DNA of 64,000 nt, taken from assembly GCF_003095655.1 (NCBI RefSeq), contig NZ_CP029151.1, forward strand, positions 2,665,001 through 2,729,000, in the 5' to 3' direction. This document shows, piece after piece, positions 1 to 64,000 of this stretch (position 1 is the first letter of the stretch; each line of letters opens with the position of its first letter). Made by a program: the position numbers and the translations under genes. The notes under the pieces were generated by a model, which was not told where the DNA came from, searched no databases, and was given only the letters and a program-made list of their open reading frames with translations. Source of the stretch: Dokdonia sp. Dokd-P16 (GTDB lineage: Bacteria > Bacteroidota > Bacteroidia > Flavobacteriales > Flavobacteriaceae).

Positions 1-1375
1 CAAGAATTAGTTTTGAATACTTGCTAAGACCTTTGTAGAAATTCATAGTTTTCAAACTATTACTTAATTCTGTGTCATTCGGGAGCCTTAACCTGTAAAT
101 CATGTTAGTGAGCAACTCCATCATTGATTGTTTGCCACGAGCTATATCTGGAATTCGTTTACTTAGTGTAACTATATTTTTATTTTCACCTTGTGTAAGA
201 CCTAAAATTCTCCTGCGTATTAAGTAGGTACGTATGGATTGAAGAGTAGTAATTAGTGTCTCATCACTTAATCTGAGGTCGTTAACATCATATTGATGGT
301 ATTCTAGAAGGCCTAACACCAATGGTTTAAATGCTTCAGATTTAACGTCGTGAAATATTATTCTAAGCAATTCTTTAATGACTTTATCATTATTGCTGTC
401 GCGAGATATAATATCAGAGTTAATTTCGGTGATAATCCACTTATAGCACTTGACATATCTAACTATGTCATCAATGAAATCATTATGTTTTTCAAAACTT
501 TCATCTACAAAGTCCTTAAATTGTTTGTATAATTCTTTGGTGTTGTTATCACTTACTACTTTTAAGGATGTAGCCTTTTTATACTGTAGATAATCTCTAA
601 AAAATCTCGAACTATTATTATCGAAAGCTTCTTCAATTTTTGGGTGCCATACTTTCTCATAAATGTGTGACTGACTATCACTATCCATTTTAAGCAAAAC
701 AAAATTTCTTACTAAATCTGAAAGCGATAATGGTTTGCCTAAGGAATTTAAGGTTTCAAAAATAATTTGTGGGTCTTCACCTTTAAATGGCCTTTCATCA
801 AGGAAGATAACTGCAACGTTCATTCTTTGTATCGCAGTAATATAATGTTCAAATTTTACATCTTGATTAAGCCTCTTTTTCTCACGTATTAGCTTTTTAA
901 ATAATTCGTAAGCTATTTTGATTACGCCGGGATTTGCGTCCTCACCATTTACTAGAGATTTATAAGAATCCCAATCTCTGGTCACTTGTTTAAGCTTTAT
1001 TTTGTCCTGGTATGTTGAAGTATTATTGGTTAGGAAGTTTAAATTGATGAAATCTACCTTATCTTTTTCAGTTTCAGAATCTCTTAATGCGATTAAAAAA
1101 ATAAGTGTAGTTGTGAGTCTTTGCTGTCCATCGACAATTACTGATTTGTTTGCGAATCCAGACTTTTCCTCTTTAATTACGAGAGTTCCAAAGAAATGCT
1201 CGAGTTTGTCTTTTTGCTTTTCATCTAGGTCTGAATCAATAATTCTTGTAACGTCACTAAAATATCTTTCTATTTCAGGCTTTCCCCAAGCGTATGCTCG
1301 TTGAAATGGAGGTATAAAAAATGATGTTGCATTTTTTGCTAAAACATCATTTATAGAATGGCTTTCTGTTTTCAT
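1..1375 (-). CDS. DUF262 (GmrSD-like) protein, C-terminus cut by window edge
   Basis: This open frame runs from an ATG at 1375 off the left edge and gives 458 residues without a stop. I translated it by hand from the reverse strand. The N-terminus has the DUF262 signature: FxIPPFQRAYAW at about residues 20-30, VIVDGQQRLTT at 79-89, and IFETLNSLGKPLSLSDLVRN at about 205-224. The last visible residues (NFYKGLSKYSKLIL) resemble the linker that precedes a DUF1524 HNH-nuclease domain in GmrSD proteins. The DGQQR motif is the ParB/Srx-like nucleotide-binding site of DUF262. Known relatives are type IV restriction enzymes against modified phage DNA and other defence proteins. The HNH domain itself lies outside the window, so nuclease function is inferred. 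The gene is AT-rich and sits with an unknown gene and a P-loop ATPase. Confidence 0.88.
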   Translation of the reverse strand, partial: MKTESHSINDVLAKNATSFFIPPFQRAYAWGKPEIERYFSDVTRIIDSDLDEKQKDKLEHFFGTLVIKEEKSGFANKSVIVDGQQRLTTTLIFLIALRDSETEKDKVDFINLNFLTNNTSTYQDKIKLKQVTRDWDSYKSLVNGEDANPGVIKIAYELFKKLIREKKRLNQDVKFEHYITAIQRMNVAVIFLDERPFKGEDPQIIFETLNSLGKPLSLSDLVRNFVLLKMDSDSQSHIYEKVWHPKIEEAFDNNSSRFFRDYLQYKKATSLKVVSDNNTKELYKQFKDFVDESFEKHNDFIDDIVRYVKCYKWIITEINSDIISRDSNNDKVIKELLRIIFHDVKSEAFKPLVLGLLEYHQYDVNDLRLSDETLITTLQSIRTYLIRRRILGLTQGENKNIVTLSKRIPDIARGKQSMMELLTNMIYRLRLPNDTELSNSLKTMNFYKGLSKYSKLIL

Positions 1376-1394
1376 ATAATGTAGTTTTTTCCGT

Positions 1395-1409
1395 TGTTAT
1401 GACATAACA
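1395..1409. promoter_or_regulatory. Perfect 15-bp palindrome upstream of the DUF262 gene
   Basis: TGTTATG-A-CATAACA is a perfect inverted repeat with a one-base centre, 20 nt upstream of the DUF262 start codon at 1375. Another CATAACA half-site lies at 1532-1538. Position and symmetry suit an operator for a dimeric repressor, but no regulator is visible next to it. Function is inferred. Confidence 0.35.
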
Positions 1410-1637
1410 GTCTAGTGAACAAGAAGCAGAATATTAAAAAGAATATACTGACTTTCAGATAATACATAAGAGTCGCAATTTATCTAGCTTCTATTTGACA
1501 TTCAAAGGATCTCTGTGACATCATGGGCGCTCATAACATCTTATAACAAAATTTTAATTTAAATGAGCTTAAAAGAATGTGCTGGGGCTTGATTGAGATC
1601 GATTTTTTTAACTCACTACTTATTGTGAATATTTTTT

Positions 1638-2099
1638 CTAATTATATTTTTCAAATTCCAAAACACAATCAATTAAATATTCTTCGAAATTTAATTGTAT
1701 TAGATTTTCGAATTCAATTTCTTTTTCATCTAGTTTTCTTTGATATCCCGAGCTTTCTACAGAAATCCATATTGAATTTAAACTTTTATTTGGGTCTGCA
1801 TCTACATATAAATAATACTGAGCAGCTTGTAGTTCTATCCAAATATTGAATTCACATTTATATTTATACGGATAGTCGTTAATTTCCTTATTCAATATTT
1901 TAAAGTCAAAATCATTCGATGTTTTTGAAATTGATTGTAGTTCACTAATCAAACCGTTCACAACTAAATTTTTAAAATTTTTCTCAAAGTCTATAAGTTC
2001 AAATTTTTGTGACAATAGATTATTTTGGTAATCTATTTGATCTTCAACTTGTGTAACCCTTTTATTTTCAACGTAATCATTTAATTTCATAATTTTCAT
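1638..2099 (-). CDS. Hypothetical protein of the accessory block
   Basis: A 153-residue protein that I do not recognise. It is acidic and rich in Asn, Glu and Tyr, with no signal peptide, membrane segment or catalytic motif that I can see. The longest frame starts at 2144, but that start lies inside a perfect inverted repeat (2118-2149). I therefore prefer a later ATG; candidates are 2111, 2099 and 2090 (MKLNDY...), and 2099 is a compromise. It lies between the DUF262 gene and a P-loop ATPase on the same strand, with gaps of about 260 bases on each side, so a shared operon is not certain. By context it may be a small partner or an immunity-type gene of the defence block, but nothing in the sequence shows this. 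Confidence 0.6.
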   Translation of the reverse strand: MKIMKLNDYVENKRVTQVEDQIDYQNNLLSQKFELIDFEKNFKNLVVNGLISELQSISKTSNDFDFKILNKEINDYPYKYKCEFNIWIELQAAQYYLYVDADPNKSLNSIWISVESSGYQRKLDEKEIEFENLIQLNFEEYLIDCVLEFEKYN

Positions 2100-2117
2100 T
2101 TTAATTCCCATTTTTAG

Positions 2118-2149
2118 AATAATTGATGTTGGATTAAACATCAATTATT
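2118..2149. repeat. 13-bp perfect inverted repeat, possible operator or leader hairpin
   Basis: The arms AATAATTGATGTT (2118-2130) and AACATCAATTATT (2137-2149) are exact reverse complements with a 6-nt spacer. The repeat overlaps the first possible start codon of the downstream minus-strand gene, which argues that translation begins later. It could be an operator or a 5' leader hairpin; there is no U-run to make it a terminator. Confidence 0.45.
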
Positions 2150-2371
2150 TTCATTGTCGTATTGTGATAAGCGTTGTGTAAAGTCTGAGCATACCAATAC
2201 AGTTTTAAAAAAAAATCGTTATTGTGAATAGAACACAAAAACTGTCATCCATTAACTTCAATAAAATAGCAACAAGAAGCCTTCGATATCTCAAATTCCT
2301 ATACATTTCATTATAAGAATGATATTAGCTCAAACAAACTTTTTTCAACTCAATTTTTTGGGAATAAATTT

Positions 2372-3658
2372 TTAAATACCTTCTGGAACCATTAGATTTT
2401 CAAGTACTTCTTCTCGGTCACAATTTTTCAAAAAGAAGTAAAAAGTAGAATCGATTATCTTGACAGAAGTGGTGCTTATATCATAATCAAATATTGGTGG
2501 AGAAATATTCTTTTTGATTTGACTTGAAACAAGATTTCTCAAGAAATAACCCATATCAGAAGGTCTTACATTATCTGATCTATGGTGTATATCCTTTATC
2601 TTTTCTTGAATAGACTTTCTTTTTAAACCAAGGGTGATATTGTCAAATGATTCGTCCAATAAGACTTTGATAAAATAATAGGGAATATATAGAGGTACCT
2701 CATCAGAGCTTTTTGCTTTCTGTTCAATAAAACTTTCCAAACATCTAATATGGCGGCTCGCGTAATCATTTAATTTTTTTTCAATTGCATTATCTACATT
2801 TTCCTTTTTAATTTTTACCAGTTCATCTTGAGTTCTATTAATGTGGGCAGAGTAACAAGATTCTTTGCATATTTCTTGAAAAACTCCAACACTATCAAAG
2901 CAACTCTCAATTATATATTCTAATACTGAACTAAAATCAGCATTTAAAAGCGGTAAGCCTACATCTGTAATTTTCGCTAAATCACTCTCTTCCCAAGGTT
3001 CAACAGGCACTTCGATAACTCGGTCAACTAAATCTCCATTGAATTGAGATAATCGGTTTTTTTCTCGCCAAATACCTAAGATTATGAAAAGAATATTATA
3101 ATCTTCAAATATTCGTAAATCTATAGAAAGTTGTTTTTGTACATCTTCTTCTAAGTAATGGAAATTCTCTAATATAATCCTCTTATCAAAATTAATTTCT
3201 TTTAATAACTCCGATAAGTCTTGAGCTAATGCAAGATTGTAGTCTACTACTTTAAATGAAACACCCTTTTCCTTTTCTCTTGAAGCAGTTGCCTCTGTTT
3301 CTGCATCAGTTCCTCCAAAAAAAGGTATTTTAATTTTTGCTTTTAATCCAATTTTGATCTCACCACCAACAGTAGTCCTTGTGTCTTTTGATTCGATAAT
3401 GTCGACGTCTAGTTGTCTAACTATTGAATTAAATAAATCTAAAGTAGTTGAAGAAGGTGAACAATTAACTTTTACATACTCACTTTCATCTAAATGTTTG
3501 TTTGTCAGGGAAGTTTTTCCTTGCTTAGAAGCTCCATAAATTATAATATGTTTATTTTTCTGTAAGCCTTCCGTAAAGAGGTTGTCAACCTTTGGGCGGA
3601 CTATATATGTGTCAATTAATTCATTTGAAACTCCAAATACTTGGTTTGTTAATCTCAT
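2372..3658 (-). CDS. P-loop ATPase (AAA/STAND-like), possible defence protein
   Basis: A 428-residue protein starting at MRLTNQVFGV (ATG at 3658). The longer frame to 3727 adds only a G- and L-rich stretch that does not look coding. Walker A is GASKQGKTS at about residues 42-50. A Walker B-like segment, RIILENFHYL, is near residue 158. After about residue 260 the protein is alpha-helical in character and ends in what may be a winged-helix segment. The fold resembles ORC/STAND-type AAA ATPases that sense or switch. No effector domain (nuclease, TIR, protease) is visible in the protein. With the neighbouring DUF262 gene it suggests an anti-phage locus, but I cannot assign it to a named system. 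The gene is AT-rich compared with the core genes to the right. Confidence 0.75.
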   Translation of the reverse strand: MRLTNQVFGVSNELIDTYIVRPKVDNLFTEGLQKNKHIIIYGASKQGKTSLTNKHLDESEYVKVNCSPSSTTLDLFNSIVRQLDVDIIESKDTRTTVGGEIKIGLKAKIKIPFFGGTDAETEATASREKEKGVSFKVVDYNLALAQDLSELLKEINFDKRIILENFHYLEEDVQKQLSIDLRIFEDYNILFIILGIWREKNRLSQFNGDLVDRVIEVPVEPWEESDLAKITDVGLPLLNADFSSVLEYIIESCFDSVGVFQEICKESCYSAHINRTQDELVKIKKENVDNAIEKKLNDYASRHIRCLESFIEQKAKSSDEVPLYIPYYFIKVLLDESFDNITLGLKRKSIQEKIKDIHHRSDNVRPSDMGYFLRNLVSSQIKKNISPPIFDYDISTTSVKIIDSTFYFFLKNCDREEVLENLMVPEGI

Positions 3659-3907
3659 GTTTTTATTTTTAGTAGCTGGCAAGCCATATAAACGCAAGCC
3701 ACCATTCAAACCACCCAACCCCAGCAAAACCCAGAAACAAGATGACCTATATTATTAATTATTAAGTCTTGATATTCAAAAAGTAAAATCACTCATTCAC
3801 TTTCTAAAAAGCTAATCTACAACCTCAAACTCACACTTCTTTACGCATTTCCTCATTTTGGGTAAAAAAATGTAAAATATTTAGTTTCAGCATGATAAAT
3901 CTTTGTG

Positions 3908-4291
3908 CTAAGCATCGTCATTTACTTCTATCCAGTAGCCATCTGGATCCTGGAAGTACACTTGCTGGATCCCATCATTACGTACATAATCTTTAGTGGG
4001 CGTTCCTCGCCAGTCGGCATAATCTATATTGAGATTTTTAATGTGCGTGATAAAGGAAGCAAGGTCTGCGGTGGCAAGTGCGAGGTGTACAGCTTTGTTA
4101 GTGATTACAGTTTCGCCTGGTCTTGGGATGAGGTGCAGCTGCTTGCCATCACCTAGGGCGAGCCAGCGAGTAGGGGAGGCAGAGGCGGTGTTTTCTATTT
4201 CGGTAAGCCCAAATACTTTTTGGTAAAAGGCAACAGAGACGGCTACGTCTTGTACAGAAATGGCAATATGATTTATAAAGAAAGTGCTCAT
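3908..4291 (-). CDS. VOC family protein (glyoxalase/dioxygenase fold)
   Basis: A 127-residue single VOC module. The start MSTFFINHIAISVQDV carries the usual first-strand histidine, the middle has KAVHLALAT, and the end reads VYFQDPDGYWIEVNDD, where the Glu is the usual metal ligand. These ligand positions fit a metal-binding lyase or dioxygenase of the glyoxalase I/fosfomycin-resistance superfamily. The substrate cannot be told from the sequence. It is a single gene, divergent from the helicase gene to the right, and about 250 bases from the accessory ATPase gene. It is the first gene at the left whose composition matches the core genome. Confidence 0.82.
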   Translation of the reverse strand: MSTFFINHIAISVQDVAVSVAFYQKVFGLTEIENTASASPTRWLALGDGKQLHLIPRPGETVITNKAVHLALATADLASFITHIKNLNIDYADWRGTPTKDYVRNDGIQQVYFQDPDGYWIEVNDDA

Positions 4292-4393
4292 GATGATTGG
4301 TTTTGGAAGCTAAATATCTTCATTTTTAATGAAATACGCCGCTCCTCACTAGCAATAGTTATCATGGATCGCGGGAGGTGTGAGGTGTCAAAT

Positions 4394-4403
4394 TTTCGCG
4401 AAA
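4394..4403. repeat. Core of the iterated palindrome (TTTCGCGAAA)
   Basis: This copy has only the right outer arm (TTTTCGCGAAAGC), so it is a partial member of the GCTTTCGCGAAAGC family. It lies in the divergent gap between the VOC and helicase genes, 92 nt before the helicase start. It is the leftmost copy in the window. Confidence 0.85.
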
Positions 4404-4494
4404 GCATACCTATTGTTATTGTTTACAAAAGAGCTATAAAATCATGGATTGTGGTTTTAATTCTTGGGATCAATCCGTACTTTGTACCCCTGCT

Positions 4495-6831
4495 ATGGAT
4501 TCAAAATTAGAAGTATATATTGAGGGCTTAAACGAGGCCCAACGCGCTCCCACACTACATAAAGACGGAGCATTAATTGTAATTGCAGGTGCGGGATCTG
4601 GTAAAACGCGTGTGCTTACCTTACGTATTGCTTACCTCATGTCACAGGGAGTAGACGCCTTTAACATCTTATCACTCACCTTTACAAATAAGGCGGCACG
4701 TGAGATGAAAAAGCGTATCTCTGATATTGTGGGTAGCTCTGAGGCAAAGAATTTATGGATGGGAACCTTTCACTCCATTTTTGCCAAAATATTGCGTATT
4801 GAAGCAGATAAGCTAGGGTACCCGTCTAACTTTACGATTTATGATACCCAAGACTCGCAGCGTTTAATAAGCGCGATTATCAAAGAGCTGCAGTTGGATA
4901 AGGATATCTATAAGTACAAGCAGATACAAAACCGTATTTCTTCTTTTAAAAACAGCTTGATTACGGTACGTGCGTATCAAAATGATCCTGAGCTGGTAGA
5001 GGCAGATGCGATGGCAAAACGCCCGCGTATGGGGGAGATTTATGCAGAGTATGTAGATCGCTGTTTTAAAGCAGGGGCGATGGACTTTGATGATTTACTA
5101 CTACGCACAAACGAGTTGCTTAACCGTTTTCCAGAGGTGCTTAATAAATACCAAAATCGTTTTAAATACATACTGGTAGATGAGTACCAAGATACCAACC
5201 ATAGCCAGTACCTGATTGTAAAGGCACTGTCTGATAAGTTTCAGAATATCTGTGTGGTGGGAGATGACTCGCAAAGTATCTACGCCTTCCGTGGGGCAAA
5301 CATTAATAACATTTTGAACTTTCAGAAGGATTATGAGAATGTAGCAATGTACCGCCTAGAGCAGAACTATCGCTCCTCAAAAGTGATTGTGGAGGCTGCA
5401 AACAGTGTGATAGAAAAAAACAAAACCAGACTGGATAAAACAGTATGGACCGCAAACCCAGATGGTGGTGAGATTATCGTGCACCGCTCTCCTACAGATG
5501 GTGAGGAGGGACGCTATGTGGCGAGTTCTATTTTTGAAAATAGAATGAATCACCAGCTCATGAATGGGGATTTTGCGATTTTATATAGAACAAACGCACA
5601 GTCACGTGCGATGGAGGATGCCTTGCGTAAGCGAGATATCCCATACCGTATTTATGGAGGGTTATCCTTCTATCAGCGTAAGGAGATTAAGGATGTGCTG
5701 GGTTACCTGCGCGTGCTTATTAACCCAAAAGATGAGGAGGCACTCAAGCGTGTGATTAACTATCCTGCAAGAGGAATAGGTGGTACGACCATAGATAAGC
5801 TTACGGTGGCTGCAAAGCACTACGGGCGCTCTATGTTTGAGGTGATGGATAAAATAGAACAGCTAGGTCCGTCGATGAATATAAATCGCGGTACACAGAC
5901 CAAGCTTAAGAATTTTGTCACGATGATTAAGAGTTTCCAGATTCTTAATGAGCAAAGTGATGCCTTTACGGTGGCAGAAACGGTAGCAAAGAAAACGGGA
6001 CTCTTACAAGAACTTAAAAAAGATGGAACTCCAGAGGGTGTTGCTCGTATAGAAAATATAGAGGAGCTACTCAATGGTATGCGCGACTTTGTAGAGGAGC
6101 AAAGGGAACTGGCAGATACTACAGGTTCGCTAGCAGAGTTTCTAGAAGATGTGGCACTTGCCACAAGTATGGATAATGATACCGGTGATGATGATCGCGT
6201 GGCGCTTATGACCATACACCTGGCAAAGGGACTTGAGTTTCCATTTGTGTACATTGTGGGTATGGAGGAAGATCTCTTTCCTTCTGGGATGAGTATGAGC
6301 ACGCGTAGTGAGCTAGAGGAGGAGCGCCGCTTGTTTTATGTGGCACTTACAAGGGCAGAGAAGCAGGCGTACCTTACCTATACAGAGTCTAGATATCGCT
6401 GGGGTAAACTGGTAGATGCAGAGCCTAGCCGTTTTATAGAGGAAATAGATGATAAGTATCTGGATTACCAGACGCCTATGATGAGAAACCGCTATAAGTC
6501 ACTCATGGATATAGATGAGTATGGCGAGGTAGATAAAAGTAAATTACGATTAAAGAAGCCGGTGAGTGGTACGCCACCTAGAGTGGGTAACCCATCACAA
6601 GACCAACTACGCAAGTTGCGCAAGATAAGACCCACTAGCGGTGATGAGCCTGTCTCTTCACTCGCAGGAGCGCTGGAAGCGGGAACGGTGGTAAAGCATA
6701 TCCGTTTTGGTAAAGGGATTGTGGTAGGACTGGAAGGGAAAGGCCAAGATCAAAAAGCAGAAATTAATTTTGAAAATGGCGGCCTTAAAAAGTTGTTATT
6801 ACGTTTTGCTAAACTTGAGATTGTAAGCTAG
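4495..6831 (+). CDS. uvrD: UvrD/PcrA-type ATP-dependent DNA helicase
   Basis: A 778-residue superfamily 1A helicase that unwinds DNA 3' to 5' in repair and replication restart. I start it at ATG 4495 (MDSKLEVYIEGLNEAQ); the frame is open to 4444 but those 17 residues lack similarity to the family. Walker A AGAGSGKT is at about residues 31-38, motif Ia TFTNKAAREM follows, and motif II VDEYQDTN is at about 228. Then come QSIYAFRGA, LEQNYRSS, the UvrD-type motif V LMTIHLAKGLEF, and VALTRAEKQ. The C-terminal tail (VVKHIRFGKGIVVGLEG) is the Tudor-like domain that binds RNA polymerase in PcrA/UvrD. The length is normal. It is a single transcription unit ending in a strong terminator. Confidence 0.96.
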   Translation: MDSKLEVYIEGLNEAQRAPTLHKDGALIVIAGAGSGKTRVLTLRIAYLMSQGVDAFNILSLTFTNKAAREMKKRISDIVGSSEAKNLWMGTFHSIFAKILRIEADKLGYPSNFTIYDTQDSQRLISAIIKELQLDKDIYKYKQIQNRISSFKNSLITVRAYQNDPELVEADAMAKRPRMGEIYAEYVDRCFKAGAMDFDDLLLRTNELLNRFPEVLNKYQNRFKYILVDEYQDTNHSQYLIVKALSDKFQNICVVGDDSQSIYAFRGANINNILNFQKDYENVAMYRLEQNYRSSKVIVEAANSVIEKNKTRLDKTVWTANPDGGEIIVHRSPTDGEEGRYVASSIFENRMNHQLMNGDFAILYRTNAQSRAMEDALRKRDIPYRIYGGLSFYQRKEIKDVLGYLRVLINPKDEEALKRVINYPARGIGGTTIDKLTVAAKHYGRSMFEVMDKIEQLGPSMNINRGTQTKLKNFVTMIKSFQILNEQSDAFTVAETVAKKTGLLQELKKDGTPEGVARIENIEELLNGMRDFVEEQRELADTTGSLAEFLEDVALATSMDNDTGDDDRVALMTIHLAKGLEFPFVYIVGMEEDLFPSGMSMSTRSELEEERRLFYVALTRAEKQAYLTYTESRYRWGKLVDAEPSRFIEEIDDKYLDYQTPMMRNRYKSLMDIDEYGEVDKSKLRLKKPVSGTPPRVGNPSQDQLRKLRKIRPTSGDEPVSSLAGALEAGTVVKHIRFGKGIVVGLEGKGQDQKAEINFENGGLKKLLLRFAKLEIVS

Positions 6832-6857
6832 TAATTGTATAAGCTGATATAAAACAC

Positions 6858-6892
6858 AAATGCTGACGTCTAATAGATGTCAGCATTTTTTT
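6858..6892 (+). terminator. Rho-independent terminator of the helicase gene
   Basis: The stem TGCTGACgTCT / AGAtGTCAGCA with loop AAT is followed by a run of seven T on the plus strand, 26 nt after the helicase stop codon. Confidence 0.85.
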
Positions 6893-6906
6893 ATGGTGAT
6901 ACCTAC

Positions 6907-6920
6907 GCTTTCGCGAAAGC
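6907..6920. repeat. Iterated palindrome GCTTTCGCGAAAGC
   Basis: An exact 14-mer in the convergent gap between the helicase terminator and the end of the esterase gene. It is the only intergenic copy in the window not upstream of any gene start. Confidence 0.95.
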
Positions 6921-6967
6921 TAAACAGTAACACTCCCTATCTCGTCATACTGTTTAATACGATGTGC

Positions 6968-7867
6968 TTAATCTTCTATAGGTAAGTAGAGGTTGATGTA
7001 TGCGCCTATTTTTTGCTGAACATCGAGGTAGCTCGTTGCATCCCAATCTCCATGACCACCTTCATAAATAGTAAATATATGCGGAACACCAGCATTAGAA
7101 AGCGCCGTATCTAGTCGCTGACCATTAGTAAGCGGCACCAGCGGATCTTGATCTCCGTAAAACTGAAGGGTAGGGCTAGCACTTGCAGTCACTACTTTGG
7201 CAGGGCTTAATAGTTCGCTGTAATTGGCATTCTCAGGATACGCACTTTCATCAGTAAGTGCGGCTACGTAGGTTTCAAAACCTGGACCGTCAGCATAAAA
7301 AGGATCTGTAAAATCTGCAGGACCTACTATGTTGGCTACAAATTTTACTTGGTCATCCACATCATAGGTATAGTCATACATCATCGCAATATGTGCACCA
7401 GCACTAAGTCCTATAAAACCATACTCGTTATTAAATTGCAATTCGCTAGCAGTATCATTCAGCTGATTGATAACCGCCTGCACATCCAGAAACTGATTAG
7501 GGAATGCCGGTATCGCAGGAGGATCTGCCAGCACGTAATTCATATTTACCACCCCATAATCAGGATGTTGTGATTGTACAAGATTTATAAAAGCAGATAC
7601 ATTTTCCTTATCTCCCTCTGTCCAGCCACCACCGTGTATGAGGATAATCATCTTAGTTTTGGCAGCACTACGTCCTGCAGGTAAATAGATATCATACACC
7701 TGCGCAGGGTCATTACCGTAGGGAACATCTGTAAGCGTAATCGCCTCGAGTGCAACAGCTTCTTCCATCTCCGTATCAGGAGTAATGACATCTGTGGTAG
7801 TCTCGCCACTATCTGAGCAGCTCCAGCTCATTGCAGTCAGTAAGCATAGGATATATAGTAGTTTCAT
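6968..7867 (-). CDS. Lipoprotein alpha/beta-hydrolase (esterase/lipase family)
   Basis: A 299-residue protein beginning with a lipoprotein signal peptide ending at SWSC (Cys17), so it is probably anchored in an envelope membrane. The oxyanion motif HGGGW is near residue 78. The nucleophile elbow GLSAGAH is near residue 153. The acid DQDPLVPL and the histidine in GGHGDW complete the catalytic triad near the end. This matches the BD-FAE/carboxylesterase branch of the alpha/beta hydrolases. The substrate is unknown; esters on polysaccharides or short acyl esters are plausible. It is transcribed alone toward the helicase gene. Confidence 0.87.
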   Translation of the reverse strand: MKLLYILCLLTAMSWSCSDSGETTTDVITPDTEMEEAVALEAITLTDVPYGNDPAQVYDIYLPAGRSAAKTKMIILIHGGGWTEGDKENVSAFINLVQSQHPDYGVVNMNYVLADPPAIPAFPNQFLDVQAVINQLNDTASELQFNNEYGFIGLSAGAHIAMMYDYTYDVDDQVKFVANIVGPADFTDPFYADGPGFETYVAALTDESAYPENANYSELLSPAKVVTASASPTLQFYGDQDPLVPLTNGQRLDTALSNAGVPHIFTIYEGGHGDWDATSYLDVQQKIGAYINLYLPIED

Positions 7868-7972
7868 TAAGATAATTTTAAGGTATAACGCACAGATTTT
7901 ACTTTTATGTTAAGGTTGCGTTAGTTTCTGCGAGTTATTTTAAGCTTATAAGTAACTTTAAATAAAAAAGTT

Positions 7973-8185
7973 ATGATCAAAGAAGGAACAAAAGTACAGT
8001 GGAAATGGGGTAACGGTACCGCAGAAGGAAAAGTAACCGAAACATTTACAGAGAGTGTAACCCGCACTATCAAGGGCAGCGAAGTTACTCGCAATGGAGA
8101 GTCTGGTAATAAGGCGCTATACATCGAGCAAGAAGATGGAGATAAAGTACTCAAACTTGAGGACGAAGTAGAGCGCGTAGATTAG
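7973..8185 (+). CDS. DUF2945 (hypervirulence-associated Tudor-like) small protein
   Basis: A 70-residue soluble protein, MIKEGTKVQWKWGNGTAEGKV..., ending in KVLKLEDEVERV. The WKWGNGTAxGKV opening and the conserved length match the DUF2945/HVA-Tudor family, a small beta-barrel domain of unknown function found widely in bacteria. A near-consensus -7 element (TAACTTTA) lies about 25 nt upstream of the ATG. It is divergent from the esterase gene and about 70 bases from the next gene, which could be co-transcribed. Confidence 0.8.
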   Translation: MIKEGTKVQWKWGNGTAEGKVTETFTESVTRTIKGSEVTRNGESGNKALYIEQEDGDKVLKLEDEVERVD

Positions 8186-8194
8186 GGAAGGTAT

Positions 8195-8208
8195 GCTTTC
8201 GCGAAAGC
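8195..8208. repeat. Iterated palindrome GCTTTCGCGAAAGC
   Basis: An exact copy, 10 nt after the DUF2945 stop codon and 50 nt before the preferred start of the Sua5/YciO gene. A longer frame for that gene would read through it as LSRKRA, but those residues are not family sequence. Confidence 0.95.
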
Positions 8209-8258
8209 GTGCACGTCATATTAATTGTTACTCGTACATTCACAAAAAAAATACAGCC

Positions 8259-8876
8259 ATGTCAAAGTTTATAAAACTCTACGAAGAGAATCCAAATCCT
8301 AAGGACTTAAAGGAAATCGTAAAAATCCTAAAAAACGGCGGACTCATTATTTATCCAAGTGATACGGTGTATGCGCTGGGCTGCGATATTACAAATACCA
8401 AAGCACTAGAACGCGTAGCACAGATAAAAGAAGTAAAGCTGGCTAAGGCAAACTTCTCCTTTGTATGTGAGGATCTAAGCAACCTATCTGATTATGTAAA
8501 GCAGATAGATACTAAGACCTTTAAAATATTGAAACGAGCACTACCTGGACCTTATACATTTATTTTACCGGGTAACAATAACTTACCTAGCGTCTTTAAG
8601 AAGAAAAAGGAGGTAGGAATCCGTGTTCCAGATAATGAGATTACAAGAGCCATCGTAAGAGCATTAGGTAATCCTATTATTTCTACGTCAATCTATGATG
8701 AAGATGAGGTGATAGAATATACCACAGATCCAGAATTAATATTCGAGAAGTGGCAAAATCGCGTTGACGTAATTGTAGACGGTGGTTATGGAGGTAATAT
8801 TCCTTCTACCGTAATTGACCTTACGGGTGATGAGCCTATTCTTATAAGAGAAGGAAAAGGAAGCCCAGAATTATAA
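8259..8876 (+). CDS. Sua5/YciO/YrdC family protein (threonylcarbamoyl-AMP synthase-like)
   Basis: A 205-residue protein starting at MSKFIKLYEENPNP. The frame is open to 8193, but the extra 22 residues cover the palindrome and are not family-like. Family motifs are GGLIIYPSDTVYALGCD near residue 30, the Lys-rich KEVKLAKAN-type segment, LPGPYTFILPG, VGIRVPD, and the ISTSI segment near 145. TsaC/Sua5 enzymes make threonylcarbamoyl-AMP for the t6A37 modification of tRNA. The compact, one-domain form without a Sua5 C-terminal domain is closer to YciO, whose exact role is less clear, so I leave the symbol blank. Confidence 0.88.
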   Translation: MSKFIKLYEENPNPKDLKEIVKILKNGGLIIYPSDTVYALGCDITNTKALERVAQIKEVKLAKANFSFVCEDLSNLSDYVKQIDTKTFKILKRALPGPYTFILPGNNNLPSVFKKKKEVGIRVPDNEITRAIVRALGNPIISTSIYDEDEVIEYTTDPELIFEKWQNRVDVIVDGGYGGNIPSTVIDLTGDEPILIREGKGSPEL

Positions 8877-8986
8877 AATGTATGGATAATAGATTACTAG
8901 TTCAATACCGAATTTCTTTTATCGTTGATTAGATGAGATAGATTCAGATTACTAATATTGTAGATTTAATTATAGGAATTACCATA

Positions 8987-9643
8987 ATGACCGGAGAGGA
9001 GATTAAATTACGTCGTAAAGAATTAGGTTTAACTCAATTAGAACTTTCGAAAAAAATTGGAGTCAGTGTTAATACTGTAGTTAATTACGAAAAAGGTAAA
9101 ACTATTCCAGATAGTAAATTATCACTACTGAATTCTATATTATTAGTTGACGAAAAACCCAATTGTCATTATTCCTCATTAAATGTAAAAACAAAAACAG
9201 TTGATTTGATTCCATTATACGATATTGGATCAACTAGAAGAGAAAATTCCAGAGGAGAAATTGGAGAATTCAATCCAATAGAAATGATTGACGTAGGTGA
9301 TATTCTGAGGGATAGCAAAAGCGCAATGCGAGTTTATGGTAACAGTATGATACCTAATTACCCATCTGGTTGTATAGTAGGGCTAAATGAAGTGAAGGAT
9401 AATATCATTAATTTTGGTGATGTGTACGTTATTGAGACAATAGATAACAGATACATAAAAAGAATTTATGACGCAGACGATAGCTTAGAATGTTACAGCG
9501 ATAATATTTCAAAATTTACAGAAGGACCAAGGGCGGGAAAGTATTGTTACGAGACTTTTAATATGCCAAAAGAGAGTGTAATTAGAGTGCACAGAGTGGT
9601 GGGTGTTATTATAAGAAATCAAAACGGATCACTGCTTAAATAG
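8987..9643 (+). CDS. XRE-HTH / S24 LexA-like repressor, orphan
   Basis: A 218-residue protein with an N-terminal XRE helix-turn-helix (LTQLELSKKIGVSVNTVVNYEKG, residues about 14-36) and a C-terminal S24 peptidase domain. The catalytic pair is visible as GNSM (Ser120) and RYIKRI (Lys158). Such proteins are phage CI-type or LexA-like repressors that inactivate themselves by cleavage after RecA activation. I do not see a clear Ala-Gly cleavage site in the linker, so self-cleavage is unproven. No phage gene and no umuC partner is next to it. The gene is AT-rich, lies in a stretch without the iterated palindrome and ends at a terminator; it may be a remnant or a recent acquisition. Confidence 0.88.
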   Translation: MTGEEIKLRRKELGLTQLELSKKIGVSVNTVVNYEKGKTIPDSKLSLLNSILLVDEKPNCHYSSLNVKTKTVDLIPLYDIGSTRRENSRGEIGEFNPIEMIDVGDILRDSKSAMRVYGNSMIPNYPSGCIVGLNEVKDNIINFGDVYVIETIDNRYIKRIYDADDSLECYSDNISKFTEGPRAGKYCYETFNMPKESVIRVHRVVGVIIRNQNGSLLK

Positions 9644-9712
9644 CTGTTTATGCATTTATGTCTAACAAAATTGTTGAGAATATATCGGAAAAATAATGAT
9701 CTTAAAACAATG

Positions 9713-9737
9713 AAACCCCTATATTAAATAGGGGTTT
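9713..9737. terminator. Bidirectional terminator between repressor and LRR genes
   Basis: The stem AAACCCCTAT / ATAGGGGTTT with a short AT loop lies between convergent genes. The A and T tails make it usable from both sides. Confidence 0.75.
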
Positions 9738-9803
9738 GCAAAGCTTAACTAAATCTAATTAAAGATTTGGGGTACTTACTAATCTAACCTAAAGACTAGT
9801 AAA

Positions 9804-10562
9804 TTATTCGCCAGCCGCAAGTAGGGTAGCAGTTTCTGTAAAGTTGTTGTTGTTGTACGTAAGCTCATCTAAGTTAAGAGTATTAAGCTTTGTAGGAAAC
9901 TCACCTGTAAAGTTATTGTCAAAAAGGTTAAGCTTCTTTAATTGTGGTAATGCTGCAAGACCGTTAGGGAGTTTACCAGTAAAGTTATTACTACTTAATT
10001 GTAAGTCTGTAAGTTTTTCTAATGAAGTGATTGCTACAGGAAGCTTTCCTCTAAAATCATTATTTGCAAGACTTAGTCTTTTTAAGTTTTTTAATCCAGC
10101 TACATCGCTCTGTAACTCTCCACTTAAGTTATTAAAGAAAAGATCTAAGTACTCTAAACTTCCCATCGCAAGAATCTCATCAGGGATATTCCCCTCAAGT
10201 TTGTTTAAAGCTAAGTTGATTGTTTTAAGACCTTTTATAGTTCCTAAAGAAGCAGGTATCGCTCCTTGAAGATTATTTTTCTGAAGGTTTAATATTTTAA
10301 GCCCTGTAAGATTTGATATACTCGCTGGGATTGTACCTGTAAGGTTGTTGTCCTTAAGACTTACCGCAAATACTTTATCTCTAAAGATAGTAACACCCAT
10401 CCAGTTTTCTGGAGTTTGAGAAAGATCCCAAGAATTTGTCCACTCATTTCCGTTAGTGCTATTGTATAAGTCTACAAGAGCTTGCTTTTCCTTTGGAGAA
10501 ATTCCTGCAACAAGTATTGATGAGCAGAAAAGAGCTAAGATCACAAGAGTAATATTCTTCAT
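9804..10562 (-). CDS. Secreted leucine-rich repeat protein
   Basis: A 252-residue protein with a Sec signal peptide (about residues 1-20, MKNITLVILALFCSSILVAG). An LRR cap-like segment follows (ALVDLYNSTNGNEWTNSW...ENWMGV). Then come about seven tandem 23-24-residue repeats of the type LxxLxLxxNNLxGxIPxxL, the plant-like LRR class. It ends without a T9SS-type C-terminal domain, so secretion beyond the periplasm is not shown. These proteins usually act in adhesion or binding; the partner is unknown. It is transcribed alone. The repeats make it prone to length variation. Confidence 0.85.
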   Translation of the reverse strand: MKNITLVILALFCSSILVAGISPKEKQALVDLYNSTNGNEWTNSWDLSQTPENWMGVTIFRDKVFAVSLKDNNLTGTIPASISNLTGLKILNLQKNNLQGAIPASLGTIKGLKTINLALNKLEGNIPDEILAMGSLEYLDLFFNNLSGELQSDVAGLKNLKRLSLANNDFRGKLPVAITSLEKLTDLQLSSNNFTGKLPNGLAALPQLKKLNLFDNNFTGEFPTKLNTLNLDELTYNNNNFTETATLLAAGE

Positions 10563-10748
10563 AATGGGGCGGTTTTAATTTACTATACATACGAAAGTAT
10601 TGTGAAAACCTCTATGAACCGCACAATTAAGACGATAATCGACCAAGTACACTAAATTTTAACATTTAAACGTATAAATTGTGTCTTTAAGCGGTGATTT
10701 TGACACCCAAGCGTACTTTTTGAAAACTCATTTGTGTCGTTAAACGAA

Positions 10749-10779
10749 AAAAGCGACTATCTTGCCGATAGTCGCTTTT
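10749..10779 (-). terminator. Terminator of the OmpA-family gene
   Basis: Perfect 13-bp stem AAAAGCGACTATC / GATAGTCGCTTTT with loop TTGCC. It sits 28 nt beyond the stop of the minus-strand OmpA gene, and on that strand the stem ends in a T-run. Confidence 0.85.
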
Positions 10780-10806
10780 CTCTGTAAGAGTAAACTAATG
10801 AGATTC

Positions 10807-11688
10807 TTAGTTTCCTTCTTCTACTTGTACATCTTCTCCAGACATGTTCTTCATTTCTTGCTCAATCATATCGTAAAATTGATCAATCTTAGGAAGTACA
10901 TATATCTTCGTTCTACGGTTTGTAGATCTGTTTTCTGCAGTACTGTTATCTACTAGCGGTACAAACTCGCTACGTCCAGCAGCAATAAGCTGTGCAGGAT
11001 TTGCTCCTAGGTCTACTAGCTTTCTTACGATAGCAGTTGCTCTTTTTGCACTTAAATCCCAGTTGTCTATAAGAACACCACCTTTATTATAAGGAACGTT
11101 ATCTGTGTGACCTTCTACAAGTGCTTCAAAGTTAGGCTTACCATTAATTACAGTAGCAACCTTTCCTAAGATCTCTTCTGCTCTTGAAGTAATGTTATAG
11201 CTTCCGCTCTTAAATAATACCTTGTCAGAAAGTGATATAAATACCACACCTTTCTCAACATTGATTTCAATATCTGTATCGTTGATACCTACCTCTTTCT
11301 TAAGGCTAGTAACTAGTGCAAGTGTTACACTGTCCTTTTTAGTAAGTGCATCTTGAAGACGGTTAATCTTAAGGTCTTTTTCTTTTAAGCTCTCTAGAGA
11401 CTTTTCTAAGTTAGACGCTCCTTGCTTTGTAAGCATTGTAAGGTCTTTAGAGCTTTGGATAAGATCATTTCTGTCTTTTCTCATTTCTGCAATGCGTTCC
11501 TCTAGTGACTTCACACGAGTAGTAGCACTTGCTTTTTCTTCTAGACATGAGTTTAACTTTACCGTAGCAGAGTTAAGAAGATCTTGAGTTTCTTGTTGTC
11601 TTGCTTCAAGCGCAGCATATTCTTTCTTAGAAACGCAAGAAGTAAGTAATAGGGCACTGGTAATACCAGCAATCAATAATCGTTTCAT
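10807..11688 (-). CDS. OmpA-family lipoprotein with coiled coil
   Basis: A 293-residue protein. A lipoprotein signal peptide ends at LLTSC (Cys18). Residues about 25-125 form a long coiled coil (EARQQETQDLL..., EERIAEMRKDRNDL..., EKSLESLKEKDLKI). The C-terminal third is an OmpA-like peptidoglycan-binding domain with VEGHTDNVPY, NWDLSAKRATAIV and the family RSTNRRTKI ending. It probably tethers the outer membrane to peptidoglycan. It has its own terminator. A near-consensus -7 element (TACATTTA on the minus strand) lies about 35 nt upstream of the ATG. Confidence 0.92.
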   Translation of the reverse strand: MKRLLIAGITSALLLTSCVSKKEYAALEARQQETQDLLNSATVKLNSCLEEKASATTRVKSLEERIAEMRKDRNDLIQSSKDLTMLTKQGASNLEKSLESLKEKDLKINRLQDALTKKDSVTLALVTSLKKEVGINDTDIEINVEKGVVFISLSDKVLFKSGSYNITSRAEEILGKVATVINGKPNFEALVEGHTDNVPYNKGGVLIDNWDLSAKRATAIVRKLVDLGANPAQLIAAGRSEFVPLVDNSTAENRSTNRRTKIYVLPKIDQFYDMIEQEMKNMSGEDVQVEEGN

Positions 11689-11760
11689 AGTTTGTGTAAC
11701 TTTTAAATTTGTGATAAATGTACTAAAACGGCAATGCCATAGATACTTGTTAACAGTAAT

Positions 11761-12765
11761 TTATGGTTTGTTACTTAAGTCCTTATACGTGTGCTTTTTC
11801 TGTACAAAATAACTCCATATAATAGAGGTTGTATCGGCATAACGTTTAGAAGATACTAGATGAAAGCGTCTTTCTAATAGCGCAGGTAAGTGTAAATAGA
11901 AACTTAAATGAGCCTTCAATATAGCCAAAAGATGCTTAGGCTGCCCAGATAATAGAAACTTTAGTGCCGCAATACCGTCAAGCACGAGCCTTGATAGTAT
12001 GATAAATAGTGCTTTAAATCCTTTAATATTTTTGACAACATTAAAGAGGGTATTCCTAAAATTATAAAATGTTTTCTTCGGGTTTGCAGAGGGTAATGTT
12101 GCTCCGCCTAGATGATACACTTCGCTATCACCACACGCAAGTATGCGATATCCCTTGTTTTTAATTCGCCAGCATAAATCTATTTCTTCTTGATGAGCAA
12201 AGAATATTTCGTCTAGTGCTCCTGCTTCCCAAAAGGTAAATGCTCTCACAAAGAGACAAGCTCCGCTAGCCCATTGTACATCTATGGTAGCATCATATTG
12301 TCCTGTATCTTCCTCGCAGGTGTCAAAAAGTCTACCTCTACAATATGGATATCCTAACTTGTCTAGAAAACCTCCAGCTGCGCCTGCATATTCAAAGTGC
12401 GTAGGTTTTTTTAAATCTTTAATTTTAGGTTGTGCCGCAGATACCCTAGGATCGTCAAAAAGAGCAATCATAGGTGCTAGCCAGCCCTTAGTCACTTGCA
12501 CATCACTATTAAGGAGTACATAAATATCTGCCTTTATAGTCTTAAGTGCGTCATTATAGCCTTTTGCATAACCACCGTTTACAGCATTCTTTATAATGTG
12601 AACGCTAGGGAAGTATTCTTTTACATAACCTATAGAGTTATCTGTACTTGCGTTATCGGCTACATAGATAGTTGCGAGGTCTGCGCTATGCTCAATAATT
12701 GTGGGAAGGAATCGTTCAAGTAGTTCTTTTCCGTTCCAGTTTAAGATGACGATGGCTGTATTCAC
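11761..12765 (-). CDS. Family 2 glycosyltransferase (rhamnosyltransferase-like)
   Basis: A 334-residue cytoplasmic or membrane-associated GT2 enzyme. It starts MNTAIVILNWNGKELLERFL; the nucleotide-sugar site is VADNASTDNS near residue 36, the acceptor loop NGGYAKGYNDAL is near 63, and the metal-binding motif LLNSDVQV is near 84. GACLFVRAFTFWEAG is followed by FFAHQEEIDLCWRIKNKGY, the conserved ED catalytic region. A hydrophobic C-terminal segment suggests peripheral membrane contact. The sugar and acceptor are unknown. It is probably co-directional with the HsdR-N-like gene upstream, with an iterated palindrome between them. Confidence 0.9.
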   Translation of the reverse strand: MNTAIVILNWNGKELLERFLPTIIEHSADLATIYVADNASTDNSIGYVKEYFPSVHIIKNAVNGGYAKGYNDALKTIKADIYVLLNSDVQVTKGWLAPMIALFDDPRVSAAQPKIKDLKKPTHFEYAGAAGGFLDKLGYPYCRGRLFDTCEEDTGQYDATIDVQWASGACLFVRAFTFWEAGALDEIFFAHQEEIDLCWRIKNKGYRILACGDSEVYHLGGATLPSANPKKTFYNFRNTLFNVVKNIKGFKALFIILSRLVLDGIAALKFLLSGQPKHLLAILKAHLSFYLHLPALLERRFHLVSSKRYADTTSIIWSYFVQKKHTYKDLSNKP

Positions 12766-12795
12766 GTTGCAAATAAAAGGTTTTTATGGGATTCC

Positions 12796-12809
12796 GCTTT
12801 CGCGAAAGC
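12796..12809. repeat. Iterated palindrome, 16-mer form
   Basis: An exact CGCTTTCGCGAAAGCG (12795-12810) in a 48-bp gap, 30 nt upstream of the glycosyltransferase start on the minus strand. Confidence 0.95.
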
Positions 12810-12813
12810 GTAC

Positions 12814-13269
12814 TTATTTTACTTGTCGCTCATAATCTGGTAGTGATCGCAAGAAGTCATAACGCTCTGCAACTGTGTCTACTTGGCAATAATAATGAGA
12901 AAGTCCGTTGCTCACCATTAGGTAATCTGCTTGTAGTTGCAAATTATAACGAGCAATCTGGTCAAAGGTTTCTTGGGTGATTTTTACAGCAGGAGCTTTA
13001 CACTCTACAATAAGTAGGAGGGTGCCGTCTTTATTAAAAATGACAATGTCATAACGTTTGCGAGTATTGCCTACTTTTATTTCTTTCTCTACATTAATAA
13101 GACTCAGCGGATATCCTTTTTCGGTAAGGAGCCATTGTAATATGTGTTGTCGCACCCATTCTTCGGGAGTAAGTACCAAGAACTTTTTACGAATGACGTC
13201 AAAAATATACCGTTTGTTTTCGCTACTTTTGAGTCTGAAAGAGTATGCAGGAAAAGAGAGTTGTTGCAT
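12814..13269 (-). CDS. Type I restriction HsdR-N-like nuclease-fold protein
   Basis: A 151-residue protein; I start at MQQLSFPAYSF (13269) because longer frames run into the oppositely oriented holA gene. It contains LTPEEWVRQHILQWL and a PD-(D/E)xK-like core: KRYDIVIFNKDG followed by LLIVECKAPAV. These match the HsdR N-terminal domain family (HSDR_N_2) found as a stand-alone protein in Bacteroidota. The catalytic D...ExK arrangement appears intact. No HsdM or HsdS is nearby, so it is not part of a type I restriction system here; a role in DNA repair is possible but unproven. It is divergent from holA with 36 bp between starts. Confidence 0.85.
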   Translation of the reverse strand: MQQLSFPAYSFRLKSSENKRYIFDVIRKKFLVLTPEEWVRQHILQWLLTEKGYPLSLINVEKEIKVGNTRKRYDIVIFNKDGTLLLIVECKAPAVKITQETFDQIARYNLQLQADYLMVSNGLSHYYCQVDTVAERYDFLRSLPDYERQVK

Positions 13270-13305
13270 ACCACAATAGTACGAGTTCTGCAGGAAAACC
13301 CAAAG

Positions 13306-14310
13306 GTGAAGCACGCAAAAAACATAGTTGAAGACATTAAAAAAGGAATCATAAAACCTATTTACTTTTTAAGTGGGGAAGAGCCTTATTTTATAGATCA
13401 AATCTCAGATTATATAGAGCACAATCTACTCGATGAAGCCGAGAAAGGTTTTAATCAAGTGGTGCTTTATGGTCGTGATGTTACCATAGAAGATATTGTA
13501 GGTAATGCTAAGCGCTACCCTATGATGGCAGAGCGCCAGGTGGTAATTGTAAAGGAAGCGCAAGATCTCTCGCGCCAGATTGAGAAGCTAGCAGATTATG
13601 TGAAAAACCCACAACCTACAACGGTACTTGTGGTGGCTTATAAGTATAAGAAGTTAGATAAACGCAAAGGACTCGCAAAAGCCCTAAAGGAATACGGAGT
13701 TCACTATGAAAGTAAGAAACTCTATGAAAACCAAGTAGGCGACTGGTTACGTCGTGTTCTTATAGATGAGGGCTATCATATCCAACCTAAAGCAGCGCAA
13801 ATTCTAGTAGATTACCTAGGTAATGATTTAGGTAAAGTAGTTAATGAACTCAATAAGTTGATGCTTATTCTTCCTAAAGGAAGCGAGATTACACCACAAG
13901 CTATAGAAGAGAATATCGGGATCAGTAAGGACTTTAATATCTTTGAGCTACGCAAAGCAATCTCAGAGAAGGATATTGTAAAAGCACAGCGCATTGCACA
14001 GTATTTTACACAGAACCCTAAGGATAACCCGCTAGTGTTGACGGTGAGCCAGCTGTTTAGTTTATTTGCGAGTATTCTCAAATATCACGGGCTTCCTCAA
14101 AAGGATAAGACTACGGTGGCTAGAGCACTCGGGGTTTCTCCATTTTTTGTGGGAGAATATATTACTGCAGGTCGCAATTATCCTATGAAAAAAGTAAGTG
14201 CATGTATCTCCTTAATAAGAGAAGTAGATGTAAAGAGTAAAGGAGTAGGAGCAAGTGCCTTTGCAAGTAACGACTTACTAAAAGAGCTGCTTGTAAAAAT
14301 CATGAATTAA
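13306..14310 (+). CDS. holA: DNA polymerase III subunit delta
   Basis: A 334-residue clamp-loader subunit that opens the beta clamp. I choose a GTG start at 13306 (MKHAKNIVEDIKKG...), which gives the usual flavobacterial N-terminus IKPIYFLSGEEPYFIDQI; the longer frame from 13144 would overlap the divergent gene by more than 100 bases and has no family similarity. Family features are the degenerate P-loop region, EKGFNQVVLYGRD, YPMMAERQVVIVKEAQD near residue 75, and the helical C-terminal collar domain. The transcript ends in a hairpin whose left arm lies inside the coding region. Confidence 0.92.
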   Translation: MKHAKNIVEDIKKGIIKPIYFLSGEEPYFIDQISDYIEHNLLDEAEKGFNQVVLYGRDVTIEDIVGNAKRYPMMAERQVVIVKEAQDLSRQIEKLADYVKNPQPTTVLVVAYKYKKLDKRKGLAKALKEYGVHYESKKLYENQVGDWLRRVLIDEGYHIQPKAAQILVDYLGNDLGKVVNELNKLMLILPKGSEITPQAIEENIGISKDFNIFELRKAISEKDIVKAQRIAQYFTQNPKDNPLVLTVSQLFSLFASILKYHGLPQKDKTTVARALGVSPFFVGEYITAGRNYPMKKVSACISLIREVDVKSKGVGASAFASNDLLKELLVKIMN

Positions 14311-14335
14311 GATTTTACAAGCAGCTCTAAGAATT
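14283..14335 (+). terminator. Terminator overlapping the holA stop codon
   Basis: A 16-bp perfect stem: the left arm (14283-14298, AGAGCTGCTTGTAAAA) is coding sequence for the last holA residues and the right arm (14313-14328) follows the stop codon. A run of six T comes shortly after, at 14334-14339. It could also attenuate transcription from the other side. Confidence 0.75.
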
Positions 14336-14354
14336 TTTTGAAGTGTGCGCTAGC

Positions 14355-14735
14355 TTATTCTGCTGCGATAACGCTTATTTCTACATTTACATATTTAGGT
14401 AGATTTGCAACCTCTACCGTTTCTCTTGCAGGAGCTGTAGCTTCATCAAAGTACTTTCCATAAACGCTATTGATCTTCCCGAAATTTTCCATATCACTTA
14501 TAAAAATGGAAGTCTTCACCACGTTTTCAAAAGTCATTCCAGCCTCAGTAAGAATCGCTTTTACGCTTTGCATTACAAGTTCAGTTTCTTCTTCTATGCT
14601 TCCTTTAAATAGTTCGCCTGTTGCAGGTATGATGGCAATCTGTCCACTTGTGTACAGCATTCCGTTTACTAATGTTGCTTGATTGTAAGGGCCTATTGGA
14701 GCCGGAGCGTTTACTGTGGTGATTATTTTTTTCAT
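14355..14735 (-). CDS. ridA: RidA family enamine/imine deaminase
   Basis: A 126-residue protein of the YjgF/YER057c/UK114 family. Motifs are PAPIGPYNQATLVNGMLYTSGQI, the conserved GxxVVKTSIFISDM, the catalytic-site Arg in PARETVEVANLP, and the ending VEISVIAAE. RidA hydrolyses reactive 2-aminoacrylate intermediates released by PLP enzymes. The conserved Arg in the PARETVEV segment supports the active RidA subgroup. Length is typical. It is convergent with holA and follows lptD on the same strand after 52 bp. Confidence 0.94.
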   Translation of the reverse strand: MKKIITTVNAPAPIGPYNQATLVNGMLYTSGQIAIIPATGELFKGSIEEETELVMQSVKAILTEAGMTFENVVKTSIFISDMENFGKINSVYGKYFDEATAPARETVEVANLPKYVNVEISVIAAE

Positions 14736-14754
14736 GAGTAATGGTATTTAGTAC

Positions 14755-14768
14755 GCTTTCGCGAAAGC
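14755..14768. repeat. Iterated palindrome, 16-mer form
   Basis: An exact CGCTTTCGCGAAAGCG (14754-14769) between lptD and ridA, 19 nt upstream of the ridA start codon on the minus strand. Confidence 0.95.
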
Positions 14769-14787
14769 GTGATTATACATTTTGTAC

Positions 14788-17577
14788 TTATAATTGTTGA
14801 TCTGGCGTACGGCGTTTGTCGTATTTAATATCACTAAGTAAGTTACCAGTAATCCCGATAAAGAAATTCCAAGAAGTTCTACTAGGATCTGAATTTACAG
14901 GAGGAACCCAACTGAAACGCATGTTCCAACTCTCAAGATCACGAGCAAAATTAAGTGAGGTAAAAGTGATACCTGGGTTTGCAAGATCATATCCAGTAGA
15001 TCCACCTACCGTCCATCTATTTCCTAATTTTATATCTCCGCTTATCACGATAGAGTGGGAGCTTACATCGTTTTGACGAGCATTATTTGCGTATCCTACT
15101 TGATAACCAAAGCGTAAATTCCATGGAATTTTAAACCTATAAAATTCAATCTCTTTTTCTTCTTCGTCTTCTGGCTCTCGATTTCCAGCGTTTGTGTTTC
15201 CAGTAATGTCAACGCCTTTACCTAATAAATCATCTGGGCGTCCACCACCTGCAAAGGTTTCGTTTTCTGTTCGATCTGTATTTACGCCAGCCTTAGCATC
15301 TTTGTCAAAATCTCTACTAGAAAAACTGTACCCAAAACTCGCCTGGCCACTGGTAAGTCTAAAGAGGCTACCTCCATTATTTATGTTAAGCGTGTTTATG
15401 CGCTGGTTTGCACTATTAAGTGCGTAGAGGTCTAAGTTTGCACTGAAGTTGATGTCAAGTTTCTCTTGTATAATAGGAACAGATCCGTTTACAGAAATTG
15501 GAGAGAGTTTAAGATCATCTGCAGCAAAATTATAGGAAGTCCTTATGTTGAGGTTATTGATGAGTTTTATTTTCTTGGGTTCTGTATCTGTGCTATCCTT
15601 ACTCCGTACTTTTGCTTCTAGTGTGTTTGCAAGACTAAACGAGAGCGAATTAGAAACGCGATTACTAGGGGCACCAAAGAATCCTCCATCAAATCTTGAA
15701 TACTCTACTTCTACATTTTGAGGATCTGTCACGTCATTAGGATCAGGTCGAGTGTAGGTCTCGTAAAACTGATCAAAAGCAGGAGTGTATGACCAGCTTA
15801 ATGATGGTCGTACTACGTGACGTATAGTTTGAATCTTGCTTGTTTCCTTAAAATTAAAAGTTCCGTAAACTGTGGTACCTAGACTTAAACCTCCTCTGTA
15901 GGTTCTATAAGCATCAAAACCATTTACAGTATCTCGTACAACAGTATTGGTTTCTTCGTCAAAATTTTGATCTATCGTCTTAAATACCCAACTTTCCTCA
16001 AGACTACCACTTACCGAAGCACTGATGTAGTTAAAGAGTTTAAAGTTGGTTGCAATAGGAATACTATGTCTTATACCGGTTTCTGCACCTTCAAACATGG
16101 CAGCTGTAAAAAACTCATCGTCGTTTGTTCTAAAGCGGTTATCTGCTCTCAAAGCATAACTCAAGTTCAAATTCTTGATAAGCCCTTTTTTTGATCCAGA
16201 CTTACCAGCAAAAGGATAAATTCTATCTACGTTAAGTTGGGTAGTAGGAAGTGACATGGTGATTTCTTCCGTTCGTGAGTTTTGGCTGTGAGTTGCTGCA
16301 ACAGTAAGATTTACAGGAACTGTACCAGGAAACGTACGAGAGTAAGAAACAGAAGAGCTAAAGTTGTTATTTAAGAAGTTACCAGTGTTTGCTTGATTAA
16401 GTGATTGTCTATAAAAGTTACTACTACCTAAGTTTACAGAGGCCGAAAATCTACTGTTAGGGCTAGACTTCGTGTCCTGACTGTGATTCCAGCGTATGTT
16501 ATACGTATTAGTCTCAGAAAAGTCTGGAAGGCCACGCTCACTAAACAAAATACGCTCAGAGCTAAAGCTAAACCTACCATTGTACTTATAACGCACCTTA
16601 TAATCTGTATCTGCTCTAAAGGCATAACTACCGTTTGTGTAATAATCACCCGTAAGCTCTAGATTAAAATACTCGCTAAGCGCAAAATAGTAACCACCAT
16701 TTGTAAGAGAATATCCACGTTCTCTGCTTTCTCCAGGTCCAGGTAGTATAAAACCAGATACGCTTGTTTCTTTTTCCATAGGGAAAAAAGCAAAAGGTAG
16801 ACCTATAGGAGTAGGAACATCTGCGATATACATATTAGTAAGTCCGGCAACAAGTTTCTTGCCAGGTACAAATTTTACTTTACGAGCTAGAAAATAATAT
16901 TCTGGATTATCAAGATCTTCAGAGGTAGATATCTTTACGTTACTCATAAAGATTACAGAATCATTTACTCTCTTACTGCGCTCTGCTTTTAAATTTATTT
17001 GCTGTCCGCCAGCTTTTTCTACACGCGAACCATAAATAAGAGCTCGTTGTGTGTCAAAATTAAATTTTATAGAATCTGGCTTAACTTGATTAGGACCTTG
17101 AACAAAAAAGGGAATTTGAGAATAATTTCCTGCAGAATCTTTAATTCCTCGAGCAAAAACGGTGTTAGTTTCATAATCGAGAATAATCTCTCCTGCGTTT
17201 ATTTTCATATCCTCATACACAATCTCAGCCTCGTTATAAAGGTAGATTTTCTTTTTGCGTTGTGATATGCGCTGGTAGTCTGTTGCCTTGTAAACAACCT
17301 TATCTGTAAGAGTTTCTGGCTTTTGTTTTATAGAATCTTGTATTGTTCTGGTAGTATCTTCTATAGCAACTACGGTAGGAGTGATAGAATCAAGCCTCGC
17401 AAAACCTTCAGTTGCCGTTTGAATCAACGTAGTATCCCTTGCAGGTACGCGTCTGGCATCATTCTTGGATGGGAGTTCTTGTGCACTTACCGTAAGCAAT
17501 GGTAGCAGGCAAAGAGAGAGTACAATAAGAAAGTGTGCAGTTTTTGTTTGCAATGCGATTAGCCTATTTTTGTGCAA
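14788..17577 (-). CDS. lptD: LPS-assembly protein LptD
   Basis: A 929-residue outer-membrane protein. A signal peptide is at the N-terminus (the first candidate Met gives a slightly long n-region, and a later start is possible). The OstA-like periplasmic domain occupies about residues 95-240 (KKIYLYNEAEIVYEDMKINAGEIILDYETN). After it come the LptD core segments PTPIGLPFAFFP and GFILPGPGESRERGYSLTNGGYYFALS, then many beta-strands that build the barrel, ending in a flavobacterial tail. LptD inserts lipopolysaccharide into the outer leaflet. It is divergent from an amidase gene. This is the largest protein on its side of the block. Confidence 0.93.
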   Translation of the reverse strand: MHKNRLIALQTKTAHFLIVLSLCLLPLLTVSAQELPSKNDARRVPARDTTLIQTATEGFARLDSITPTVVAIEDTTRTIQDSIKQKPETLTDKVVYKATDYQRISQRKKKIYLYNEAEIVYEDMKINAGEIILDYETNTVFARGIKDSAGNYSQIPFFVQGPNQVKPDSIKFNFDTQRALIYGSRVEKAGGQQINLKAERSKRVNDSVIFMSNVKISTSEDLDNPEYYFLARKVKFVPGKKLVAGLTNMYIADVPTPIGLPFAFFPMEKETSVSGFILPGPGESRERGYSLTNGGYYFALSEYFNLELTGDYYTNGSYAFRADTDYKVRYKYNGRFSFSSERILFSERGLPDFSETNTYNIRWNHSQDTKSSPNSRFSASVNLGSSNFYRQSLNQANTGNFLNNNFSSSVSYSRTFPGTVPVNLTVAATHSQNSRTEEITMSLPTTQLNVDRIYPFAGKSGSKKGLIKNLNLSYALRADNRFRTNDDEFFTAAMFEGAETGIRHSIPIATNFKLFNYISASVSGSLEESWVFKTIDQNFDEETNTVVRDTVNGFDAYRTYRGGLSLGTTVYGTFNFKETSKIQTIRHVVRPSLSWSYTPAFDQFYETYTRPDPNDVTDPQNVEVEYSRFDGGFFGAPSNRVSNSLSFSLANTLEAKVRSKDSTDTEPKKIKLINNLNIRTSYNFAADDLKLSPISVNGSVPIIQEKLDINFSANLDLYALNSANQRINTLNINNGGSLFRLTSGQASFGYSFSSRDFDKDAKAGVNTDRTENETFAGGGRPDDLLGKGVDITGNTNAGNREPEDEEEKEIEFYRFKIPWNLRFGYQVGYANNARQNDVSSHSIVISGDIKLGNRWTVGGSTGYDLANPGITFTSLNFARDLESWNMRFSWVPPVNSDPSRTSWNFFIGITGNLLSDIKYDKRRTPDQQL

Positions 17578-17730
17578 ATAATTATCAATTAAAGTGTCAA
17601 AATTACGTATATTTTTTTCGGCTACAGCCCTAGAAATGCAATTTTGAAAATAACAAGCGTGTAAAGCACGTTACCTATTTACAGAGATCAATTTAATACC
17701 TAACGTTCAAAAGAGTCATATTTGATATAA

Positions 17731-18858
17731 ATGATGCGTAAAAAAAACATATTTAATATTTATTTAACAACTATGCTGCTTGTAGGTAGTTGTTTTTCAG
17801 GCGCTTTCGCGAAAGCGCAATCCAATAATTCTTCTAAAAAATTTAAAGTCGTTCTTGATGCGGGACATGGAGGAGGCGATAGTGGTAACCGTGGAAATGG
17901 ATACTATGAGAAAAACATTGCCCTTAATGTTGTCTTAGCATTAGGAAAAGAATTAGAAAAGCAGTCTGATGTCGAAGTAATTTATACTAGGAAAACAGAT
18001 GTTTTCTTAGAATTATGGGAGCGAGCAGATATTGCAAATAATGCAAATGCAGACCTTTTTATAAGTGTACATTGTAATTCCCACTCCTCACAAGCAAAAG
18101 GAACAGAAACTTTTGTACTTGGTATAGACGGTAACGCTAAAAATATGGCAATTGCCAAAAAAGAAAACTCAGTAATCTTACTGGAGGAAAACTATGAGAA
18201 GCGATACGCAGGTTTTGATCCTAATAGTCCCGAAACGAGTATAGGTCTTGAACTCATGCAAGAAGAATACCTAGATCAAAGTATAAATCTAGCAAGCTTT
18301 GTAGAAAATGAATTTACAGGAAGCGTGAAGCGCAGCAGTCGTGGTGTAAAGCAAGCGATTTTCTGGGTATTGCACAGGTCTGTAATGCCTAGTGTGCTTA
18401 TAGAAACAGGTTTCCTTACTAATAATGAGGAAGGGAAGTTTTTAAACTCTAGTGCAGGTCAAGAAAAAATGGCCAAAGCAATAAGTAAGGCAGTTACTAA
18501 TTATAAGAAAAGTATACAGATAAATGAGCGTGTAGAGATTGCAGATCATGTAGTGGAAACTCCAAGTGCTCCGGTTGTTGCTACGAAGTCTAAGGTGGTA
18601 GAGGGCGTAACTTTTAAAGTACAACTGGCAGCGAGTAAACGTAAGCTAGAAACAAAGTCTTATAATTTTAAAGGACTTAAGTCAATAAGCCGTTCTAAAG
18701 ATGGTCGTTTGTATAAGTATTATTATGGCGCAACCTCAGATTATAATTTAGCTCACAAGCAGCTGCAAGAAGCAAAAAGTAAAGGATACAAAGAGGCCTT
18801 TATCGTATCTTTTAATAAAGATAATATTAAAGTGCCGCTCAATCAAGTGTTAAATTAG
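17731..18858 (+). CDS. N-acetylmuramoyl-L-alanine amidase (Amidase_3)
   Basis: A 375-residue periplasmic zinc amidase that cleaves the lactyl-peptide bond of peptidoglycan. The signal peptide ends GAFAKA-Q near residue 30; this end is encoded by an iterated palindrome. The catalytic domain shows VVLDAGHGGGDSGNRG (first zinc His), YYEKNIAL (zinc Glu), LFISVHCNSH (second His) and VLIETGFLTN (catalytic Glu). The last 75 residues (TFKVQLAAS..., KYYYGATSDYNLAH...) are a SPOR-like domain that would bind denuded septal glycan. It diverges from lptD and starts an envelope series with the MCE gene after it. Confidence 0.93.
   Translation: MMRKKNIFNIYLTTMLLVGSCFSGAFAKAQSNNSSKKFKVVLDAGHGGGDSGNRGNGYYEKNIALNVVLALGKELEKQSDVEVIYTRKTDVFLELWERADIANNANADLFISVHCNSHSSQAKGTETFVLGIDGNAKNMAIAKKENSVILLEENYEKRYAGFDPNSPETSIGLELMQEEYLDQSINLASFVENEFTGSVKRSSRGVKQAIFWVLHRSVMPSVLIETGFLTNNEEGKFLNSSAGQEKMAKAISKAVTNYKKSIQINERVEIADHVVETPSAPVVATKSKVVEGVTFKVQLAASKRKLETKSYNFKGLKSISRSKDGRLYKYYYGATSDYNLAHKQLQEAKSKGYKEAFIVSFNKDNIKVPLNQVLN
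17803..17816. repeat. Iterated palindrome inside the amidase signal peptide
   Basis: An exact CGCTTTCGCGAAAGCG (17802-17817) read in frame as A-F-A-K-A, directly before the probable signal peptidase site (AKA-Q). Confidence 0.95.
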
Positions 18859-18892
18859 TCTTATACGTAAGGACTGCCTTTAACAATTGACC

Positions 18893-18900
18893 TACATTTG
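18893..18900 (+). promoter_or_regulatory. Possible -7 element for the MCE gene
   Basis: TACATTTG matches the Bacteroidota -7 consensus TAnnTTTG, 25 nt before the MCE start. A good -33 TTG at the right distance is not seen, so support is limited. Confidence 0.4.
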
Positions 18901-18925
18901 TTTTAACCAATAAGCATCTTATTTA

Positions 18926-19870
18926 ATGTCTAAAGAAATAAAAACCGCCATTCTAGTTATTGCAGCATTGCTGCTTGTAATATTTGGCTACAACTACCTC
19001 AAAGGCAATAATCTTTTAGATAAAAGTAAAATCCTTTATGCAAAGTATGATAACGTAGAAGGACTAGCGCCATCTTCACAAGTTACCATTAACGGATTAC
19101 CAGTAGGTAGAGTAATGTCTATAGACTTTGCAGATAGTAGCGGTAAGCTAGTAGTTAAGTTTGTAGTGGAAAAGGATTTTGAGTTTTCAAACAATAGTCT
19201 TGCTAGAGTATATGGTGGAGGGCTTATAGGTGGTAAATCACTGGCAATTGTCCCTTCTTATGAAAAAGGTAGAAATGCAAAGACTGGAGATACCTTGCCA
19301 GGTGAAATGGGCGAAGGGATTATGGAGCTTGTAAATGAGCGCCTTACTCCATTACAAAACCAAGTTGAAAAAGTAATAGGAGATACAGATTCACTATTAG
19401 TTAATGTAAACTCAGTATTAGATAGAGATACAAGAGCCAACTTAAGAGATGCCATTGCAAACTTTACAGCAGCTTCTCTTGAGATGAAAGGGATATCTAA
19501 ATCTGTAAATGGATTGTTAGCTTCTAATCAAGATAAATTAGATCGTACAATCACTAATCTAGATAAAATGAGTGGCAACTTTGCAACTTTATCAGATTCG
19601 CTTTCTAAAATTCAAATGGGACAAATGGTTGCAGATTTAGAAAAAACTATCGCAGATTTCCAAGAATTATCTAATAAGTTAAATTCTCCTGAAGGAACCG
19701 TAGGTAAACTTTTGAATGATGACCAACTTTACTTAAATTTGGATCGTACAGCAAACCAGATGGGAGATCTTCTTCAAGATATGAAGCTTAACCCAAAACG
19801 TTATGTACATTTTTCACTCTTCGGGAAAAAGCCAGGAGAGTATACTCCGCCTAAAGATTCGTTACAGTAG
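18926..19870 (+). CDS. MCE family lipid-transport protein (MlaD-like)
   Basis: A 314-residue protein with one N-terminal membrane anchor (about residues 6-26, TAILVIAALLLVIFGYNYLKG). A single MCE domain follows (LYAKYDNVEGLAPSSQVTINGLPVGRVMSI..., VYGGGLIGGKSLAIV). The C-terminal half is a helical coil (VNSVLDRDTRANLRDAI...). MCE proteins form hexameric channels that move phospholipids between the membranes. The permease and ATPase partners (MlaE, MlaF) are not in this window. It lies 67 bp after the amidase gene and 25 bp before an Fe-S protein gene. Confidence 0.92.
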   Translation: MSKEIKTAILVIAALLLVIFGYNYLKGNNLLDKSKILYAKYDNVEGLAPSSQVTINGLPVGRVMSIDFADSSGKLVVKFVVEKDFEFSNNSLARVYGGGLIGGKSLAIVPSYEKGRNAKTGDTLPGEMGEGIMELVNERLTPLQNQVEKVIGDTDSLLVNVNSVLDRDTRANLRDAIANFTAASLEMKGISKSVNGLLASNQDKLDRTITNLDKMSGNFATLSDSLSKIQMGQMVADLEKTIADFQELSNKLNSPEGTVGKLLNDDQLYLNLDRTANQMGDLLQDMKLNPKRYVHFSLFGKKPGEYTPPKDSLQ

Positions 19871-19895
19871 GCGCGAGCTTAACTAACGAATTTAT

Positions 19896-21242
19896 ATGCA
19901 ATACGTACAAAACATCATTTTTCTCATTGTTCTAGTTTTAGGAGTTGGTTTTTTTGTTAAAAACATCAAGAAACTTCTACGTAATATTAATCTAGGAAAG
20001 GACGTAGATCGATCCGATAACAAGCCAAAACGCTGGCGAAACATGGCAAAAATTGCCTTGGGTCAGTACAAAATGGTAAAGAGACCAGTTTCTGGAATTT
20101 TACACGTAGTTGTTTACGTAGGTTTTATCATTATCAATATTGAAGTCCTCGAGATTATCATAGATGGACTTTTTGGTACTCACAGAATTTTTAGTTTTCT
20201 AGGCGGACTTTATGACTTCTTAATTGGAAGTTTTGAAATTCTTGCATTTCTAGTACTGGTTGCCGTAATTATTTTCTGGCTTCGTCGTAATGTGATGAAC
20301 ATAAAACGATTCATTAGTTCAGATCTTAAAGGATGGCCTAAGGCAGACGGTAATATCATCTTGTACTTTGAAGTGGTATTAATGGGTTTATTTCTTACAA
20401 TGAACGCCGCAGATTTACAATTACAATTAATGGGAGCAGATCATTATGCTTCGGCAGATGGTAGTATCACAGGTGCATTCCCAATAAGTAGCTTTATTGC
20501 GCCACTTTTTGAAGGAATGTCTGAGAGTGCTCTTATAATAGTAGAGCGCGCAGCGTGGTGGATACATATTGTTGGTATCTTAATTTTCCTAAACTACTTA
20601 TACTATTCTAAGCACCTACACATCTTACTGGCATTTCCAAATACTTGGTATGCTAAGCTGAAACCACAAGGAGAGTTTAATAATCTTAAGGCTGTAACAG
20701 ATGAGGTTATGCTTATGATGGATCCAAATGCAGATCCTTTTGCAGCCCCAGCCGAAGGTGCAGAAGAAGTTGAGGTGGGTAAATTTGGAGCAAGTGATGT
20801 GACAGATCTTAACTGGGTACAACTTATGAACTCATATAGCTGTACAGAGTGTGGTCGCTGTACAAGTGAATGTCCTGCAAACCAAACTGGAAAGAAATTG
20901 AGCCCTCGTAAAATCATGATGGATACGCGTGACCGTCTTGAGGAAGTAGGTAAAAATATAGATGAAAATAATGGAGTATTTGTGATGGATAACAAGCAAT
21001 TGCTTGATGATTATATCACAAAAGAGGAGCTTTGGGCCTGTACTACCTGTAATGCTTGTGTGGAGGCGTGTCCTATAGGTATCGACCCGTTAAGTATTAT
21101 TATTGATATGCGTCGTTACATGGTGATGGAAGAAAGTGCAGCGCCTACAGATTTAAACAACGCGATGACAAACATCGAGAATAATGGAGCGCCATGGCCG
21201 TTTAACCAGATGGATAGAGGTAACTGGATTAATGAAGCATAG
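19896..21242 (+). CDS. Membrane-bound 4Fe-4S protein (HdrC/GlpC-like)
   Basis: A 448-residue protein. It begins with an N-terminal membrane helix, then about five more hydrophobic helices to about residue 250 (for example VVYVGFIIINIEVLEIIIDGLF and AFLVLVAVIIFWL). A soluble domain with two 4Fe-4S motifs follows: CTECGRCTSECPANQTG near residue 320 and CTTCNACVEACPIGIDPL near 385. It resembles the membrane Fe-S subunits of heterodisulfide reductase-like or glycolate/lactate oxidase-type complexes. With the CCG-domain protein three genes downstream it probably forms an electron-transfer pair. The donor and acceptor are unknown; a menaquinone pool is a guess. Confidence 0.88.
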   Translation: MQYVQNIIFLIVLVLGVGFFVKNIKKLLRNINLGKDVDRSDNKPKRWRNMAKIALGQYKMVKRPVSGILHVVVYVGFIIINIEVLEIIIDGLFGTHRIFSFLGGLYDFLIGSFEILAFLVLVAVIIFWLRRNVMNIKRFISSDLKGWPKADGNIILYFEVVLMGLFLTMNAADLQLQLMGADHYASADGSITGAFPISSFIAPLFEGMSESALIIVERAAWWIHIVGILIFLNYLYYSKHLHILLAFPNTWYAKLKPQGEFNNLKAVTDEVMLMMDPNADPFAAPAEGAEEVEVGKFGASDVTDLNWVQLMNSYSCTECGRCTSECPANQTGKKLSPRKIMMDTRDRLEEVGKNIDENNGVFVMDNKQLLDDYITKEELWACTTCNACVEACPIGIDPLSIIIDMRRYMVMEESAAPTDLNNAMTNIENNGAPWPFNQMDRGNWINEA

Positions 21243-21573
21243 ATATTTTATAATTGTAGGGTTATTGTTGAGTTTCGCTTTCGCGAAAGCGCAATCTCCT
21301 ACAAAGAATTATAAAATAGATAGCTTACAATTTAAAATGTACACCCGTCTTTTTGTAAATGAACAGTTACAAATAGACAGTGTTACCGTAAAAAAAATTT
21401 TTTGTGATTATTGTAGTGACTCTCAAATGAGTGTGCTACGTGAAGAAGCAATGAGGCAATCCCTTATAGAGCGCTATAATCCGAAATATAATAAACCAGG
21501 AGAACACAGACTGGCCCTTTATGTGAGATTCAGTAAAGAAGATTTTAAGAATTTAAACGACAACCATGAATAA
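21232..21573 (+). CDS. Small secreted protein between two Fe-S genes
   Basis: A 113-residue protein starting at MKHRYFIIVGLLL (ATG 21232); its first 11 bases overlap the end of the preceding Fe-S gene, so translation may be coupled. The signal peptide ends FAFAKA-QS, again encoded by an iterated palindrome. The mature part is about 90 residues with two Cys (FCDYC) and no family I recognise. It overlaps the next gene by 8 bases, so all of these genes look like one operon. Confidence 0.82.
   Translation: MKHRYFIIVGLLLSFAFAKAQSPTKNYKIDSLQFKMYTRLFVNEQLQIDSVTVKKIFCDYCSDSQMSVLREEAMRQSLIERYNPKYNKPGEHRLALYVRFSKEDFKNLNDNHE
21277..21290. repeat. Iterated palindrome inside a signal peptide
   Basis: An exact CGCTTTCGCGAAAGCG (21276-21291), read as A-F-A-K-A before the predicted cleavage site AKA-Q of the small secreted protein. 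Confidence 0.95.
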
Positions 21574-22000
21574 AGAAGACGTAGACAAGATGTTAAGTGA
21601 GAAACTAGAGGATGGTGAACACGTAAGTCCGGTGCTTCCTGAGGGAGTTAAAAATTACTTAATTGACATAGATGGTACCATTACGGAAGATGTTCCTAAT
21701 GAGGAGCCAGAACGTATGGGCACATGTGAGCCATTTCCAGATGCGCTTAAAACATTAAATAAATGGCATGATGAAGGCCATATTATTTGCTTTTTTACCT
21801 CTAGAACAGAAGAGCACAGAGCAGTTACCACAGAATGGCTTAACCGTCATGGGTTTAAATTCCACAGCTTACTTATGGGGAAACCTAGAGGAGGTAACTA
21901 TCACTGGGTAGATAATCACTTAGTAAAAGCAACTCGTTATAAAGGTAAGTTTACAGACCTTATCGAGAAGAAAGTAACTATTGAAGTTTTTGAAGATTAA
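21566..22000 (+). CDS. HAD-superfamily phosphatase-like protein
   Basis: A 144-residue protein with HAD motif I near residue 33 (YLIDIDGTITED) and a possible motif II in FFTSRTEEHRA near residue 74. A motif III/IV region follows (MGKPRGGNYHWVDNHLVKATRYKG), where Asp in HWVDNH is the likely acid. This short cap-less form is common in Flavobacteriia, where homologues have at times been named phosphoheptose isomerase; the sequence does not support that name. The substrate is unknown. It overlaps the preceding gene and is followed 33 bp later by the CCG protein gene. Confidence 0.8.
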   Translation: MNKEDVDKMLSEKLEDGEHVSPVLPEGVKNYLIDIDGTITEDVPNEEPERMGTCEPFPDALKTLNKWHDEGHIICFFTSRTEEHRAVTTEWLNRHGFKFHSLLMGKPRGGNYHWVDNHLVKATRYKGKFTDLIEKKVTIEVFED

Positions 22001-22033
22001 TTAAATACCGTTTTTTACACGGAATACAAGAAT

Positions 22034-22825
22034 ATGAGCGAGACACTTAAAGTACCCACTATGGCCGAGTATGTGGCGCTAGGAAAACAACCAGAAGTAT
22101 TATTTTGGGTAGGTTGTGCAGGAAGTTTTGATGATAGAGCAAAGAAGATAACAAAGGCTTTTGCACGTATCTTAAATAAAGCAAATGTAGATTTTGCAGT
22201 ATTAGGAGCAGAAGAAAGCTGTACTGGAGATCCAGCAAAACGTGCTGGGAACGAATTTTTATTCCAGATGCAAGCGGTAACAAACATTGAAGTGTTAAAC
22301 GGATATGAAGTTAAGAAAATAGTAACGGCTTGTCCACACTGTTTCAATACACTTAAAAACGAGTATCCATCATTAGGTGGTAACTATGAAGTTGTACACC
22401 ATACACAGTTTTTAAAGTCATTACTAGATGATGGCCGTCTTACGGTAGAAGGTGGTAAGTTTAAAGGAAAGCGTATCACTTTTCATGATCCTTGTTATTT
22501 AGGTCGTGCAAACGGTGTATATGAAGCGCCAAGAGATTTATTACGTAAACTTGACGTAGAGCTGGTAGAGATGCGTAAGTGCAAGACTAACGGTTTATGT
22601 TGTGGAGCTGGTGGAGCGCAAATGTTCAAAGAACCAGAACCTGGTAATAAAGATGTAAACATAGAGCGTACGGAGCAAGCACTCGAGGTAAAGCCTGATA
22701 TTATTGCTGCTGGATGTCCTTTCTGTAATACAATGATGACAGATGGGATAAAAGGTAAAGAAAAAGAAGGAAGCATCGAGGTAATGGATGTTGCCGAAAT
22801 GATAGCAACTGCCGAAGAATTATAG
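22034..22825 (+). CDS. CCG-domain Fe-S protein (HdrB/LldE-like)
   Basis: A 263-residue soluble protein with two cysteine-rich CCG domains. The first has WVGCAGSFDDR and VTACPHCFNT. The second has TFHDPCYLGR, CKTNGLCCGAGGAQMF and AAGCPFCNTMM. Such domains bind non-cubane 4Fe-4S clusters and act at disulfide reduction or quinone-linked electron transfer in HdrB, GlpC and LldE. It is the soluble partner of the membrane Fe-S protein four positions upstream (19896-21242). The same domain is fused to an FAD oxidase at 28393-31308. Confidence 0.9.
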   Translation: MSETLKVPTMAEYVALGKQPEVLFWVGCAGSFDDRAKKITKAFARILNKANVDFAVLGAEESCTGDPAKRAGNEFLFQMQAVTNIEVLNGYEVKKIVTACPHCFNTLKNEYPSLGGNYEVVHHTQFLKSLLDDGRLTVEGGKFKGKRITFHDPCYLGRANGVYEAPRDLLRKLDVELVEMRKCKTNGLCCGAGGAQMFKEPEPGNKDVNIERTEQALEVKPDIIAAGCPFCNTMMTDGIKGKEKEGSIEVMDVAEMIATAEEL

Positions 22826-22830
22826 AGGCT

Positions 22831-22980
22831 ATGAATAATAAGGATAAACCTAGTCAGAAGCCGGATTTGTTCGATAAGGTCGTTCATGTTATAGCTACTC
22901 CTGGCAGTATTGTACTCCTTATTATTATTGTTAGACTCACATATCGATACTTTAAGTACGATAGTTTAAGTTTATTTTAA
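22831..22980 (+). CDS. Small single-pass membrane protein
   Basis: A 49-residue reading frame starts 5 nt after the CCG protein stop. A charged start (MNNKDKPSQKPDLFDK) is followed by one hydrophobic helix (GSIVLLIIIVRLTYRYF). It ends exactly at the hairpin of a terminator, so it looks like the last gene of the operon. No family is recognised. Confidence 0.55.
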   Translation: MNNKDKPSQKPDLFDKVVHVIATPGSIVLLIIIVRLTYRYFKYDSLSLF

Positions 22981-23005
22981 AGCGGATTAATTTCCGCTTT
23001 TATTT
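22979..23005 (+). terminator. Terminator of the Fe-S protein operon
   Basis: The stem AAAGCGGA / TCCGCTTT with a 6-nt AT loop is followed by a T-rich tail. It overlaps the stop codon of the small membrane protein. Confidence 0.75.
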
Positions 23006-23021
23006 TTAAAAAAATATAAAA

Positions 23022-23516
23022 ATGCTCGTAGATTTTAATTCACTTTCTGACTCATCGAGAATCTGGTTATATCAATCTGATCAAAAATTTACAGAAGAAC
23101 AAGTAGCTCAACTAGAGAAGGATATGGCTACTTTTTTAACAAGCTGGACTGCTCACGGAGCAAGTCTCAAAGCTGGTTTTGAAATTAAGTACAACCGCTT
23201 TATTGTTATAGGTCTAGACCAGTCTGAAGCTGCTGCAACTGGATGCTCAATTGACACACAGGTGCGCTTTATCATAGCGCAACAAGAGGAGTTAGGTGTA
23301 GATCTGTTGGATAAAATGAATGTGACCTATTATCAAAATGATCGTATTCATTATAAAACACTTCTTGAGTTTAAGAAGATGGTTAAAGATGGTGCGGTAA
23401 GTAAAAACACTATAGTTTTCAATAACCTTGTTGCAAATGTAGGTGAGTATAAAACTAATTGGGAAATTCCAGCAATAGATAGCTGGCATTCTCGTTTTCT
23501 CAAGAAAGGTAAATAG
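23022..23516 (+). CDS. Conserved Bacteroidota protein of unknown function
   Basis: A 164-residue soluble protein: MLVDFNSLSDSSRIWLYQSDQKFTEEQVAQL... with LKAGFEIKYNRFIVIGLDQ and the ending IPAIDSWHSRFLKK. It is highly conserved in Flavobacteriia, where it is sometimes labelled as an ABC transporter ATPase. I see no Walker A, signature or Walker B motif, so that label is not supported. ATCSI-type segments may mark a binding site but I cannot assign one. It is a single gene after a terminator. Confidence 0.8.
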   Translation: MLVDFNSLSDSSRIWLYQSDQKFTEEQVAQLEKDMATFLTSWTAHGASLKAGFEIKYNRFIVIGLDQSEAAATGCSIDTQVRFIIAQQEELGVDLLDKMNVTYYQNDRIHYKTLLEFKKMVKDGAVSKNTIVFNNLVANVGEYKTNWEIPAIDSWHSRFLKKGK

Positions 23517-23556
23517 AGGTAACTTGAGGTTCTTAAGATGTTGTTAAGATTTGCAC

Positions 23557-23570
23557 GCTTTCGCGAAAGC
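23557..23570. repeat. Iterated palindrome, 16-mer form
   Basis: An exact CGCTTTCGCGAAAGCG (23556-23571), 93 nt upstream of the GH3-serine hydrolase start, in a 147-bp gap between co-directional genes. Confidence 0.95.
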
Positions 23571-23663
23571 GTACCTCAAACCCTTTACTTTTATATTAGA
23601 ATGTAATAAGCGCTATCTGGCGTCGTTATTGCAGTCGTTACTACAATTTAAAATTTTGCATTT

Positions 23664-26585
23664 ATGGCGCCTAGACGCATTATCACCATATTATTCTTCT
23701 TATTTGTTTCCGTAATTACTTATGCTCAAGAGCGATACCCGCTCTATGCAAATGACATTATTGCTCAGCGTAAATGGGTAGATTCTGTTTATATGCAAAT
23801 GACGCCAAAGGAACGTGTAGGACAGTTATTTATGGTTGATGTATTCTCTAGTGATCCAAAGGCTAAAATTGATAAGATCAAAAAGCTTATCAAAGAAGAA
23901 CACATAGGCGGACTTATATTTTCTAAAGGTGGGCCTATGCGTCAAGCAAAACTCAATAATGAGTTTCAAGAATTGGCAAAAACGAAGCTGCTCATAGGGA
24001 TGGATGCAGAGTGGGGACTTGCGATGAGATTAGATAGTACCTACGCTTTTCCTTGGAATATGACGCTAGGAGCTATACAAGATAATAATATCGTAAGGAA
24101 AGTAGGAAAGCGTATAGGAGAGCATTCTAAGCGTTTAGGGGTACACATTAATTTTGCTCCAGTGGTAGATATTAATATCAATCCCGCAAATCCTATTATA
24201 GGAAATAGATCTTTTGGCGAAGATAAAATCAACGTTACAGAAAAAGCAATTGCCTTCATGGAAGGAATGCAAGAAGCTGGGGTCTTAGGAAGTGCAAAAC
24301 ACTTCCCAGGTCATGGTGATACAGATAAAGACAGTCATAAAACGCTACCTACGCTTAACTTCACTAAAGAACGCCTCCAGAGTGTAGAGATGTATCCATA
24401 TAAGCCAATTATTGAGAATGGTATTGCGAGTATTATGGTTGCACACCTTAATGTGCCAGCGCTCGTTCCAGAAGTAGGAGTGCCTACGAGTATCTCACCT
24501 ACTATCGTGACAAAAATGCTTAAGGAAGATTACCGCTTTCATGGGTTGATATTTACAGATGCTTTGAATATGAAAGGCGCTGCAAATTTTAAAGAACCAG
24601 GAGATATTGATCTTGCAGCATTTGAAGCTGGAAATGATATTTTATTGATAAGTGAAGATGTCCCTTCTGCATCTGCCAAAATTATGAAGGCTCTTGAAAC
24701 AGGTAAGATTACCGAAGAGAGACTAGCGCACTCAGTTAAGAAGATTTTATATGCTAAGTACAAAGTGGGCTTAAACAAATACAAGCCTGTTGTTACAAAA
24801 TATCTTCTAGATGATCTCAATGCTCGTATAGATGATGTGGTTTACAGCGAGGCTATAGAAAATGCAATAACCGTTACTAAGAATAACAATAATGTACTTC
24901 CTGTTGTAAACATTGACCAAAAGAAAATTGCTTATTTAGGCTTAGGTGATGATGATGGATCTGCATTTAAATTTCAACTACGCAAGTATGCGCAGGTGGA
25001 TGAGATAAAATCTAAAACACTCGAAGCTGCTCAGAAAGAATTACAAGATTTTAATTATGTCATTATAGGTTTTCACAGATCTAATGCAAACCCTTGGAAG
25101 TCCTATAAATTTTCGGCAGAAGAGATTAGATGGATTACAGAGATTGCAAAAACTAAAACTGTGGTTTTAGACCTTTTTGTAAGGCCTTATGCAATGCTAG
25201 ATTTGCAAAATAGCGCAGATATTGAGGCTATAATTCATAGTTATCAAAATAGCCAGCTAGCGCAAGAGAAAAGTGCCCAACTTATTTTTGGAGCTATACC
25301 TAGTAAAGGACGTTTGCCAGTATCTCTAGGTAAAACGCCTATAAGAACCGGTTTACAATCTGGAACATTAAGAAGACTTTCATATGGAATTCCAGAAGAG
25401 GTAGGAGTAGATGCAGATACGCTTAATATCAAAATAGACTCGCTAGTGAATCTAGGTATTAAAAGAGCGATGATGCCAGGCGCCCAGGTGCTTGTGGCAC
25501 GTAGAGGGAAAGTGATTTATGATAAGAGTTTTGGATATCATACCTATAATAAAAAGCGTGCTGTGCGTCCAGAAGATATGTATGACATCGCTTCTATGAC
25601 AAAAATTCTTGCTTCCTTACCGTTATTAATGGAGCTTGAGAGTGAAGGGGCTATTGCGTTAGAAGATAAACTAGGCGCTTTAATTCCTGCACTTAAAGGA
25701 AGCAATAAGGCAAATATCACACTCAAAGATGCGCTATCACACTATGGAAGATTTAAGGCGTGGATTCCTTTTTATATAAGTACCCTAGACTCTGTTACAA
25801 AAAAGCCACTTGATGATTATTATAGCACAGCATACTCAGAAAATTATAATATCAAAGTTGCCGAAAAAATGTACCTCCGTACAGGATACGGCGATACACT
25901 AGTTAAGAAAATCGCAGATAGTGATCTTCGCTCTAGACTATCCTACAAGTACAGTGACCTTCCTTATTATTTGATGAAAAAATTTCTAGAAGATCATTAC
26001 AATGACAACCTTGACGAAATTACAAGATCTCACTTCTACAACGCATTAGGAGCAAATTTTACTGGCTACAGACCATTGCGTAAGTATGAGAAAGATATGA
26101 TAGTACCATCAGAAAATGACTCCTACTGGCGTAACCAGAAAGTACAAGGCTATGTGCATGATATGGGAGCGGCTATGCAAAGTAATATGGGTGGTCATGC
26201 TGGTTTATTTTCAAACTCAAATGACGTTGCCAAATTGATGCAAATGTATCTTCAAAATGGATATTACGGTGGTAAGCGCTACTTTTCAAAAGAGACCATG
26301 GAGCGCTTTAATACCTGTTATTACTGTGATAATAATGTGAGAAGAGGCGTAGGTTTTGATAAGCCACAGCTCAGCGGTGGTGGTCCTACCTGTGGTTGCG
26401 TGCCTATGACGAGCTTTGGTCATAGTGGTTTTACGGGAACTTACACTTGGGCAGATCCAGAAAACGAACTTGTATATGTCTTTCTATCTAATAGAACATT
26501 CCCTACAATGGATAACCGCGCACTCATAAAATCTGGTTTAAGAACCCAGATTCAAGAAGTCATTTATAATGCTTTAATTGATTAA
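23664..26585 (+). CDS. GH3 beta-N-acetylglucosaminidase fused to serine hydrolase
   Basis: A 973-residue secreted fusion protein. The signal peptide ends at VITYAQ. Residues about 30-380 form a NagZ-type GH3 domain (LLIGMDAEWGLAMRLD, SAKHFPGHGDTDKDSHKTLP with the catalytic Asp-His pair, LIFTDALNMKGAAN nucleophile). A GH3 C-terminal-like domain spans about 400-580. The remaining 390 residues are a class C beta-lactamase-like serine hydrolase with SMTKI (SxxK nucleophile) near residue 653, YSDLPYY (YxN-type) and a terminal HSGFTGT motif. NagZ cleaves GlcNAc from muropeptides; the fused domain probably acts on peptide or amino-acid esters of the same material. The periplasm is the likely site. 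Confidence 0.92.
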   Translation: MAPRRIITILFFLFVSVITYAQERYPLYANDIIAQRKWVDSVYMQMTPKERVGQLFMVDVFSSDPKAKIDKIKKLIKEEHIGGLIFSKGGPMRQAKLNNEFQELAKTKLLIGMDAEWGLAMRLDSTYAFPWNMTLGAIQDNNIVRKVGKRIGEHSKRLGVHINFAPVVDININPANPIIGNRSFGEDKINVTEKAIAFMEGMQEAGVLGSAKHFPGHGDTDKDSHKTLPTLNFTKERLQSVEMYPYKPIIENGIASIMVAHLNVPALVPEVGVPTSISPTIVTKMLKEDYRFHGLIFTDALNMKGAANFKEPGDIDLAAFEAGNDILLISEDVPSASAKIMKALETGKITEERLAHSVKKILYAKYKVGLNKYKPVVTKYLLDDLNARIDDVVYSEAIENAITVTKNNNNVLPVVNIDQKKIAYLGLGDDDGSAFKFQLRKYAQVDEIKSKTLEAAQKELQDFNYVIIGFHRSNANPWKSYKFSAEEIRWITEIAKTKTVVLDLFVRPYAMLDLQNSADIEAIIHSYQNSQLAQEKSAQLIFGAIPSKGRLPVSLGKTPIRTGLQSGTLRRLSYGIPEEVGVDADTLNIKIDSLVNLGIKRAMMPGAQVLVARRGKVIYDKSFGYHTYNKKRAVRPEDMYDIASMTKILASLPLLMELESEGAIALEDKLGALIPALKGSNKANITLKDALSHYGRFKAWIPFYISTLDSVTKKPLDDYYSTAYSENYNIKVAEKMYLRTGYGDTLVKKIADSDLRSRLSYKYSDLPYYLMKKFLEDHYNDNLDEITRSHFYNALGANFTGYRPLRKYEKDMIVPSENDSYWRNQKVQGYVHDMGAAMQSNMGGHAGLFSNSNDVAKLMQMYLQNGYYGGKRYFSKETMERFNTCYYCDNNVRRGVGFDKPQLSGGGPTCGCVPMTSFGHSGFTGTYTWADPENELVYVFLSNRTFPTMDNRALIKSGLRTQIQEVIYNALID

Positions 26586-26635
26586 ATTTGTCGTGCTATT
26601 ATATACTCGTATTGTAAGTGATATGATGTGAGTAC

Positions 26636-26649
26636 GCTTTCGCGAAAGC
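26636..26649. repeat. Iterated palindrome GCTTTCGCGAAAGC
   Basis: An exact copy 27 nt upstream of the bshA start codon, in the 91-bp gap after the GH3-serine hydrolase gene. The left side extends to TACGC, the right side does not. Confidence 0.95.
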
Positions 26650-26676
26650 AAAAAGAAATCTACCAAAAATCCTGTT

Positions 26677-27807
26677 ATGAAAATTGCAATTGTCTGTTAC
26701 CCAACCTTTGGAGGAAGTGGAGTGGTAGCAACAGAACTAGGAATCGCTTTATCAAAAAGAGGTCACGAAGTACACTTTGTAACGTATAAGCAACCTGTAC
26801 GCCTAGCTTTATTAAATGACAATATTCATTTTCATGAGGTAAACGTTCCAGATTATCCACTTTTTCATTATCAGCCATATGAGCTAGCGCTTTCTAGCAA
26901 GTTGGTGAAAATCATCAAGAAAGAACAAATAGATATTTTACATGTACACTATGCGATACCTCACGCATATGCAGGCTATATGGCAAAGGAAATGCTCAAG
27001 CAAGAAGGTATTCATGTACCTATGGTAACTACGTTACACGGTACAGATATTACACTTGTAGGTAGTCATCCATTTTATCGTCCTGCAGTAAGTTTTAGTA
27101 TCAATAACAGTGATGTTGTAACTTCAGTTTCAGAAAGCTTAAAACAAGACACACTGAGACTCTTTGAAATTACTAGAGAGATTGATGTGGTGCCTAATTT
27201 TATAGATTTTGGAGCAGAGACAGACACCTTTACAGATTGCCAGCGTGATTTGATGGCAAACGAAGGGGAGCGCATTGTTACACATGTGAGTAACTTTAGA
27301 AAAGTAAAACGTATCTCAGATGTGATTGAGGTGTTCTATCGTTTGCAGCTAGAAATTCCTTCTAAGCTACTTATGGTAGGTGAAGGCCCAGAAAGAGAAG
27401 CTGCAGAGGAGCGCGTAAAAGAACTTGGTATAGAAGATAAAGTACGCTTCTTAGGTAACAGTAATGAAGTAGATAAAATTTTATGTTTTTCTGATTTATT
27501 CCTGCTGCCATCTGAAGCAGAAAGCTTTGGACTTGCGGCGCTAGAAGCTATGGTAAATCGTGTGCCTGTGATTTCTAGTAATGCAGGCGGTATTCCAGAA
27601 GTAAATGTAGATGGAGTGACTGGTTACTTATCTAACGTAGGTAACATTGCAGATATGGCTCAAAATGCTATCAGAATCTTAGAAGATGATGATACGCTAG
27701 AGAAGTTTAAAACCAACGCAAGAAAAGAAGCGGCCAAGTTTGATATACAAAACATTGTGCCGCTTTATGAATCTCTTTACAAGAGAGCTTTAGAGGAAGT
27801 CTCTTAA
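26677..27807 (+). CDS. bshA: N-acetyl-alpha-D-glucosaminyl L-malate synthase BshA
   Basis: A 376-residue GT4 glycosyltransferase, the first step of bacillithiol synthesis: UDP-GlcNAc plus L-malate. It starts MKIAIVCYPTFGGSGVVATELG, the characteristic BshA opening. Other motifs are HVHYAIPHAYAGYMAKEM, TTLHGTDITLVGSHPF, NFRKVKR, and the GT4 nucleotide-sugar site EAESFGLAALEAM near residue 286, followed by GGIPEV. Bacillithiol is the low-molecular-weight thiol of many Bacteroidota and Firmicutes. The later enzymes BshB and BshC are not in this window. The stop codon directly abuts the stop of the convergent outer-membrane gene. Confidence 0.95.
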   Translation: MKIAIVCYPTFGGSGVVATELGIALSKRGHEVHFVTYKQPVRLALLNDNIHFHEVNVPDYPLFHYQPYELALSSKLVKIIKKEQIDILHVHYAIPHAYAGYMAKEMLKQEGIHVPMVTTLHGTDITLVGSHPFYRPAVSFSINNSDVVTSVSESLKQDTLRLFEITREIDVVPNFIDFGAETDTFTDCQRDLMANEGERIVTHVSNFRKVKRISDVIEVFYRLQLEIPSKLLMVGEGPEREAAEERVKELGIEDKVRFLGNSNEVDKILCFSDLFLLPSEAESFGLAALEAMVNRVPVISSNAGGIPEVNVDGVTGYLSNVGNIADMAQNAIRILEDDDTLEKFKTNARKEAAKFDIQNIVPLYESLYKRALEEVS

Positions 27808-28302
27808 TTAAAATAGGTAACGTATTCCTAACGCTACGTCAAATTCAAGGCTGTCATCAAAGTCATTAAGTATTCCTACTTCTGGTCTAAAATCTAGAGA
27901 TAATAGTAATGGGATATCAAAACGGTACTCAATACCGATGTCTCCTGCTGCATTTAGAAAAAACTCATTATCATCATCGTCAAAGAATGGAGCATCATTG
28001 TCTACATCAAAAGCACCTACAGAAGCTCCCACACCAGCATACCAGTTAAAACCGCCATCAATGTTCCATACCCACTGGTAAATCCCAGTTCCTTTTACTG
28101 CGTCAAAGTTATTTCCTGTTCTCCAAGCTAGTCCTAATTCTAATCTGTTATTTTCACTTAAAGCTCTTTGGTAATTTACTTCTGTACTGAATCCGTCATT
28201 GTCTCCAATTCTCAGTCCTATTGCATTAGGAGAGATATCTTGAGCATAAATTATTCCACTTAATCCTAGAAAAAGTAGGGCAGTAACTAGTGTTTTTTTC
28301 AT
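27808..28302 (-). CDS. Small outer-membrane beta-barrel protein
   Basis: A 164-residue protein with a signal peptide (MKKTLVTALLFLGLSGIIYAQ). Amphipathic strands rich in aromatic and Gly residues follow (NRLELGLAWRTGNNF, WYAGVGASVGAF, GIEYRFDIPLLLSLDFRPEVG), and it ends with LGIRYLF, the terminal aromatic typical of Bam substrates. It probably forms an 8-strand barrel; function unknown. A -7 element matching TAnnTTTG (minus strand, 28325-28332) lies 22 nt before the start. It is convergent with bshA, with no space between the stop codons. Confidence 0.82.
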   Translation of the reverse strand: MKKTLVTALLFLGLSGIIYAQDISPNAIGLRIGDNDGFSTEVNYQRALSENNRLELGLAWRTGNNFDAVKGTGIYQWVWNIDGGFNWYAGVGASVGAFDVDNDAPFFDDDDNEFFLNAAGDIGIEYRFDIPLLLSLDFRPEVGILNDFDDSLEFDVALGIRYLF

Positions 28303-28392
28303 TGTAATTGTTTGTTTGAATTGGCAAAACTATTAGTAATTATATAGTCATAACGTTAAGGGCTACATAAAGTTTTAGTTACTTTTATCTTA

Positions 28393-31308
28393 ATGGAAAT
28401 TAGTTTGAAAAAATTAGAAATCGAGTTTGATGGAGAGTTACATGTAGATCAACTACATAAAATTATCTATGCAACAGATGCATCTGTTTATCGCAAGATT
28501 CCGCTTGCTGTTGCATTTCCCAAAACTGTAAATGATATAAAGAAGTTATGCGCTTTCGCGAAAGCGCAACAAATTACCCTCATTCCAAGAACGGCGGGAA
28601 CCTCCCTTGCAGGACAATGTGTGGGCGAGGGTATCGTAGTAGATGTGTCTAAGCATTTCACAGAGATTATTCACTTTGATAAAGAAAAGCAGCAGGTAAC
28701 GGTACAACCTGGTGTTATAAGAGATGAGCTCAATTTATTTTTAAAGCCTCACGGTTTGTTTTTTGGGCCAAATACTTCTACAGCAAATAGATGTATGATA
28801 GGAGGTATGGTGGGAAACAACTCATCTGGAACCACCAGTATCAAGTATGGTGTCACCAGAAATAAAGTAGTTCGATTAAAAACGGTATTATCAGATGGTA
28901 GTGATGCTATTTTTGAAGAACTAGATGCAGTTGGCTTTCGCCAAAAATTGAACCTTGACAACTTGGAAGGTTCCATTTACAAGACTGCGAATGATTATTT
29001 TTCTCAAAGTGCCGTTCGCAGTGAGATTAAAGAGCAGTTTCCAAAACCTGAAATCCATCGCCGAAATACGGGTTACGCACTTGATGAAATTGCTAATGCC
29101 GCACCATTTGAGGAGAACGGAAAACCTTTTAATTTCTGTAAACTATTATCTGGAAGTGAAGGTACACTTGCATTTACCACAGAAATCACCTTGCAGTTAA
29201 ACGTGCTGCCGCCTGCTTTTGGCGTTATGGTAGCTGGACATTACAAAGATTTAGAATCATGTTTACAAGCGGTAGTTCCTGCCATGAAGCATGATTTATA
29301 TACTTGTGAGATGATGGATAAGGTGATTCTAGATTGTACAAAAAACAATCGTGAGCAAGAGAAAAACAGATTTTTTATAGAAGGCGATCCAGCAGCAATA
29401 TTAATGTTTGAGTTAAGGGATGCTACTCTTGAAGGAGCCATGCAGCAAGCAGAAGCCCTTATAGATAGTTTGCAGCTAGATGGGCAAGGGTATGCATATC
29501 CTATATTACAAGGAGACCAAATTGCACAAGCGATGGATTTGCGCAAAGCTGGTCTTGGCTTGCTGGGGAATATGATAGGAGATAGAAAGGCCGTGGCATG
29601 TATAGAAGATACAGCAGTAGCGCTAGATGACCTTGCTCCATACATAAGTGAATTTACTGCGCTCATGAAAAGACATGAACAAGATGCCGTGTACTACGCT
29701 CATGCTGGCGCTGGAGAGATACACTTGCGTCCTATTCTTGATTTGAAAACGTCGCAGGATGTAGCACTTTTTAGACAGATAACTACAGACGTAGCGCATC
29801 TGGTTAAAAAATACAATGGCTCGATGAGCGGCGAGCATGGAGATGGTATCGTACGCGCAGAGTTTATCTCTATGATGGTAGGTGATGAGAATTATGAGGT
29901 AATGAAAGCTGTAAAAAAAGCTTTTGATCCCCATCAAGTATTTAATGCAGGAAAAGTAATCGATGCTTTCCCGATGGATGAAAGCTTGAGGTATGAAGTA
30001 GATCGTAAGGAGCCAGTGGTGGAGACGCTCATGAATTTTGAGGATAACCAAGGAATTCTAAGACTCGCCGAAAAATGTAATGGAAGCGGCGATTGCAGGA
30101 AATTACCAAGCGCTGGAGGTGCGATGTGCCCTAGTTATAGAGCAACACGAGATGAGAAGGATACCACTAGAGCAAGAGCAAATGCGCTAAGAGAGTTTCT
30201 AACTACATCAGATGAGCCTAATAAATACGACCACACAGAATTAAAGGAGGTCTTTGACCTTTGTTTGAGCTGTAAAGCCTGTGCTAGTGAGTGTCCTAGT
30301 AATGTGGATGTAGCTACATTAAAAGCAGAGTTTGAGTATCAATATCAGAAAACTAACGGGAGCAGCCTTCGTACAAAACTGTTTGCAAACACGACAAAAA
30401 TCAACAAACTAGGAGCATTTTCTCCTAGAATATATAATACGTTACTTCGTATAACTGCGGGTATAGCAAAAGCTAGTTTAGGTATAGCAAAAGAGCGAAG
30501 TCTACCTTTATTAAATGTATTTTCAGATCCTGTAGGAGTATCTGGTATAGCTCATACTAGTGTCAATCAGAAATTCAAAAGTGAAACTAAAGTCATTTTA
30601 TATATTGATGAGTTCACTCAGTATCTAGATGGAAACATTGGTCAAGATGCATTAACGTTGTTACGTCGCCTTGGTTATGAGGTGGAAGTTGTGAAAAGCC
30701 ATGATAGTGGGCGCTCTTACATTTCAAAAGGATTTCTTGAGGAGGCTAAGACACTGGCAAATAAAAATATAGAGCTTTTTAAAAATGTAGACAAGGATAC
30801 TGTAATTCTAGGTATTGAACCTTCGGCTATTTTGTCATTTAGAGACGAGTATCTTAGGCTTGCAGATGATGTGGAGATGGCCAAAAAGCTTTCGGAACAA
30901 TCATTTTTAATTGAAGAGTTTTTACATAGTGAAATCAAACGAGGAGTTATTACCTCCAAGCAATTTTCGGCGAAAGCTAAAAGATTGAAAATTCATGGTC
31001 ATTGTCATCAGAAAGCACTTTCTTCTGTGTCACATACTTTTGCCATTCTTAACCTTCCTTTAAATTATACTCCTACTATTATACCTTCGGGTTGTTGTGG
31101 TATGGCGGGCAGTTTTGGGTATGAAAAAGAACATTATGGGGTGAGTATGAAAGTGGGTGAGCAAACGCTATTTCCTGCTGTAAGAAAGGCTAGTAATGAT
31201 ACCATTATCGTTGCAAACGGTACAAGCTGTAGACATCAAATTAAGGACGGTACTGCACGTGTAGCTGTGCATCCTATAACGGTATTAAATGATGCGCTTT
31301 TAGTGTAA
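28393..31308 (+). CDS. FAD-linked oxidase / Fe-S fusion (GlcD-GlcF-like)
   Basis: A 971-residue oxidoreductase. Residues about 20-530 are an FAD-binding PCMH/VAO dehydrogenase: VAFPKTVNDIKKLC, IPRTAGTSLAGQCVGEGIVVD, GNNSSGTTSIKYG and GSEGTLAFTTEITL, with DHxx-type SGEHGDGIVRAEF near 476. The C-terminal 400 residues carry a Cys motif CNGSGDCRKL...AMCPSYRAT, a 4Fe-4S site CLSCKACASECPSNVD near 625, and CCG-type segments HGHCHQKALSS and PSGCCGMAGSFG. This layout belongs to D-lactate/2-hydroxyacid dehydrogenases feeding the respiratory chain. The precise 2-hydroxyacid is not shown. An iterated palindrome encodes the AFAKA part of the N-terminal segment LCAFAKAQQ. Confidence 0.92.
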   Translation: MEISLKKLEIEFDGELHVDQLHKIIYATDASVYRKIPLAVAFPKTVNDIKKLCAFAKAQQITLIPRTAGTSLAGQCVGEGIVVDVSKHFTEIIHFDKEKQQVTVQPGVIRDELNLFLKPHGLFFGPNTSTANRCMIGGMVGNNSSGTTSIKYGVTRNKVVRLKTVLSDGSDAIFEELDAVGFRQKLNLDNLEGSIYKTANDYFSQSAVRSEIKEQFPKPEIHRRNTGYALDEIANAAPFEENGKPFNFCKLLSGSEGTLAFTTEITLQLNVLPPAFGVMVAGHYKDLESCLQAVVPAMKHDLYTCEMMDKVILDCTKNNREQEKNRFFIEGDPAAILMFELRDATLEGAMQQAEALIDSLQLDGQGYAYPILQGDQIAQAMDLRKAGLGLLGNMIGDRKAVACIEDTAVALDDLAPYISEFTALMKRHEQDAVYYAHAGAGEIHLRPILDLKTSQDVALFRQITTDVAHLVKKYNGSMSGEHGDGIVRAEFISMMVGDENYEVMKAVKKAFDPHQVFNAGKVIDAFPMDESLRYEVDRKEPVVETLMNFEDNQGILRLAEKCNGSGDCRKLPSAGGAMCPSYRATRDEKDTTRARANALREFLTTSDEPNKYDHTELKEVFDLCLSCKACASECPSNVDVATLKAEFEYQYQKTNGSSLRTKLFANTTKINKLGAFSPRIYNTLLRITAGIAKASLGIAKERSLPLLNVFSDPVGVSGIAHTSVNQKFKSETKVILYIDEFTQYLDGNIGQDALTLLRRLGYEVEVVKSHDSGRSYISKGFLEEAKTLANKNIELFKNVDKDTVILGIEPSAILSFRDEYLRLADDVEMAKKLSEQSFLIEEFLHSEIKRGVITSKQFSAKAKRLKIHGHCHQKALSSVSHTFAILNLPLNYTPTIIPSGCCGMAGSFGYEKEHYGVSMKVGEQTLFPAVRKASNDTIIVANGTSCRHQIKDGTARVAVHPITVLNDALLV
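28552..28565. repeat. Iterated palindrome inside the FAD oxidase gene
   Basis: An exact CGCTTTCGCGAAAGCG (28551-28566), in frame as A-F-A-K-A at about residues 54-58, a surface helix where FAD oxidases normally carry a similar A-rich segment. Confidence 0.95.
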
Positions 31309-31336
31309 TTTTAAATAAAGCTTTGATAGTATTCTA

Positions 31337-32149
31337 TTAATTAAAAATATCTGGTTGGAACATGTTAGGCTCAAGGAGAACTTTTGAGGTATTTTGAGGC
31401 TTGTTATTTTGATTTTCTCTGTAGTAATTGAGGCTCCATTTGCGATTATTATACTCTAGGTAGCTCAGATTTTCTATCCAATCACCACTATTTAGGTAAA
31501 GTGTACTTCCTTTTTGATTGTGTACTAATCGCTTTGCGGGTTGATGTATATGACCGCAAATAACGTAATCAAATTTGTTTTCGATAGCGAGATCTGTTGC
31601 TGTTGTTTCAAAATCTTTGATAAACTTCACTGCTCCTTTTACACTGTTTTTGATCTTTTTTGAGAGAGAGTATTTCTCCCTCCCCATACTTATAAGCCAT
31701 TTGTTAAGAAGCCTATTAAAGAGAATCAAAAAGTCATAACCCCAGCCGCCTAGTTTTGCAATCCACTTAGTGTGCTGTATAGAAACATCAAAAACATCAC
31801 CATGAAAAAACCAAGCTTTTTTACCGTCTAGATTAAGCACAAGTTTATCGATAAGGTGAATATTTCCCATGGTAGCATCGCTAAATTTTCTGAGCATCTC
31901 ATCATGATTACCCGTGATGTAATATACGTGTGTTCCTTTAGAAGCCAGTGTGATTATTTTCTTTATGACCTTGAGGTGCTCCTTAGGGAAGAAACGTTTT
32001 CTAAACTGCCAGATGTCAATGATGTCACCATTTAAGATGAGTATTTCTGGTGCGATGGAGTTTAAATATTGGCAGACTTCTGCAGCATGGCAGCCATAAG
32101 TGCCTAGATGTATGTCTGATAGTACAGCAATTTCTACGGGTCTTTTCAC
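31337..32149 (-). CDS. UDP-2,3-diacylglucosamine diphosphatase-like phosphoesterase
   Basis: A 270-residue metallophosphoesterase with the full motif set: VLSDIHLGTYG, LNGDIIDIWQFRKR, YYITGNHDEML, FFHGDVFD and VICGHIHQPAKR. The order and spacing, especially the LpxH-like GDIIDIW and HGDVFD, match the calcineurin-like LpxH family of lipid A synthesis, which splits UDP-diacylglucosamine to lipid X. Related flavobacterial proteins are often annotated this way, but the family also contains other enzymes. It is divergent from aroC with 172 bp between starts and belongs with lptD as part of the LPS pathway. Confidence 0.82.
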   Translation of the reverse strand: MKRPVEIAVLSDIHLGTYGCHAAEVCQYLNSIAPEILILNGDIIDIWQFRKRFFPKEHLKVIKKIITLASKGTHVYYITGNHDEMLRKFSDATMGNIHLIDKLVLNLDGKKAWFFHGDVFDVSIQHTKWIAKLGGWGYDFLILFNRLLNKWLISMGREKYSLSKKIKNSVKGAVKFIKDFETTATDLAIENKFDYVICGHIHQPAKRLVHNQKGSTLYLNSGDWIENLSYLEYNNRKWSLNYYRENQNNKPQNTSKVLLEPNMFQPDIFN

Positions 32150-32277
32150 CGAGATTGTTTTGCTTGTAAGATCTTTAGATTTTTAAAAATTGTAGTAAAC
32201 TAGACGTTAAGAAGTATAAAAGTTATAGTTATTTAATAGAGACCAAGTTAATTAATCATTAAGTCAGTTTTTAGCTT

Positions 32278-32306
32278 TTGATTATGGCCTTTTCAATTTA
32301 CATTTG
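32278..32306 (+). promoter_or_regulatory. Promoter of aroC (TTG-N18-TACATTTG)
   Basis: TTG at 32278-32280 and TACATTTG at 32299-32306 have an 18-nt spacer, a good match to the Bacteroidota primary sigma consensus. The -7 element lies 15 nt before the ATG, which implies a very short leader. Confidence 0.6.
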
Positions 32307-32321
32307 TTAAAAACACATACG

Positions 32322-33386
32322 ATGGCAGGTAATACGTACGGAACTATATTTAAGGTCACAACTTTTGGTGAATCACACGGTAAGGCTATAGGTGGAATTA
32401 TAGATGGATGTCCCGCCGGTTTAAGTATTGACTTTGATGCGATTCAGCATGATTTAGATCGTCGTAAGCCTGGTCAATCTAAAATTGTAACACAACGTAA
32501 GGAGCCAGATACCGTAGATTTCTTATCAGGAATTTTTGAGGATAAAACAACAGGAACACCTATTGGGTTTCAGATAGTAAATACTAATCAAAAATCTAAG
32601 GATTACGGTCACATTAAAGATACTTACAGACCTAGTCACGCAGATTACACCTATGATAAAAAGTATGGTAACCGTGATTACCGTGGCGGAGGAAGATCTT
32701 CGGCTAGAGAAACAGCTAGTCGCGTTGTAGCTGGAGCTATTGCAAAACAATTTTTGAAGGGTATATCATTTCACGCATTTACTAGTGCCGTGGGAGATTT
32801 ATCTATGGATACACCATATCAAGATCTTGACTTTAGCGAGATTGAAAAAAATGATGTTAGGTGTGCAGATGCCGATTTCGCGAAAGCGTGTGAAAAAAAA
32901 ATTAAAGAAATAAAAAAACAAGGTGACACCATAGGAGGTGTTATAACTTGTGTAATACAAAATGTGCCTGTAGGTCTTGGAGAGCCAGTTTTTGATAAGC
33001 TTCATGCAGAGCTAGGAAAAGCAATGCTATCTATAAATGCTGTAAAGGGATTTGAATACGGAAGCGGTTTTGAAGGAGCAACTATGAAAGGAAGTGACCA
33101 TAACGACCATTTTAATACAGACGGAACTACTAAAACTAACCTGAGTGGCGGTGTTCAAGGAGGTATTTCTAACGGGATGGACATTTACTTCAAGGTGGCA
33201 TTTAAGCCAGTTGCCACTGTAATGCAAAAGCAAGAAACTATAAATGCCGCTGGGGAAGTAGTGGAAATGCAAGGAAAGGGAAGGCACGATCCGTGTGTAG
33301 TACCTCGTGCAGTGCCTATTGTAGAGGCGATGGCAGCACTTGTTATTGCAGATTTTGTACTACGAAATAAATCTATTAGATTGTAG
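32322..33386 (+). CDS. aroC: Chorismate synthase
   Basis: A 354-residue enzyme that makes chorismate from EPSP, the last shared step of aromatic amino acid synthesis; it needs reduced FMN. I start at [12 protein letters not shown] (32322) rather than six residues earlier. Motifs are [80 protein letters not shown] and the C-terminal [18 protein letters not shown]. It is a single gene with its own promoter. The palindrome core in its middle (DADFAKAC) lies in a variable loop. Confidence 0.97.
32876..32885. repeat. Core of the iterated palindrome inside aroC
   Basis: TTTCGCGAAA with one outer arm only (right side AAAGCG). Read as D-F-A-K-A-C; the left arm GATTTC has the outer bases GC replaced by GA. 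Confidence 0.85.
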
Positions 33387-33518
33387 AAATAAATTTACGA
33401 GGAATGGTAGGTAGTAAAGCTGTTTGCCTCCGAGGGATTTATAGTATTTTGAAATAAATTTAAACATCACATAGTCAACTCACTAGTTGGGTTTTCATTC
33501 AAGAAGGAACTACTACCT

Positions 33519-34964
33519 ATGAAAAAATTAGCACTACACTGGAAGATTATTATTGGTTTAATTTTAGGTGTGGTTTGGGCACTAGTGTCTTCTTCGGTAG
33601 GATTAAGTGATTTTACAATTAATTGGATTGCTCCTTTTGGGACTATTTTTATCAATCTTTTAAAGCTTATCGCAGTTCCTTTAGTTCTGTTTTCTATCAT
33701 AGCTGGAGTTGCTGGTATAGGTGATCCTTCTAGTCTGGGTAGAATGGGTGGTAAAACATTACTAGCATATCTTATCACAACATTACTAGCTGTAGGACTA
33801 GGATTAACTCTTGTAAACATAGTAAAGCCTGGAGCGCTTGTAGATCAAGAAAGTCGTATAGATAATAGAATAAGCTATGAGCTATGGGCTCAAGAACAAG
33901 GTGTAGAAATTAAGGATGGCGTAAATTATTTACAAGATCCTCAGTTTATGGAACGCGCAGGACGTGTAAACGAACTCGTAAAATCTAAAGGAGAAGATGC
34001 TACTGTTGCAGAAAAAATGAAAACTGCAAATGCGACTAAAGACGCTGGTCCTTTACAGCCTCTTATTGATCTTGTGCCTCAAAACTTCTTTAAAGCACTT
34101 ACTGATAATGGTTTAATGTTGCAAATTATCTTCTTTGCCATATTTTTTGGGATTAGCTTGTTGTTTATTCCTAAAGAAAAGTCTGGACCAGTCATTAAAC
34201 TAGTAGATAGTGTGATGGAGGTCTTTTTAAAGATGGTAGATTTTGTAATGCAAGCTTCGCCATTTTTTGTGTTTGCTTTATTAGCGGGTGTCATAAGTAA
34301 GATGGCGGGTGACGATATAGGTAAGGTGGTTGAAATATTTAAAGGACTTTCATGGTATTCACTTACAGTATTCTTAGGCTTAATGCTTATGGTATTTGTG
34401 ATGTACCCACTTATTATTAAAATCTTTGTGCGTACTATTCCTTACAAAGGCTTTTTCAAAGCAATGGGACTTGCACAAACTACAGCTTTTTCTACCTCAA
34501 GTAGCGCTGCGACACTTCCTGTAACGATGGAGTGTGTGGAGGATAATCTAGGAGTAGATAAGAAAATAACAAGTTTTGTACTCCCTATAGGTGCTACAGT
34601 AAATATGGATGGTACCGTTTTATATCAAGCCGTAGCTGTAGTTTTTCTTGCACAATTACACATGATTGACCTTACTATAGGGCAACAACTTACAATCGTG
34701 CTTACTGCAACGCTTGCCTCAATAGGATCGGCCGCGGTACCTAGTGCAGGACTTGTGATGCTAATTATTGTTCTAGGTTCTGTAGATTTAAATCCAGCTT
34801 GGATTGCAATAATCTTTCCTGTAGACCGTATTCTTGATATGTGTAGAACAGTTGTAAATGTTACTGGAGATGCAACGGTTTCTTCTATAATTGCAAAAAC
34901 GGAAGGAATGCTCAATTATGATGATACTGTAAATCCAGACGACGCCTTTAATCCTGATAAATAG
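33519..34964 (+). CDS. Dicarboxylate/amino acid:cation symporter (DAACS family)
   Basis: A 481-residue membrane transporter in the GltP/DctA family, importing glutamate, aspartate or C4-dicarboxylates with sodium or protons. It has eight or more hydrophobic helices and the family hallmarks: the serine-rich hairpin AFSTSSSAATLP near residue 325, GATVNMDGTVLYQ near 360, and a second re-entrant segment SIGSAAVPSAGLVM near 408, followed by DRILDMCRTVVNVTGDA with the substrate-binding Asp/Arg. An unusually long hydrophilic loop (about residues 100-190, VDQESRIDNRISYEL...) separates helices. The gene stands alone. Confidence 0.92.
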   Translation: MKKLALHWKIIIGLILGVVWALVSSSVGLSDFTINWIAPFGTIFINLLKLIAVPLVLFSIIAGVAGIGDPSSLGRMGGKTLLAYLITTLLAVGLGLTLVNIVKPGALVDQESRIDNRISYELWAQEQGVEIKDGVNYLQDPQFMERAGRVNELVKSKGEDATVAEKMKTANATKDAGPLQPLIDLVPQNFFKALTDNGLMLQIIFFAIFFGISLLFIPKEKSGPVIKLVDSVMEVFLKMVDFVMQASPFFVFALLAGVISKMAGDDIGKVVEIFKGLSWYSLTVFLGLMLMVFVMYPLIIKIFVRTIPYKGFFKAMGLAQTTAFSTSSSAATLPVTMECVEDNLGVDKKITSFVLPIGATVNMDGTVLYQAVAVVFLAQLHMIDLTIGQQLTIVLTATLASIGSAAVPSAGLVMLIIVLGSVDLNPAWIAIIFPVDRILDMCRTVVNVTGDATVSSIIAKTEGMLNYDDTVNPDDAFNPDK

Positions 34965-35083
34965 GTAGTTAGGCGAAAAGTTGGCTTATGAAAATAATGT
35001 AGGGGAAATCTTCATTACTTTCATAATCCCAGACTACTTCATTGTAAATTAATCACTTAGCTATGATATATAAAATCATAGTT

Positions 35084-35863
35084 ATGAAAGTCTTTACGTG
35101 TTTATTGTTGCTTCTAGCAACTACATTTTTACATGCTCAAGTGGGCATAGGTACCACGACACCATCTAACGCTGCTATGCTCGAAATAAGCGGCGTTACT
35201 ACAGCTGGTGCGTATAAAGGGTTTATTCCTCCTAGAGTGGCTACTACAGCAAATCAAGCAAGTATTGCACCCACCACTACAGATATTGGTCTTATGGTTT
35301 TTGTGGAAGAAACTGGCTGTCTAGACTTTTGGACTGGTACCGCATGGGAAAGTATTTATTGCTCAGGCGGACCTTCAGACATTTGGATTAATGAATTTCA
35401 CTATACAAATAGCGGTACAGATGTAAATGAGTTTATAGAGATTGCGGGCCCTGCAGGCTTAGATATCTCTGGGTACTACTTGGTGAGATACCGTGCAGAT
35501 ACGGGTCAGCCTTATGGTGTAATTCTAACGCTCTCAGGTACCATAGATGATGAAGAAAATGGCTACGGGGCTTTATCTGTAGATGCCAATTTAAGAAATG
35601 ACACCAGCGGCTTTGCGCTAGTAGGCCCTGACGGTAAGGTTATACAGTTTTTGAGTTATGAAGGGACTATCACAGCTACTGGTGGTCCAGCAAACGGACT
35701 TACATCCATTAATGTGGGTGTCGTAGAGACTACAAGTACAACAGCAACACAATCTATACATCTTACAGGAACAGGTAATTCTTTTATAGATTTTGCTTGG
35801 AGTACAAGTGCTGTAGGTCAAAGCACAGCGGGAGTAAAGAATATAGGACAAACTTTTAATTAG
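35084..35863 (+). CDS. Secreted LTD-like protein, first of a tandem pair
   Basis: A 259-residue protein starting at MKVFTCLLLLLATTFLHAQ, a clear signal peptide. The mature part starts QVGIGTTTPSNAAMLEIS, a sequence typical of flavobacterial surface proteins with a tail-spike-like N-terminus. Residues about 110-250 form a lamin-tail-like domain (DIWINEFHYTNSGTDVNEFIEIAGPAGLDISGYYLV; GFALVGPDGKVIQFLSYEG). LTD domains are carried by secreted nucleases and adhesins; no catalytic domain is attached here. The next gene is a paralogue 6 bp away. Confidence 0.75.
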   Translation: MKVFTCLLLLLATTFLHAQVGIGTTTPSNAAMLEISGVTTAGAYKGFIPPRVATTANQASIAPTTTDIGLMVFVEETGCLDFWTGTAWESIYCSGGPSDIWINEFHYTNSGTDVNEFIEIAGPAGLDISGYYLVRYRADTGQPYGVILTLSGTIDDEENGYGALSVDANLRNDTSGFALVGPDGKVIQFLSYEGTITATGGPANGLTSINVGVVETTSTTATQSIHLTGTGNSFIDFAWSTSAVGQSTAGVKNIGQTFN

Positions 35864-35869
35864 AAGATT

Positions 35870-36688
35870 ATGAGTTTTTCAAAACAGTGTTTGTGTGTAA
35901 TTGGAGTAATTTTCTATTCATATGTTTCAGTAGGCCAAGTAGGAGTTGGAACAAGAAATCCATCAGAAAAAGCAATGCTCGAGGTAAGTAGTCAAGTAGA
36001 TGGTGTGGGAGCTTATTTAGGCTTTATGCCGCCACGAATTCCATCTGATGCAGCTAGAGATGGTATACCAACAACTATAGCAGATAAAGGTATGATGGTC
36101 TATGTAGAAGCTACTGGATGTATTGATATTTTTAATGGTGAGTTTTGGGGACATATAAAGTGTGCTTCAGAAATTCCCGCGAGAACAGATATTTGGATAA
36201 ATGAGATACATTATGAGAATATAGGTACAGATACGGGAGAATTTATTGAGATCGCAGGAGCCGCCGGTTTAGATATAAACGGATATTCCATTGTGCTTTA
36301 TAATGGTAATAATAACGCTGCTTACGATACCCAGTTTTTATCAGGACTTATCGCTAACGACACGGGGAATGGTTTTGGTTTTACAGTTATTAACTATCCA
36401 CCTGGTGGAATTCAAAATGGTGGTCCACAGCCAGATGGGATCGCGCTTGTAAATCCAGCGGGTAAAGTTATTCAGTTTTTAAGTTATGAAGGTGCGTTTA
36501 CTGCTACTGCTGGAGTGGCAGCGGGAATAACTTCGGTAGATATAGGTATAGAAGAAAATACAGATACACCCATAGGTGAATCTCTACAACTCTCAGGTGG
36601 CCCCGGAAGTGTGTATTCAAATTTTAATTGGACTTTGCCCTCCACAAGTACTTCTGGAGCAGTTAATAATGGTCAGAGTTTTAATTGA
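35870..36688 (+). CDS. Secreted LTD-like protein, second of a tandem pair
   Basis: A 272-residue paralogue of the preceding gene, beginning MSFSKQCLCVIGVIFYSYVSVGQ with the same mature start (VGVGTRNPSEKAMLEVSS). The LTD-like domain is nearly colinear (DIWINEIHYENIGTDTGEFIEIAGAAGLDINGYSIV; KVIQFLSYEG) and both proteins end with the same NNGQSFN/NIGQTFN tail. The pair therefore arose by tandem duplication followed by divergence. The two are almost certainly co-transcribed. Surface localisation is inferred from the signal peptide. Confidence 0.75.
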   Translation: MSFSKQCLCVIGVIFYSYVSVGQVGVGTRNPSEKAMLEVSSQVDGVGAYLGFMPPRIPSDAARDGIPTTIADKGMMVYVEATGCIDIFNGEFWGHIKCASEIPARTDIWINEIHYENIGTDTGEFIEIAGAAGLDINGYSIVLYNGNNNAAYDTQFLSGLIANDTGNGFGFTVINYPPGGIQNGGPQPDGIALVNPAGKVIQFLSYEGAFTATAGVAAGITSVDIGIEENTDTPIGESLQLSGGPGSVYSNFNWTLPSTSTSGAVNNGQSFN

Positions 36689-36880
36689 TGATTGAGAAGT
36701 ACTAGATAACTATAGTCTTAATACATTATATAAATTTATAATTATAGATCGCTCTTTGATTTTTATAATTGAACACTTTCTTAATAAAATGTTAGTGTGA
36801 TGTACGTCTTAATTACAATCAATAGTCTCAACTATTGTTACAGTTATATTGTATTTTTAAACGGTATAAATTCACACCTT

Positions 36881-37741
36881 ATGATCATAAAAAATGGCAT
36901 CCTTCTATTATTTCTTTTTACAGCTATTGTGAGTTGTAAAGAAGCAAATCAAAGAAATCAAGACTTAGAAGGTGATGTTGAACAAACAGAGTCCTCTTCT
37001 CAGAAAGATATAGAAACTACAAAACTGAAGTGGAGTGAAGAGTTTAATGGTACTGCAATAGATACCTCGCAGTGGAATTACAAGACAGGTGCTACTGGAT
37101 GGGGTAATAATGAATTACAAAATTATACAGATGGGAGTAATGTTGAGGTTGCAGACGGATCTCTCAAAATTATTGTAAAGAAAGAGGGCGAAGGTCAAAA
37201 AGTAGGCGATTATACCTCTGCTAGAATAACTAGTACTCAGAAAGTGCAATACGGTCACGTAGCCATCAGAGCAAAAATGCCAAATTATAAAGGAAAAGGT
37301 ATCTGGCCTGCATTATGGATGCTGGGCGCAGATATTACAGAGATAGGATGGCCACAATGTGGGGAGATCGATGTGATGGAGTATGTGAGCAAGAATCCAG
37401 ATCAAGTATTACAAACCATACATAGCATTGCAAATAACCACTCCAATGGAACGCAAATTTCAACAGATTTTATTGCGCTTCCTACTATTGAAGAGGAGTT
37501 TCATATTTATGGATTGTTGTGGAAAGAAGACCAACTTCAATTTTATATAGACAGCCCAGATAATATCACGCTTACCATAGATCGTCCAGAAGATTATAAT
37601 AATGAAAACTGGCCTTTTATGAAGGAGTACTATTTTATACTCAACATTGCCGTAGGAGGTAATCTTGGAGGTGAGGTAGACGACCTTATTTTTCCAGCAG
37701 CAATGGAAATAGATTATGTACGTGTTTACGAATTAGACTAA
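36881..37741 (+). CDS. GH16 beta-glucanase lipoprotein (laminarinase-like)
   Basis: A 286-residue enzyme starting at MIIKNGILLLFLF; longer upstream frames lack a signal peptide. The lipoprotein signal ends at TAIVSC. The GH16 catalytic motif ExDxxE is present as CGEIDVMEYV near residue 167. Other family segments are WSEEFNGTAIDTSQWNY, RAKMPNYKGKGIWPALWML and YYFILNIAVGGNLGG near the end. The family cuts beta-1,3 or 1,3/1,4 glucans, consistent with use of algal laminarin by a marine bacterium. No SusC/SusD pair is next to it. An iterated palindrome sits 9 nt after its stop. Confidence 0.92.
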   Translation: MIIKNGILLLFLFTAIVSCKEANQRNQDLEGDVEQTESSSQKDIETTKLKWSEEFNGTAIDTSQWNYKTGATGWGNNELQNYTDGSNVEVADGSLKIIVKKEGEGQKVGDYTSARITSTQKVQYGHVAIRAKMPNYKGKGIWPALWMLGADITEIGWPQCGEIDVMEYVSKNPDQVLQTIHSIANNHSNGTQISTDFIALPTIEEEFHIYGLLWKEDQLQFYIDSPDNITLTIDRPEDYNNENWPFMKEYYFILNIAVGGNLGGEVDDLIFPAAMEIDYVRVYELD

Positions 37742-37750
37742 GAGATTTAC

Positions 37751-37764
37751 GCTTTCGCGAAAGC
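37751..37764. repeat. Iterated palindrome, 16-mer form
   Basis: An exact CGCTTTCGCGAAAGCG (37750-37765) in the 40-bp gap between GH16 and the HAD gene, 17 nt upstream of the HAD start codon. Confidence 0.95.
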
Positions 37765-37781
37765 GTGCTTAAAACAACAAC

Positions 37782-38468
37782 ATGAACAACATTCATACGA
37801 TTGCCTTTGATGCAGATGATACCTTATGGGTAAATGAAACCTTTTTCCGTGATGCCGAAGATGAGGTGTGTAAATTACTGAGCCCCTATATTAACTATGA
37901 GTCTTGCCAACAACGGCTTTTTGAAATGGAAATGCGTAATCTCTCACTTTATGGATACGGGATAAAACCCTTTACTTTATCACTAATTGAATGTGCGCAA
38001 GAAGTTTCTGAAGGGAAGGTGACTAATGAGATTATTGCAAGTATTATAGATATAGGTAAAGAGATGCTTAATGCTCCTGTAAACCTTATTGATGGCATAG
38101 AAGAGGTGCTGGACCAGCTTTCTGATAAGTATAAACTTGTAGTGGCTACTAAGGGAGATCTTCTAGATCAAGAGAGGAAATTAGAAAAATCTGGACTTTC
38201 AAAATATTTTCATCATATAGAAGTAATGTCAGATAAGCAGCCGGCAAATTATCTCAAGCTTGTAAAACACCTTGATATAGACCCAACATCTTTTCTTATG
38301 ATAGGTAATTCATTAAAGTCTGACGTGCTTCCCGTCTTAGAAATAGGAGGGCATGCATTTCATATTCCTTTCCATACTACATGGGCGCATGAGCAGGTAG
38401 ATATAGAGATTACTCATGAGCGTTTTAAGTCATTTAAAGCTTCTAGCGATATTCTCAAGTATTTATAA
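37782..38468 (+). CDS. HAD family hydrolase (YjjG/haloacid dehalogenase-like)
   Basis: A 228-residue hydrolase with motif I FDADDTLWVNETFF, a helical cap, motif II LVVATKGD, motif III Lys around LEKSGLSKYFH, and motif IV FLMIGNSLKSDVLPVLEIGGH. The Asp nucleophile (DADD) is intact. The cap is that of subfamily IA phosphatases acting on small phosphorylated metabolites. The natural substrate is unknown. It follows GH16 after 40 bp and is probably its own transcript or a downstream member of that unit. Confidence 0.85.
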   Translation: MNNIHTIAFDADDTLWVNETFFRDAEDEVCKLLSPYINYESCQQRLFEMEMRNLSLYGYGIKPFTLSLIECAQEVSEGKVTNEIIASIIDIGKEMLNAPVNLIDGIEEVLDQLSDKYKLVVATKGDLLDQERKLEKSGLSKYFHHIEVMSDKQPANYLKLVKHLDIDPTSFLMIGNSLKSDVLPVLEIGGHAFHIPFHTTWAHEQVDIEITHERFKSFKASSDILKYL

Positions 38469-38555
38469 TCGCTATTTTATAAGAGTCATTTTATGAGTTA
38501 CTCTTCATATTTATGAAGATTATTGATGATGTGGTAAAATGAATTAATTAATTCC

Positions 38556-38569
38556 GCTTTCGCGAAAGC
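38556..38569. repeat. Iterated palindrome, 16-mer form
   Basis: An exact CGCTTTCGCGAAAGCG (38555-38570), 44 nt upstream of the thioesterase start. A near-consensus -7 element TAACTTTA lies between it and the gene, at 38587-38594. Confidence 0.95.
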
Positions 38570-38613
38570 GAGACCTATCTTTTTGCTAACTTTAGATAAA
38601 TCTCAACCTAAAT

Positions 38614-39006
38614 ATGATGAATTTTCACACACGTAAATGGATAAAACCAGAAGATCTAAATCCCAATGGAACACTCTTTGGCGGAAGGCTGTTAGAATGG
38701 ATTGATGAAGAAGCAGCACTTTATGCTATCATCCAACTTGAAAATCCTAGGACGGTTACAAAGTATATGAGTGAGATAGACTTTCGCTCTAGTGCAAAAA
38801 AAGGTGATATTGTAGAAATAGGGATAGAAGCTACGGCGTTTGGTACTGCATCTCTCACTTTGAGATGTGAGGTGCGTAATAAGATGACTAGAGAAATTAT
38901 TATTAGCATTGAGCGTATTGTAATGGTAGGTCTAGATGAAGAAGGAAAGGCGCAGGCACATGGTAAAACCCAAATAGAGTTTGTAAAAGATAGGCTAGAC
39001 AAATAG
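38614..39006 (+). CDS. Acyl-CoA thioesterase (hotdog fold)
   Basis: A 130-residue single-domain hotdog thioesterase that hydrolyses acyl-CoA to free acid and CoA. The family segment NPNGTLFGGRLLEWIDEEAALYA contains the conserved Asn, Gly and Glu; later TASLTLRCEVRNKMTREI and VAL-type strands follow. It resembles YciA-like enzymes, short-to-medium chain. It is transcribed alone. The nearby upstream palindrome and the -7 element make a compact regulatory region. Confidence 0.88.
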   Translation: MMNFHTRKWIKPEDLNPNGTLFGGRLLEWIDEEAALYAIIQLENPRTVTKYMSEIDFRSSAKKGDIVEIGIEATAFGTASLTLRCEVRNKMTREIIISIERIVMVGLDEEGKAQAHGKTQIEFVKDRLDK

Positions 39007-39115
39007 CAGGGCATAAACAGTATTGTTAATACGACCGTATTCTGTTAATGTTATCTAAAATTAATCTTGCTCATTGCAGTCAATTGTTATTTTCGGAGTA
39101 CTTTAAACAAACTCC

Positions 39116-41614
39116 ATGAAAAGAATACTACTCCTTTGTCTCATTGCTACCTTTTTTAATGTTCAAGATTCTTTTGCACAACGCAAAGAATTAAGAAAAC
39201 GTAAGTCAAAAAACAAGAAAGAGCAGGTTGCAACTCCTAAGAAAGCTGATAAGGATGCAATCAAATCATACACAGATGTAATTACAAAAGAAGCAGTAAC
39301 AGATTCTGGTTTATTTCAAGTACATAAGGTTAAGAATAATTTCTATTATGAAATCCCATTTACGGCGCTTGAAAAAGACATGCTATGGGTCACTCGTATA
39401 GCTCAAATCCCTAATGGATTAGGTGGAGGATACATGAATGCTGGTTCAAAAACAAACGAGCAAGTTGTACACTGGCAGCGTTTTCAAGATAAGGTCTTAC
39501 TTAAGATAAAGTCATACACCAACATTGCAGATAGCAGCAAGGCGATAAGTAACTCTGTACGTGTGAATAATTATGAGCCTACATTATATGCTTTTGATGT
39601 AGAAGCTTTTAATCAAGACTCTACTGCCGTAGTAATTGATGTAACAAAATTATTTTCTACAGATGTAAAAGCGATTAGCCCGCTATCTGGGCGTTTACGT
39701 AAAGAATACAAAGTAAAAAAGCTTGATGGTAGCCGTAGCTTTATCAATAGTGTTAAGAGTTTTCCAGAAAATATAGAAGTGAAGCAGGACTTTACTTATG
39801 ATGCCTCAGAGCCACCTACAGAACGTTCTGCAGAGAGTATCAGTCTTCAGGTAAATCAATCTATGATTTTACTTCCAGAGGTAGCAATGCAACCTAGATT
39901 GTATGATTCACGTGTTGGTTTTTTTACTGTAAATCAGTTTGATTATGGAAGCGATGCTTTAAAAGCAGATGAGAAAACGTATATACGTCGCTGGAGACTA
40001 GAGCCTAGTGATCCAGAAGCGTATAAAAGAGGTGAGCTGGTAGATCCAGTAAAGCCTATTGTCTACTACTTAGATCCAGGAACGCCAGAAAGCCTTAAAG
40101 AGTACATTAAACAAGGAATAGAAGACTGGCAAAAGCCTTTTGAAACTGCAGGATTTAAAAATGCAATTATTGCAAAGGATGCTCCTACACCAGAAGAAGA
40201 TCCAGATTTTAGCCCAGAAGATATAAGATACTCTGTGGTGAGATATGTCGCGAGCACTACGCGTAATGCAGTAGGACCAAGTGTATCAGATCCTCGAAGT
40301 GGTGAGATTATAGAAAGTGATATTATTTGGTATCATAATCACCTGCGTAGTTATAGAAATAGATACCTCCTTGAAACTGGAGCAGCAAATCCAAGCGCAA
40401 GAACCTTAGATACTCCAGAAGAAGAGATAGGAGAGATGATGCGTATGGTGATTGCTCATGAGGTAGGTCATGCATTAGGTTTTCCTCATAACATGGCAGC
40501 AAGTTATGCGTATGATGTAGAATCCTACAGAGACGGAGCTTTTACTCAAGAAAATGGGATAGCAGCTAGTCTTATGGATTATGCTAGATATAATTATATA
40601 GCGCAGCCAGGAGATACAAACATCCGTTTTGTGCGCCAGATGGGACCTTATGATCATTATGCGACTAACTGGGGTTATCGCTGGTTACCAGAAGCTTCTT
40701 CGCCGTTAATGGAAAAAGCAACTCTTAATAAATGGATTCAAGAAAAAGCTGGAGATCCCCGTTTTAAATTTGGACGACAGTCTAGTAGTTTTGATCCGCA
40801 ATCACAGACGGAATCTATAGGTAATGATCCTGTTAAAGCTAGTACTTACGGAATTAAGAACTTGCGTTATGTAGCACAAAACCTTCCAAGCTGGACGTCA
40901 GATAAAACAAATGATTATGGAGATCTAGAAGAGCTTTACGGAGAACTAGTAGGTGTTTATAGCAGATTTGTAGGTCATGTGGTTACAAATATAGGAGGAG
41001 TTTTTGAAGATATTAAAATGCCTTCACAATCTGGAGTAGTGTATACTCACCTAGATAAAGCTGCACAGAAGGAATCTATGAGCTGGTTACAAAACAATCT
41101 TTTTGAAACTCCTACATGGCTAGTAGATCCAGCAATCATGCAAAACATAGATCACGCTGGATATGCAGAAAAGGTAAGAAGAACACAATCACGCTATCTT
41201 AATAGAATCTTGAGTTTTGACAGAATAGGTCGTCTTATAGATGCAGAGACTACGCAAACAGAGTATTATAGTGCTCTAGAAATGCTTTCAGATCTTAGAA
41301 ATGGTATTTGGTCTGAGACTAGCAGAGGCACTTCGGTAGATCTTTATCGTCGTAATTTACAGCGTTCTTACTTAGATAGAATGGAGTTTTTAATGACAGA
41401 TCAAGGTCCTAGAGCTAGATCTGGAAGATCTGGTTTTGAAGGAACTCTATATTACGATGTGAGTGTATCAGATGTAAGGCCACTAGTAAGAGGTGAGTTA
41501 GGTAAACTGCGTAGCAAACTTCGCGCAGCGCGTAATAGTAGTGTGAATACAGTTACAAAATATCACTATGAAGATGCCATTGCACGCATAGAGCAATTGC
41601 TAGATCCTAAATAA
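39116..41614 (+). CDS. Secreted zinc-dependent metalloprotease (DUF5117/DUF4953)
   Basis: An 832-residue protein with a signal peptide (FNVQDSFAQ). The DUF5118/DUF5117 N-terminal region covers about residues 40-300. The metzincin-like zinc motif HEVGHALGFPHN (HExxHxxGxxH) is at about residues 448-459, preceded by EMMRMVIA. The C-terminal part has LMDYARYNYIAQPGD and YYSALEMLSDLRNGI, typical of DUF4953. This family is frequent in Flavobacteriia and is probably periplasmic or exported; natural substrates are unknown. No T9SS tail is visible. It ends two bases before the stop of the convergent dipeptidase gene. Confidence 0.9.
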   Translation: MKRILLLCLIATFFNVQDSFAQRKELRKRKSKNKKEQVATPKKADKDAIKSYTDVITKEAVTDSGLFQVHKVKNNFYYEIPFTALEKDMLWVTRIAQIPNGLGGGYMNAGSKTNEQVVHWQRFQDKVLLKIKSYTNIADSSKAISNSVRVNNYEPTLYAFDVEAFNQDSTAVVIDVTKLFSTDVKAISPLSGRLRKEYKVKKLDGSRSFINSVKSFPENIEVKQDFTYDASEPPTERSAESISLQVNQSMILLPEVAMQPRLYDSRVGFFTVNQFDYGSDALKADEKTYIRRWRLEPSDPEAYKRGELVDPVKPIVYYLDPGTPESLKEYIKQGIEDWQKPFETAGFKNAIIAKDAPTPEEDPDFSPEDIRYSVVRYVASTTRNAVGPSVSDPRSGEIIESDIIWYHNHLRSYRNRYLLETGAANPSARTLDTPEEEIGEMMRMVIAHEVGHALGFPHNMAASYAYDVESYRDGAFTQENGIAASLMDYARYNYIAQPGDTNIRFVRQMGPYDHYATNWGYRWLPEASSPLMEKATLNKWIQEKAGDPRFKFGRQSSSFDPQSQTESIGNDPVKASTYGIKNLRYVAQNLPSWTSDKTNDYGDLEELYGELVGVYSRFVGHVVTNIGGVFEDIKMPSQSGVVYTHLDKAAQKESMSWLQNNLFETPTWLVDPAIMQNIDHAGYAEKVRRTQSRYLNRILSFDRIGRLIDAETTQTEYYSALEMLSDLRNGIWSETSRGTSVDLYRRNLQRSYLDRMEFLMTDQGPRARSGRSGFEGTLYYDVSVSDVRPLVRGELGKLRSKLRAARNSSVNTVTKYHYEDAIARIEQLLDPK

Positions 41615-41616
41615 AA

Positions 41617-42234
41617 TTACTCACAGTCAAAATCGATGTCGAGTACTTTGAGACCATAGTTCTTTGCATCATAATTAAAGTGCCACCACTCGGTACGAAT
41701 AGGTGAGAACCCAAATTTTTTCATAACAGACCATAACTGCTTTCTATTTGCAGTTATGGTCTCATTATGTGGATGATCTATATGAGCAGCTTTCCCAAAA
41801 AAGTCATAGTCACTCCCCATATCTAGCGGAGTGCCATCTAGCTTAACAATAGTCATATCTATGGCAGCTCCACGATTATGTATAGAGCCACTACCATAGG
41901 GATTTCCTACGTAACCTGGATTAGGATAAATTTCCCACATTTTTTTCTGTACAGATAATGGCCTGTAGCAATCATACAGCTTTACCATGTAGCCTAACTC
42001 ACAGAAGTAGTTATTTGCATCTACAAGCGCCTCTGCCACCTCGGGTATGAGTAAGCATTGCACACAGTCATAAACTGTTTGTTTTAAAAAATTATCATCT
42101 GTTGCATAACGTACATCGTATGCAAAAGTGGAGTCAAACTGGTCTATATTTACCAGCGGGCTTTCATCATCACTTTGGAAGGTCAGAAAAAAAAGGGCCG
42201 ATACTACTAAAAAAAGCGTGCGATACATTCTCAT
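41617..42234 (-). CDS. D-alanyl-D-alanine dipeptidase (VanX/DdpX family)
   Basis: A 205-residue secreted peptidase. A hydrophobic N-terminus (TLFLVVSALFFLTF) targets export. Family motifs are YDVRYATDDNFLK near residue 40, YDCYRPLSVQKKMW near 88, SGSIHNRGAAIDMTIV near 117 with the zinc His and Asp, and EWWHFNY near 185 with the catalytic Glu and zinc His. VanX enzymes split D-Ala-D-Ala; in bacteria without vancomycin clusters the family recycles cell-wall dipeptides. There is no vanHA partner. It is divergent from the methyltransferase gene with a palindrome between them. Confidence 0.9.
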   Translation of the reverse strand: MRMYRTLFLVVSALFFLTFQSDDESPLVNIDQFDSTFAYDVRYATDDNFLKQTVYDCVQCLLIPEVAEALVDANNYFCELGYMVKLYDCYRPLSVQKKMWEIYPNPGYVGNPYGSGSIHNRGAAIDMTIVKLDGTPLDMGSDYDFFGKAAHIDHPHNETITANRKQLWSVMKKFGFSPIRTEWWHFNYDAKNYGLKVLDIDFDCE

Positions 42235-42268
42235 ACTGGAAAATTACGATTAATTTGGTTTTTTTCAC

Positions 42269-42282
42269 GCTTTCGCGAAAGC
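42269..42282. repeat. Iterated palindrome, 16-mer form
   Basis: An exact CGCTTTCGCGAAAGCG (42268-42283) in a 73-bp divergent gap; it lies 34 nt from the dipeptidase start and 25 nt from the methyltransferase start. Confidence 0.95.
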
Positions 42283-42307
42283 GTAATTTCATAATACTAC
42301 ATCTTAC

Positions 42308-43516
42308 ATGATAGATTTACCTCAAATAAAGACAAAGAGGCTTGCAGTACACCTCACTACAAATGCCGAAAAACTTGTAAAACAAGGGCATCCGTGGATT
42401 TTTGAAAATAGTATCGCAAAGCTTAATAAAGCTGGAAGTTCTGGTGACATCGCTATTCTTTTTGATAATCGATCAGATAAAGTATTTGGAATAGGATTGT
42501 ATGATCCAGATTCTCCTATACGAATAAAGGTTCTCAGTAATGTGCCGGCAACCATAAATGAAGAGTTTTTTAAAATTAGAATAAAGGAAGCATTCTCTTT
42601 GAGAAAACAACTATTGAGGACAAACACCAATAGTTATCGTCTCATTTTTGGCGAGAATGATGGTTTTCCAGGGCTCATTGCAGATGTTTATGACGATGTC
42701 ATTGTTGTAAAAATTTACAGCGCCATTTGGTTTCCATACCTAGAAGAAATATTACCTGAGCTTATCGAAACCTCAAAAGCAAATACGATGGTATTGCGCT
42801 TAAGTCGAAATGTGGCCAAAGGTAAATCACATGGGTTTACAGATGGACAAGTGATCTATGGAACGCTCAAAAAAGAAGTAGTTCGTTTTGTGGAACACGG
42901 TGTGAAATTTTCGGCAAACGTGATTCATGGGCATAAAACAGGTTACTTTCTAGACCACCGTAACAATAGAAAAAGAGTAGGAGACATGGCTAAGGGTAAG
43001 ACTGTGCTAGATGTCTTTAGCTATGCAGGAGGATTCTCTGTACATGCACTTGCAGGAGGAGCAACACAGGTGTTGAGTCTTGATATTAGTGCTCAGGCAT
43101 TACAAGTTGCTTTAGATAATGGTAAACTCAATAAGCATGCAGGTAAACATAAAATTCTTGCTATAGATGCCTTTGTAGGTTTACAGCAACTTATAGATGC
43201 AGGTGAGAAGTATGATATCGTTGTGATAGACCCACCAAGTTTTGCAAAGAGCGCAAAGGAAGTAAATACAGCAAGAAATAGCTACGCTAGACTTGCTCAA
43301 TTAGGAACCAAACTAACAGCCAAAAAAGGGATGCTTGTACTAGCTTCTTGCTCTTCTAGAGTAGAAGCAGAGGCATTTTTTGATATCTGTGAGCTCAATA
43401 TTAAAAAGGCAGATCGCAAGTTTACGGTGGAAGGTAAAACTTACCATGATAGCGATCACCCTATTAGTTTTCCTGAAGGAGCATATCTTAAGTGTGGTTA
43501 TTATAGATTAAATTAA
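42308..43516 (+). CDS. Class I rRNA methyltransferase with PUA domain (RlmI-like)
   Basis: A 402-residue cytoplasmic enzyme. The PUA RNA-binding domain covers about residues 10-90 (KLVKQGHPWIFENSI, GIGLYDPDSPIRIKVL). The central part reads RLIFGENDGFPGLIADVYDD. The SAM site is TVLDVFSYAGGFSVHALAGGA near residue 234 and the catalytic motif VVIDPPSFAKSAKEV is near 299, with C in LVLASCSSR. This is the layout of 23S rRNA m5C methyltransferase RlmI and its relatives. The exact target nucleotide is inferred from homology. It is followed by a GH20 gene after 8 bp, likely co-transcribed. Confidence 0.9.
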   Translation: MIDLPQIKTKRLAVHLTTNAEKLVKQGHPWIFENSIAKLNKAGSSGDIAILFDNRSDKVFGIGLYDPDSPIRIKVLSNVPATINEEFFKIRIKEAFSLRKQLLRTNTNSYRLIFGENDGFPGLIADVYDDVIVVKIYSAIWFPYLEEILPELIETSKANTMVLRLSRNVAKGKSHGFTDGQVIYGTLKKEVVRFVEHGVKFSANVIHGHKTGYFLDHRNNRKRVGDMAKGKTVLDVFSYAGGFSVHALAGGATQVLSLDISAQALQVALDNGKLNKHAGKHKILAIDAFVGLQQLIDAGEKYDIVVIDPPSFAKSAKEVNTARNSYARLAQLGTKLTAKKGMLVLASCSSRVEAEAFFDICELNIKKADRKFTVEGKTYHDSDHPISFPEGAYLKCGYYRLN

Positions 43517-43524
43517 TTAAGATT

Positions 43525-45072
43525 ATGGCTTTAAGATTCTTAGTACTTGTTATTTGTGTTTCATTTTTTTCTTGTAAAAAGGAAAAACCTATAGTGCCTA
43601 CAAGTATTGAGAATCTTGTTCTCATCCCAATTCCTGATCAAGTTGTTGCAGCTAATTATGGTTTTCTATTTGATCAAGAAACAGTTGTTACTAGCGATAC
43701 GCTGCCAGAAATTAAAGCGATAGCTTCTCAGTTTAAAAAAATATTAAAGAATACTGCTTTTCCATTAGCCTTAGATAAAGAGGTAGATGAAAATGTAGTT
43801 TCATTTAATATTGTGTCTAGTGATAGTATTTCTTCTCCAGAGGGATATGTGCTGGAGATAGATAATAATAGGTTATCACTAGCTGGATCTACACCTATTG
43901 GTGTGTTCAGAGGTATGCAGACCTTATTGCAAGTATTACCAGATGCTCTTATCGCAGGAAAGCAGATTGATAGTTTGGTAATCCCAGGAGTGAAAATTGT
44001 AGATGCACCGCAGTACGAGTATAGAGGGATGATGCTAGACGTTGCACGTCACTTTTTTACTGTAAATGAAGTAAAGCGTCTCATTGATCAAATGGCATTT
44101 TATAAACTCAATAAACTACACTTACACTTAACCGATGATCAAGGGTGGCGTATAGAAATAAAATCATGGCCTAAACTTACGGAAATAGGAGGGAGCTCGT
44201 CTGTGCGTAATGAACGCCCTGGATTTTATACTCAAGAAGATTATAAATCGATTGTAGCTTATGCTCAGTCAAAATTTATTACGGTGATCCCAGAGATTGA
44301 CATGCCTGGACATACCAATGCAGCACTGGCATCTTATCCAGAACTTAACTGTAATGGTAAAGCTACTAAGTTATATAAGGGAATGCGTGTAGGTTTTAGC
44401 ACCTTGTGTGTAGATAAAGATATTACATACACATTTGTAGAAGATGTGATAAAGGAAATAGCAGCAATGACCCCTGGGCCATATATACATCTAGGAGGTG
44501 ATGAATCTCATGTCACTTCAAAAAAGGATTATAATATATTTCTTAATAAAGTGTTTTCTATAGTTAAGAAGTATAATAAACACGTAATAGGCTGGGAAGA
44601 GATAGAAAGTGCTGGTGTAGATAGCACCTACGTAGTACAACACTGGCAAAGAACTACTACCGCATCTCGAGGACTTGCTCAAGGTGCAAAAGTAATTTTA
44701 TCTCCAGCAAAGCGCATGTACTTAGATATGAAATATACTAAGAAATCACCTATAGGGCTTACTTGGGCAGGAACGGTTGAGGTAGATAGTGCTTATATCT
44801 GGAAACCATCACAAATTTTTGAGGATGTACCGCCCTCACAAGTGTTGGGTATTGAATCTCCTTTGTGGTCTGAAACTATAAAATCTACTGGTGATATTGA
44901 GTATCTCTCTTTTCCAAGACTCATAGGTCACGCCGAGTTAGGCTGGAGTAAACCCAGTAATTATAATTGGGATTCTTACAAGGAGCGATTAATTAAACAT
45001 TATAAGAGAATGGATATTCTTGAGATCAACTATTATAAATCTCCAATACTCAAAACTAAAATCAAGCTGTAG
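43525..45072 (+). CDS. GH20 beta-N-acetylhexosaminidase lipoprotein
   Basis: A 515-residue enzyme with a lipoprotein signal ending at SFFSC (Cys17). An N-terminal GH20b domain (about 35-150) precedes the catalytic barrel (about 165-480) with YRGMMLDVARHFFTVNEVKRLIDQMAFYKLNKLHLHLTDDQGWR and the catalytic Asp-Glu pair GGDES near residue 329; QHWQ and LWSET follow. It removes terminal GlcNAc or GalNAc from chitin oligosaccharides or glycans, probably at the outer membrane. The last 11 bases overlap the end of the convergent STAS-like gene. Confidence 0.92.
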   Translation: MALRFLVLVICVSFFSCKKEKPIVPTSIENLVLIPIPDQVVAANYGFLFDQETVVTSDTLPEIKAIASQFKKILKNTAFPLALDKEVDENVVSFNIVSSDSISSPEGYVLEIDNNRLSLAGSTPIGVFRGMQTLLQVLPDALIAGKQIDSLVIPGVKIVDAPQYEYRGMMLDVARHFFTVNEVKRLIDQMAFYKLNKLHLHLTDDQGWRIEIKSWPKLTEIGGSSSVRNERPGFYTQEDYKSIVAYAQSKFITVIPEIDMPGHTNAALASYPELNCNGKATKLYKGMRVGFSTLCVDKDITYTFVEDVIKEIAAMTPGPYIHLGGDESHVTSKKDYNIFLNKVFSIVKKYNKHVIGWEEIESAGVDSTYVVQHWQRTTTASRGLAQGAKVILSPAKRMYLDMKYTKKSPIGLTWAGTVEVDSAYIWKPSQIFEDVPPSQVLGIESPLWSETIKSTGDIEYLSFPRLIGHAELGWSKPSNYNWDSYKERLIKHYKRMDILEINYYKSPILKTKIKL

Positions 45073-45493
45073 TTTTTTTAATCTTATATTCTTTTTGCTG
45101 TTCTACAGCCCATGTTACCGCTTCATTTAAGTCAAAGAATTTTTTGATTTTAGACTTAAAGAAAAGGCGTTCTATAAGGATATCAGTTTTTTCTTTTTCA
45201 TTATATGAGACTACAGCAAACGCACTTACAGAATTACGTGCTTTAAAATATTTAAGCCAGTCTTGAGGTACTAAAGAATATGAATGAACACGATTTGATA
45301 TGTAAGCTATCTTATTTTCTGCTCCATAATGGTTTTCGGCTAGATGGAGGAGTTCTTGTGCCATCTCCCAGTCAAAGAGCATACCTTCATTAATTTCTGA
45401 GATAATAAAGTCTTCAAAGAAATAGTAAGTCCCTGTTTTTAAGATGTAAACATCTTCTAATACGTTGTTGAGGTTTGATTCTGATACTAGCAT
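45062..45493 (-). CDS. STAS/SEC14-like flavobacterial protein
   Basis: A 143-residue soluble protein; I start at MLVSESNLNNVLEDVY (45493) because longer starts lie in the promoter region. It has alternating strands and helices (LKTGTYYFFEDFIISEINEG, NKIAYISNRVHSYSLVP, AFAVVSYNEKEKTD) and an acidic-to-basic C-terminus. Its pattern resembles SpoIIAA/STAS-like small proteins, but the assignment is weak. It has a TATCTTTG -7 element (minus strand, 45498-45505) abutting a long inverted repeat, so it may be tightly regulated. It overlaps the end of the GH20 gene. Confidence 0.6.
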   Translation of the reverse strand: MLVSESNLNNVLEDVYILKTGTYYFFEDFIISEINEGMLFDWEMAQELLHLAENHYGAENKIAYISNRVHSYSLVPQDWLKYFKARNSVSAFAVVSYNEKEKTDILIERLFFKSKIKKFFDLNEAVTWAVEQQKEYKIKKTTA

Positions 45494-45504
45494 AATACAA
45501 AGAT

Positions 45505-45539
45505 ATACTATTGTCAAAATTGTTATTTGACAATAGTAT
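45505..45539. promoter_or_regulatory. 14-bp perfect inverted repeat upstream of the STAS-like gene
   Basis: The arms ATACTATTGTCAAA (45505-45518) and TTTGACAATAGTAT (45526-45539) are exact reverse complements with a 7-nt spacer. They abut the candidate -7 element of the minus-strand gene at 45493, where an operator would sit. No U-run follows, so it is not a simple terminator. Confidence 0.5.
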
Positions 45540-45582
45540 CTTGTAATCGCGTGTATCTGTAAGGCTATCTTTTAAGTCGATT

Positions 45583-45603
45583 AACTACTCAAATTGAGTA
45601 GTT
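45583..45603. repeat. 10-bp inverted repeat beyond the vWA gene
   Basis: AACTACTCAA and TTGAGTAGTT are separated by one base. It lies 8 nt after the stop codon of the minus-strand vWA gene; without a T-run it may be a weak 3' stem or a second operator for the next gene. Confidence 0.4.
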
Positions 45604-45610
45604 TAAAAAC

Positions 45611-46666
45611 CTATTCACAACCACTAGTGAATCCTGTTGCGTCAAAAGAAGTTTGAACTAGTCCATCTTGATTTCCATTAATTACTTGAATCACAAGGTT
45701 ATTCATACCACTTCCATCACGTTTAGGGCTGCAGTATTCAAACAAGTAAAAACTATTTGCTTGTGCCGCTACACCATTAGATATATCATTAAATACAGAT
45801 TCTAGTTCTGCTGCATTAGATGCAAATACACTTTCTGTTTGTCCTATTTTAGAAAGTATGCCTTCATCTATCTCTGAGCCAAGACCTATAGTAAAGAAGC
45901 TAACGTCATCATCTGCATCAGAAACAGCATCTACTGCCTCTTGTTCTGTATATCTAGCTGCTTGATCTGTTCCGTCTGTAAAAATTACTACAGAGGCTGC
46001 TGCAAATAGTTCTTCGTTTTCAGACACATCAATAATATCATCTGCAATCTCCGCAGCTTTAATTACGGCACCATACAAATCTGTAGATGGATCATTACTT
46101 ATGTCTTCTGTAATTCCATCTATAGCTTCTTGAAGCATAGTTGCACTGGTAGTAAGAGGTTGTAGCTCGTGAAGTACATCTTCTCCATCAAACCAGTAAA
46201 TAGCCATTTTAAAAGAATCTGTAGGGATTGCTGGCATCACATTAGATATAAAGCTGCTTGACGCTTGCTTAAGTTCTTGTAAGCTTGTGCTCAAGACACT
46301 GTTACTTAAATCTAACACTAGTAATGTATTATTTGAAAAAATCTGAGCATTTGGGGATATTGCTCCTGATGCTTCAGAATTTGAAATTTCATTATAACAA
46401 TCATCATTACGACCTTGCTCAAAAATTGTAAAATTAGAAGGCGTTAATCCTGCTACTGGACTACCATCACTGCCATTTACTTTAAAGAAAACAGATACCT
46501 TTGAAGGTAGTGTGGTAAAAGATTCTTGAATGGTAATATCAAGCTCTTGGGTTCCTAAGTTGAGACAGTCTATATCTGTTGTGCTATTTCCATCGTCGTC
46601 CCTTGAACTACAAGAATACGATAAAGAGGTTAAGACAAAAAGAGCAAGTAGTGCGTGTAGTTTCAT
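45611..46666 (-). CDS. von Willebrand factor A domain lipoprotein
   Basis: A 351-residue protein with a lipoprotein signal ending at LSYSC. The vWA domain spans about residues 115-330. Its MIDAS motif DLSNSVLST (DxSxS) is near residue 119, with FTDGTDQA as the later MIDAS acid loop near 240. Cys residues (CLNLG, CYNEIS, EYCSPKRD, GCE) probably form disulfides. vWA domains bind protein or glycan partners in a metal-dependent way; the partner is unknown. It is divergent from the secreted protein gene to the right. Confidence 0.85.
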   Translation of the reverse strand: MKLHALLALFVLTSLSYSCSSRDDDGNSTTDIDCLNLGTQELDITIQESFTTLPSKVSVFFKVNGSDGSPVAGLTPSNFTIFEQGRNDDCYNEISNSEASGAISPNAQIFSNNTLLVLDLSNSVLSTSLQELKQASSSFISNVMPAIPTDSFKMAIYWFDGEDVLHELQPLTTSATMLQEAIDGITEDISNDPSTDLYGAVIKAAEIADDIIDVSENEELFAAASVVIFTDGTDQAARYTEQEAVDAVSDADDDVSFFTIGLGSEIDEGILSKIGQTESVFASNAAELESVFNDISNGVAAQANSFYLFEYCSPKRDGSGMNNLVIQVINGNQDGLVQTSFDATGFTSGCE

Positions 46667-46760
46667 AAATATTCATTTGTTTGATGTGGTAAGAACGTAC
46701 GACATTGAATTTTATTTCTTAATATGCTGTAATGAACTATAAATTTTGGCAACTGATATA

Positions 46761-46792
46761 TTGACCTATAAATTTCAAATATTTTATCTTTG
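46761..46792 (+). promoter_or_regulatory. Promoter (TTG-N21-TATCTTTG) of a secreted protein gene
   Basis: TTG at 46761-46763 and TATCTTTG at 46785-46792 are separated by 21 nt, within the Bacteroidota range. A variant of the iterated palindrome lies between this promoter and the start codon, so it would be in the mRNA leader. Confidence 0.55.
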
Positions 46793-46810
46793 GATACGTT
46801 AGGTTGCTGT

Positions 46811-46830
46811 TACGCGTTCGCGAAAGCGTA
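46811..46830. repeat. Variant copy of the iterated palindrome
   Basis: TACGCGTTCGCGAAAGCGTA has the flanks of the family but one arm differs by one base (CGTTCG in place of CTTTCG). It lies in the leader 14 nt before the next start. A decayed or forming copy. Confidence 0.7.
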
Positions 46831-46843
46831 ATTTTAATCAACA

Positions 46844-47620
46844 ATGGCATACTTTATGGTAAATAAGCATAGAAGCCATCACTCTAAAATGTTACATCGA
46901 CTCACTTACTATTTGAAAAGTACTTTCCCCATATCAATTAAAGCTCTTCCATTATTAGCTTTGCTCTTAGTGTCTCTATGTGCACAAGCTCAAATAGATG
47001 CGCCTAGTGCTTCTATAGAAATTAAGGGAAAGCAGCCTAATGATGTGCCAGCGCCTGTGTTTATTGCACCTATGGCAAGAAAAAAGAGTAGTGATGTACA
47101 ATCTGGTTCTCTTATTTTTAAAAGTAAAATAAAACTTAAAGATCCTTTTAAATCAAATGAGAAAAGAGAGATCAACTTTATGGAAGGCACCGACTTTGCC
47201 GAAAAAACCTATACTGCTCTTGAAAACAAGATGAATAATTCTCAAGAAAAAGATATAGAAAAACTTCGTCCAGAATATTTTAGAAATCAAAATTTAGGAG
47301 ATTTTAAAAGCGGATCCAAATTTGTAAACTTTACATACAGAGATCACGGCGCAGTAGATGGAGATTTAGTGAGCGTGAGTGTAAATGATACAATTGTGCA
47401 TCCTAGAATATTTCTTGAAGGTCAGTTTCAAGGGTTTTATCTCGACCTGAAAAAAGGATTTAATAAAATAGAAATTAAGGCGCTTAATCAGGGCTCTGTA
47501 GGAGCAAATACCGCACAGTTCGTGATGTACGATGATATGAAAAAAGTAATATCTTCAAATACTTGGTTTCTAGCATCTGGTTATACGGCAACCGTTGTCA
47601 TTGTAAAAGAGAACGACTAG
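46844..47620 (+). CDS. Secreted protein of unknown function
   Basis: A protein of up to 258 residues; a start at 46889 (MLHRLTYYLK...) would give a more usual signal peptide (ending CAQAQ), while the longest frame begins at 46844. The mature part reads IDAPSASIEIKGKQPNDVPAPVFI, then a basic stretch and a beta-rich C-terminus (NFTYRDHGAVDGDLVSVSVNDTIVHPRIFLEG, NKIEIKALNQGSVGANTAQFVMYDD). No family is recognised. It is expressed from its own promoter and is convergent with the ABC exporter, ending 1 base before it. Confidence 0.75.
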   Translation: MAYFMVNKHRSHHSKMLHRLTYYLKSTFPISIKALPLLALLLVSLCAQAQIDAPSASIEIKGKQPNDVPAPVFIAPMARKKSSDVQSGSLIFKSKIKLKDPFKSNEKREINFMEGTDFAEKTYTALENKMNNSQEKDIEKLRPEYFRNQNLGDFKSGSKFVNFTYRDHGAVDGDLVSVSVNDTIVHPRIFLEGQFQGFYLDLKKGFNKIEIKALNQGSVGANTAQFVMYDDMKKVISSNTWFLASGYTATVVIVKEND

Positions 47621-47621
47621 T

Positions 47622-49457
47622 CTAAGCTTCTTCAAAAGATTGCATCGAGACTAGTTTGTGATACATTCCCTTCTTATCAATAAGCTCTTGATGTTTCCCT
47701 TGCTCTACAATTTCTCCTTTTTGCATGACTACAATCTCATCTGCATTTTGAATAGTAGAAAGTCTGTGAGCAATTACAATAGAAGTTCTGTTCTTCATCA
47801 TATTTTCTAGCGCTTTCTGTACGAGACGCTCACTCTCCGTATCTAGTGCTGAGGTAGCTTCATCTAAAATCATGATAGGAGGATTCTTAAGAACCGCTCT
47901 AGCTATTGAGAGGCGCTGCTTTTGACCTCCACTCAATTTATTACCACTATCACCTATATTAGTATCAAGCCCCTTAGGAAGGTCTTGTACAAACTCCCAA
48001 GCGTTGGCAATTTTTAATGCATCGATGATTTCTTGATCTGTGGCGTTTTCTTTACCTAGATTAATATTGTTGCGTATAGTGTCATTAAAGAGAATAGCGT
48101 CTTGAGTGACTAACCCCATGAGGTTACGTAGAGATTTTTTAGAAATATCTCTTATATCTGTATTGTCTATTTTTATGTTTCCTTCATTAACGTCATAAAA
48201 ACGAGTAACTAGATTTGCAATTGTACTTTTTCCAGAACCAGATTGACCTACAAGTGCTACAGTATGTCCTTTCTTTACATTAAGTGTAAAGTTCTTTAGT
48301 ACACTTTCCTCATCATACTTGAAAGAGATGCCCTCTAAATTTATACGACTGTCAAATGTATCTTTACTAATGGCCTTGGGGTTGTCTTTTATAGTTGTTT
48401 CAGTTTCTAATACTTCTAGAATACGAGCGGCAGCAGCGTCTCCCTTTTTTACCGAGTAACTAGCCTTTGCAATAGATTTTGCAGGGGTTAAAATTTGATA
48501 TGCTAATCCCATATAAACAATGAACTGAGCCCCATCTAATCCTCCAGAACCATCTAACACCATATTACCTCCGTACCATAATAAGATTCCGATTACTGTA
48601 ATTCCCAAAAACTCACTTACGGGAGATGCTAAGTTTTGCCTATGTGTAAGAGTATTGCTGTATTTTTCAAAATTAGTAGTAGAGGTTTGAAACTTAGTTT
48701 CCATTCTATCTTCGGCTGCAAATCCTTTTATAATTTTAAGATTGGCTAGTGTTTCTTCAACTAGAGACAAGAAATATCCCTGTTCTGTCTGTACTTGACC
48801 TGATTTCTTTTTGAGGCTTTTCCCAATTTTAGAAATTATAAATCCAGCCACAGGTATGAAAATAAATACAAAAAGAGTCAGTTGTGCACTCATAAACAAC
48901 ATAGTACCTATAGCAAAAAGAATAGTAAGAGGTTCTCTTATAAAAAGCTCTAGTATCGATAAGAAAGAATGTTGCACTTCAAGAACATCAGACGTGATTC
49001 TTGCAATAGTATCACCTTTCCTTTTTTCTGAGTAGAAACTTAAATTAAGATTGACGATACGGTTGTACATCTTATTACGGATGTCTTTAAGAACTCCATT
49101 CCTTAGATAGGTAATGAAGTAGTTTGCTAAGTATCCAAAGACATTTTTTAATAAAAAGGTTGCAATTACAAGTCCAACCATTATACCTAATACATACACG
49201 TCACCATGCAGATCAGTTTGCGTATTGATAAAATAGTTAAGAGAGTCATCTAAAAAGCTTTTAAAACTGCTGGAAGATTCAAGAGTAGGTTTTATTCTCA
49301 CAGGGTCTACTTGTTTAAGTAGCACTGTAAGCATAGGTATAAGCGAAACGAAAGCTAGCGTACCAAAAAGAGCATATAAAATATTAAACAAAATATTTAA
49401 AAATCCGTATTTCTTATAAGGAATGGCAAACTTGAGAATCTTCTTAAAATATTCCAT
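47622..49457 (-). CDS. ABC exporter, MsbA-like (fused permease and ATPase)
   Basis: A 611-residue homodimeric half-transporter. Six membrane helices occupy about residues 15-330. The ATPase domain has Walker A GQSGSGKST near residue 406, the Q-loop VTQDAILF, the signature LSGGQKQRLSIARAVL near 512, Walker B IMILDEATSALDTES and the H-loop IAHRLST. It resembles lipid A flippase MsbA and general multidrug exporters; which one cannot be said from sequence. Placed with lptD and an LpxH-like gene in the same region of the genome, a lipid role is reasonable. The gap to the mutase gene contains a degraded palindrome. Confidence 0.9.
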   Translation of the reverse strand: MEYFKKILKFAIPYKKYGFLNILFNILYALFGTLAFVSLIPMLTVLLKQVDPVRIKPTLESSSSFKSFLDDSLNYFINTQTDLHGDVYVLGIMVGLVIATFLLKNVFGYLANYFITYLRNGVLKDIRNKMYNRIVNLNLSFYSEKRKGDTIARITSDVLEVQHSFLSILELFIREPLTILFAIGTMLFMSAQLTLFVFIFIPVAGFIISKIGKSLKKKSGQVQTEQGYFLSLVEETLANLKIIKGFAAEDRMETKFQTSTTNFEKYSNTLTHRQNLASPVSEFLGITVIGILLWYGGNMVLDGSGGLDGAQFIVYMGLAYQILTPAKSIAKASYSVKKGDAAAARILEVLETETTIKDNPKAISKDTFDSRINLEGISFKYDEESVLKNFTLNVKKGHTVALVGQSGSGKSTIANLVTRFYDVNEGNIKIDNTDIRDISKKSLRNLMGLVTQDAILFNDTIRNNINLGKENATDQEIIDALKIANAWEFVQDLPKGLDTNIGDSGNKLSGGQKQRLSIARAVLKNPPIMILDEATSALDTESERLVQKALENMMKNRTSIVIAHRLSTIQNADEIVVMQKGEIVEQGKHQELIDKKGMYHKLVSMQSFEEA

Positions 49458-49491
49458 AGAGTGTTTCCGCTTGCGCGAAATTTTGAGTTGT

Positions 49492-51219
49492 TTAAACGCC
49501 TAATGCATTTTTTATACCAGCAAGACGTTTATCTAATGAAGCAGAAATTGTGTCATACTCATTTAATGAAGCTAGAGGAGCATTTACACTTATATAAAAC
49601 TTTACTTTAGGTTCTGTGCCACTTGGTCGCGCGGCAACTTTACTGCCATCTTCTGTATAAAAGATAAGTACATTAGACTTTGGAACATCAATATTAGTGG
49701 TTTCTCCAGTAATAAGGTCACGACTTATAGATGATTGATAGTCCTCTACACGTATCACCTTACTTCCATTAATTTCTTTCATAGGCTCAAGACGAAGATC
49801 TTTGAGCATTTGTTTGATTTCTGCTGCGCCAGATTGTCCCTTTTTTACAAGAGCAATTAATGTTTCCTTGTAAAAACCGTGTTTTACGTACAGTGTTTTA
49901 AGTTTTTCAAACAGTGTTTGTCCTTCTTCTTTTGCTTGAGCAGCAATTGTACATGCGAGTAGGGTAGCGGTTACAGCATCCTTATCTCTTACAAAATCGC
50001 CAACCATGTACCCGAAGCTTTCTTCACCACCACCTATAAAGTGTTGGTTAGGATAATCTTCAATCATTTTGGCAATCCATTTAAAGCCTGTAAGTCCTGT
50101 TTTGCATTCTACATCATATGCTGCAGCAAGAATATCCATCATAGGTGTAGATACGATGGTGCTTCCTATAAATGGTGATGAGTGTTGATCTGCGCTTTCG
50201 CGAAAGCGTTCTAATAAATAATCTGTCATTAAGATCATGGTTTGATTACCATTTAAAATGGTAAGCTTGCCATCATCTCCTCTCACAGCAATCCCTAGTC
50301 GATCACAGTCTGGGTCTGTACCTATGACAATATCTGCATTTTTTTCTTCTCCTAGTTCAAGCGCCATTTTAAGAGCAGCAGTTTCTTCTGGATTAGGAGA
50401 AACTACGGTAGGGAAGTTACCATCTGGTACTTCTTGTTCTTTTACAATGTTAAGAGTGGTAAAACCAGCTTGTTTTAATGTATCTGGCACGAGTGTGATT
50501 GAGGTACCGTGTAACGAGGTGAAAACGATATTTAAGTTCTTTTTTACTTCATTAGTAAGGCCAAAAGATACATTTGCAACACTTGCATCTACAAAGGCTT
50601 TATCTACCTCTTCATCCACAAGTTCAATAAGGGAGTCATCTCCTTCAAATTTTATAGCGCTAAAATCAAGCGCTTCAATAATAGCTATTATTTCTGCATC
50701 TTGTGGTGGTACAAGTTGACCGCCATCTTCCCAGTATACTTTGTAACCGTTATATTCTGGCGGGTTGTGACTTGCAGTGAGGACAATACCGCACTGGCAA
50801 TCTAGATGACGCACAGCAAAACTTAATTCTGGTGTAGGTCTAAGATCAGAAAATAGGAATACTTTAATCCCATTTGCCGAAAATACATTTGCAACCACCT
50901 GGGCAAGCTCCTTACTATTATGACGGCAATCATAAGCGATAGCAACCTTAATTTTCTTATCAGGAAACTGTTTGTGTAGGTAGTCAGATAGACCTTGAGT
51001 GTTTTTTCCCAAGGTATATTTATTAATTCTGTTAGTTCCAGCTCCCATGATACCGCGCATACCGCCAGTACCAAATTCTAGATTTTTATAGAAACTATCT
51101 GCAAGCTCATCTGGATTGTGAGCGATATTTTCTTTGATAGCTTGTTGAGTTTCCTCATCAAAGGTCTCTGTAAGCCATGCATTTGCTTTTTCTAAAATAG
51201 CGGGATCGTGGTATACCAT
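49492..51219 (-). CDS. Phosphohexose mutase (PGM/PMM family)
   Basis: A 575-residue alpha-D-phosphohexomutase of the long (PGM2/PMM-like) type. Catalytic phosphoserine is in LTASHNPPEYNGYKVYWEDGGQ near residue 145. The metal-binding loop is GTDPDCDRLGIAV near 303, the sugar-binding loop GGGEESFGYMVGDFVRDKD near 398, and the phosphate-binding loop RPSGTEPKVKFY near 530. It interconverts hexose 1- and 6-phosphates for glycogen and nucleotide-sugar synthesis. It has a TAnnTTTG -7 element upstream (CAAAAATA on the plus strand, 51242-51249). An iterated palindrome encodes RFRES in its middle. Confidence 0.93.
   Translation of the reverse strand: MVYHDPAILEKANAWLTETFDEETQQAIKENIAHNPDELADSFYKNLEFGTGGMRGIMGAGTNRINKYTLGKNTQGLSDYLHKQFPDKKIKVAIAYDCRHNSKELAQVVANVFSANGIKVFLFSDLRPTPELSFAVRHLDCQCGIVLTASHNPPEYNGYKVYWEDGGQLVPPQDAEIIAIIEALDFSAIKFEGDDSLIELVDEEVDKAFVDASVANVSFGLTNEVKKNLNIVFTSLHGTSITLVPDTLKQAGFTTLNIVKEQEVPDGNFPTVVSPNPEETAALKMALELGEEKNADIVIGTDPDCDRLGIAVRGDDGKLTILNGNQTMILMTDYLLERFRESADQHSSPFIGSTIVSTPMMDILAAAYDVECKTGLTGFKWIAKMIEDYPNQHFIGGGEESFGYMVGDFVRDKDAVTATLLACTIAAQAKEEGQTLFEKLKTLYVKHGFYKETLIALVKKGQSGAAEIKQMLKDLRLEPMKEINGSKVIRVEDYQSSISRDLITGETTNIDVPKSNVLIFYTEDGSKVAARPSGTEPKVKFYISVNAPLASLNEYDTISASLDKRLAGIKNALGV
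50194..50207. repeat. Iterated palindrome inside the hexose phosphate mutase gene
   Basis: An exact CGCTTTCGCGAAAGCG (50193-50208). The minus-strand gene reads it as R-F-R-E-S-A, a third reading frame not used by the other in-gene copies. Confidence 0.95.
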
Positions 51220-51308
51220 AAAAATGTGTGTTGTTTACTAACAAAAATACGATTTTGTTATAATTTATAAAGCTCACTACGAGGTATGTCTACGTGTTGA
51301 GCTACTAG

Positions 51309-52250
51309 TTATAAAGTTTCTTTAATATTATATCTCTTTTTATCACGTTTTGATCTTAGTACGAGTTCGCCTAAGAAGCCGGCAATAAATAGTTGAATAC
51401 CCATGAGCATCGCAACAAGTGATATATAAAATTGTGGTCTCTCTGTAATCAGTCTGCCCGCTCTATGAAAGAATACTTTGTCTATACCTAAGTATCCGGC
51501 AAATCCAAAACCTATAACAAACATGAGTACACCTAGTGCTCCAAAAAGGTGCATAGGTCGCTTTCCAAAACTTCCTAAAAACCAAATCGTGAGTAAATCT
51601 AAGAAGCCATTTAAAAAGCGTTCCATACCAAATTTAGTCTCACCATACTTACGAGCTTGATGTTGTACTACTTTCTCACCTATGTTTGAAAATCCTGCAT
51701 TCTTAGCAAGTACGGGTATGTAACGGTGCATCTCACCATATACATCTACAGTTTTGATCACCTCTTTTTTATAAGCTTTTAAACCACAATTAAAGTCGTG
51801 TAGTTTGAGTCCGCTTGTTTTTCTTGCTGCGGCGTTAAAGAGTTTGCTAGGTAAGTTTTTTGCAATTACAGAGTCGTAGCGTTTCTTTTTCCATCCTGAG
51901 ACCAGGTCATACTTATCTTGAATAATCATGCGGTATAGGTCTGGAATTTCCTCTGGATTGTCTTGCAAATCTGCATCCATGGTGATAATTACATCACCTT
52001 GAGCAGCCTCAAAACCTGCATGAAGTGCTTGTGATTTACCGTAGTTACGGTTAAAGCGAATTCCTTTGATGTTATCACGCTTTCGCGAAAGCGTTTCAAT
52101 CACCTCCCATGAAGCATCTGTGCTTCCATCATCTATAAATAGGATTTCATAAGAAAAACCATTGGTTTCCAGAGTTTCTGAAATCCAATGGTGTAGTTCT
52201 TTAAGTGATTCTACCTCATTAAGTAGAGGTATGACAACAGATATTTGCAT
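51309..52250 (-). CDS. Family 2 glycosyltransferase, membrane (DPM1/ArnC-like)
   Basis: A 313-residue GT2 enzyme. The N-terminal catalytic domain has VVIPLLNEVESLKEL, FIDDGSTDASWEV near residue 40, NRNYGKSQALHAGFEAA, MDADLQDNPEEIP near 92 (metal site), SGWKKKRYD and HRYIPVLAKN. Two C-terminal helices follow (LFGALGVLMFVIGFGFAGYLG and PQFYISLVAMLMGIQLFIAGFLGELVL). This layout fits transfer of a sugar to a polyprenyl phosphate carrier. The sugar is unknown. It is followed on the same strand 9 bases earlier by the DUF4199 gene, so the two may be one operon. A palindrome encodes LSRK. Confidence 0.92.
   Translation of the reverse strand: MQISVVIPLLNEVESLKELHHWISETLETNGFSYEILFIDDGSTDASWEVIETLSRKRDNIKGIRFNRNYGKSQALHAGFEAAQGDVIITMDADLQDNPEEIPDLYRMIIQDKYDLVSGWKKKRYDSVIAKNLPSKLFNAAARKTSGLKLHDFNCGLKAYKKEVIKTVDVYGEMHRYIPVLAKNAGFSNIGEKVVQHQARKYGETKFGMERFLNGFLDLLTIWFLGSFGKRPMHLFGALGVLMFVIGFGFAGYLGIDKVFFHRAGRLITERPQFYISLVAMLMGIQLFIAGFLGELVLRSKRDKKRYNIKETL
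52079..52092. repeat. Iterated palindrome inside the GT2 gene
   Basis: An exact CGCTTTCGCGAAAGCG (52078-52093) read on the minus strand as T-L-S-R-K-R. Confidence 0.95.
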
Positions 52251-52259
52251 AAATAATTT

Positions 52260-52799
52260 TTAAGCGTCTGCGTATGGGTTTTCTTTTTTCATTATTAATC
52301 CTCCTATTAAAGAGATGATAAATCCAAAAAATAATGACAACATGATCGCAATAGGAATCATAAAGCCAATTTTAGTAAAAGGCTCTTGAAAAGAAATAGT
52401 CTGATCAATTTGTGAGTCTGTCATGTCTGGATACATCTCAATCATTTGAGTACGTAGCGCGTCAAGTGCAAGTTCTGAGTAATTAGGTTCGAGAACTTGA
52501 GTAAGTACGAGAACCCACAATGCACCTAAGAGTGCTGCTATTAGTGATACCCCAAGACCAATTTTAATTGCTTGGCCCAGTTTTAAAAAGCCACCGTTAC
52601 TTTCTTTAAACGCTTTTAAAGCTAGAATAATAACGACTACGGTCATTACAAAATTGAGAACTCCTAATGACCAGTGAGGGGCAAGGAAGTTGTCTGTTAC
52701 GTATAATATTACATTAAAAAGAATGGCTAGTATTCCTAGTACTAGACCAAATTTGAGCATTACATCTTTTGCAGATGTTGGTTTGTCTTCTAATATCAT
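52260..52799 (-). CDS. DUF4199 membrane protein
   Basis: A 179-residue protein with four hydrophobic helices: VMLKFGLVLGILAILFNVILYVT, SLGVLNFVMTVVVIILALKAF, IGLGVSLIAALLGALWVLVLT and IPIAIMLSLFFGFIISLIGGLIM. The layout with the hydrophilic segment YSELALDALRTQMIEMYPDMTDSQID matches DUF4199, a Bacteroidota family without known function, often next to GT2 genes. It probably forms an operon with the downstream glycosyltransferase. The promoter region shows a CAAAnnTA -7 element (52835-52842 in plus-strand reading). Confidence 0.88.
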   Translation of the reverse strand: MILEDKPTSAKDVMLKFGLVLGILAILFNVILYVTDNFLAPHWSLGVLNFVMTVVVIILALKAFKESNGGFLKLGQAIKIGLGVSLIAALLGALWVLVLTQVLEPNYSELALDALRTQMIEMYPDMTDSQIDQTISFQEPFTKIGFMIPIAIMLSLFFGFIISLIGGLIMKKENPYADA

Positions 52800-52912
52800 A
52801 ATAATGGTTGTTTTGGTTATGGTCAGTTAGTAGACAAATATACAATATCGTTACGCCGAGCGCAGAAAAATCGTAACTTCGTGAAATAGGTAATATTTAT
52901 TTTGAAAAATAG

Positions 52913-52942
52913 TTGCTCATTTTTAAAATTTATGTAAATTTG
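52913..52942 (+). promoter_or_regulatory. Promoter of the L31 gene (TTG-N19-TAAATTTG)
   Basis: TTG at 52913-52915 and TAAATTTG at 52935-52942 have exactly 19 nt between them, a perfect fit to the Bacteroidota primary promoter. It lies 38 nt before the L31 start codon and is the clearest promoter in the window. Confidence 0.8.
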
Positions 52943-52980
52943 CACCTCGAAAAATAGAATAATTTTTAAGTACGATTATA

Positions 52981-53232
52981 ATGAAAGCAGATATACACCC
53001 AGAAAATTTTAGAGTAGTAGCATTTAAAGACATGTCTAATGAAGAGGTGTTCTTAACGAAGTCTGCTGCAGATACTAAAGAAACTATTGAGATCGAAGGA
53101 ACTGAGTATCCTTTAATAAAATTAGAAATTTCTAGAACTTCACATCCATTCTATACAGGTAAAGCTAAGCTTGTAGATACAGCTGGACGTATTGATAAGT
53201 TCAAAAACAAATACGCTAAGTTCAAGAAGTAA
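52981..53232 (+). CDS. rpmE2: 50S ribosomal protein L31, type B
   Basis: An 83-residue ribosomal protein. [26 protein letters not shown] and the C-terminal [24 protein letters not shown] match type B L31. The Cys residues that hold zinc in type A are absent, so this is the zinc-free form. In Bacteroidota it is often the only or main L31. It has a strong promoter and a strong terminator, so it is a single-gene transcript. Confidence 0.97.
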
Positions 53233-53253
53233 TTTCTTGTTCTTATCAAGTAC

Positions 53254-53282
53254 AAAGCCTCCTTTTATGGGAGGCTTTTTTT
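53254..53282 (+). terminator. Terminator of the L31 gene
   Basis: The stem AAAGCCTCC / GGGAGGCTTT with a TTTTAT loop is followed by a run of T, 22 nt after the L31 stop. Confidence 0.85.
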
Positions 53283-53557
53283 GTTGGTTACAACTCATGT
53301 TTAAAAGCTGTTTGTTTTTCTTATTAGAGTTGGTGCTGAGTCTATTAGCTCTTCATGTAAATAGCAGTTCTTTGCTTGTTATCACCTCTTATAAGAAGTT
53401 AAGCGCAAGCATGAATCAATAGCACTCGTGGCGCTCATTGCATTGCTTCTAGTTAATAAGTAGTTTTCTACACATTTTTATAGAATCTGTAATTATTAAA
53501 GGAGTGATAAACCACTACAAATCCTTAAATTTGCAACCTTTACAATAGCAGATAACT
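53283..53557. other. Non-coding stretch before ffh
   Basis: About 275 bases without a credible gene; a 76-codon frame here overlaps L31 and is not convincing. Near the end TAAATTTG (53526-53533) matches the -7 consensus, 25 nt before the ffh start, with a poor -33 element. I see no structured RNA in the stretch. Confidence 0.5.
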
Positions 53558-54886
53558 ATGTTTGATAATTTAAGTGATAAGTTAGATAAAGCCCTACACG
53601 TACTCAAAGGTCACGGTAGCATTACGGAAGTAAACGTTGCAGAGACACTTAAGGAAGTGCGTCGTGCTCTTATAGATGCAGATGTTAACTTTAAGACTGC
53701 AAAGGAATTTACAAACCGTGTTAAAGAAAAAGCTTTAGGATCTGACGTATTAACGACCTTACAACCTGGGCAGTTAATGGTGAAGCTTGTAAAAGATGAG
53801 CTTACAGAGTTAATGGGAGGTGATGCAGAAGGGATTAATCTTTCTGGTACTCCATCTATTATATTAATGTCAGGTTTACAAGGTTCTGGTAAGACAACCT
53901 TTTCAGGTAAGCTTGCAAACTTTCTTAAAACCAAGAAAACAAAAAAACCTTTATTAGTAGCCTGTGATGTATATCGTCCAGCGGCTATTGATCAGCTACA
54001 CGTAGTAGGAGATCAGATTAAGGTAGATGTATATTCTGATCGTGATGAGAAGAATCCTGTAAAGATTGCTCAAGATGGTATCGCTTTCGCGAAAGCAAAC
54101 GGTCACAACGTAGTAATCATTGATACAGCAGGTCGTCTTGCTGTAGATGAGGCGATGATGAAAGAAATTGCAGATGTACATGCTGCAATACAACCACAAG
54201 AGACACTCTTTGTAGTAGACTCGATGACTGGTCAAGATGCTGTAAATACAGCAAAAGCCTTTAATGACATTCTTAACTTTGACGGGGTTATCCTTACAAA
54301 GCTAGATGGAGATACAAGAGGTGGAGCAGCAATCTCTATCAAATCTGTAGTAAACAAGCCTATTAAATTTATAGGTACAGGGGAGAAAATGGAAGCGATA
54401 GATGTATTCTATCCTTCACGTATGGCAGATCGTATTCTTGGAATGGGAGATGTTGTGTCACTTGTAGAGAGAGCACAAGAGCAGTTTGATGAAGAAGAAG
54501 CTAGAAAGCTTCAAAAGAAAATTGCAAAAAACCAATTCGGTTTTGACGATTTCTTAAAGCAAATCCAGCAAGTAAAGAAAATGGGTAACATGAAGGACCT
54601 TATGGGAATGATCCCAGGTGCCGGAAAGATGCTCAAAGATGTAGACATAGATGACGATGCATTTAAGCATATAGAAGCAATCATTCACTCCATGACGCCT
54701 GGTGAGCGAGAAAATCCTACTACGATTAACGCAAGTCGTAAAAAGCGTATAGGGAAAGGATCTGGTACCTCGGTACAACAAGTAAATCAGTTACTCAAGC
54801 AATTTAATCAAATGAGTAAGATGATGAAGATGATGCAAGGAGGCGGAGGCCGCAAGATGATGCAGATGATGAATCAAATGAAATAA
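53558..54886 (+). CDS. ffh: Signal recognition particle protein Ffh
   Basis: A 442-residue SRP54 GTPase that brings nascent inner-membrane and secreted proteins to FtsY. The N-domain is residues 1-90. The G-domain has GLQGSGKTTFSGKLA near residue 110, YRPAAIDQL, DTAGRLAVDEA near 191, TKLDGDTRGGAA near 248 and GTGEKMEA. The methionine-rich M-domain ends with MMQGGGGRKMMQMMNQMK. Its length is normal. An iterated palindrome encodes AFAKA in the G domain just before the VVIIDTAGR motif, at normal family spacing, so no residues were inserted. It is ended by a terminator. Confidence 0.97.
   Translation: MFDNLSDKLDKALHVLKGHGSITEVNVAETLKEVRRALIDADVNFKTAKEFTNRVKEKALGSDVLTTLQPGQLMVKLVKDELTELMGGDAEGINLSGTPSIILMSGLQGSGKTTFSGKLANFLKTKKTKKPLLVACDVYRPAAIDQLHVVGDQIKVDVYSDRDEKNPVKIAQDGIAFAKANGHNVVIIDTAGRLAVDEAMMKEIADVHAAIQPQETLFVVDSMTGQDAVNTAKAFNDILNFDGVILTKLDGDTRGGAAISIKSVVNKPIKFIGTGEKMEAIDVFYPSRMADRILGMGDVVSLVERAQEQFDEEEARKLQKKIAKNQFGFDDFLKQIQQVKKMGNMKDLMGMIPGAGKMLKDVDIDDDAFKHIEAIIHSMTPGERENPTTINASRKKRIGKGSGTSVQQVNQLLKQFNQMSKMMKMMQGGGGRKMMQMMNQMK
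54083..54096. repeat. Iterated palindrome inside ffh
   Basis: An exact GCTTTCGCGAAAGC read as I-A-F-A-K-A-N, in an essential gene, 15 nt before the codons of the DTAGR GTPase motif. Confidence 0.95.
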
Positions 54887-54900
54887 CAATATCCTTAAAA

Positions 54901-54924
54901 GGCACCCATAACGGGTGTCTTTTT
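54901..54924 (+). terminator. Terminator of ffh
   Basis: The stem GGCACCC / GGGTGTC with loop ATAAC is followed by a T-run, 15 nt after the ffh stop codon. Confidence 0.8.
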
Positions 54925-54964
54925 AATTTATATGAACACAAACTAAACCATAACGCTATTACCT

Positions 54965-55858
54965 ATGACTATTCTTGACGGGAAGAAAACTTCAAACGAC
55001 ATTAAAAACGAAATCAAAGCCGAAGTTGATAAAATGAAAGCAAACGGTGAGAAGGTTCCTCATCTTGCTGCAGTGATTGTAGGTAATGATGGAGCTTCTC
55101 TTACATACGTAGGAAGTAAAGTGCGCGCTTGTGAGCGCGTAGGTTTTGAGTCTACTATGGTACGCATGACAAACATGACTAGTGAAATTGAATTGCTAGA
55201 CAAAATTGAGGAGCTTAATCAGAACGAAGATATTGATGGTTTTATAGTACAGTTACCATTACCTCCTCAAATCGATACTCAAAAAGTATTACTAGCAGTA
55301 GATCCGGATAAGGATGTAGATGGTTTTCACCCTACAAACTTTGGAAAGATGTCTCTTGATATGAGTACTTTTATACCTGCAACGCCATTTGGTATTCTTG
55401 AACTTATGGATCGTTACGGAGTAGAGACTAAAGGAAAGCATACCGTGGTTATAGGCCGTAGCCATATTGTAGGGAGACCTATGAGTATATTAATGGGACG
55501 TAAAGGCTTCCCAGGGAACTCTACTGTTACCTTAACACACAGTCATACTAAGAATATAACGCAAATTACATCACAAGCAGATATCATTATTACTGCACTA
55601 GGAGTTCCTGGATTCCTTAAAGCCGAAATGGTAAAGGATGGAGCTGTAATTGTAGATGTGGGGATCACTAGAGTACCAGATGAAACTCGTGAGAGAGGTT
55701 ACTATATTACTGGAGATGTAGACTTTGAGCCTGTAAGTAAAAAGGCAAGTTTTATCACGCCAGTACCAGGAGGAGTAGGGCCTATGACAATAGCAATGTT
55801 ACTTAAAAATACCTTGCTAGCTCGTGAGCGTCACAGGGCGATGTCTAAGAAAAAATAA
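54965..55858 (+). CDS. folD: Methylene-THF dehydrogenase/cyclohydrolase FolD
   Basis: A 297-residue bifunctional enzyme of one-carbon metabolism, converting 5,10-methylene-THF to 10-formyl-THF with NADP. Motifs: AAVIVGNDGASLTYVGSKVRACERVG (substrate site with catalytic Lys and Tyr), GFIVQLPLPPQID near residue 90, DVDGFHPTNFGKM, HTVVIGRSHIVGRPMSILM (NADP site), and ITPVPGGVGPMTIAML near the end. It is convergent with a small membrane protein gene, with stops directly adjacent. Confidence 0.97.
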   Translation: MTILDGKKTSNDIKNEIKAEVDKMKANGEKVPHLAAVIVGNDGASLTYVGSKVRACERVGFESTMVRMTNMTSEIELLDKIEELNQNEDIDGFIVQLPLPPQIDTQKVLLAVDPDKDVDGFHPTNFGKMSLDMSTFIPATPFGILELMDRYGVETKGKHTVVIGRSHIVGRPMSILMGRKGFPGNSTVTLTHSHTKNITQITSQADIIITALGVPGFLKAEMVKDGAVIVDVGITRVPDETRERGYYITGDVDFEPVSKKASFITPVPGGVGPMTIAMLLKNTLLARERHRAMSKKK

Positions 55859-56146
55859 TTAAGCATGTCTTGCGGCTCCGAAGAAAATAGGAATCGCAAT
55901 CATGAGCATGCTCATGATACCTAAGATTGTAACAATCCAGTTATATCGTTTACCAACGAGTCTTGATAAAACATATAACAAAGCTGTTGCAACTCCTAGA
56001 ATAAGTGGAATCCCAGCAACCGAAGCTGCATTCTTGCTTAAAGTACCATAATCGCCATAGTAGAGCATTGCGGTACAGATGATAATAAAACAGCCCAGAG
56101 TGATTAAGTTCCACTTTGGGCTGTTCTTTTTTTGTTTAAAACTCAT
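55859..56146 (-). CDS. Small membrane protein, three helices
   Basis: A 95-residue protein with a basic N-terminus (MSFKQKKNSPKW) and three hydrophobic segments: LITLGCFIIICTAMLYYG, AGIPLILGVATALLYVLSRLVG and WIVTILGIMSMLMIAIPIFFGA. It belongs to an uncharacterised flavobacterial family that I cannot name. It follows the lipoprotein gene below on the same strand after one base, so they are probably co-transcribed. Confidence 0.75.
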   Translation of the reverse strand: MSFKQKKNSPKWNLITLGCFIIICTAMLYYGDYGTLSKNAASVAGIPLILGVATALLYVLSRLVGKRYNWIVTILGIMSMLMIAIPIFFGAARHA

Positions 56147-56147
56147 A

Positions 56148-56846
56148 TTATTTGATGACGTTTACATCTGTAAAGTATAGTCTAAAGCTACCATCTTCAC
56201 TCTTGTGATCTGTAGCTATCGAAAGTCCCTCAATATTCTTGTATTCTTGAAATGTTGTAATCATTGAGGGTTCGGTAGCATTTCCTTTTCTAAAAACCCA
56301 TTCGGTGATTACATAATCATCGCCGTAGTAAAAGTCGTAGGCGTCTCCTGGCGTGTAACCTCCTTCATTTCCGTAGAGAAGGGTAAGTTTTTTAGTTTGC
56401 TTTCGCGAAAGCGGACTCATTACACTGTCGGTTACTTTTATTGAAGTTCCTTCATCCCAAACAAGTTGATAAGGAGCAAGAAGCCAGTATTTGTCATTTA
56501 TAAACCCTTGGTCTGCTTGCATAGAGATGCTGTCTACGGTAGCACGATTATAAGAAATGGTATCTCCAGCGGCAATCATAGTCACATCATTTGTGACTGG
56601 TTTCCAAGACCATGAACGACTTGCTACAGTAGCGCCGTTGCGATCTACATTAAATGTAAAGTCAAGTTGTTTTACATCTTTCCAGTTTGCAAGACCGTTT
56701 GCATAAGCAACTTTTTCTGCCTCTGTGGTTGGTGTGAATGTAGCTTCAACTTCGAGCTTATTCGTATCTTCTATAGTTGTGTTATTTCCCTCTTTACAGC
56801 TTAGGATAATTAGAGAAGATGCAAGAAGCATTGAGTATAATTTCAT
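56148..56846 (-). CDS. Lipoprotein of unknown function
   Basis: A 232-residue protein starting MKLYSMLLASSLIILSC, with a lipoprotein signal at Cys17 (an upstream Met at 56867 adds no signal features). The mature protein has VEATFTPTTEAEKVAYANGLANWKDVKQLDFTFNVDR and a beta-rich domain ending YFTDVNVIK. It resembles DUF6503-type flavobacterial lipoproteins in general plan, but I am not sure of the family. An iterated palindrome encodes its PLSRKQ segment. It shares an operon with the small membrane protein. Confidence 0.72.
   Translation of the reverse strand: MKLYSMLLASSLIILSCKEGNNTTIEDTNKLEVEATFTPTTEAEKVAYANGLANWKDVKQLDFTFNVDRNGATVASRSWSWKPVTNDVTMIAAGDTISYNRATVDSISMQADQGFINDKYWLLAPYQLVWDEGTSIKVTDSVMSPLSRKQTKKLTLLYGNEGGYTPGDAYDFYYGDDYVITEWVFRKGNATEPSMITTFQEYKNIEGLSIATDHKSEDGSFRLYFTDVNVIK
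56399..56412. repeat. Iterated palindrome inside a lipoprotein gene
   Basis: An exact GCTTTCGCGAAAGC read on the minus strand as L-S-R-K, near the middle of the lipoprotein. Confidence 0.95.
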
Positions 56847-56879
56847 AGTGTTATTTTTGAAGTACAAAAATAACTAAAA

Positions 56880-56909
56880 AAAGCCCTGTATAAGATTATA
56901 CAGGGCTTT
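56880..56909 (-). terminator. Terminator of the cupredoxin-like gene
   Basis: Perfect stem AAAGCCCTGTATAA / TTATACAGGGCTTT with a 2-nt GA loop and a T-rich end on the minus strand, 17 nt beyond the cupredoxin-like stop. Confidence 0.8.
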
Positions 56910-56926
56910 GCTATATTTAATATAGG

Positions 56927-57319
56927 TTACTGCACTACAAGAACATTGTCTGTAGCTGTCTTGTTAAGTGGGCAGAAGTAAACATACTCACCTTTAGCAA
57001 GTTTTGTTACATTTGAAGTACCTGTTGTATTGTTAGGTACTACTGCAGTTACATAAGCAGTTTTGATGTGATTTTCTGGATTAGAGATGTCTTTTCCTTT
57101 AGGTACTAACACAAAACCTACATCTGTACCTACATTGTTATTTGCAATCGAAAATGTGTAAGTTCCTTCACTTACTACTATTTGCTTTTGAGTAAACTCT
57201 CCTTTAGTTTGCTCTAATGCGATCACTTTATTTGAGCTTTCCTTCATCATTTTATCTTGCGCTTGTGCAGAGAAAGTTACAGTTAGAATAAGCACGAAAA
57301 TTGAAATTATTTTTTTCAT
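56927..57319 (-). CDS. Secreted cupredoxin-like protein
   Basis: A 130-residue protein with a signal peptide ending at SAQAQ. The rest is a small beta-rich domain: GEFTQKQIVVSEGTYTFSIANNNVGTDVGFVLVPKG, and the end KGEYVYFCPLNKTATDNVLVV, which resembles the cupredoxin C-terminal Cys loop. The normal His and Met copper ligands are not all clear, so copper binding is doubtful. In flavobacteria such proteins occur singly. It lies upstream of a long non-coding stretch and has a strong terminator. Confidence 0.72.
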   Translation of the reverse strand: MKKIISIFVLILTVTFSAQAQDKMMKESSNKVIALEQTKGEFTQKQIVVSEGTYTFSIANNNVGTDVGFVLVPKGKDISNPENHIKTAYVTAVVPNNTTGTSNVTKLAKGEYVYFCPLNKTATDNVLVVQ

Positions 57320-57758
57320 TGTATTGGATTTTGAGTGTAAATGTTTTTTTTTAAATCAGTTTAGTAATTTCATGGTGGTTATAGTGATCACTAAAGCTTT
57401 GCCAATTGAAATTCTTATGCTCGGTTGGACGGAGCTTTATGGAAACGCTTACATTTAAGTAGTAATATTTTTATAATAAAGTAGTAACTATCTGTATATC
57501 AAATTAAAATAAAAGTTTTTTTCTGTAATAGATGATCCAATTAAGGTAGTTCTATCGTATATAAAGCTATATAATGGTTCTTAAATGTGTTGAGTCATTT
57601 AAGATTGATAAATAGATTACCGCAAGTTTCCCAAATAAATCCCTCATTCTGAATGCGTTTTGAAGAGCAATTCTTCAAAATGCATTCTTTCTTAATATAA
57701 GAAACAAAAAAAAGCCTTTCCGTTAGGAAAGGCTTTTCTATTAAAAATTTTGATGCAA
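57320..57758. other. 439-bp non-coding region with a large hairpin
   Basis: No credible gene on either strand. The left half is the 5' region of the cupredoxin-like gene, AT-rich without a good promoter match that I can see. Near the right end, 57651-57687, a 16-bp near-perfect stem (GAATGCgTTTTGAAGA with TCTTCAAAATGCATTC) has a very short loop and lies 23 bases from a terminator hairpin (57710-57737). Confidence 0.55.
57710..57737 (-). terminator. Terminator of the 46-residue lipoprotein gene
   Basis: Perfect 12-bp stem AAAAGCCTTTCC / GGAAAGGCTTTT with loop GTTA and a T-rich end on the minus strand, 21 nt beyond the small lipoprotein stop. Confidence 0.8.
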
Positions 57759-57899
57759 TTAATCTACTGCATCCTCTACGTCATCTACTGCATTTTCTAC
57801 TGCGTTTCCTACTTTTTCACCAGTAGTTTTTTCTCTACAACTTGAAAATGAAAGTGTGAAAATTGCGATTGCTGCTAGTGTTAAAAATTTCTTAGTCAT
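57759..57899 (-). CDS. Small lipoprotein (46 residues)
   Basis: A short reading frame below the usual size limit. It has a lipoprotein signal peptide (MTKKFLTLAAIAIFTLSFSSC) and an acidic mature tail of about 25 residues, KVGNAVENAVDDVEDAVD, which looks like one amphipathic helix. It has its own terminator. In other bacteria such entericidin-like lipoproteins respond to envelope or osmotic stress; that link is inference. It is followed 29 bases upstream by another small membrane gene on the same strand, probably in one transcript. Confidence 0.7.
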   Translation of the reverse strand: MTKKFLTLAAIAIFTLSFSSCREKTTGEKVGNAVENAVDDVEDAVD

Positions 57900-57928
57900 T
57901 GTTCTATGGTTTATTGATTAATTTGTTT

Positions 57929-58087
57929 TTATAACTTTTTTCCGGTTGCTAGTCTATAGAGAATGCCTATTACAGCCAGTACGAGTAAAATGTGAATTAA
58001 ACTTCCTACTGCATCTCCAAATCCAAAGTAGCCTACGAGCCAACCTATAATTAGGAGTACTACAATTAGGGATATAATATCTCTCAT
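57929..58087 (-). CDS. Small membrane protein, Lmo0937/DUF5670 family
   Basis: A 52-residue protein, MRDIISLIVVLLIIGWLVGYF..., with two hydrophobic helices joined by a FGFGDAVGSLIH turn and ending LYRLATGKKL. The pattern GWLxGYFxFxxxxxLIHILLVxAVIxxLYRL matches the Lmo0937 family of short stress-linked membrane proteins. It precedes the entericidin-like lipoprotein gene and the pair looks like a small envelope-stress unit. Confidence 0.78.
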   Translation of the reverse strand: MRDIISLIVVLLIIGWLVGYFGFGDAVGSLIHILLVLAVIGILYRLATGKKL

Positions 58088-58221
58088 AACAATTGGTTTA
58101 TGGTTATTTGAGAATAAAAGTAGATGGATTACTGAGATCCAGTTGTTTGCTTAACGATATTTAACAAGGCATTCTTAATAAATTGACAATTTCTCTGGAG
58201 ACGTTGGGGAAATTTATCGTG

Positions 58222-58644
58222 CTAGTTTTGACTAGTCAACTGTAACGACCACTTTTTAAATCCTGCCTCAAGCTTATGAGCAGTATGTGCTAGTTGCTGT
58301 ACACTATGACAGCGATTGCGGTAAAGGACTTCGAGCTTTTTACAAAGTTTAGAAAGTTGGCTTACGCGCTCCTCTATATGCTTTTGAAAATAAAGCTTTT
58401 TTGAATAGTCGGCAGTTATTGCGGCTTCGGCAATGGACATAGGTAGTGATAGCGCTGTGTGTGAAATAAATACAGATAGATTTGTGGCAAGTTCTTTTTC
58501 TGAGGGACAGTTTAAAACACTGTGTTGCAAATTTCCGTTAGACAGCTTTCGCGAAAGCGTAAAGAGATCCATAGCCTCATTGTATAAAGCGAGGCGCTTT
58601 ATATCAAAAGATTGCTGAAACTTAGATTCTTGAGCTATTTTCAT
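58222..58644 (-). CDS. Helical protein, four-helix-bundle type
   Basis: A 140-residue soluble, all-helical protein starting at MKIAQESKFQQSFD (58644). Segments RLALYNEAMDLFTLSRKL, LSLPMSIAEAAI, KKLYFQKHIEERVSQLSKLCKKLEVLY and LAHTAHKLEAGFKKWSLQL suggest a bundle similar to the S23/IVP (avd-like) four-helix family, although the fit is loose. The conserved residues of that family are only partly visible. The DNA reading LSRK is an iterated palindrome. It is divergent from the Lrp gene. Confidence 0.65.
   Translation of the reverse strand: MKIAQESKFQQSFDIKRLALYNEAMDLFTLSRKLSNGNLQHSVLNCPSEKELATNLSVFISHTALSLPMSIAEAAITADYSKKLYFQKHIEERVSQLSKLCKKLEVLYRNRCHSVQQLAHTAHKLEAGFKKWSLQLTSQN
58555..58568. 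repeat. Iterated palindrome inside a helical protein gene
   Basis: An exact GCTTTCGCGAAAGC read on the minus strand as T-L-S-R-K-L. The right flank keeps GCGT but the left flank is A. Confidence 0.95.
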
Positions 58645-58703
58645 CGTAAAGTAAAAATACAATCAGAATACTTATTGTAAATTTAGTTTATTAAGGAAAA
58701 TGT

Positions 58704-58711
58704 TATTTTTG
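58704..58711 (+). promoter_or_regulatory. Possible -7 element of the Lrp gene
   Basis: TATTTTTG matches TAnnTTTG, 41 nt before the Lrp start. The -33 region has no clear TTG, so this is tentative. Confidence 0.4.
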
Positions 58712-58752
58712 CTTTAAGAATATTGTATTATTAACCTTGAAGTTTAAATTAT

Positions 58753-59187
58753 ATGGTGGATGCACTTAATAATCGTATTTTAAAATGTTTGCAAGAAAAT
58801 GCGAGACAGTCTAATACTGCAATTGCTGCACAGGTAGGAATAAGTTCGCCAGCCGTAGGAGAACGCATAAGAAAGATGGAAGATGCAGGGATTATACTAG
58901 GTTATAAAGCAGAAGTCTCTGAGGAAGCTTTGGGGTATCAACTCAAAGCAATTATTACGATAAGAGCTTTTATGGGGAAGTTGAAACCTTTTTTAGAAAA
59001 TGTAAAAGGATGGGAAGAGGTTGTAAATTGCTACCGTATTACAGGTAATGAAAATATAGTGATGGAAGTTGTGTTGCGCAATCAAAAGCACCTTGAGCAA
59101 TTTATAGATAGAGTGATATCGTACGGGGAGTCAAAAACACAAATAGTGCTTTCTCACGTAGTTGCTCAAAACCCTATTCTTAAATAA
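58753..59187 (+). CDS. Lrp/AsnC family transcriptional regulator
   Basis: A 144-residue regulator. The N-terminal winged helix (LNNRILKCLQENARQSNTAIAAQVGISSPAVGERIRKMEDAGIILGYKAEV) is typical, with the second helix binding DNA. The C-terminal RAM domain (LKAIITIRAFMGKL, VVNCYRITGNENIVMEVVLRN) senses an amino acid and sets the oligomer state. The ligand is unknown and no amino-acid gene is next to it. It is convergent with the following gene, 9 bp between stops. Confidence 0.92.
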   Translation: MVDALNNRILKCLQENARQSNTAIAAQVGISSPAVGERIRKMEDAGIILGYKAEVSEEALGYQLKAIITIRAFMGKLKPFLENVKGWEEVVNCYRITGNENIVMEVVLRNQKHLEQFIDRVISYGESKTQIVLSHVVAQNPILK

Positions 59188-59196
59188 TAAAGAAGC

Positions 59197-59775
59197 TTAA
59201 TTATTTAAGTTTTCGTCATCACTATCTTCCCAGTTATCATCTTCATCTAGATTATTTAAAAGTGTGTTTGGGTCTATGTTCTTTAATTGGGCCGGATCAT
59301 CAAAATTTACACCTACGGGATTGAAGAGTCCCCATCTATCAATAATATATTGAGTAGCATCAAAAGTCTGAACCCAGCGAGCAAAAATTGGTCTAAGCAT
59401 CTCAATAGCATCTCCTAATAAATCGAGATACTCAACATCTTTATAGCCAGAGGCTAATAAGCCTTTTGAATCCTGAATGATTTCTCTAGCCGCCTTTCTT
59501 ACTACGGTGGCATTTTCCATTTTGAGGTCATAAAGATCTACTCCGTGAGCAGTGGCGATGGCAGATGGAATAAGAATCGCATTATCCATCATTTGTTGTG
59601 TATATCGCTGGTAGAGCGCTTTTTTATATTGAGAGTTAGGATTATTATCCTCTAGCTCAATACCTTCTATGATATGCTCGATAAGATGAAGAATTACAAC
59701 GCCTTGTCTAAAAACAGGAAGCTTGCGCCATTCATCTATTCCGCTTTCATAGTGATTGTTTTCATCTTCGGTCAT
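59197..59775 (-). CDS. Conserved flavobacterial protein of unknown function
   Basis: A 192-residue soluble protein: YESGIDEWRKLPVFRQGVVILHLIEHIIEGIEL near the start, followed by helices (KALYQRYTQQMMDNAILIPSAIATAHG, RKAAREIIQDSKGLL) and an acidic tail (NNLDEDDNWEDSDDENLNN). The order resembles a small helical domain with an unstructured acidic end. No motif for catalysis is seen. The gene is single. A CAAAATTA -7-type match lies upstream (59849-59856, minus strand). Confidence 0.75.
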   Translation of the reverse strand: MTEDENNHYESGIDEWRKLPVFRQGVVILHLIEHIIEGIELEDNNPNSQYKKALYQRYTQQMMDNAILIPSAIATAHGVDLYDLKMENATVVRKAAREIIQDSKGLLASGYKDVEYLDLLGDAIEMLRPIFARWVQTFDATQYIIDRWGLFNPVGVNFDDPAQLKNIDPNTLLNNLDEDDNWEDSDDENLNN

Positions 59776-60158
59776 AAGGAATTATAAGAAGTTGTTTATG
59801 TGACCTTAACTTATTTTTTTAATGTAGGTAGGATTACATGTATAAAAGCAAAATTAAATCATTTGTTGCAGTTTAAAATCATAGTTTGTTAAACCCAACT
59901 ACTTCTCGTTGAGGAGATAAAAATCACCGTTTATAGGCTGCTATTTTTCAGAATTTAATTGTTATCGCATGCATCATGTGTTTATTTTTTGACGCTAATT
60001 GAAATATTAAACTTGTTTGTCCTCATATCCTCTGTCTTGTAGGAGTTTTAAGCGTCTTTACGGAGCTCCCTCAAATTGTAAAAGCGCTGTAGAAAAAAAT
60101 CCAAATATTTCTGCTTTTGTCTTTATAGGAACTCTATCAAATTATGCTATTTTTGTCT
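59776..60158. other. Non-coding stretch before guaA
   Basis: About 380 bases with no gene. A minus-strand -7 match for the flanking unknown gene is at 59849-59856. Upstream of guaA TAAACTTG (60008-60015) has one mismatch to the -7 consensus and would leave a leader of about 140 nt; TATTTTTG (60148-60155) matches the consensus but lies too close to the start to be used. No riboswitch that I recognise is present. Confidence 0.45.
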
Positions 60159-61691
60159 ATGCAAAATAACGTCCTCATATTAGACTTCGGGTCTCAATAC
60201 ACGCAGTTAATAGCACGTAGAGTGCGAGAATTAAATATATACTGTGAGATAAAACCATTTAATAATCCTCCTAAAGATCTTTCTTCTTATAAGGCTGTAA
60301 TCCTCTCGGGATCGCCGCATTCTGTAAGAGGAGAAGATGCTCCGCATCCAGATCTTTCAGAAATAAAAGGTAAAAAACCTCTTCTAGGAGTTTGTTACGG
60401 AGCGCAATACCTAGCTCATTTTTATGATGGTGAAGTAGGACAATCTAATACTCGTGAGTATGGACGAGCAAAACTTTCTGTAGTAGACGAAGGAGAACTT
60501 TTCTTAGAAGGTGTTTATGTAGGAAGTCAGGTGTGGATGAGTCATAGTGATACCATCAAGAAATTACCAGCAGGAGCAAAACGTATTGCATCTACACATG
60601 ATGTAGAAAACGCTGGATACAAACTAGAGGGAGAAGAAACTTATGGGATACAGTTTCACCCAGAAGTATATCACTCTACAGACGGGAAGCAGATTTTAGA
60701 AAACTTCTTAGTGAAAATTGCAGGAGTAGCTCAGACATGGACGCCAGATGCCTTTGTAGATACTACGGTTGCAGATCTAAAAGCAAAGCTTAATGACGAT
60801 CGTGTAATTTTAGGACTCTCTGGAGGTGTAGATAGTACAGTCGCAGCTACATTACTACATAAAGCAATAGGCAAGAACCTATATTGCATTTTTGTAAATA
60901 ATGGATTGTTACGTAAGGATGAATATACGCAAGTACTCAAACAGTACGAAGGTATGGGGCTTAATGTAAAAGGTGTAGATGCTTCGGCACGTTTCTTGGA
61001 AGCGCTAGAGGGTGAGAGTGATCCAGAGACTAAGCGTAAAGCGATAGGTCGCGTTTTTGTAGAAGTATTTGATGACGAAAGTAAACTTGTAGAAAATGCA
61101 AAGTGGCTTGGTCAAGGTACTATCTACCCAGACGTTATTGAATCTGTAAGTGCAACGGGAGGACCTAGCGCAACTATAAAATCTCACCATAACGTGGGAG
61201 GATTGCCAGATTATATGACACTTAAGGTTGTAGAGCCGTTGAGAATGTTATTTAAAGATGAAGTACGTAGAGTAGGAGCGAGTATGGGATTATCACCTGA
61301 GCTATTAGGTAGACATCCATTTCCTGGACCTGGTCTTGCGATTAGAATATTAGGTGATATTACAGCCGAGAAAGTGCGCATCTTGCAAGAAGTAGATCAT
61401 ATATTTATCAGCGGTCTTCGTGAGTGGGGATTATATGATCAAGTATGGCAAGCAGGAGCGATGTTATTACCAGTAAACTCTGTAGGAGTGATGGGCGATG
61501 AACGCACGTATGAAAAATGCGTTGCACTTAGAGCTGTAGAGAGTACAGATGGAATGACGGCAGACTGGGTAAATCTTCCTTATGAATTTTTACAAAAAGT
61601 GTCTAACGATATAATTAATAAGGTAAAAGGCGTTAATAGAGTAGTCTATGACATAAGCTCTAAGCCACCTGCTACAATTGAGTGGGAATAA
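60159..61691 (+). CDS. guaA: GMP synthase (glutamine-hydrolysing)
   Basis: A 510-residue enzyme that turns XMP into GMP with glutamine and ATP. I start at [17 protein letters not shown] (60159), the family start, rather than five residues upstream. The class I glutamine amidotransferase has [14 protein letters not shown] with the nucleophile Cys near residue 84 and IQFHPEVYH. The ATP-pyrophosphatase site [12 protein letters not shown] is near residue 225. The C-terminal dimer domain ends in KPPATIEWE. It precedes the LysM protein gene by 9 bp, so the two may be co-transcribed. Confidence 0.98.
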
Positions 61692-61700
61692 TTCTTAACT

Positions 61701-63746
61701 ATGAAAAAATATATTACTGTAATTGCGATAGTTGTTTTTAGCGCTTTCGCGAAAGCGTGCTCAACACCAGCAGCTACAATATCTAGCAATACGGCGATTG
61801 TTCAAAAGTTTGTTTCTCATCAGGTAAAAGCTGGAGAAACCATCAAGGACATAGCCAACAAGTTTGGTATTACTGAAAAAGAAATCACTAGGCTCAATCC
61901 AGACGCTCGTGAGGAAGTTTATGAAGGCTTGGTATTGATATTGCCATCTACGGCTACTGCTGTTAGAAATGCCGATAGTGTTACTCAGGATAACCTAAAG
62001 TTTAAAACACACAAGGTAAAACGCAAGGAAACACTTTATAGCATCTCAAAAAAGTATGGTGTTTCTCAAGAAGTGATAAAACGTTTTAATAAGTCTTTAT
62101 ATAGCGAAGTGTTACGTAAAGGTGATAAACTGCGCATACCTGTCAACTATAGCGAAAATAGTGTTACAGATGCAGTAGTAAATGTGCCGCAAACGCAAGC
62201 AGCGTATATAACGCACAATGTAATTGCAAAAGAGACTAAATACGGTATCGCTAGAAAGTATGGAATTACTATAGCAGAGCTTGAGAGTACAAATCCATCA
62301 CTTAGAGATGGACTTAAAATAGGCGATGAGCTTAAAGTTCCTAAGGCAAATTTTGCAAAAAGCACCATCATAGATAATGATGAGTATGCCTTTTATGAAG
62401 TGCAAAAAGGAAACACTTTATACAGTTTATTACGCATTTTTAAACTAGAAGCAGATGAGTTAATCGCACTAAATCCAGCATTAGACGAAGGTCTTAAAGA
62501 GGGGATGATCCTCAAAGTGCCTAAGGGAAGTCCAGGTTCTGGTACCCCAACGCAAGCCGTTGCAGTAAACCAAGGAAATCCTGACGTTACTATTCTAGAA
62601 GGTGAAAAAGGATCTCTGGTTAATCAATTAACGGATTTCTCTCCTAAACGTGTAGCTATTATGCTTCCATTTGGTGTGGGGCGTGTAAATGCTGGTAATA
62701 CTGAAGTAAATGAAAATCTACTTAGAGATGATCGTATCCTTAGACTATCACTAGATTTATATAGTGGAATGCTTATGGCAGTCCAAGATGCTAAAAAAGC
62801 TGGTATAACCACAATTGTTGATACTTATGACACATCATACAATCGCAAAGATGGCGCGGCAACAAATGCACGTAAAGTAGAAACGATTATACAGTCTAAT
62901 GATTTTTCTGGTGTTAATGCAGTAATAGGGCCACTTCTAGGTAATAACATAGACAGAGCGTCTTCACTACTCAACGCACGTAAGATACCAGTAATCTCAC
63001 CTATGTCTAACAAAGTAGCTGGTGGAAATAACATTTTTGTATCAAGACCAGAAGATAATTTGTTAAGTAAAAAGATGCTTTCTTACTTAAAAGCTAATGG
63101 GGCAGGAAAAAATATTGTTGTAATAGCAGACAAGAAAAATAGTGCTACATTATCAAAGATAAAGGCAATTTTTCCTAATCTAAAGACGGTAACACCTCGT
63201 TCTAACGATAAAGGATATTTCTTGTATCCAGGAGATATCCCAGCACAGCTTTCTAGCGAACTAGAAAACTGGGTGATTGTAGAGACTAACGATGTTCCTT
63301 TGATTAGTAGTGTAACCACAAGTCTTAATGGGCAGTTAGGTACTATGAAGGTAGTGATGTTTACTACTGATAGGGGTAATGCTTATGAAAGTGATGAGAT
63401 ACAACATGATCACCTAAAGAATCTCGCTTTTCATTTCCCATCTGCCGAGAGAGAATATAAGTACAGTCAAGCAAAAGCATTTATTGATAGTTATGAAACC
63501 ATGTATGGAGTGAGTCCAAGCGAATCTGCCATAAAGGGATATGATTTGATGTATGATACTTTACTGCGTCTAGCATACTCATCAGATTTATATGCTGCGG
63601 CAGCTACCGGTGTGGAGACAGATTATGTAGAAAACAAGTTTAAGTATAGCTCCAGAGCAAAAGGCGGATTTTCAAATAACGCGGTATATCTTATGAAATA
63701 TACAGATACATTAGAGCTTGAAGAAGTACCTTTTATAGAAGAATAA
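61701..63746 (+). CDS. LysM protein with periplasmic-binding-like domain
   Basis: A 681-residue envelope protein. The signal peptide ends AFAKAC, so a lipoprotein Cys is possible but the -3 residue (A) is unusual. Four LysM peptidoglycan-binding modules follow to about residue 275 (HQVKAGETIKDIANKFGI, HKVKRKETLYSISKKYGV, HNVIAKETKYGIARKYGI, YEVQKGNTLYSLLRIFKL). The remaining 370 residues (KRVAIMLPFGVGRVNA, LDLYSGMLMAVQDAKKAG, GVNAVIGPLLGNNIDRAS) resemble type I periplasmic-binding/receptor domains, as in LpoA-like proteins. A role in cell-wall synthesis is plausible. An iterated palindrome encodes its signal peptide end. Confidence 0.86.
   Translation: MKKYITVIAIVVFSAFAKACSTPAATISSNTAIVQKFVSHQVKAGETIKDIANKFGITEKEITRLNPDAREEVYEGLVLILPSTATAVRNADSVTQDNLKFKTHKVKRKETLYSISKKYGVSQEVIKRFNKSLYSEVLRKGDKLRIPVNYSENSVTDAVVNVPQTQAAYITHNVIAKETKYGIARKYGITIAELESTNPSLRDGLKIGDELKVPKANFAKSTIIDNDEYAFYEVQKGNTLYSLLRIFKLEADELIALNPALDEGLKEGMILKVPKGSPGSGTPTQAVAVNQGNPDVTILEGEKGSLVNQLTDFSPKRVAIMLPFGVGRVNAGNTEVNENLLRDDRILRLSLDLYSGMLMAVQDAKKAGITTIVDTYDTSYNRKDGAATNARKVETIIQSNDFSGVNAVIGPLLGNNIDRASSLLNARKIPVISPMSNKVAGGNNIFVSRPEDNLLSKKMLSYLKANGAGKNIVVIADKKNSATLSKIKAIFPNLKTVTPRSNDKGYFLYPGDIPAQLSSELENWVIVETNDVPLISSVTTSLNGQLGTMKVVMFTTDRGNAYESDEIQHDHLKNLAFHFPSAEREYKYSQAKAFIDSYETMYGVSPSESAIKGYDLMYDTLLRLAYSSDLYAAAATGVETDYVENKFKYSSRAKGGFSNNAVYLMKYTDTLELEEVPFIEE
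61743..61756. repeat. Iterated palindrome inside the LysM protein signal peptide
   Basis: An exact CGCTTTCGCGAAAGCG (61742-61757) read as A-F-A-K-A followed by Cys, the third signal peptide in the window that ends this way. Confidence 0.95.
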
Positions 63747-63768
63747 TTGATAAAATTAAATGATATTA

Positions 63769-63802
63769 AAAAAGGGATTGACTTGCGTCAATCCCTTTTT
63801 TA
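63769..63802. terminator. Bidirectional terminator after the LysM gene
   Basis: A 15-bp stem AAAAAAGGGATTGAC / GTCAATCCCTTTTTT with loop TTGC sits between convergent genes and has A and T runs at both sides. Confidence 0.9.
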
Positions 63803-63820
63803 GTTGTTGTAATAAATTTT

Positions 63821-64000
63821 TATAATCCTCCGTTTGCTTGTAAATCTTGAATACATAACGCGTCAAAATCTGGTAGTGACGCTGTATTGCTAGTATTAAA
63901 GATGGTTGTTACCGTTTGAAAATACATTAAGCAATCCTCAACACTGCAATGTCTACCATTCTCTTCATCATGATGGTCTGATGTGAGTGGTGTTCCACCA
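63821..64000 (-). CDS. C-terminus of a probable membrane metalloprotease
   Basis: The last 59 residues of a minus-strand gene whose start lies beyond the right edge. I translated it by hand: GGTPLTSDHHDEENGRHC...EDCLMYFQTV..., ending LPDFDALCIQDLQANGGL. The pattern H-C-x5-C-L-M and the final Cys are similar to the end of flavobacterial archaemetzincin-like 'membrane metalloproteases', but the catalytic HExxH motif is not in the window. The assignment is therefore tentative. It is convergent with the LysM gene and shares the bidirectional terminator. Confidence 0.6.

Follow-up and report, generated by a model that had tools for sequence, protein, structure and literature searches.

A highly iterated palindrome in Dokdonia and two other genera of the Flavobacteriaceae, a possible DNA uptake sequence

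Introduction

HIP1, the highly iterated palindrome of cyanobacteria, has been linked to cognate methyltransferases in a paper whose main text mentions neither Dokdonia nor Flavobacteria nor TCGCGA (PMC4390886). DNA uptake sequences are another class with which an abundant chromosomal motif can be compared. As described in the respective papers, their over-representation falls with the mismatch load (PMC1939737), those of Neisseria are conserved inside permissive stretches (PMC2397512), and a fairly even spread is the expected outcome of uptake drive, the Haemophilus sequences occurring about once per kb (PMC7811141). Within the family to which Dokdonia belongs, Riemerella columbina is a competent species with a preference for its own DNA, for which k-mer counts in the same study gave no clear uptake motif (PMC7965970). 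The transformation genes of R. anatipestifer are described as an unusual set (PMC8459023).

A search confined to open-access full text returned no paper with the 12-mers of the palindrome described below, and none in which the term 'highly iterated palindrome' is combined with Bacteroidetes. The open-access papers containing its core 10-mer were judged from their titles and the first lines of their abstracts to be unrelated to it, and among the papers listed that pair any two of Dokdonia, Nonlabens and palindrome, these same portions bear no sign of the motif.

Abundance of the palindrome

The window, i.e., the whole 64-kb stretch of Dokdonia sp. Dokd-P16 DNA analysed here, contains 18 exact copies of the palindromic 14-mer GCTTTCGCGAAAGC (Table 1), and 100 dinucleotide shuffles of it contain none. 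All 18 copies counted in an earlier note on this DNA are present, 12 of them extending to a 16-mer as it said, and the two 10-bp cores that it placed at 4394 and 32876 are real; one coordinate, 58555, was wrong, the actual copy starting at 58545. The copies are by no means confined to this region, nor is their number close to expectation: the single contig of 3,623,447 bp (a 3.62-Mb genome) carries 808 of them, one per 4.5 kb, against none of the reversed pattern used as a control. GCTTTCGCGAAAGC is therefore a perfect palindrome in great genome-wide excess, a highly iterated palindrome in the descriptive sense.

Table 1. Exact and decayed copies of the palindrome in the 64-kb window, their context and their state in relatives (numbered genomes)
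Feature	Position	Context	State in other genomes
Exact 14-mer	6907..6920	intergenic, convergent genes	exact in G399, G397, G400
Exact 14-mer	8195..8208	intergenic	exact in G399, G400; not in G397
Exact 14-mer	12796..12809	intergenic, divergent genes	exact in G399, G397, G400
Exact 14-mer	14755..14768	intergenic	exact in G399, G397, G400
Exact 14-mer	17803..17816	in amidase gene; encodes AFAKA in apparent signal peptide	exact in G399, G397, G400
Exact 14-mer	21277..21290	intergenic	exact in G397, G400; one base decayed in G399
Exact 14-mer	23557..23570	intergenic	exact in G399, G400; not in G397
Exact 14-mer	26636..26649	intergenic	exact in G399, G397, G400
Exact 14-mer	28552..28565	in FAD-linked oxidase gene	exact in G399, G400; not in G397
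Exact 14-mer	37751..37764	intergenic	exact in G399, G400; G397 not aligned
Exact 14-mer	38556..38569	intergenic	exact in G399, G400; G397 not aligned
Exact 14-mer	42269..42282	intergenic, divergent genes	exact in G399, G397, G400; not in G402
Exact 14-mer	50194..50207	in phosphoglucomutase/phosphomannomutase gene	exact in G397, G400, G402; decayed in G399, G206
Exact 14-mer	52079..52092	in glycosyltransferase gene	exact in G399, G397, G400, G402; decayed in G206
Exact 14-mer	54083..54096	in ffh (SRP54); probable point-substitution origin including His to Phe	exact in 14/18 Dokdonia
Exact 14-mer	56399..56412	in called coding sequence	exact in G399, G397
Exact 14-mer	58545..58558	called intergenic	exact in G399; no other relative aligned
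Exact 14-mer	61743..61756	in LysM-domain gene; encodes AFAKA just before lipobox-like Cys	exact in G397; decayed in G399
Decayed copy, 2 mismatches	4392..4405	holds 10-bp core 4394	exact in G397
Decayed copy, 1 mismatch	32874..32887	holds 10-bp core 32876	exact in G399, G397, G400
Decayed copy, 1 mismatch	46814..46827	absent from the earlier note	exact in G399, G400

Distribution among genomes

All 18 Dokdonia genomes analysed, that of Dokd-P16 included, carry 369–905 copies of GCTTTCGCGAAAGC. In a sample of 397 Flavobacteriaceae genomes at least one copy is found in 80, but hundreds occur in only six, namely two Dokdonia (808 and 857), three Nonlabens (578, 664, and 609), and G190 (408), the one genome representing a third genus of the family; the remaining 74 have 1–19. 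Among 396 Bacteroidia genomes of at least 90% completeness 25 hold a copy, and the Dokd-P16 genome alone exceeds four. In a scan of named genomes the matches listed comprise at least 31 Dokdonia, at least 24 Nonlabens (four of the 24 listed being from strain BBFL7, which we take to be a Nonlabens), and at least 25 other loci; 24 of the 25 others listed have a single copy, and an Aquimarina locus has two. In a tree of ffh, grouping of all the carriers in one clade was rejected (p-AU 0.0076) and that of Dokdonia with Nonlabens was not (0.30), in a test based on one gene and a selection of 60 rows with seven Dokdonia among them, and with a third genus of deviating base composition. No comparable iterated palindrome was found in 20 kb from each of 20 other genera, most of them picked as near relatives by ffh, a length at which a sparse motif would escape notice.

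In G076, one of the low-copy genomes, all 16 copies lie inside 78 kb of one contig, at nearly the carrier density, which makes this stretch look like transferred DNA. A pair of copies with a spacing of 933 bp is found in six genomes (G076, G078, G087, G101, G160, and G215) and in the Aquimarina locus; in G078 both copies of the pair lie inside an outer-membrane efflux gene, whose neighbours code for an AcrB-type pump, a multicopper oxidase, and a heavy-metal ATPase. The 28 copies in these island stretches, which are not independent of one another, have the G-poor flanks described below. The island probably passed via a carrier lineage, and the motif may tag DNA that has done so.

Structure of the site and its flanks

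The anatomy of the site was analysed in 624 kb of the Dokd-P16 genome with 127 copies, the coding and intergenic labels coming from a simple gene caller. Of the 169 TTTCGCGAAA cores in this sample none is without a GC arm and 127 have both, and in 200 kb of G190 at least one arm is present on 42 of 43 cores. It would seem that one full GC arm is required and the second preferred, as expected of a site bound by a dimer. Copies with 0, 1, 2, 3, and 4 mismatches number 127, 24, 35, 38, and 161 in the 624 kb, against means of 0, 0.075, 1.55, 14.8, and 142 for 40 control palindromes of like composition; the over-representation falls with the mismatch load.

The earlier claim that the copies share no flanks holds for sequence but not for composition. 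Outward from the palindrome the consensus of 564 flanks is G (82%), T (54%), A (74%), and A (55%). It was calculated from 282 copies; these were pooled over several Dokdonia and Nonlabens, and some of the copies may go back to one ancestral site. Beyond this consensus G constitutes 2–13% of the outward bases up to base 23 (16% at base 20), compared with 18% in the genome; the outward strand is G-poor, and rich in A and C, over about 25 bases on both sides. The fraction of G in the flanks is 0.067 vs. 0.169 in intergenic and 0.085 vs. 0.189 in coding DNA, and within genes the depletion holds in both directions. It also holds for the 37 Nonlabens copies taken alone, and is weak in G190 (GC content of 46%). 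Extended palindromes beyond the motif gave no signal when looked for.

The G-poverty of the outward strands means that the G- and T-richer strands run 3' into the site, and RecA is known to prefer GT-rich strands. The palindrome could accordingly be a processing or recombination site on which a nuclease or recombinase acts, the G-poor outward strands favouring strand exchange on both sides. Such a role would suit a strand asymmetry that reaches about 25 bp outward from either end of the site, in coding and intergenic DNA and in Dokdonia and Nonlabens alike, and is missing from the chance copies in the 25 unrelated named loci. We nevertheless consider it unlikely: some 800 cut sites would come at a high cost, the third carrier genus shows the asymmetry weakly, and no enzyme emerged from the analysis.

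Position of the copies

After removal of four copies at the edges of the sampled stretches, 123 remain to be placed in the 624 kb, of which 63 are intergenic and 60 coding. This corresponds to 0.48 copies per kb of intergenic and 0.12 per kb of coding DNA, a 3.9-fold difference (binomial P 2e-13). The intergenic density is 0.65 per kb between tandem, 0.52 between divergent, and 0.46 between convergent genes, and the coding copies are spread over the three reading frames (30, 14, and 16). Such a placement does not look like that of a promoter or a terminator. A short hairpin is conceivable from the sequence, and the 41 copies between tandem genes are shifted towards the stop codon of the upstream gene (P 0.004, with a median relative position of 0.37), both of which would agree with an element acting in RNA as a terminator or an mRNA hairpin. 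The presence of 60 of the 123 copies in coding DNA in all frames, the similar densities between divergent and convergent genes, G-poor flanks in both directions inside genes, and left and right flanks no more alike than shuffled ones make an RNA-level role very improbable. Intrinsic terminators in particular, which follow genes and are themselves followed by a T-run, were rejected on account of the coding copies and of a flank profile free of any T-run. Two of the window copies (17803 and 61743) encode the same peptide, AFAKA, at a place where a signal peptide appears to end.

Close pairs of copies are scarce, gaps shorter than 1 kb making up 6% of 116 vs. 19% expected, a shortage not matched in any of 5000 simulations. 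Taken as a whole, the gaps vary no less than random ones would, and the largest reaches 36.8 kb. Mild under-dispersion was found for 28 blocks of 20 kb (index 0.52, P 0.019). A cassette-like stretch at 100–120 kb is poor in the motif, with one copy in 20 kb.

The GC skew of the sampled blocks flips its sign near 1.4 Mb and again near 3.1–3.3 Mb, and the replication origin was on this basis placed near 1.4 Mb. Every sampled block contains copies, including those in the putative terminus region, and there is no empty domain. Across 31 blocks of 20 kb, copy number drops weakly with distance from the putative origin (Spearman −0.41, P 0.02), the near- and far-origin blocks having 4.5 and 3.5 copies, respectively (two-group P 0.08). 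This gradient may reflect a chromosome-related function or a larger share of acquired DNA near the terminus; it led us to rate a role in uptake slightly lower and one in the chromosome slightly higher.

The latter role is the main rival to the reading preferred below. An abundant protein, nucleoid-associated or concerned with chromosome domains or segregation, would bind the palindrome, each copy being kept by selection. Such a role would agree with a two-fold symmetric site of 14–16 bp with a half-site requirement, with a constrained flank of about 25 bp on each side, with the scarcity of close pairs, the weak fall in copy number from the origin, and an orientation unrelated to transcription, and also with the position-by-position conservation presented in the next section. 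The sites of Noc, SlmA, and MatP, however, come in tens of copies, far fewer than found here, the palindrome is present in every block even near the terminus, and its patchy occurrence across genera is unusual for a core chromosome function, so that we hold a chromosomal protein to be somewhat unlikely.

Origin and conservation of the sites

In 14 of the 18 Dokdonia genomes ffh has the exact site, which encodes Ala-Phe. In the family sample, each of the 28 closest loci outside Dokdonia lacks the site and has codons for Ala-His, and among three Nonlabens two have Tyr at the same position and none the site. This copy appears, from the codons compared, to have arisen by point mutation with a change of His to Phe. 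No gap was found near the site in any of 47 protein alignments across coding sites, 45 of which concern ffh, homologues in the non-carrier stretches being available for only three of the 60 coding copies.

The palindrome is also conserved in place. Window sites are exact in 15 of 18 cases in G399 (93.5% identity), 14 of 15 in G400 (90.6%), and 12 of 15 in G397 (77.7%), whereas random 14-mers survive in 47%, 30%, and 6%, respectively, which means that in all three genomes the sites are more conserved than their surroundings. Five relatives that align over little of the window have 3 of 4 (G402), 1 of 3 (G206), 1 of 1 (G404), 1 of 1 (G410), and 0 of 1 (G412) exact. Each of the three decayed window copies is exact in at least one relative. 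The losses do not grow with divergence across G399, G400, and G397, small as the numbers are, and therefore suggest a balance of decay and replacement. In G397 the bases 7–25 from the centre are identical in 0.70 of cases, compared with 0.78–0.79 beyond 200 bases, while in G399 and G400 the dip in identity is slight and limited to the nearest bases, with those at 15–60 from the centre close to average; the view that the flanks are permissive thus comes mainly from G397.

Between relatives the sites differ mostly by single substitutions, few being gapped or unalignable. A mobile repeat of the REP or MITE type spread by a transposase would account for the many copies and their palindromic body, but is hardly credible in view of these substitutions, of the ffh site that apparently arose without insertion, and of the lack of any common sequence past the motif and its immediate flank. 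The earlier note was right to consider the copies neither a transposon nor a usual REP element. REP/RAYT elements, which are extragenic and spread by insertion, were set aside given the proportion of coding copies and the substitution origin in ffh.

Possible function

The palindrome is best explained as a DNA-level recognition site, read with two-fold symmetry by a sequence-specific candidate protein. A force acting on DNA makes and keeps the sites with little regard to transcription, and is powerful enough for an amino-acid change to have become fixed in the universal protein encoded by ffh. Two forces fit, selection on protein-binding sites and biased uptake combined with recombination, and we lean tentatively towards the second. 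The leading reading, to which we give rather less than an even chance, is that the palindrome is a DNA uptake (self-recognition) sequence maintained by transformation drive; we infer the existence of the protein, its part in uptake, and the drive itself. The candidate protein would belong to the uptake system of natural transformation and the site would mark DNA as 'self', so that uptake and recombination would be more frequent for fragments bearing it; sites created by point mutation would in this way spread, and decayed ones would be replaced.

Uptake is favoured because the mismatch gradient, the conservation, and the scarcity of close pairs match what the reports on the Neisseria (DUS) and Pasteurellaceae (USS) uptake sequences describe, and because the Flavobacteriaceae, to go by the Riemerella papers, include a competent, self-preferring species and an unusual set of transformation genes. 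The scarcity of copies in the cassette-like stretch was also counted for it. Counting against it are the palindromic form, the low density, the weak origin gradient, and the G-poor flanks, for which there is no known uptake role, as well as the fact that a selected chromosomal binding site would yield most of the same statistics. We know of no uptake sequence that is palindromic. Searches of the literature brought up no description of competence for either Dokdonia or Nonlabens. All 30 genomes searched encode ComEC, whether or not they carry the palindrome, and its presence hence does not discriminate between carriers and non-carriers. In Riemerella a DUF5689-type gene seems, judging by locus tags, to lie near comEC; inspection by eye did not recognise one beside comEC in Dokd-P16.

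Besides an uptake signal and a chromosome-organising site, a methylase has to be considered. A repeat of the HIP1 type, created or kept by an orphan DNA methyltransferase with linked repair, would have the same look, that of an iterated palindrome in genes and between them, and the motif contains the shorter palindromes TCGCGA and CGCG. However, neither the Dokd-P16 genome (G000) nor Nonlabens G242, with 664 copies, has a match to PF00145, PF01555, or PF02086, and among 16 carriers PF00145 is missing in 9, an over-cutoff PF01555 in 14, and PF02086 in 6. Outside the motif, TCGCGA occurs about as often as expected (48 vs. 42), and the motif exceeds in length what type II methylases typically recognise. 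Judged by these three families and by the motif itself, a methyltransferase origin is improbable. Among the four roles between which the earlier note did not choose, that of a methylase is thus weakened by the absence of the three families, an uptake signal fits best, and a chromosome-organising site is its main rival.

Taken jointly, the observations could be read as a palindromic uptake sequence, one or both arms of which would be recognised by a symmetric receptor or processing enzyme, with the G-poor outward strands as part of the signal and with a 'language' common to genera which the ffh tree does not unite in a single clade, i.e., a cross-genus community of DNA exchange; this composite reading is possible but doubtful. 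If the uptake reading is true, the palindrome would, to our knowledge, be the first palindromic uptake sequence and the first in Bacteroidota; self-recognition sequences could then be palindromes, and the search for a receptor in a phylum with unusual transformation genes would have a defined DNA substrate. If it organises the chromosome, it is an unusually dense site of that kind. Under either reading, a simple comparison of the site with a scrambled one is possible in culturable marine bacteria.

Comparison with known systems

The sites of Noc, SlmA, MatP, and ParB are palindromic dimer sites of a length similar to that of the Dokdonia motif. The TTTC..GAAA halves of the motif resemble parS and Noc sites, and lie 2 bp closer together than they do in those. 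The motif differs from all four in its far higher copy number.

HIP1 (GCGATCGC), named as the nearest parallel in the earlier note, is indeed close in kind: both are perfect palindromes in hundreds of copies, present in genes and between them, and restricted to certain lineages. The Dokdonia motif is unrelated to it in sequence (GCTTTCGCGAAAGC vs. GCGATCGC) and has 14–16 bp instead of 8, one required arm and G-poor flanks, and a genome without a match to the three methyltransferase families (PF00145, PF01555, and PF02086).

With the DUS of Neisseria and the USS of Pasteurellaceae, as these are described in the papers cited above, the motif shares a chromosome-wide, graded over-representation extending to mismatched copies, conserved sites in locally permissive DNA (clear in G397 alone), the scarcity of close pairs, and extended compositional flanks. 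It differs from them in being palindromic, in reaching approximately a quarter of the USS density, and in occurring, with an uptake function that is putative, in Bacteroidota.

Motif copies in other Flavobacteriaceae

The third carrier genus, sampled in the genome stretches L305–L314, has a G+C content of 46% and contains the same palindromic motif at 0.17 per kb, with flanks lacking strong G depletion. The motif is also present at corresponding places in stretches of several Flavobacteriaceae genera (L264, L265, L268, L270, and L271); in L264, the copies lie within genes of the metal-resistance type. The motif may be usable as a tag for DNA that once passed through a carrier lineage.

Motif and gene content in Dokdonia

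The G+C content of the first 4 kb of the window is 30.5%, vs 37% overall. This low-G+C stretch, positions 1–4391, lacks exact motif copies and includes an ATPase-like gene whose score falls slightly short of the Pfam threshold; it may have been acquired.

A motif copy is located within comEC of Dokdonia sp. Dokd-P16, as well as within comEC of two other Dokdonia (L491 and L492). In Dokd-P16, a gene situated ca. 6 kb from comEC codes for a DRGH motif like that of non-specific endonucleases.

Further features of the Dokd-P16 genome
Feature	Stretch and position	Genome position
comEC	L490 9804–11828	
DRGH-motif gene	L490 18168–18977	
ORF series with repeats between	L275 1–14300	about 100,001–114,300

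The sole exact motif copy of the 20-kb stretch L275 (genome position 118,849) lies outside its ORF series. Between successive ORFs of the series lie repeats as long as 300 bp, several of which contain CGATAGCTATCG; this arrangement resembles a gene-cassette array.
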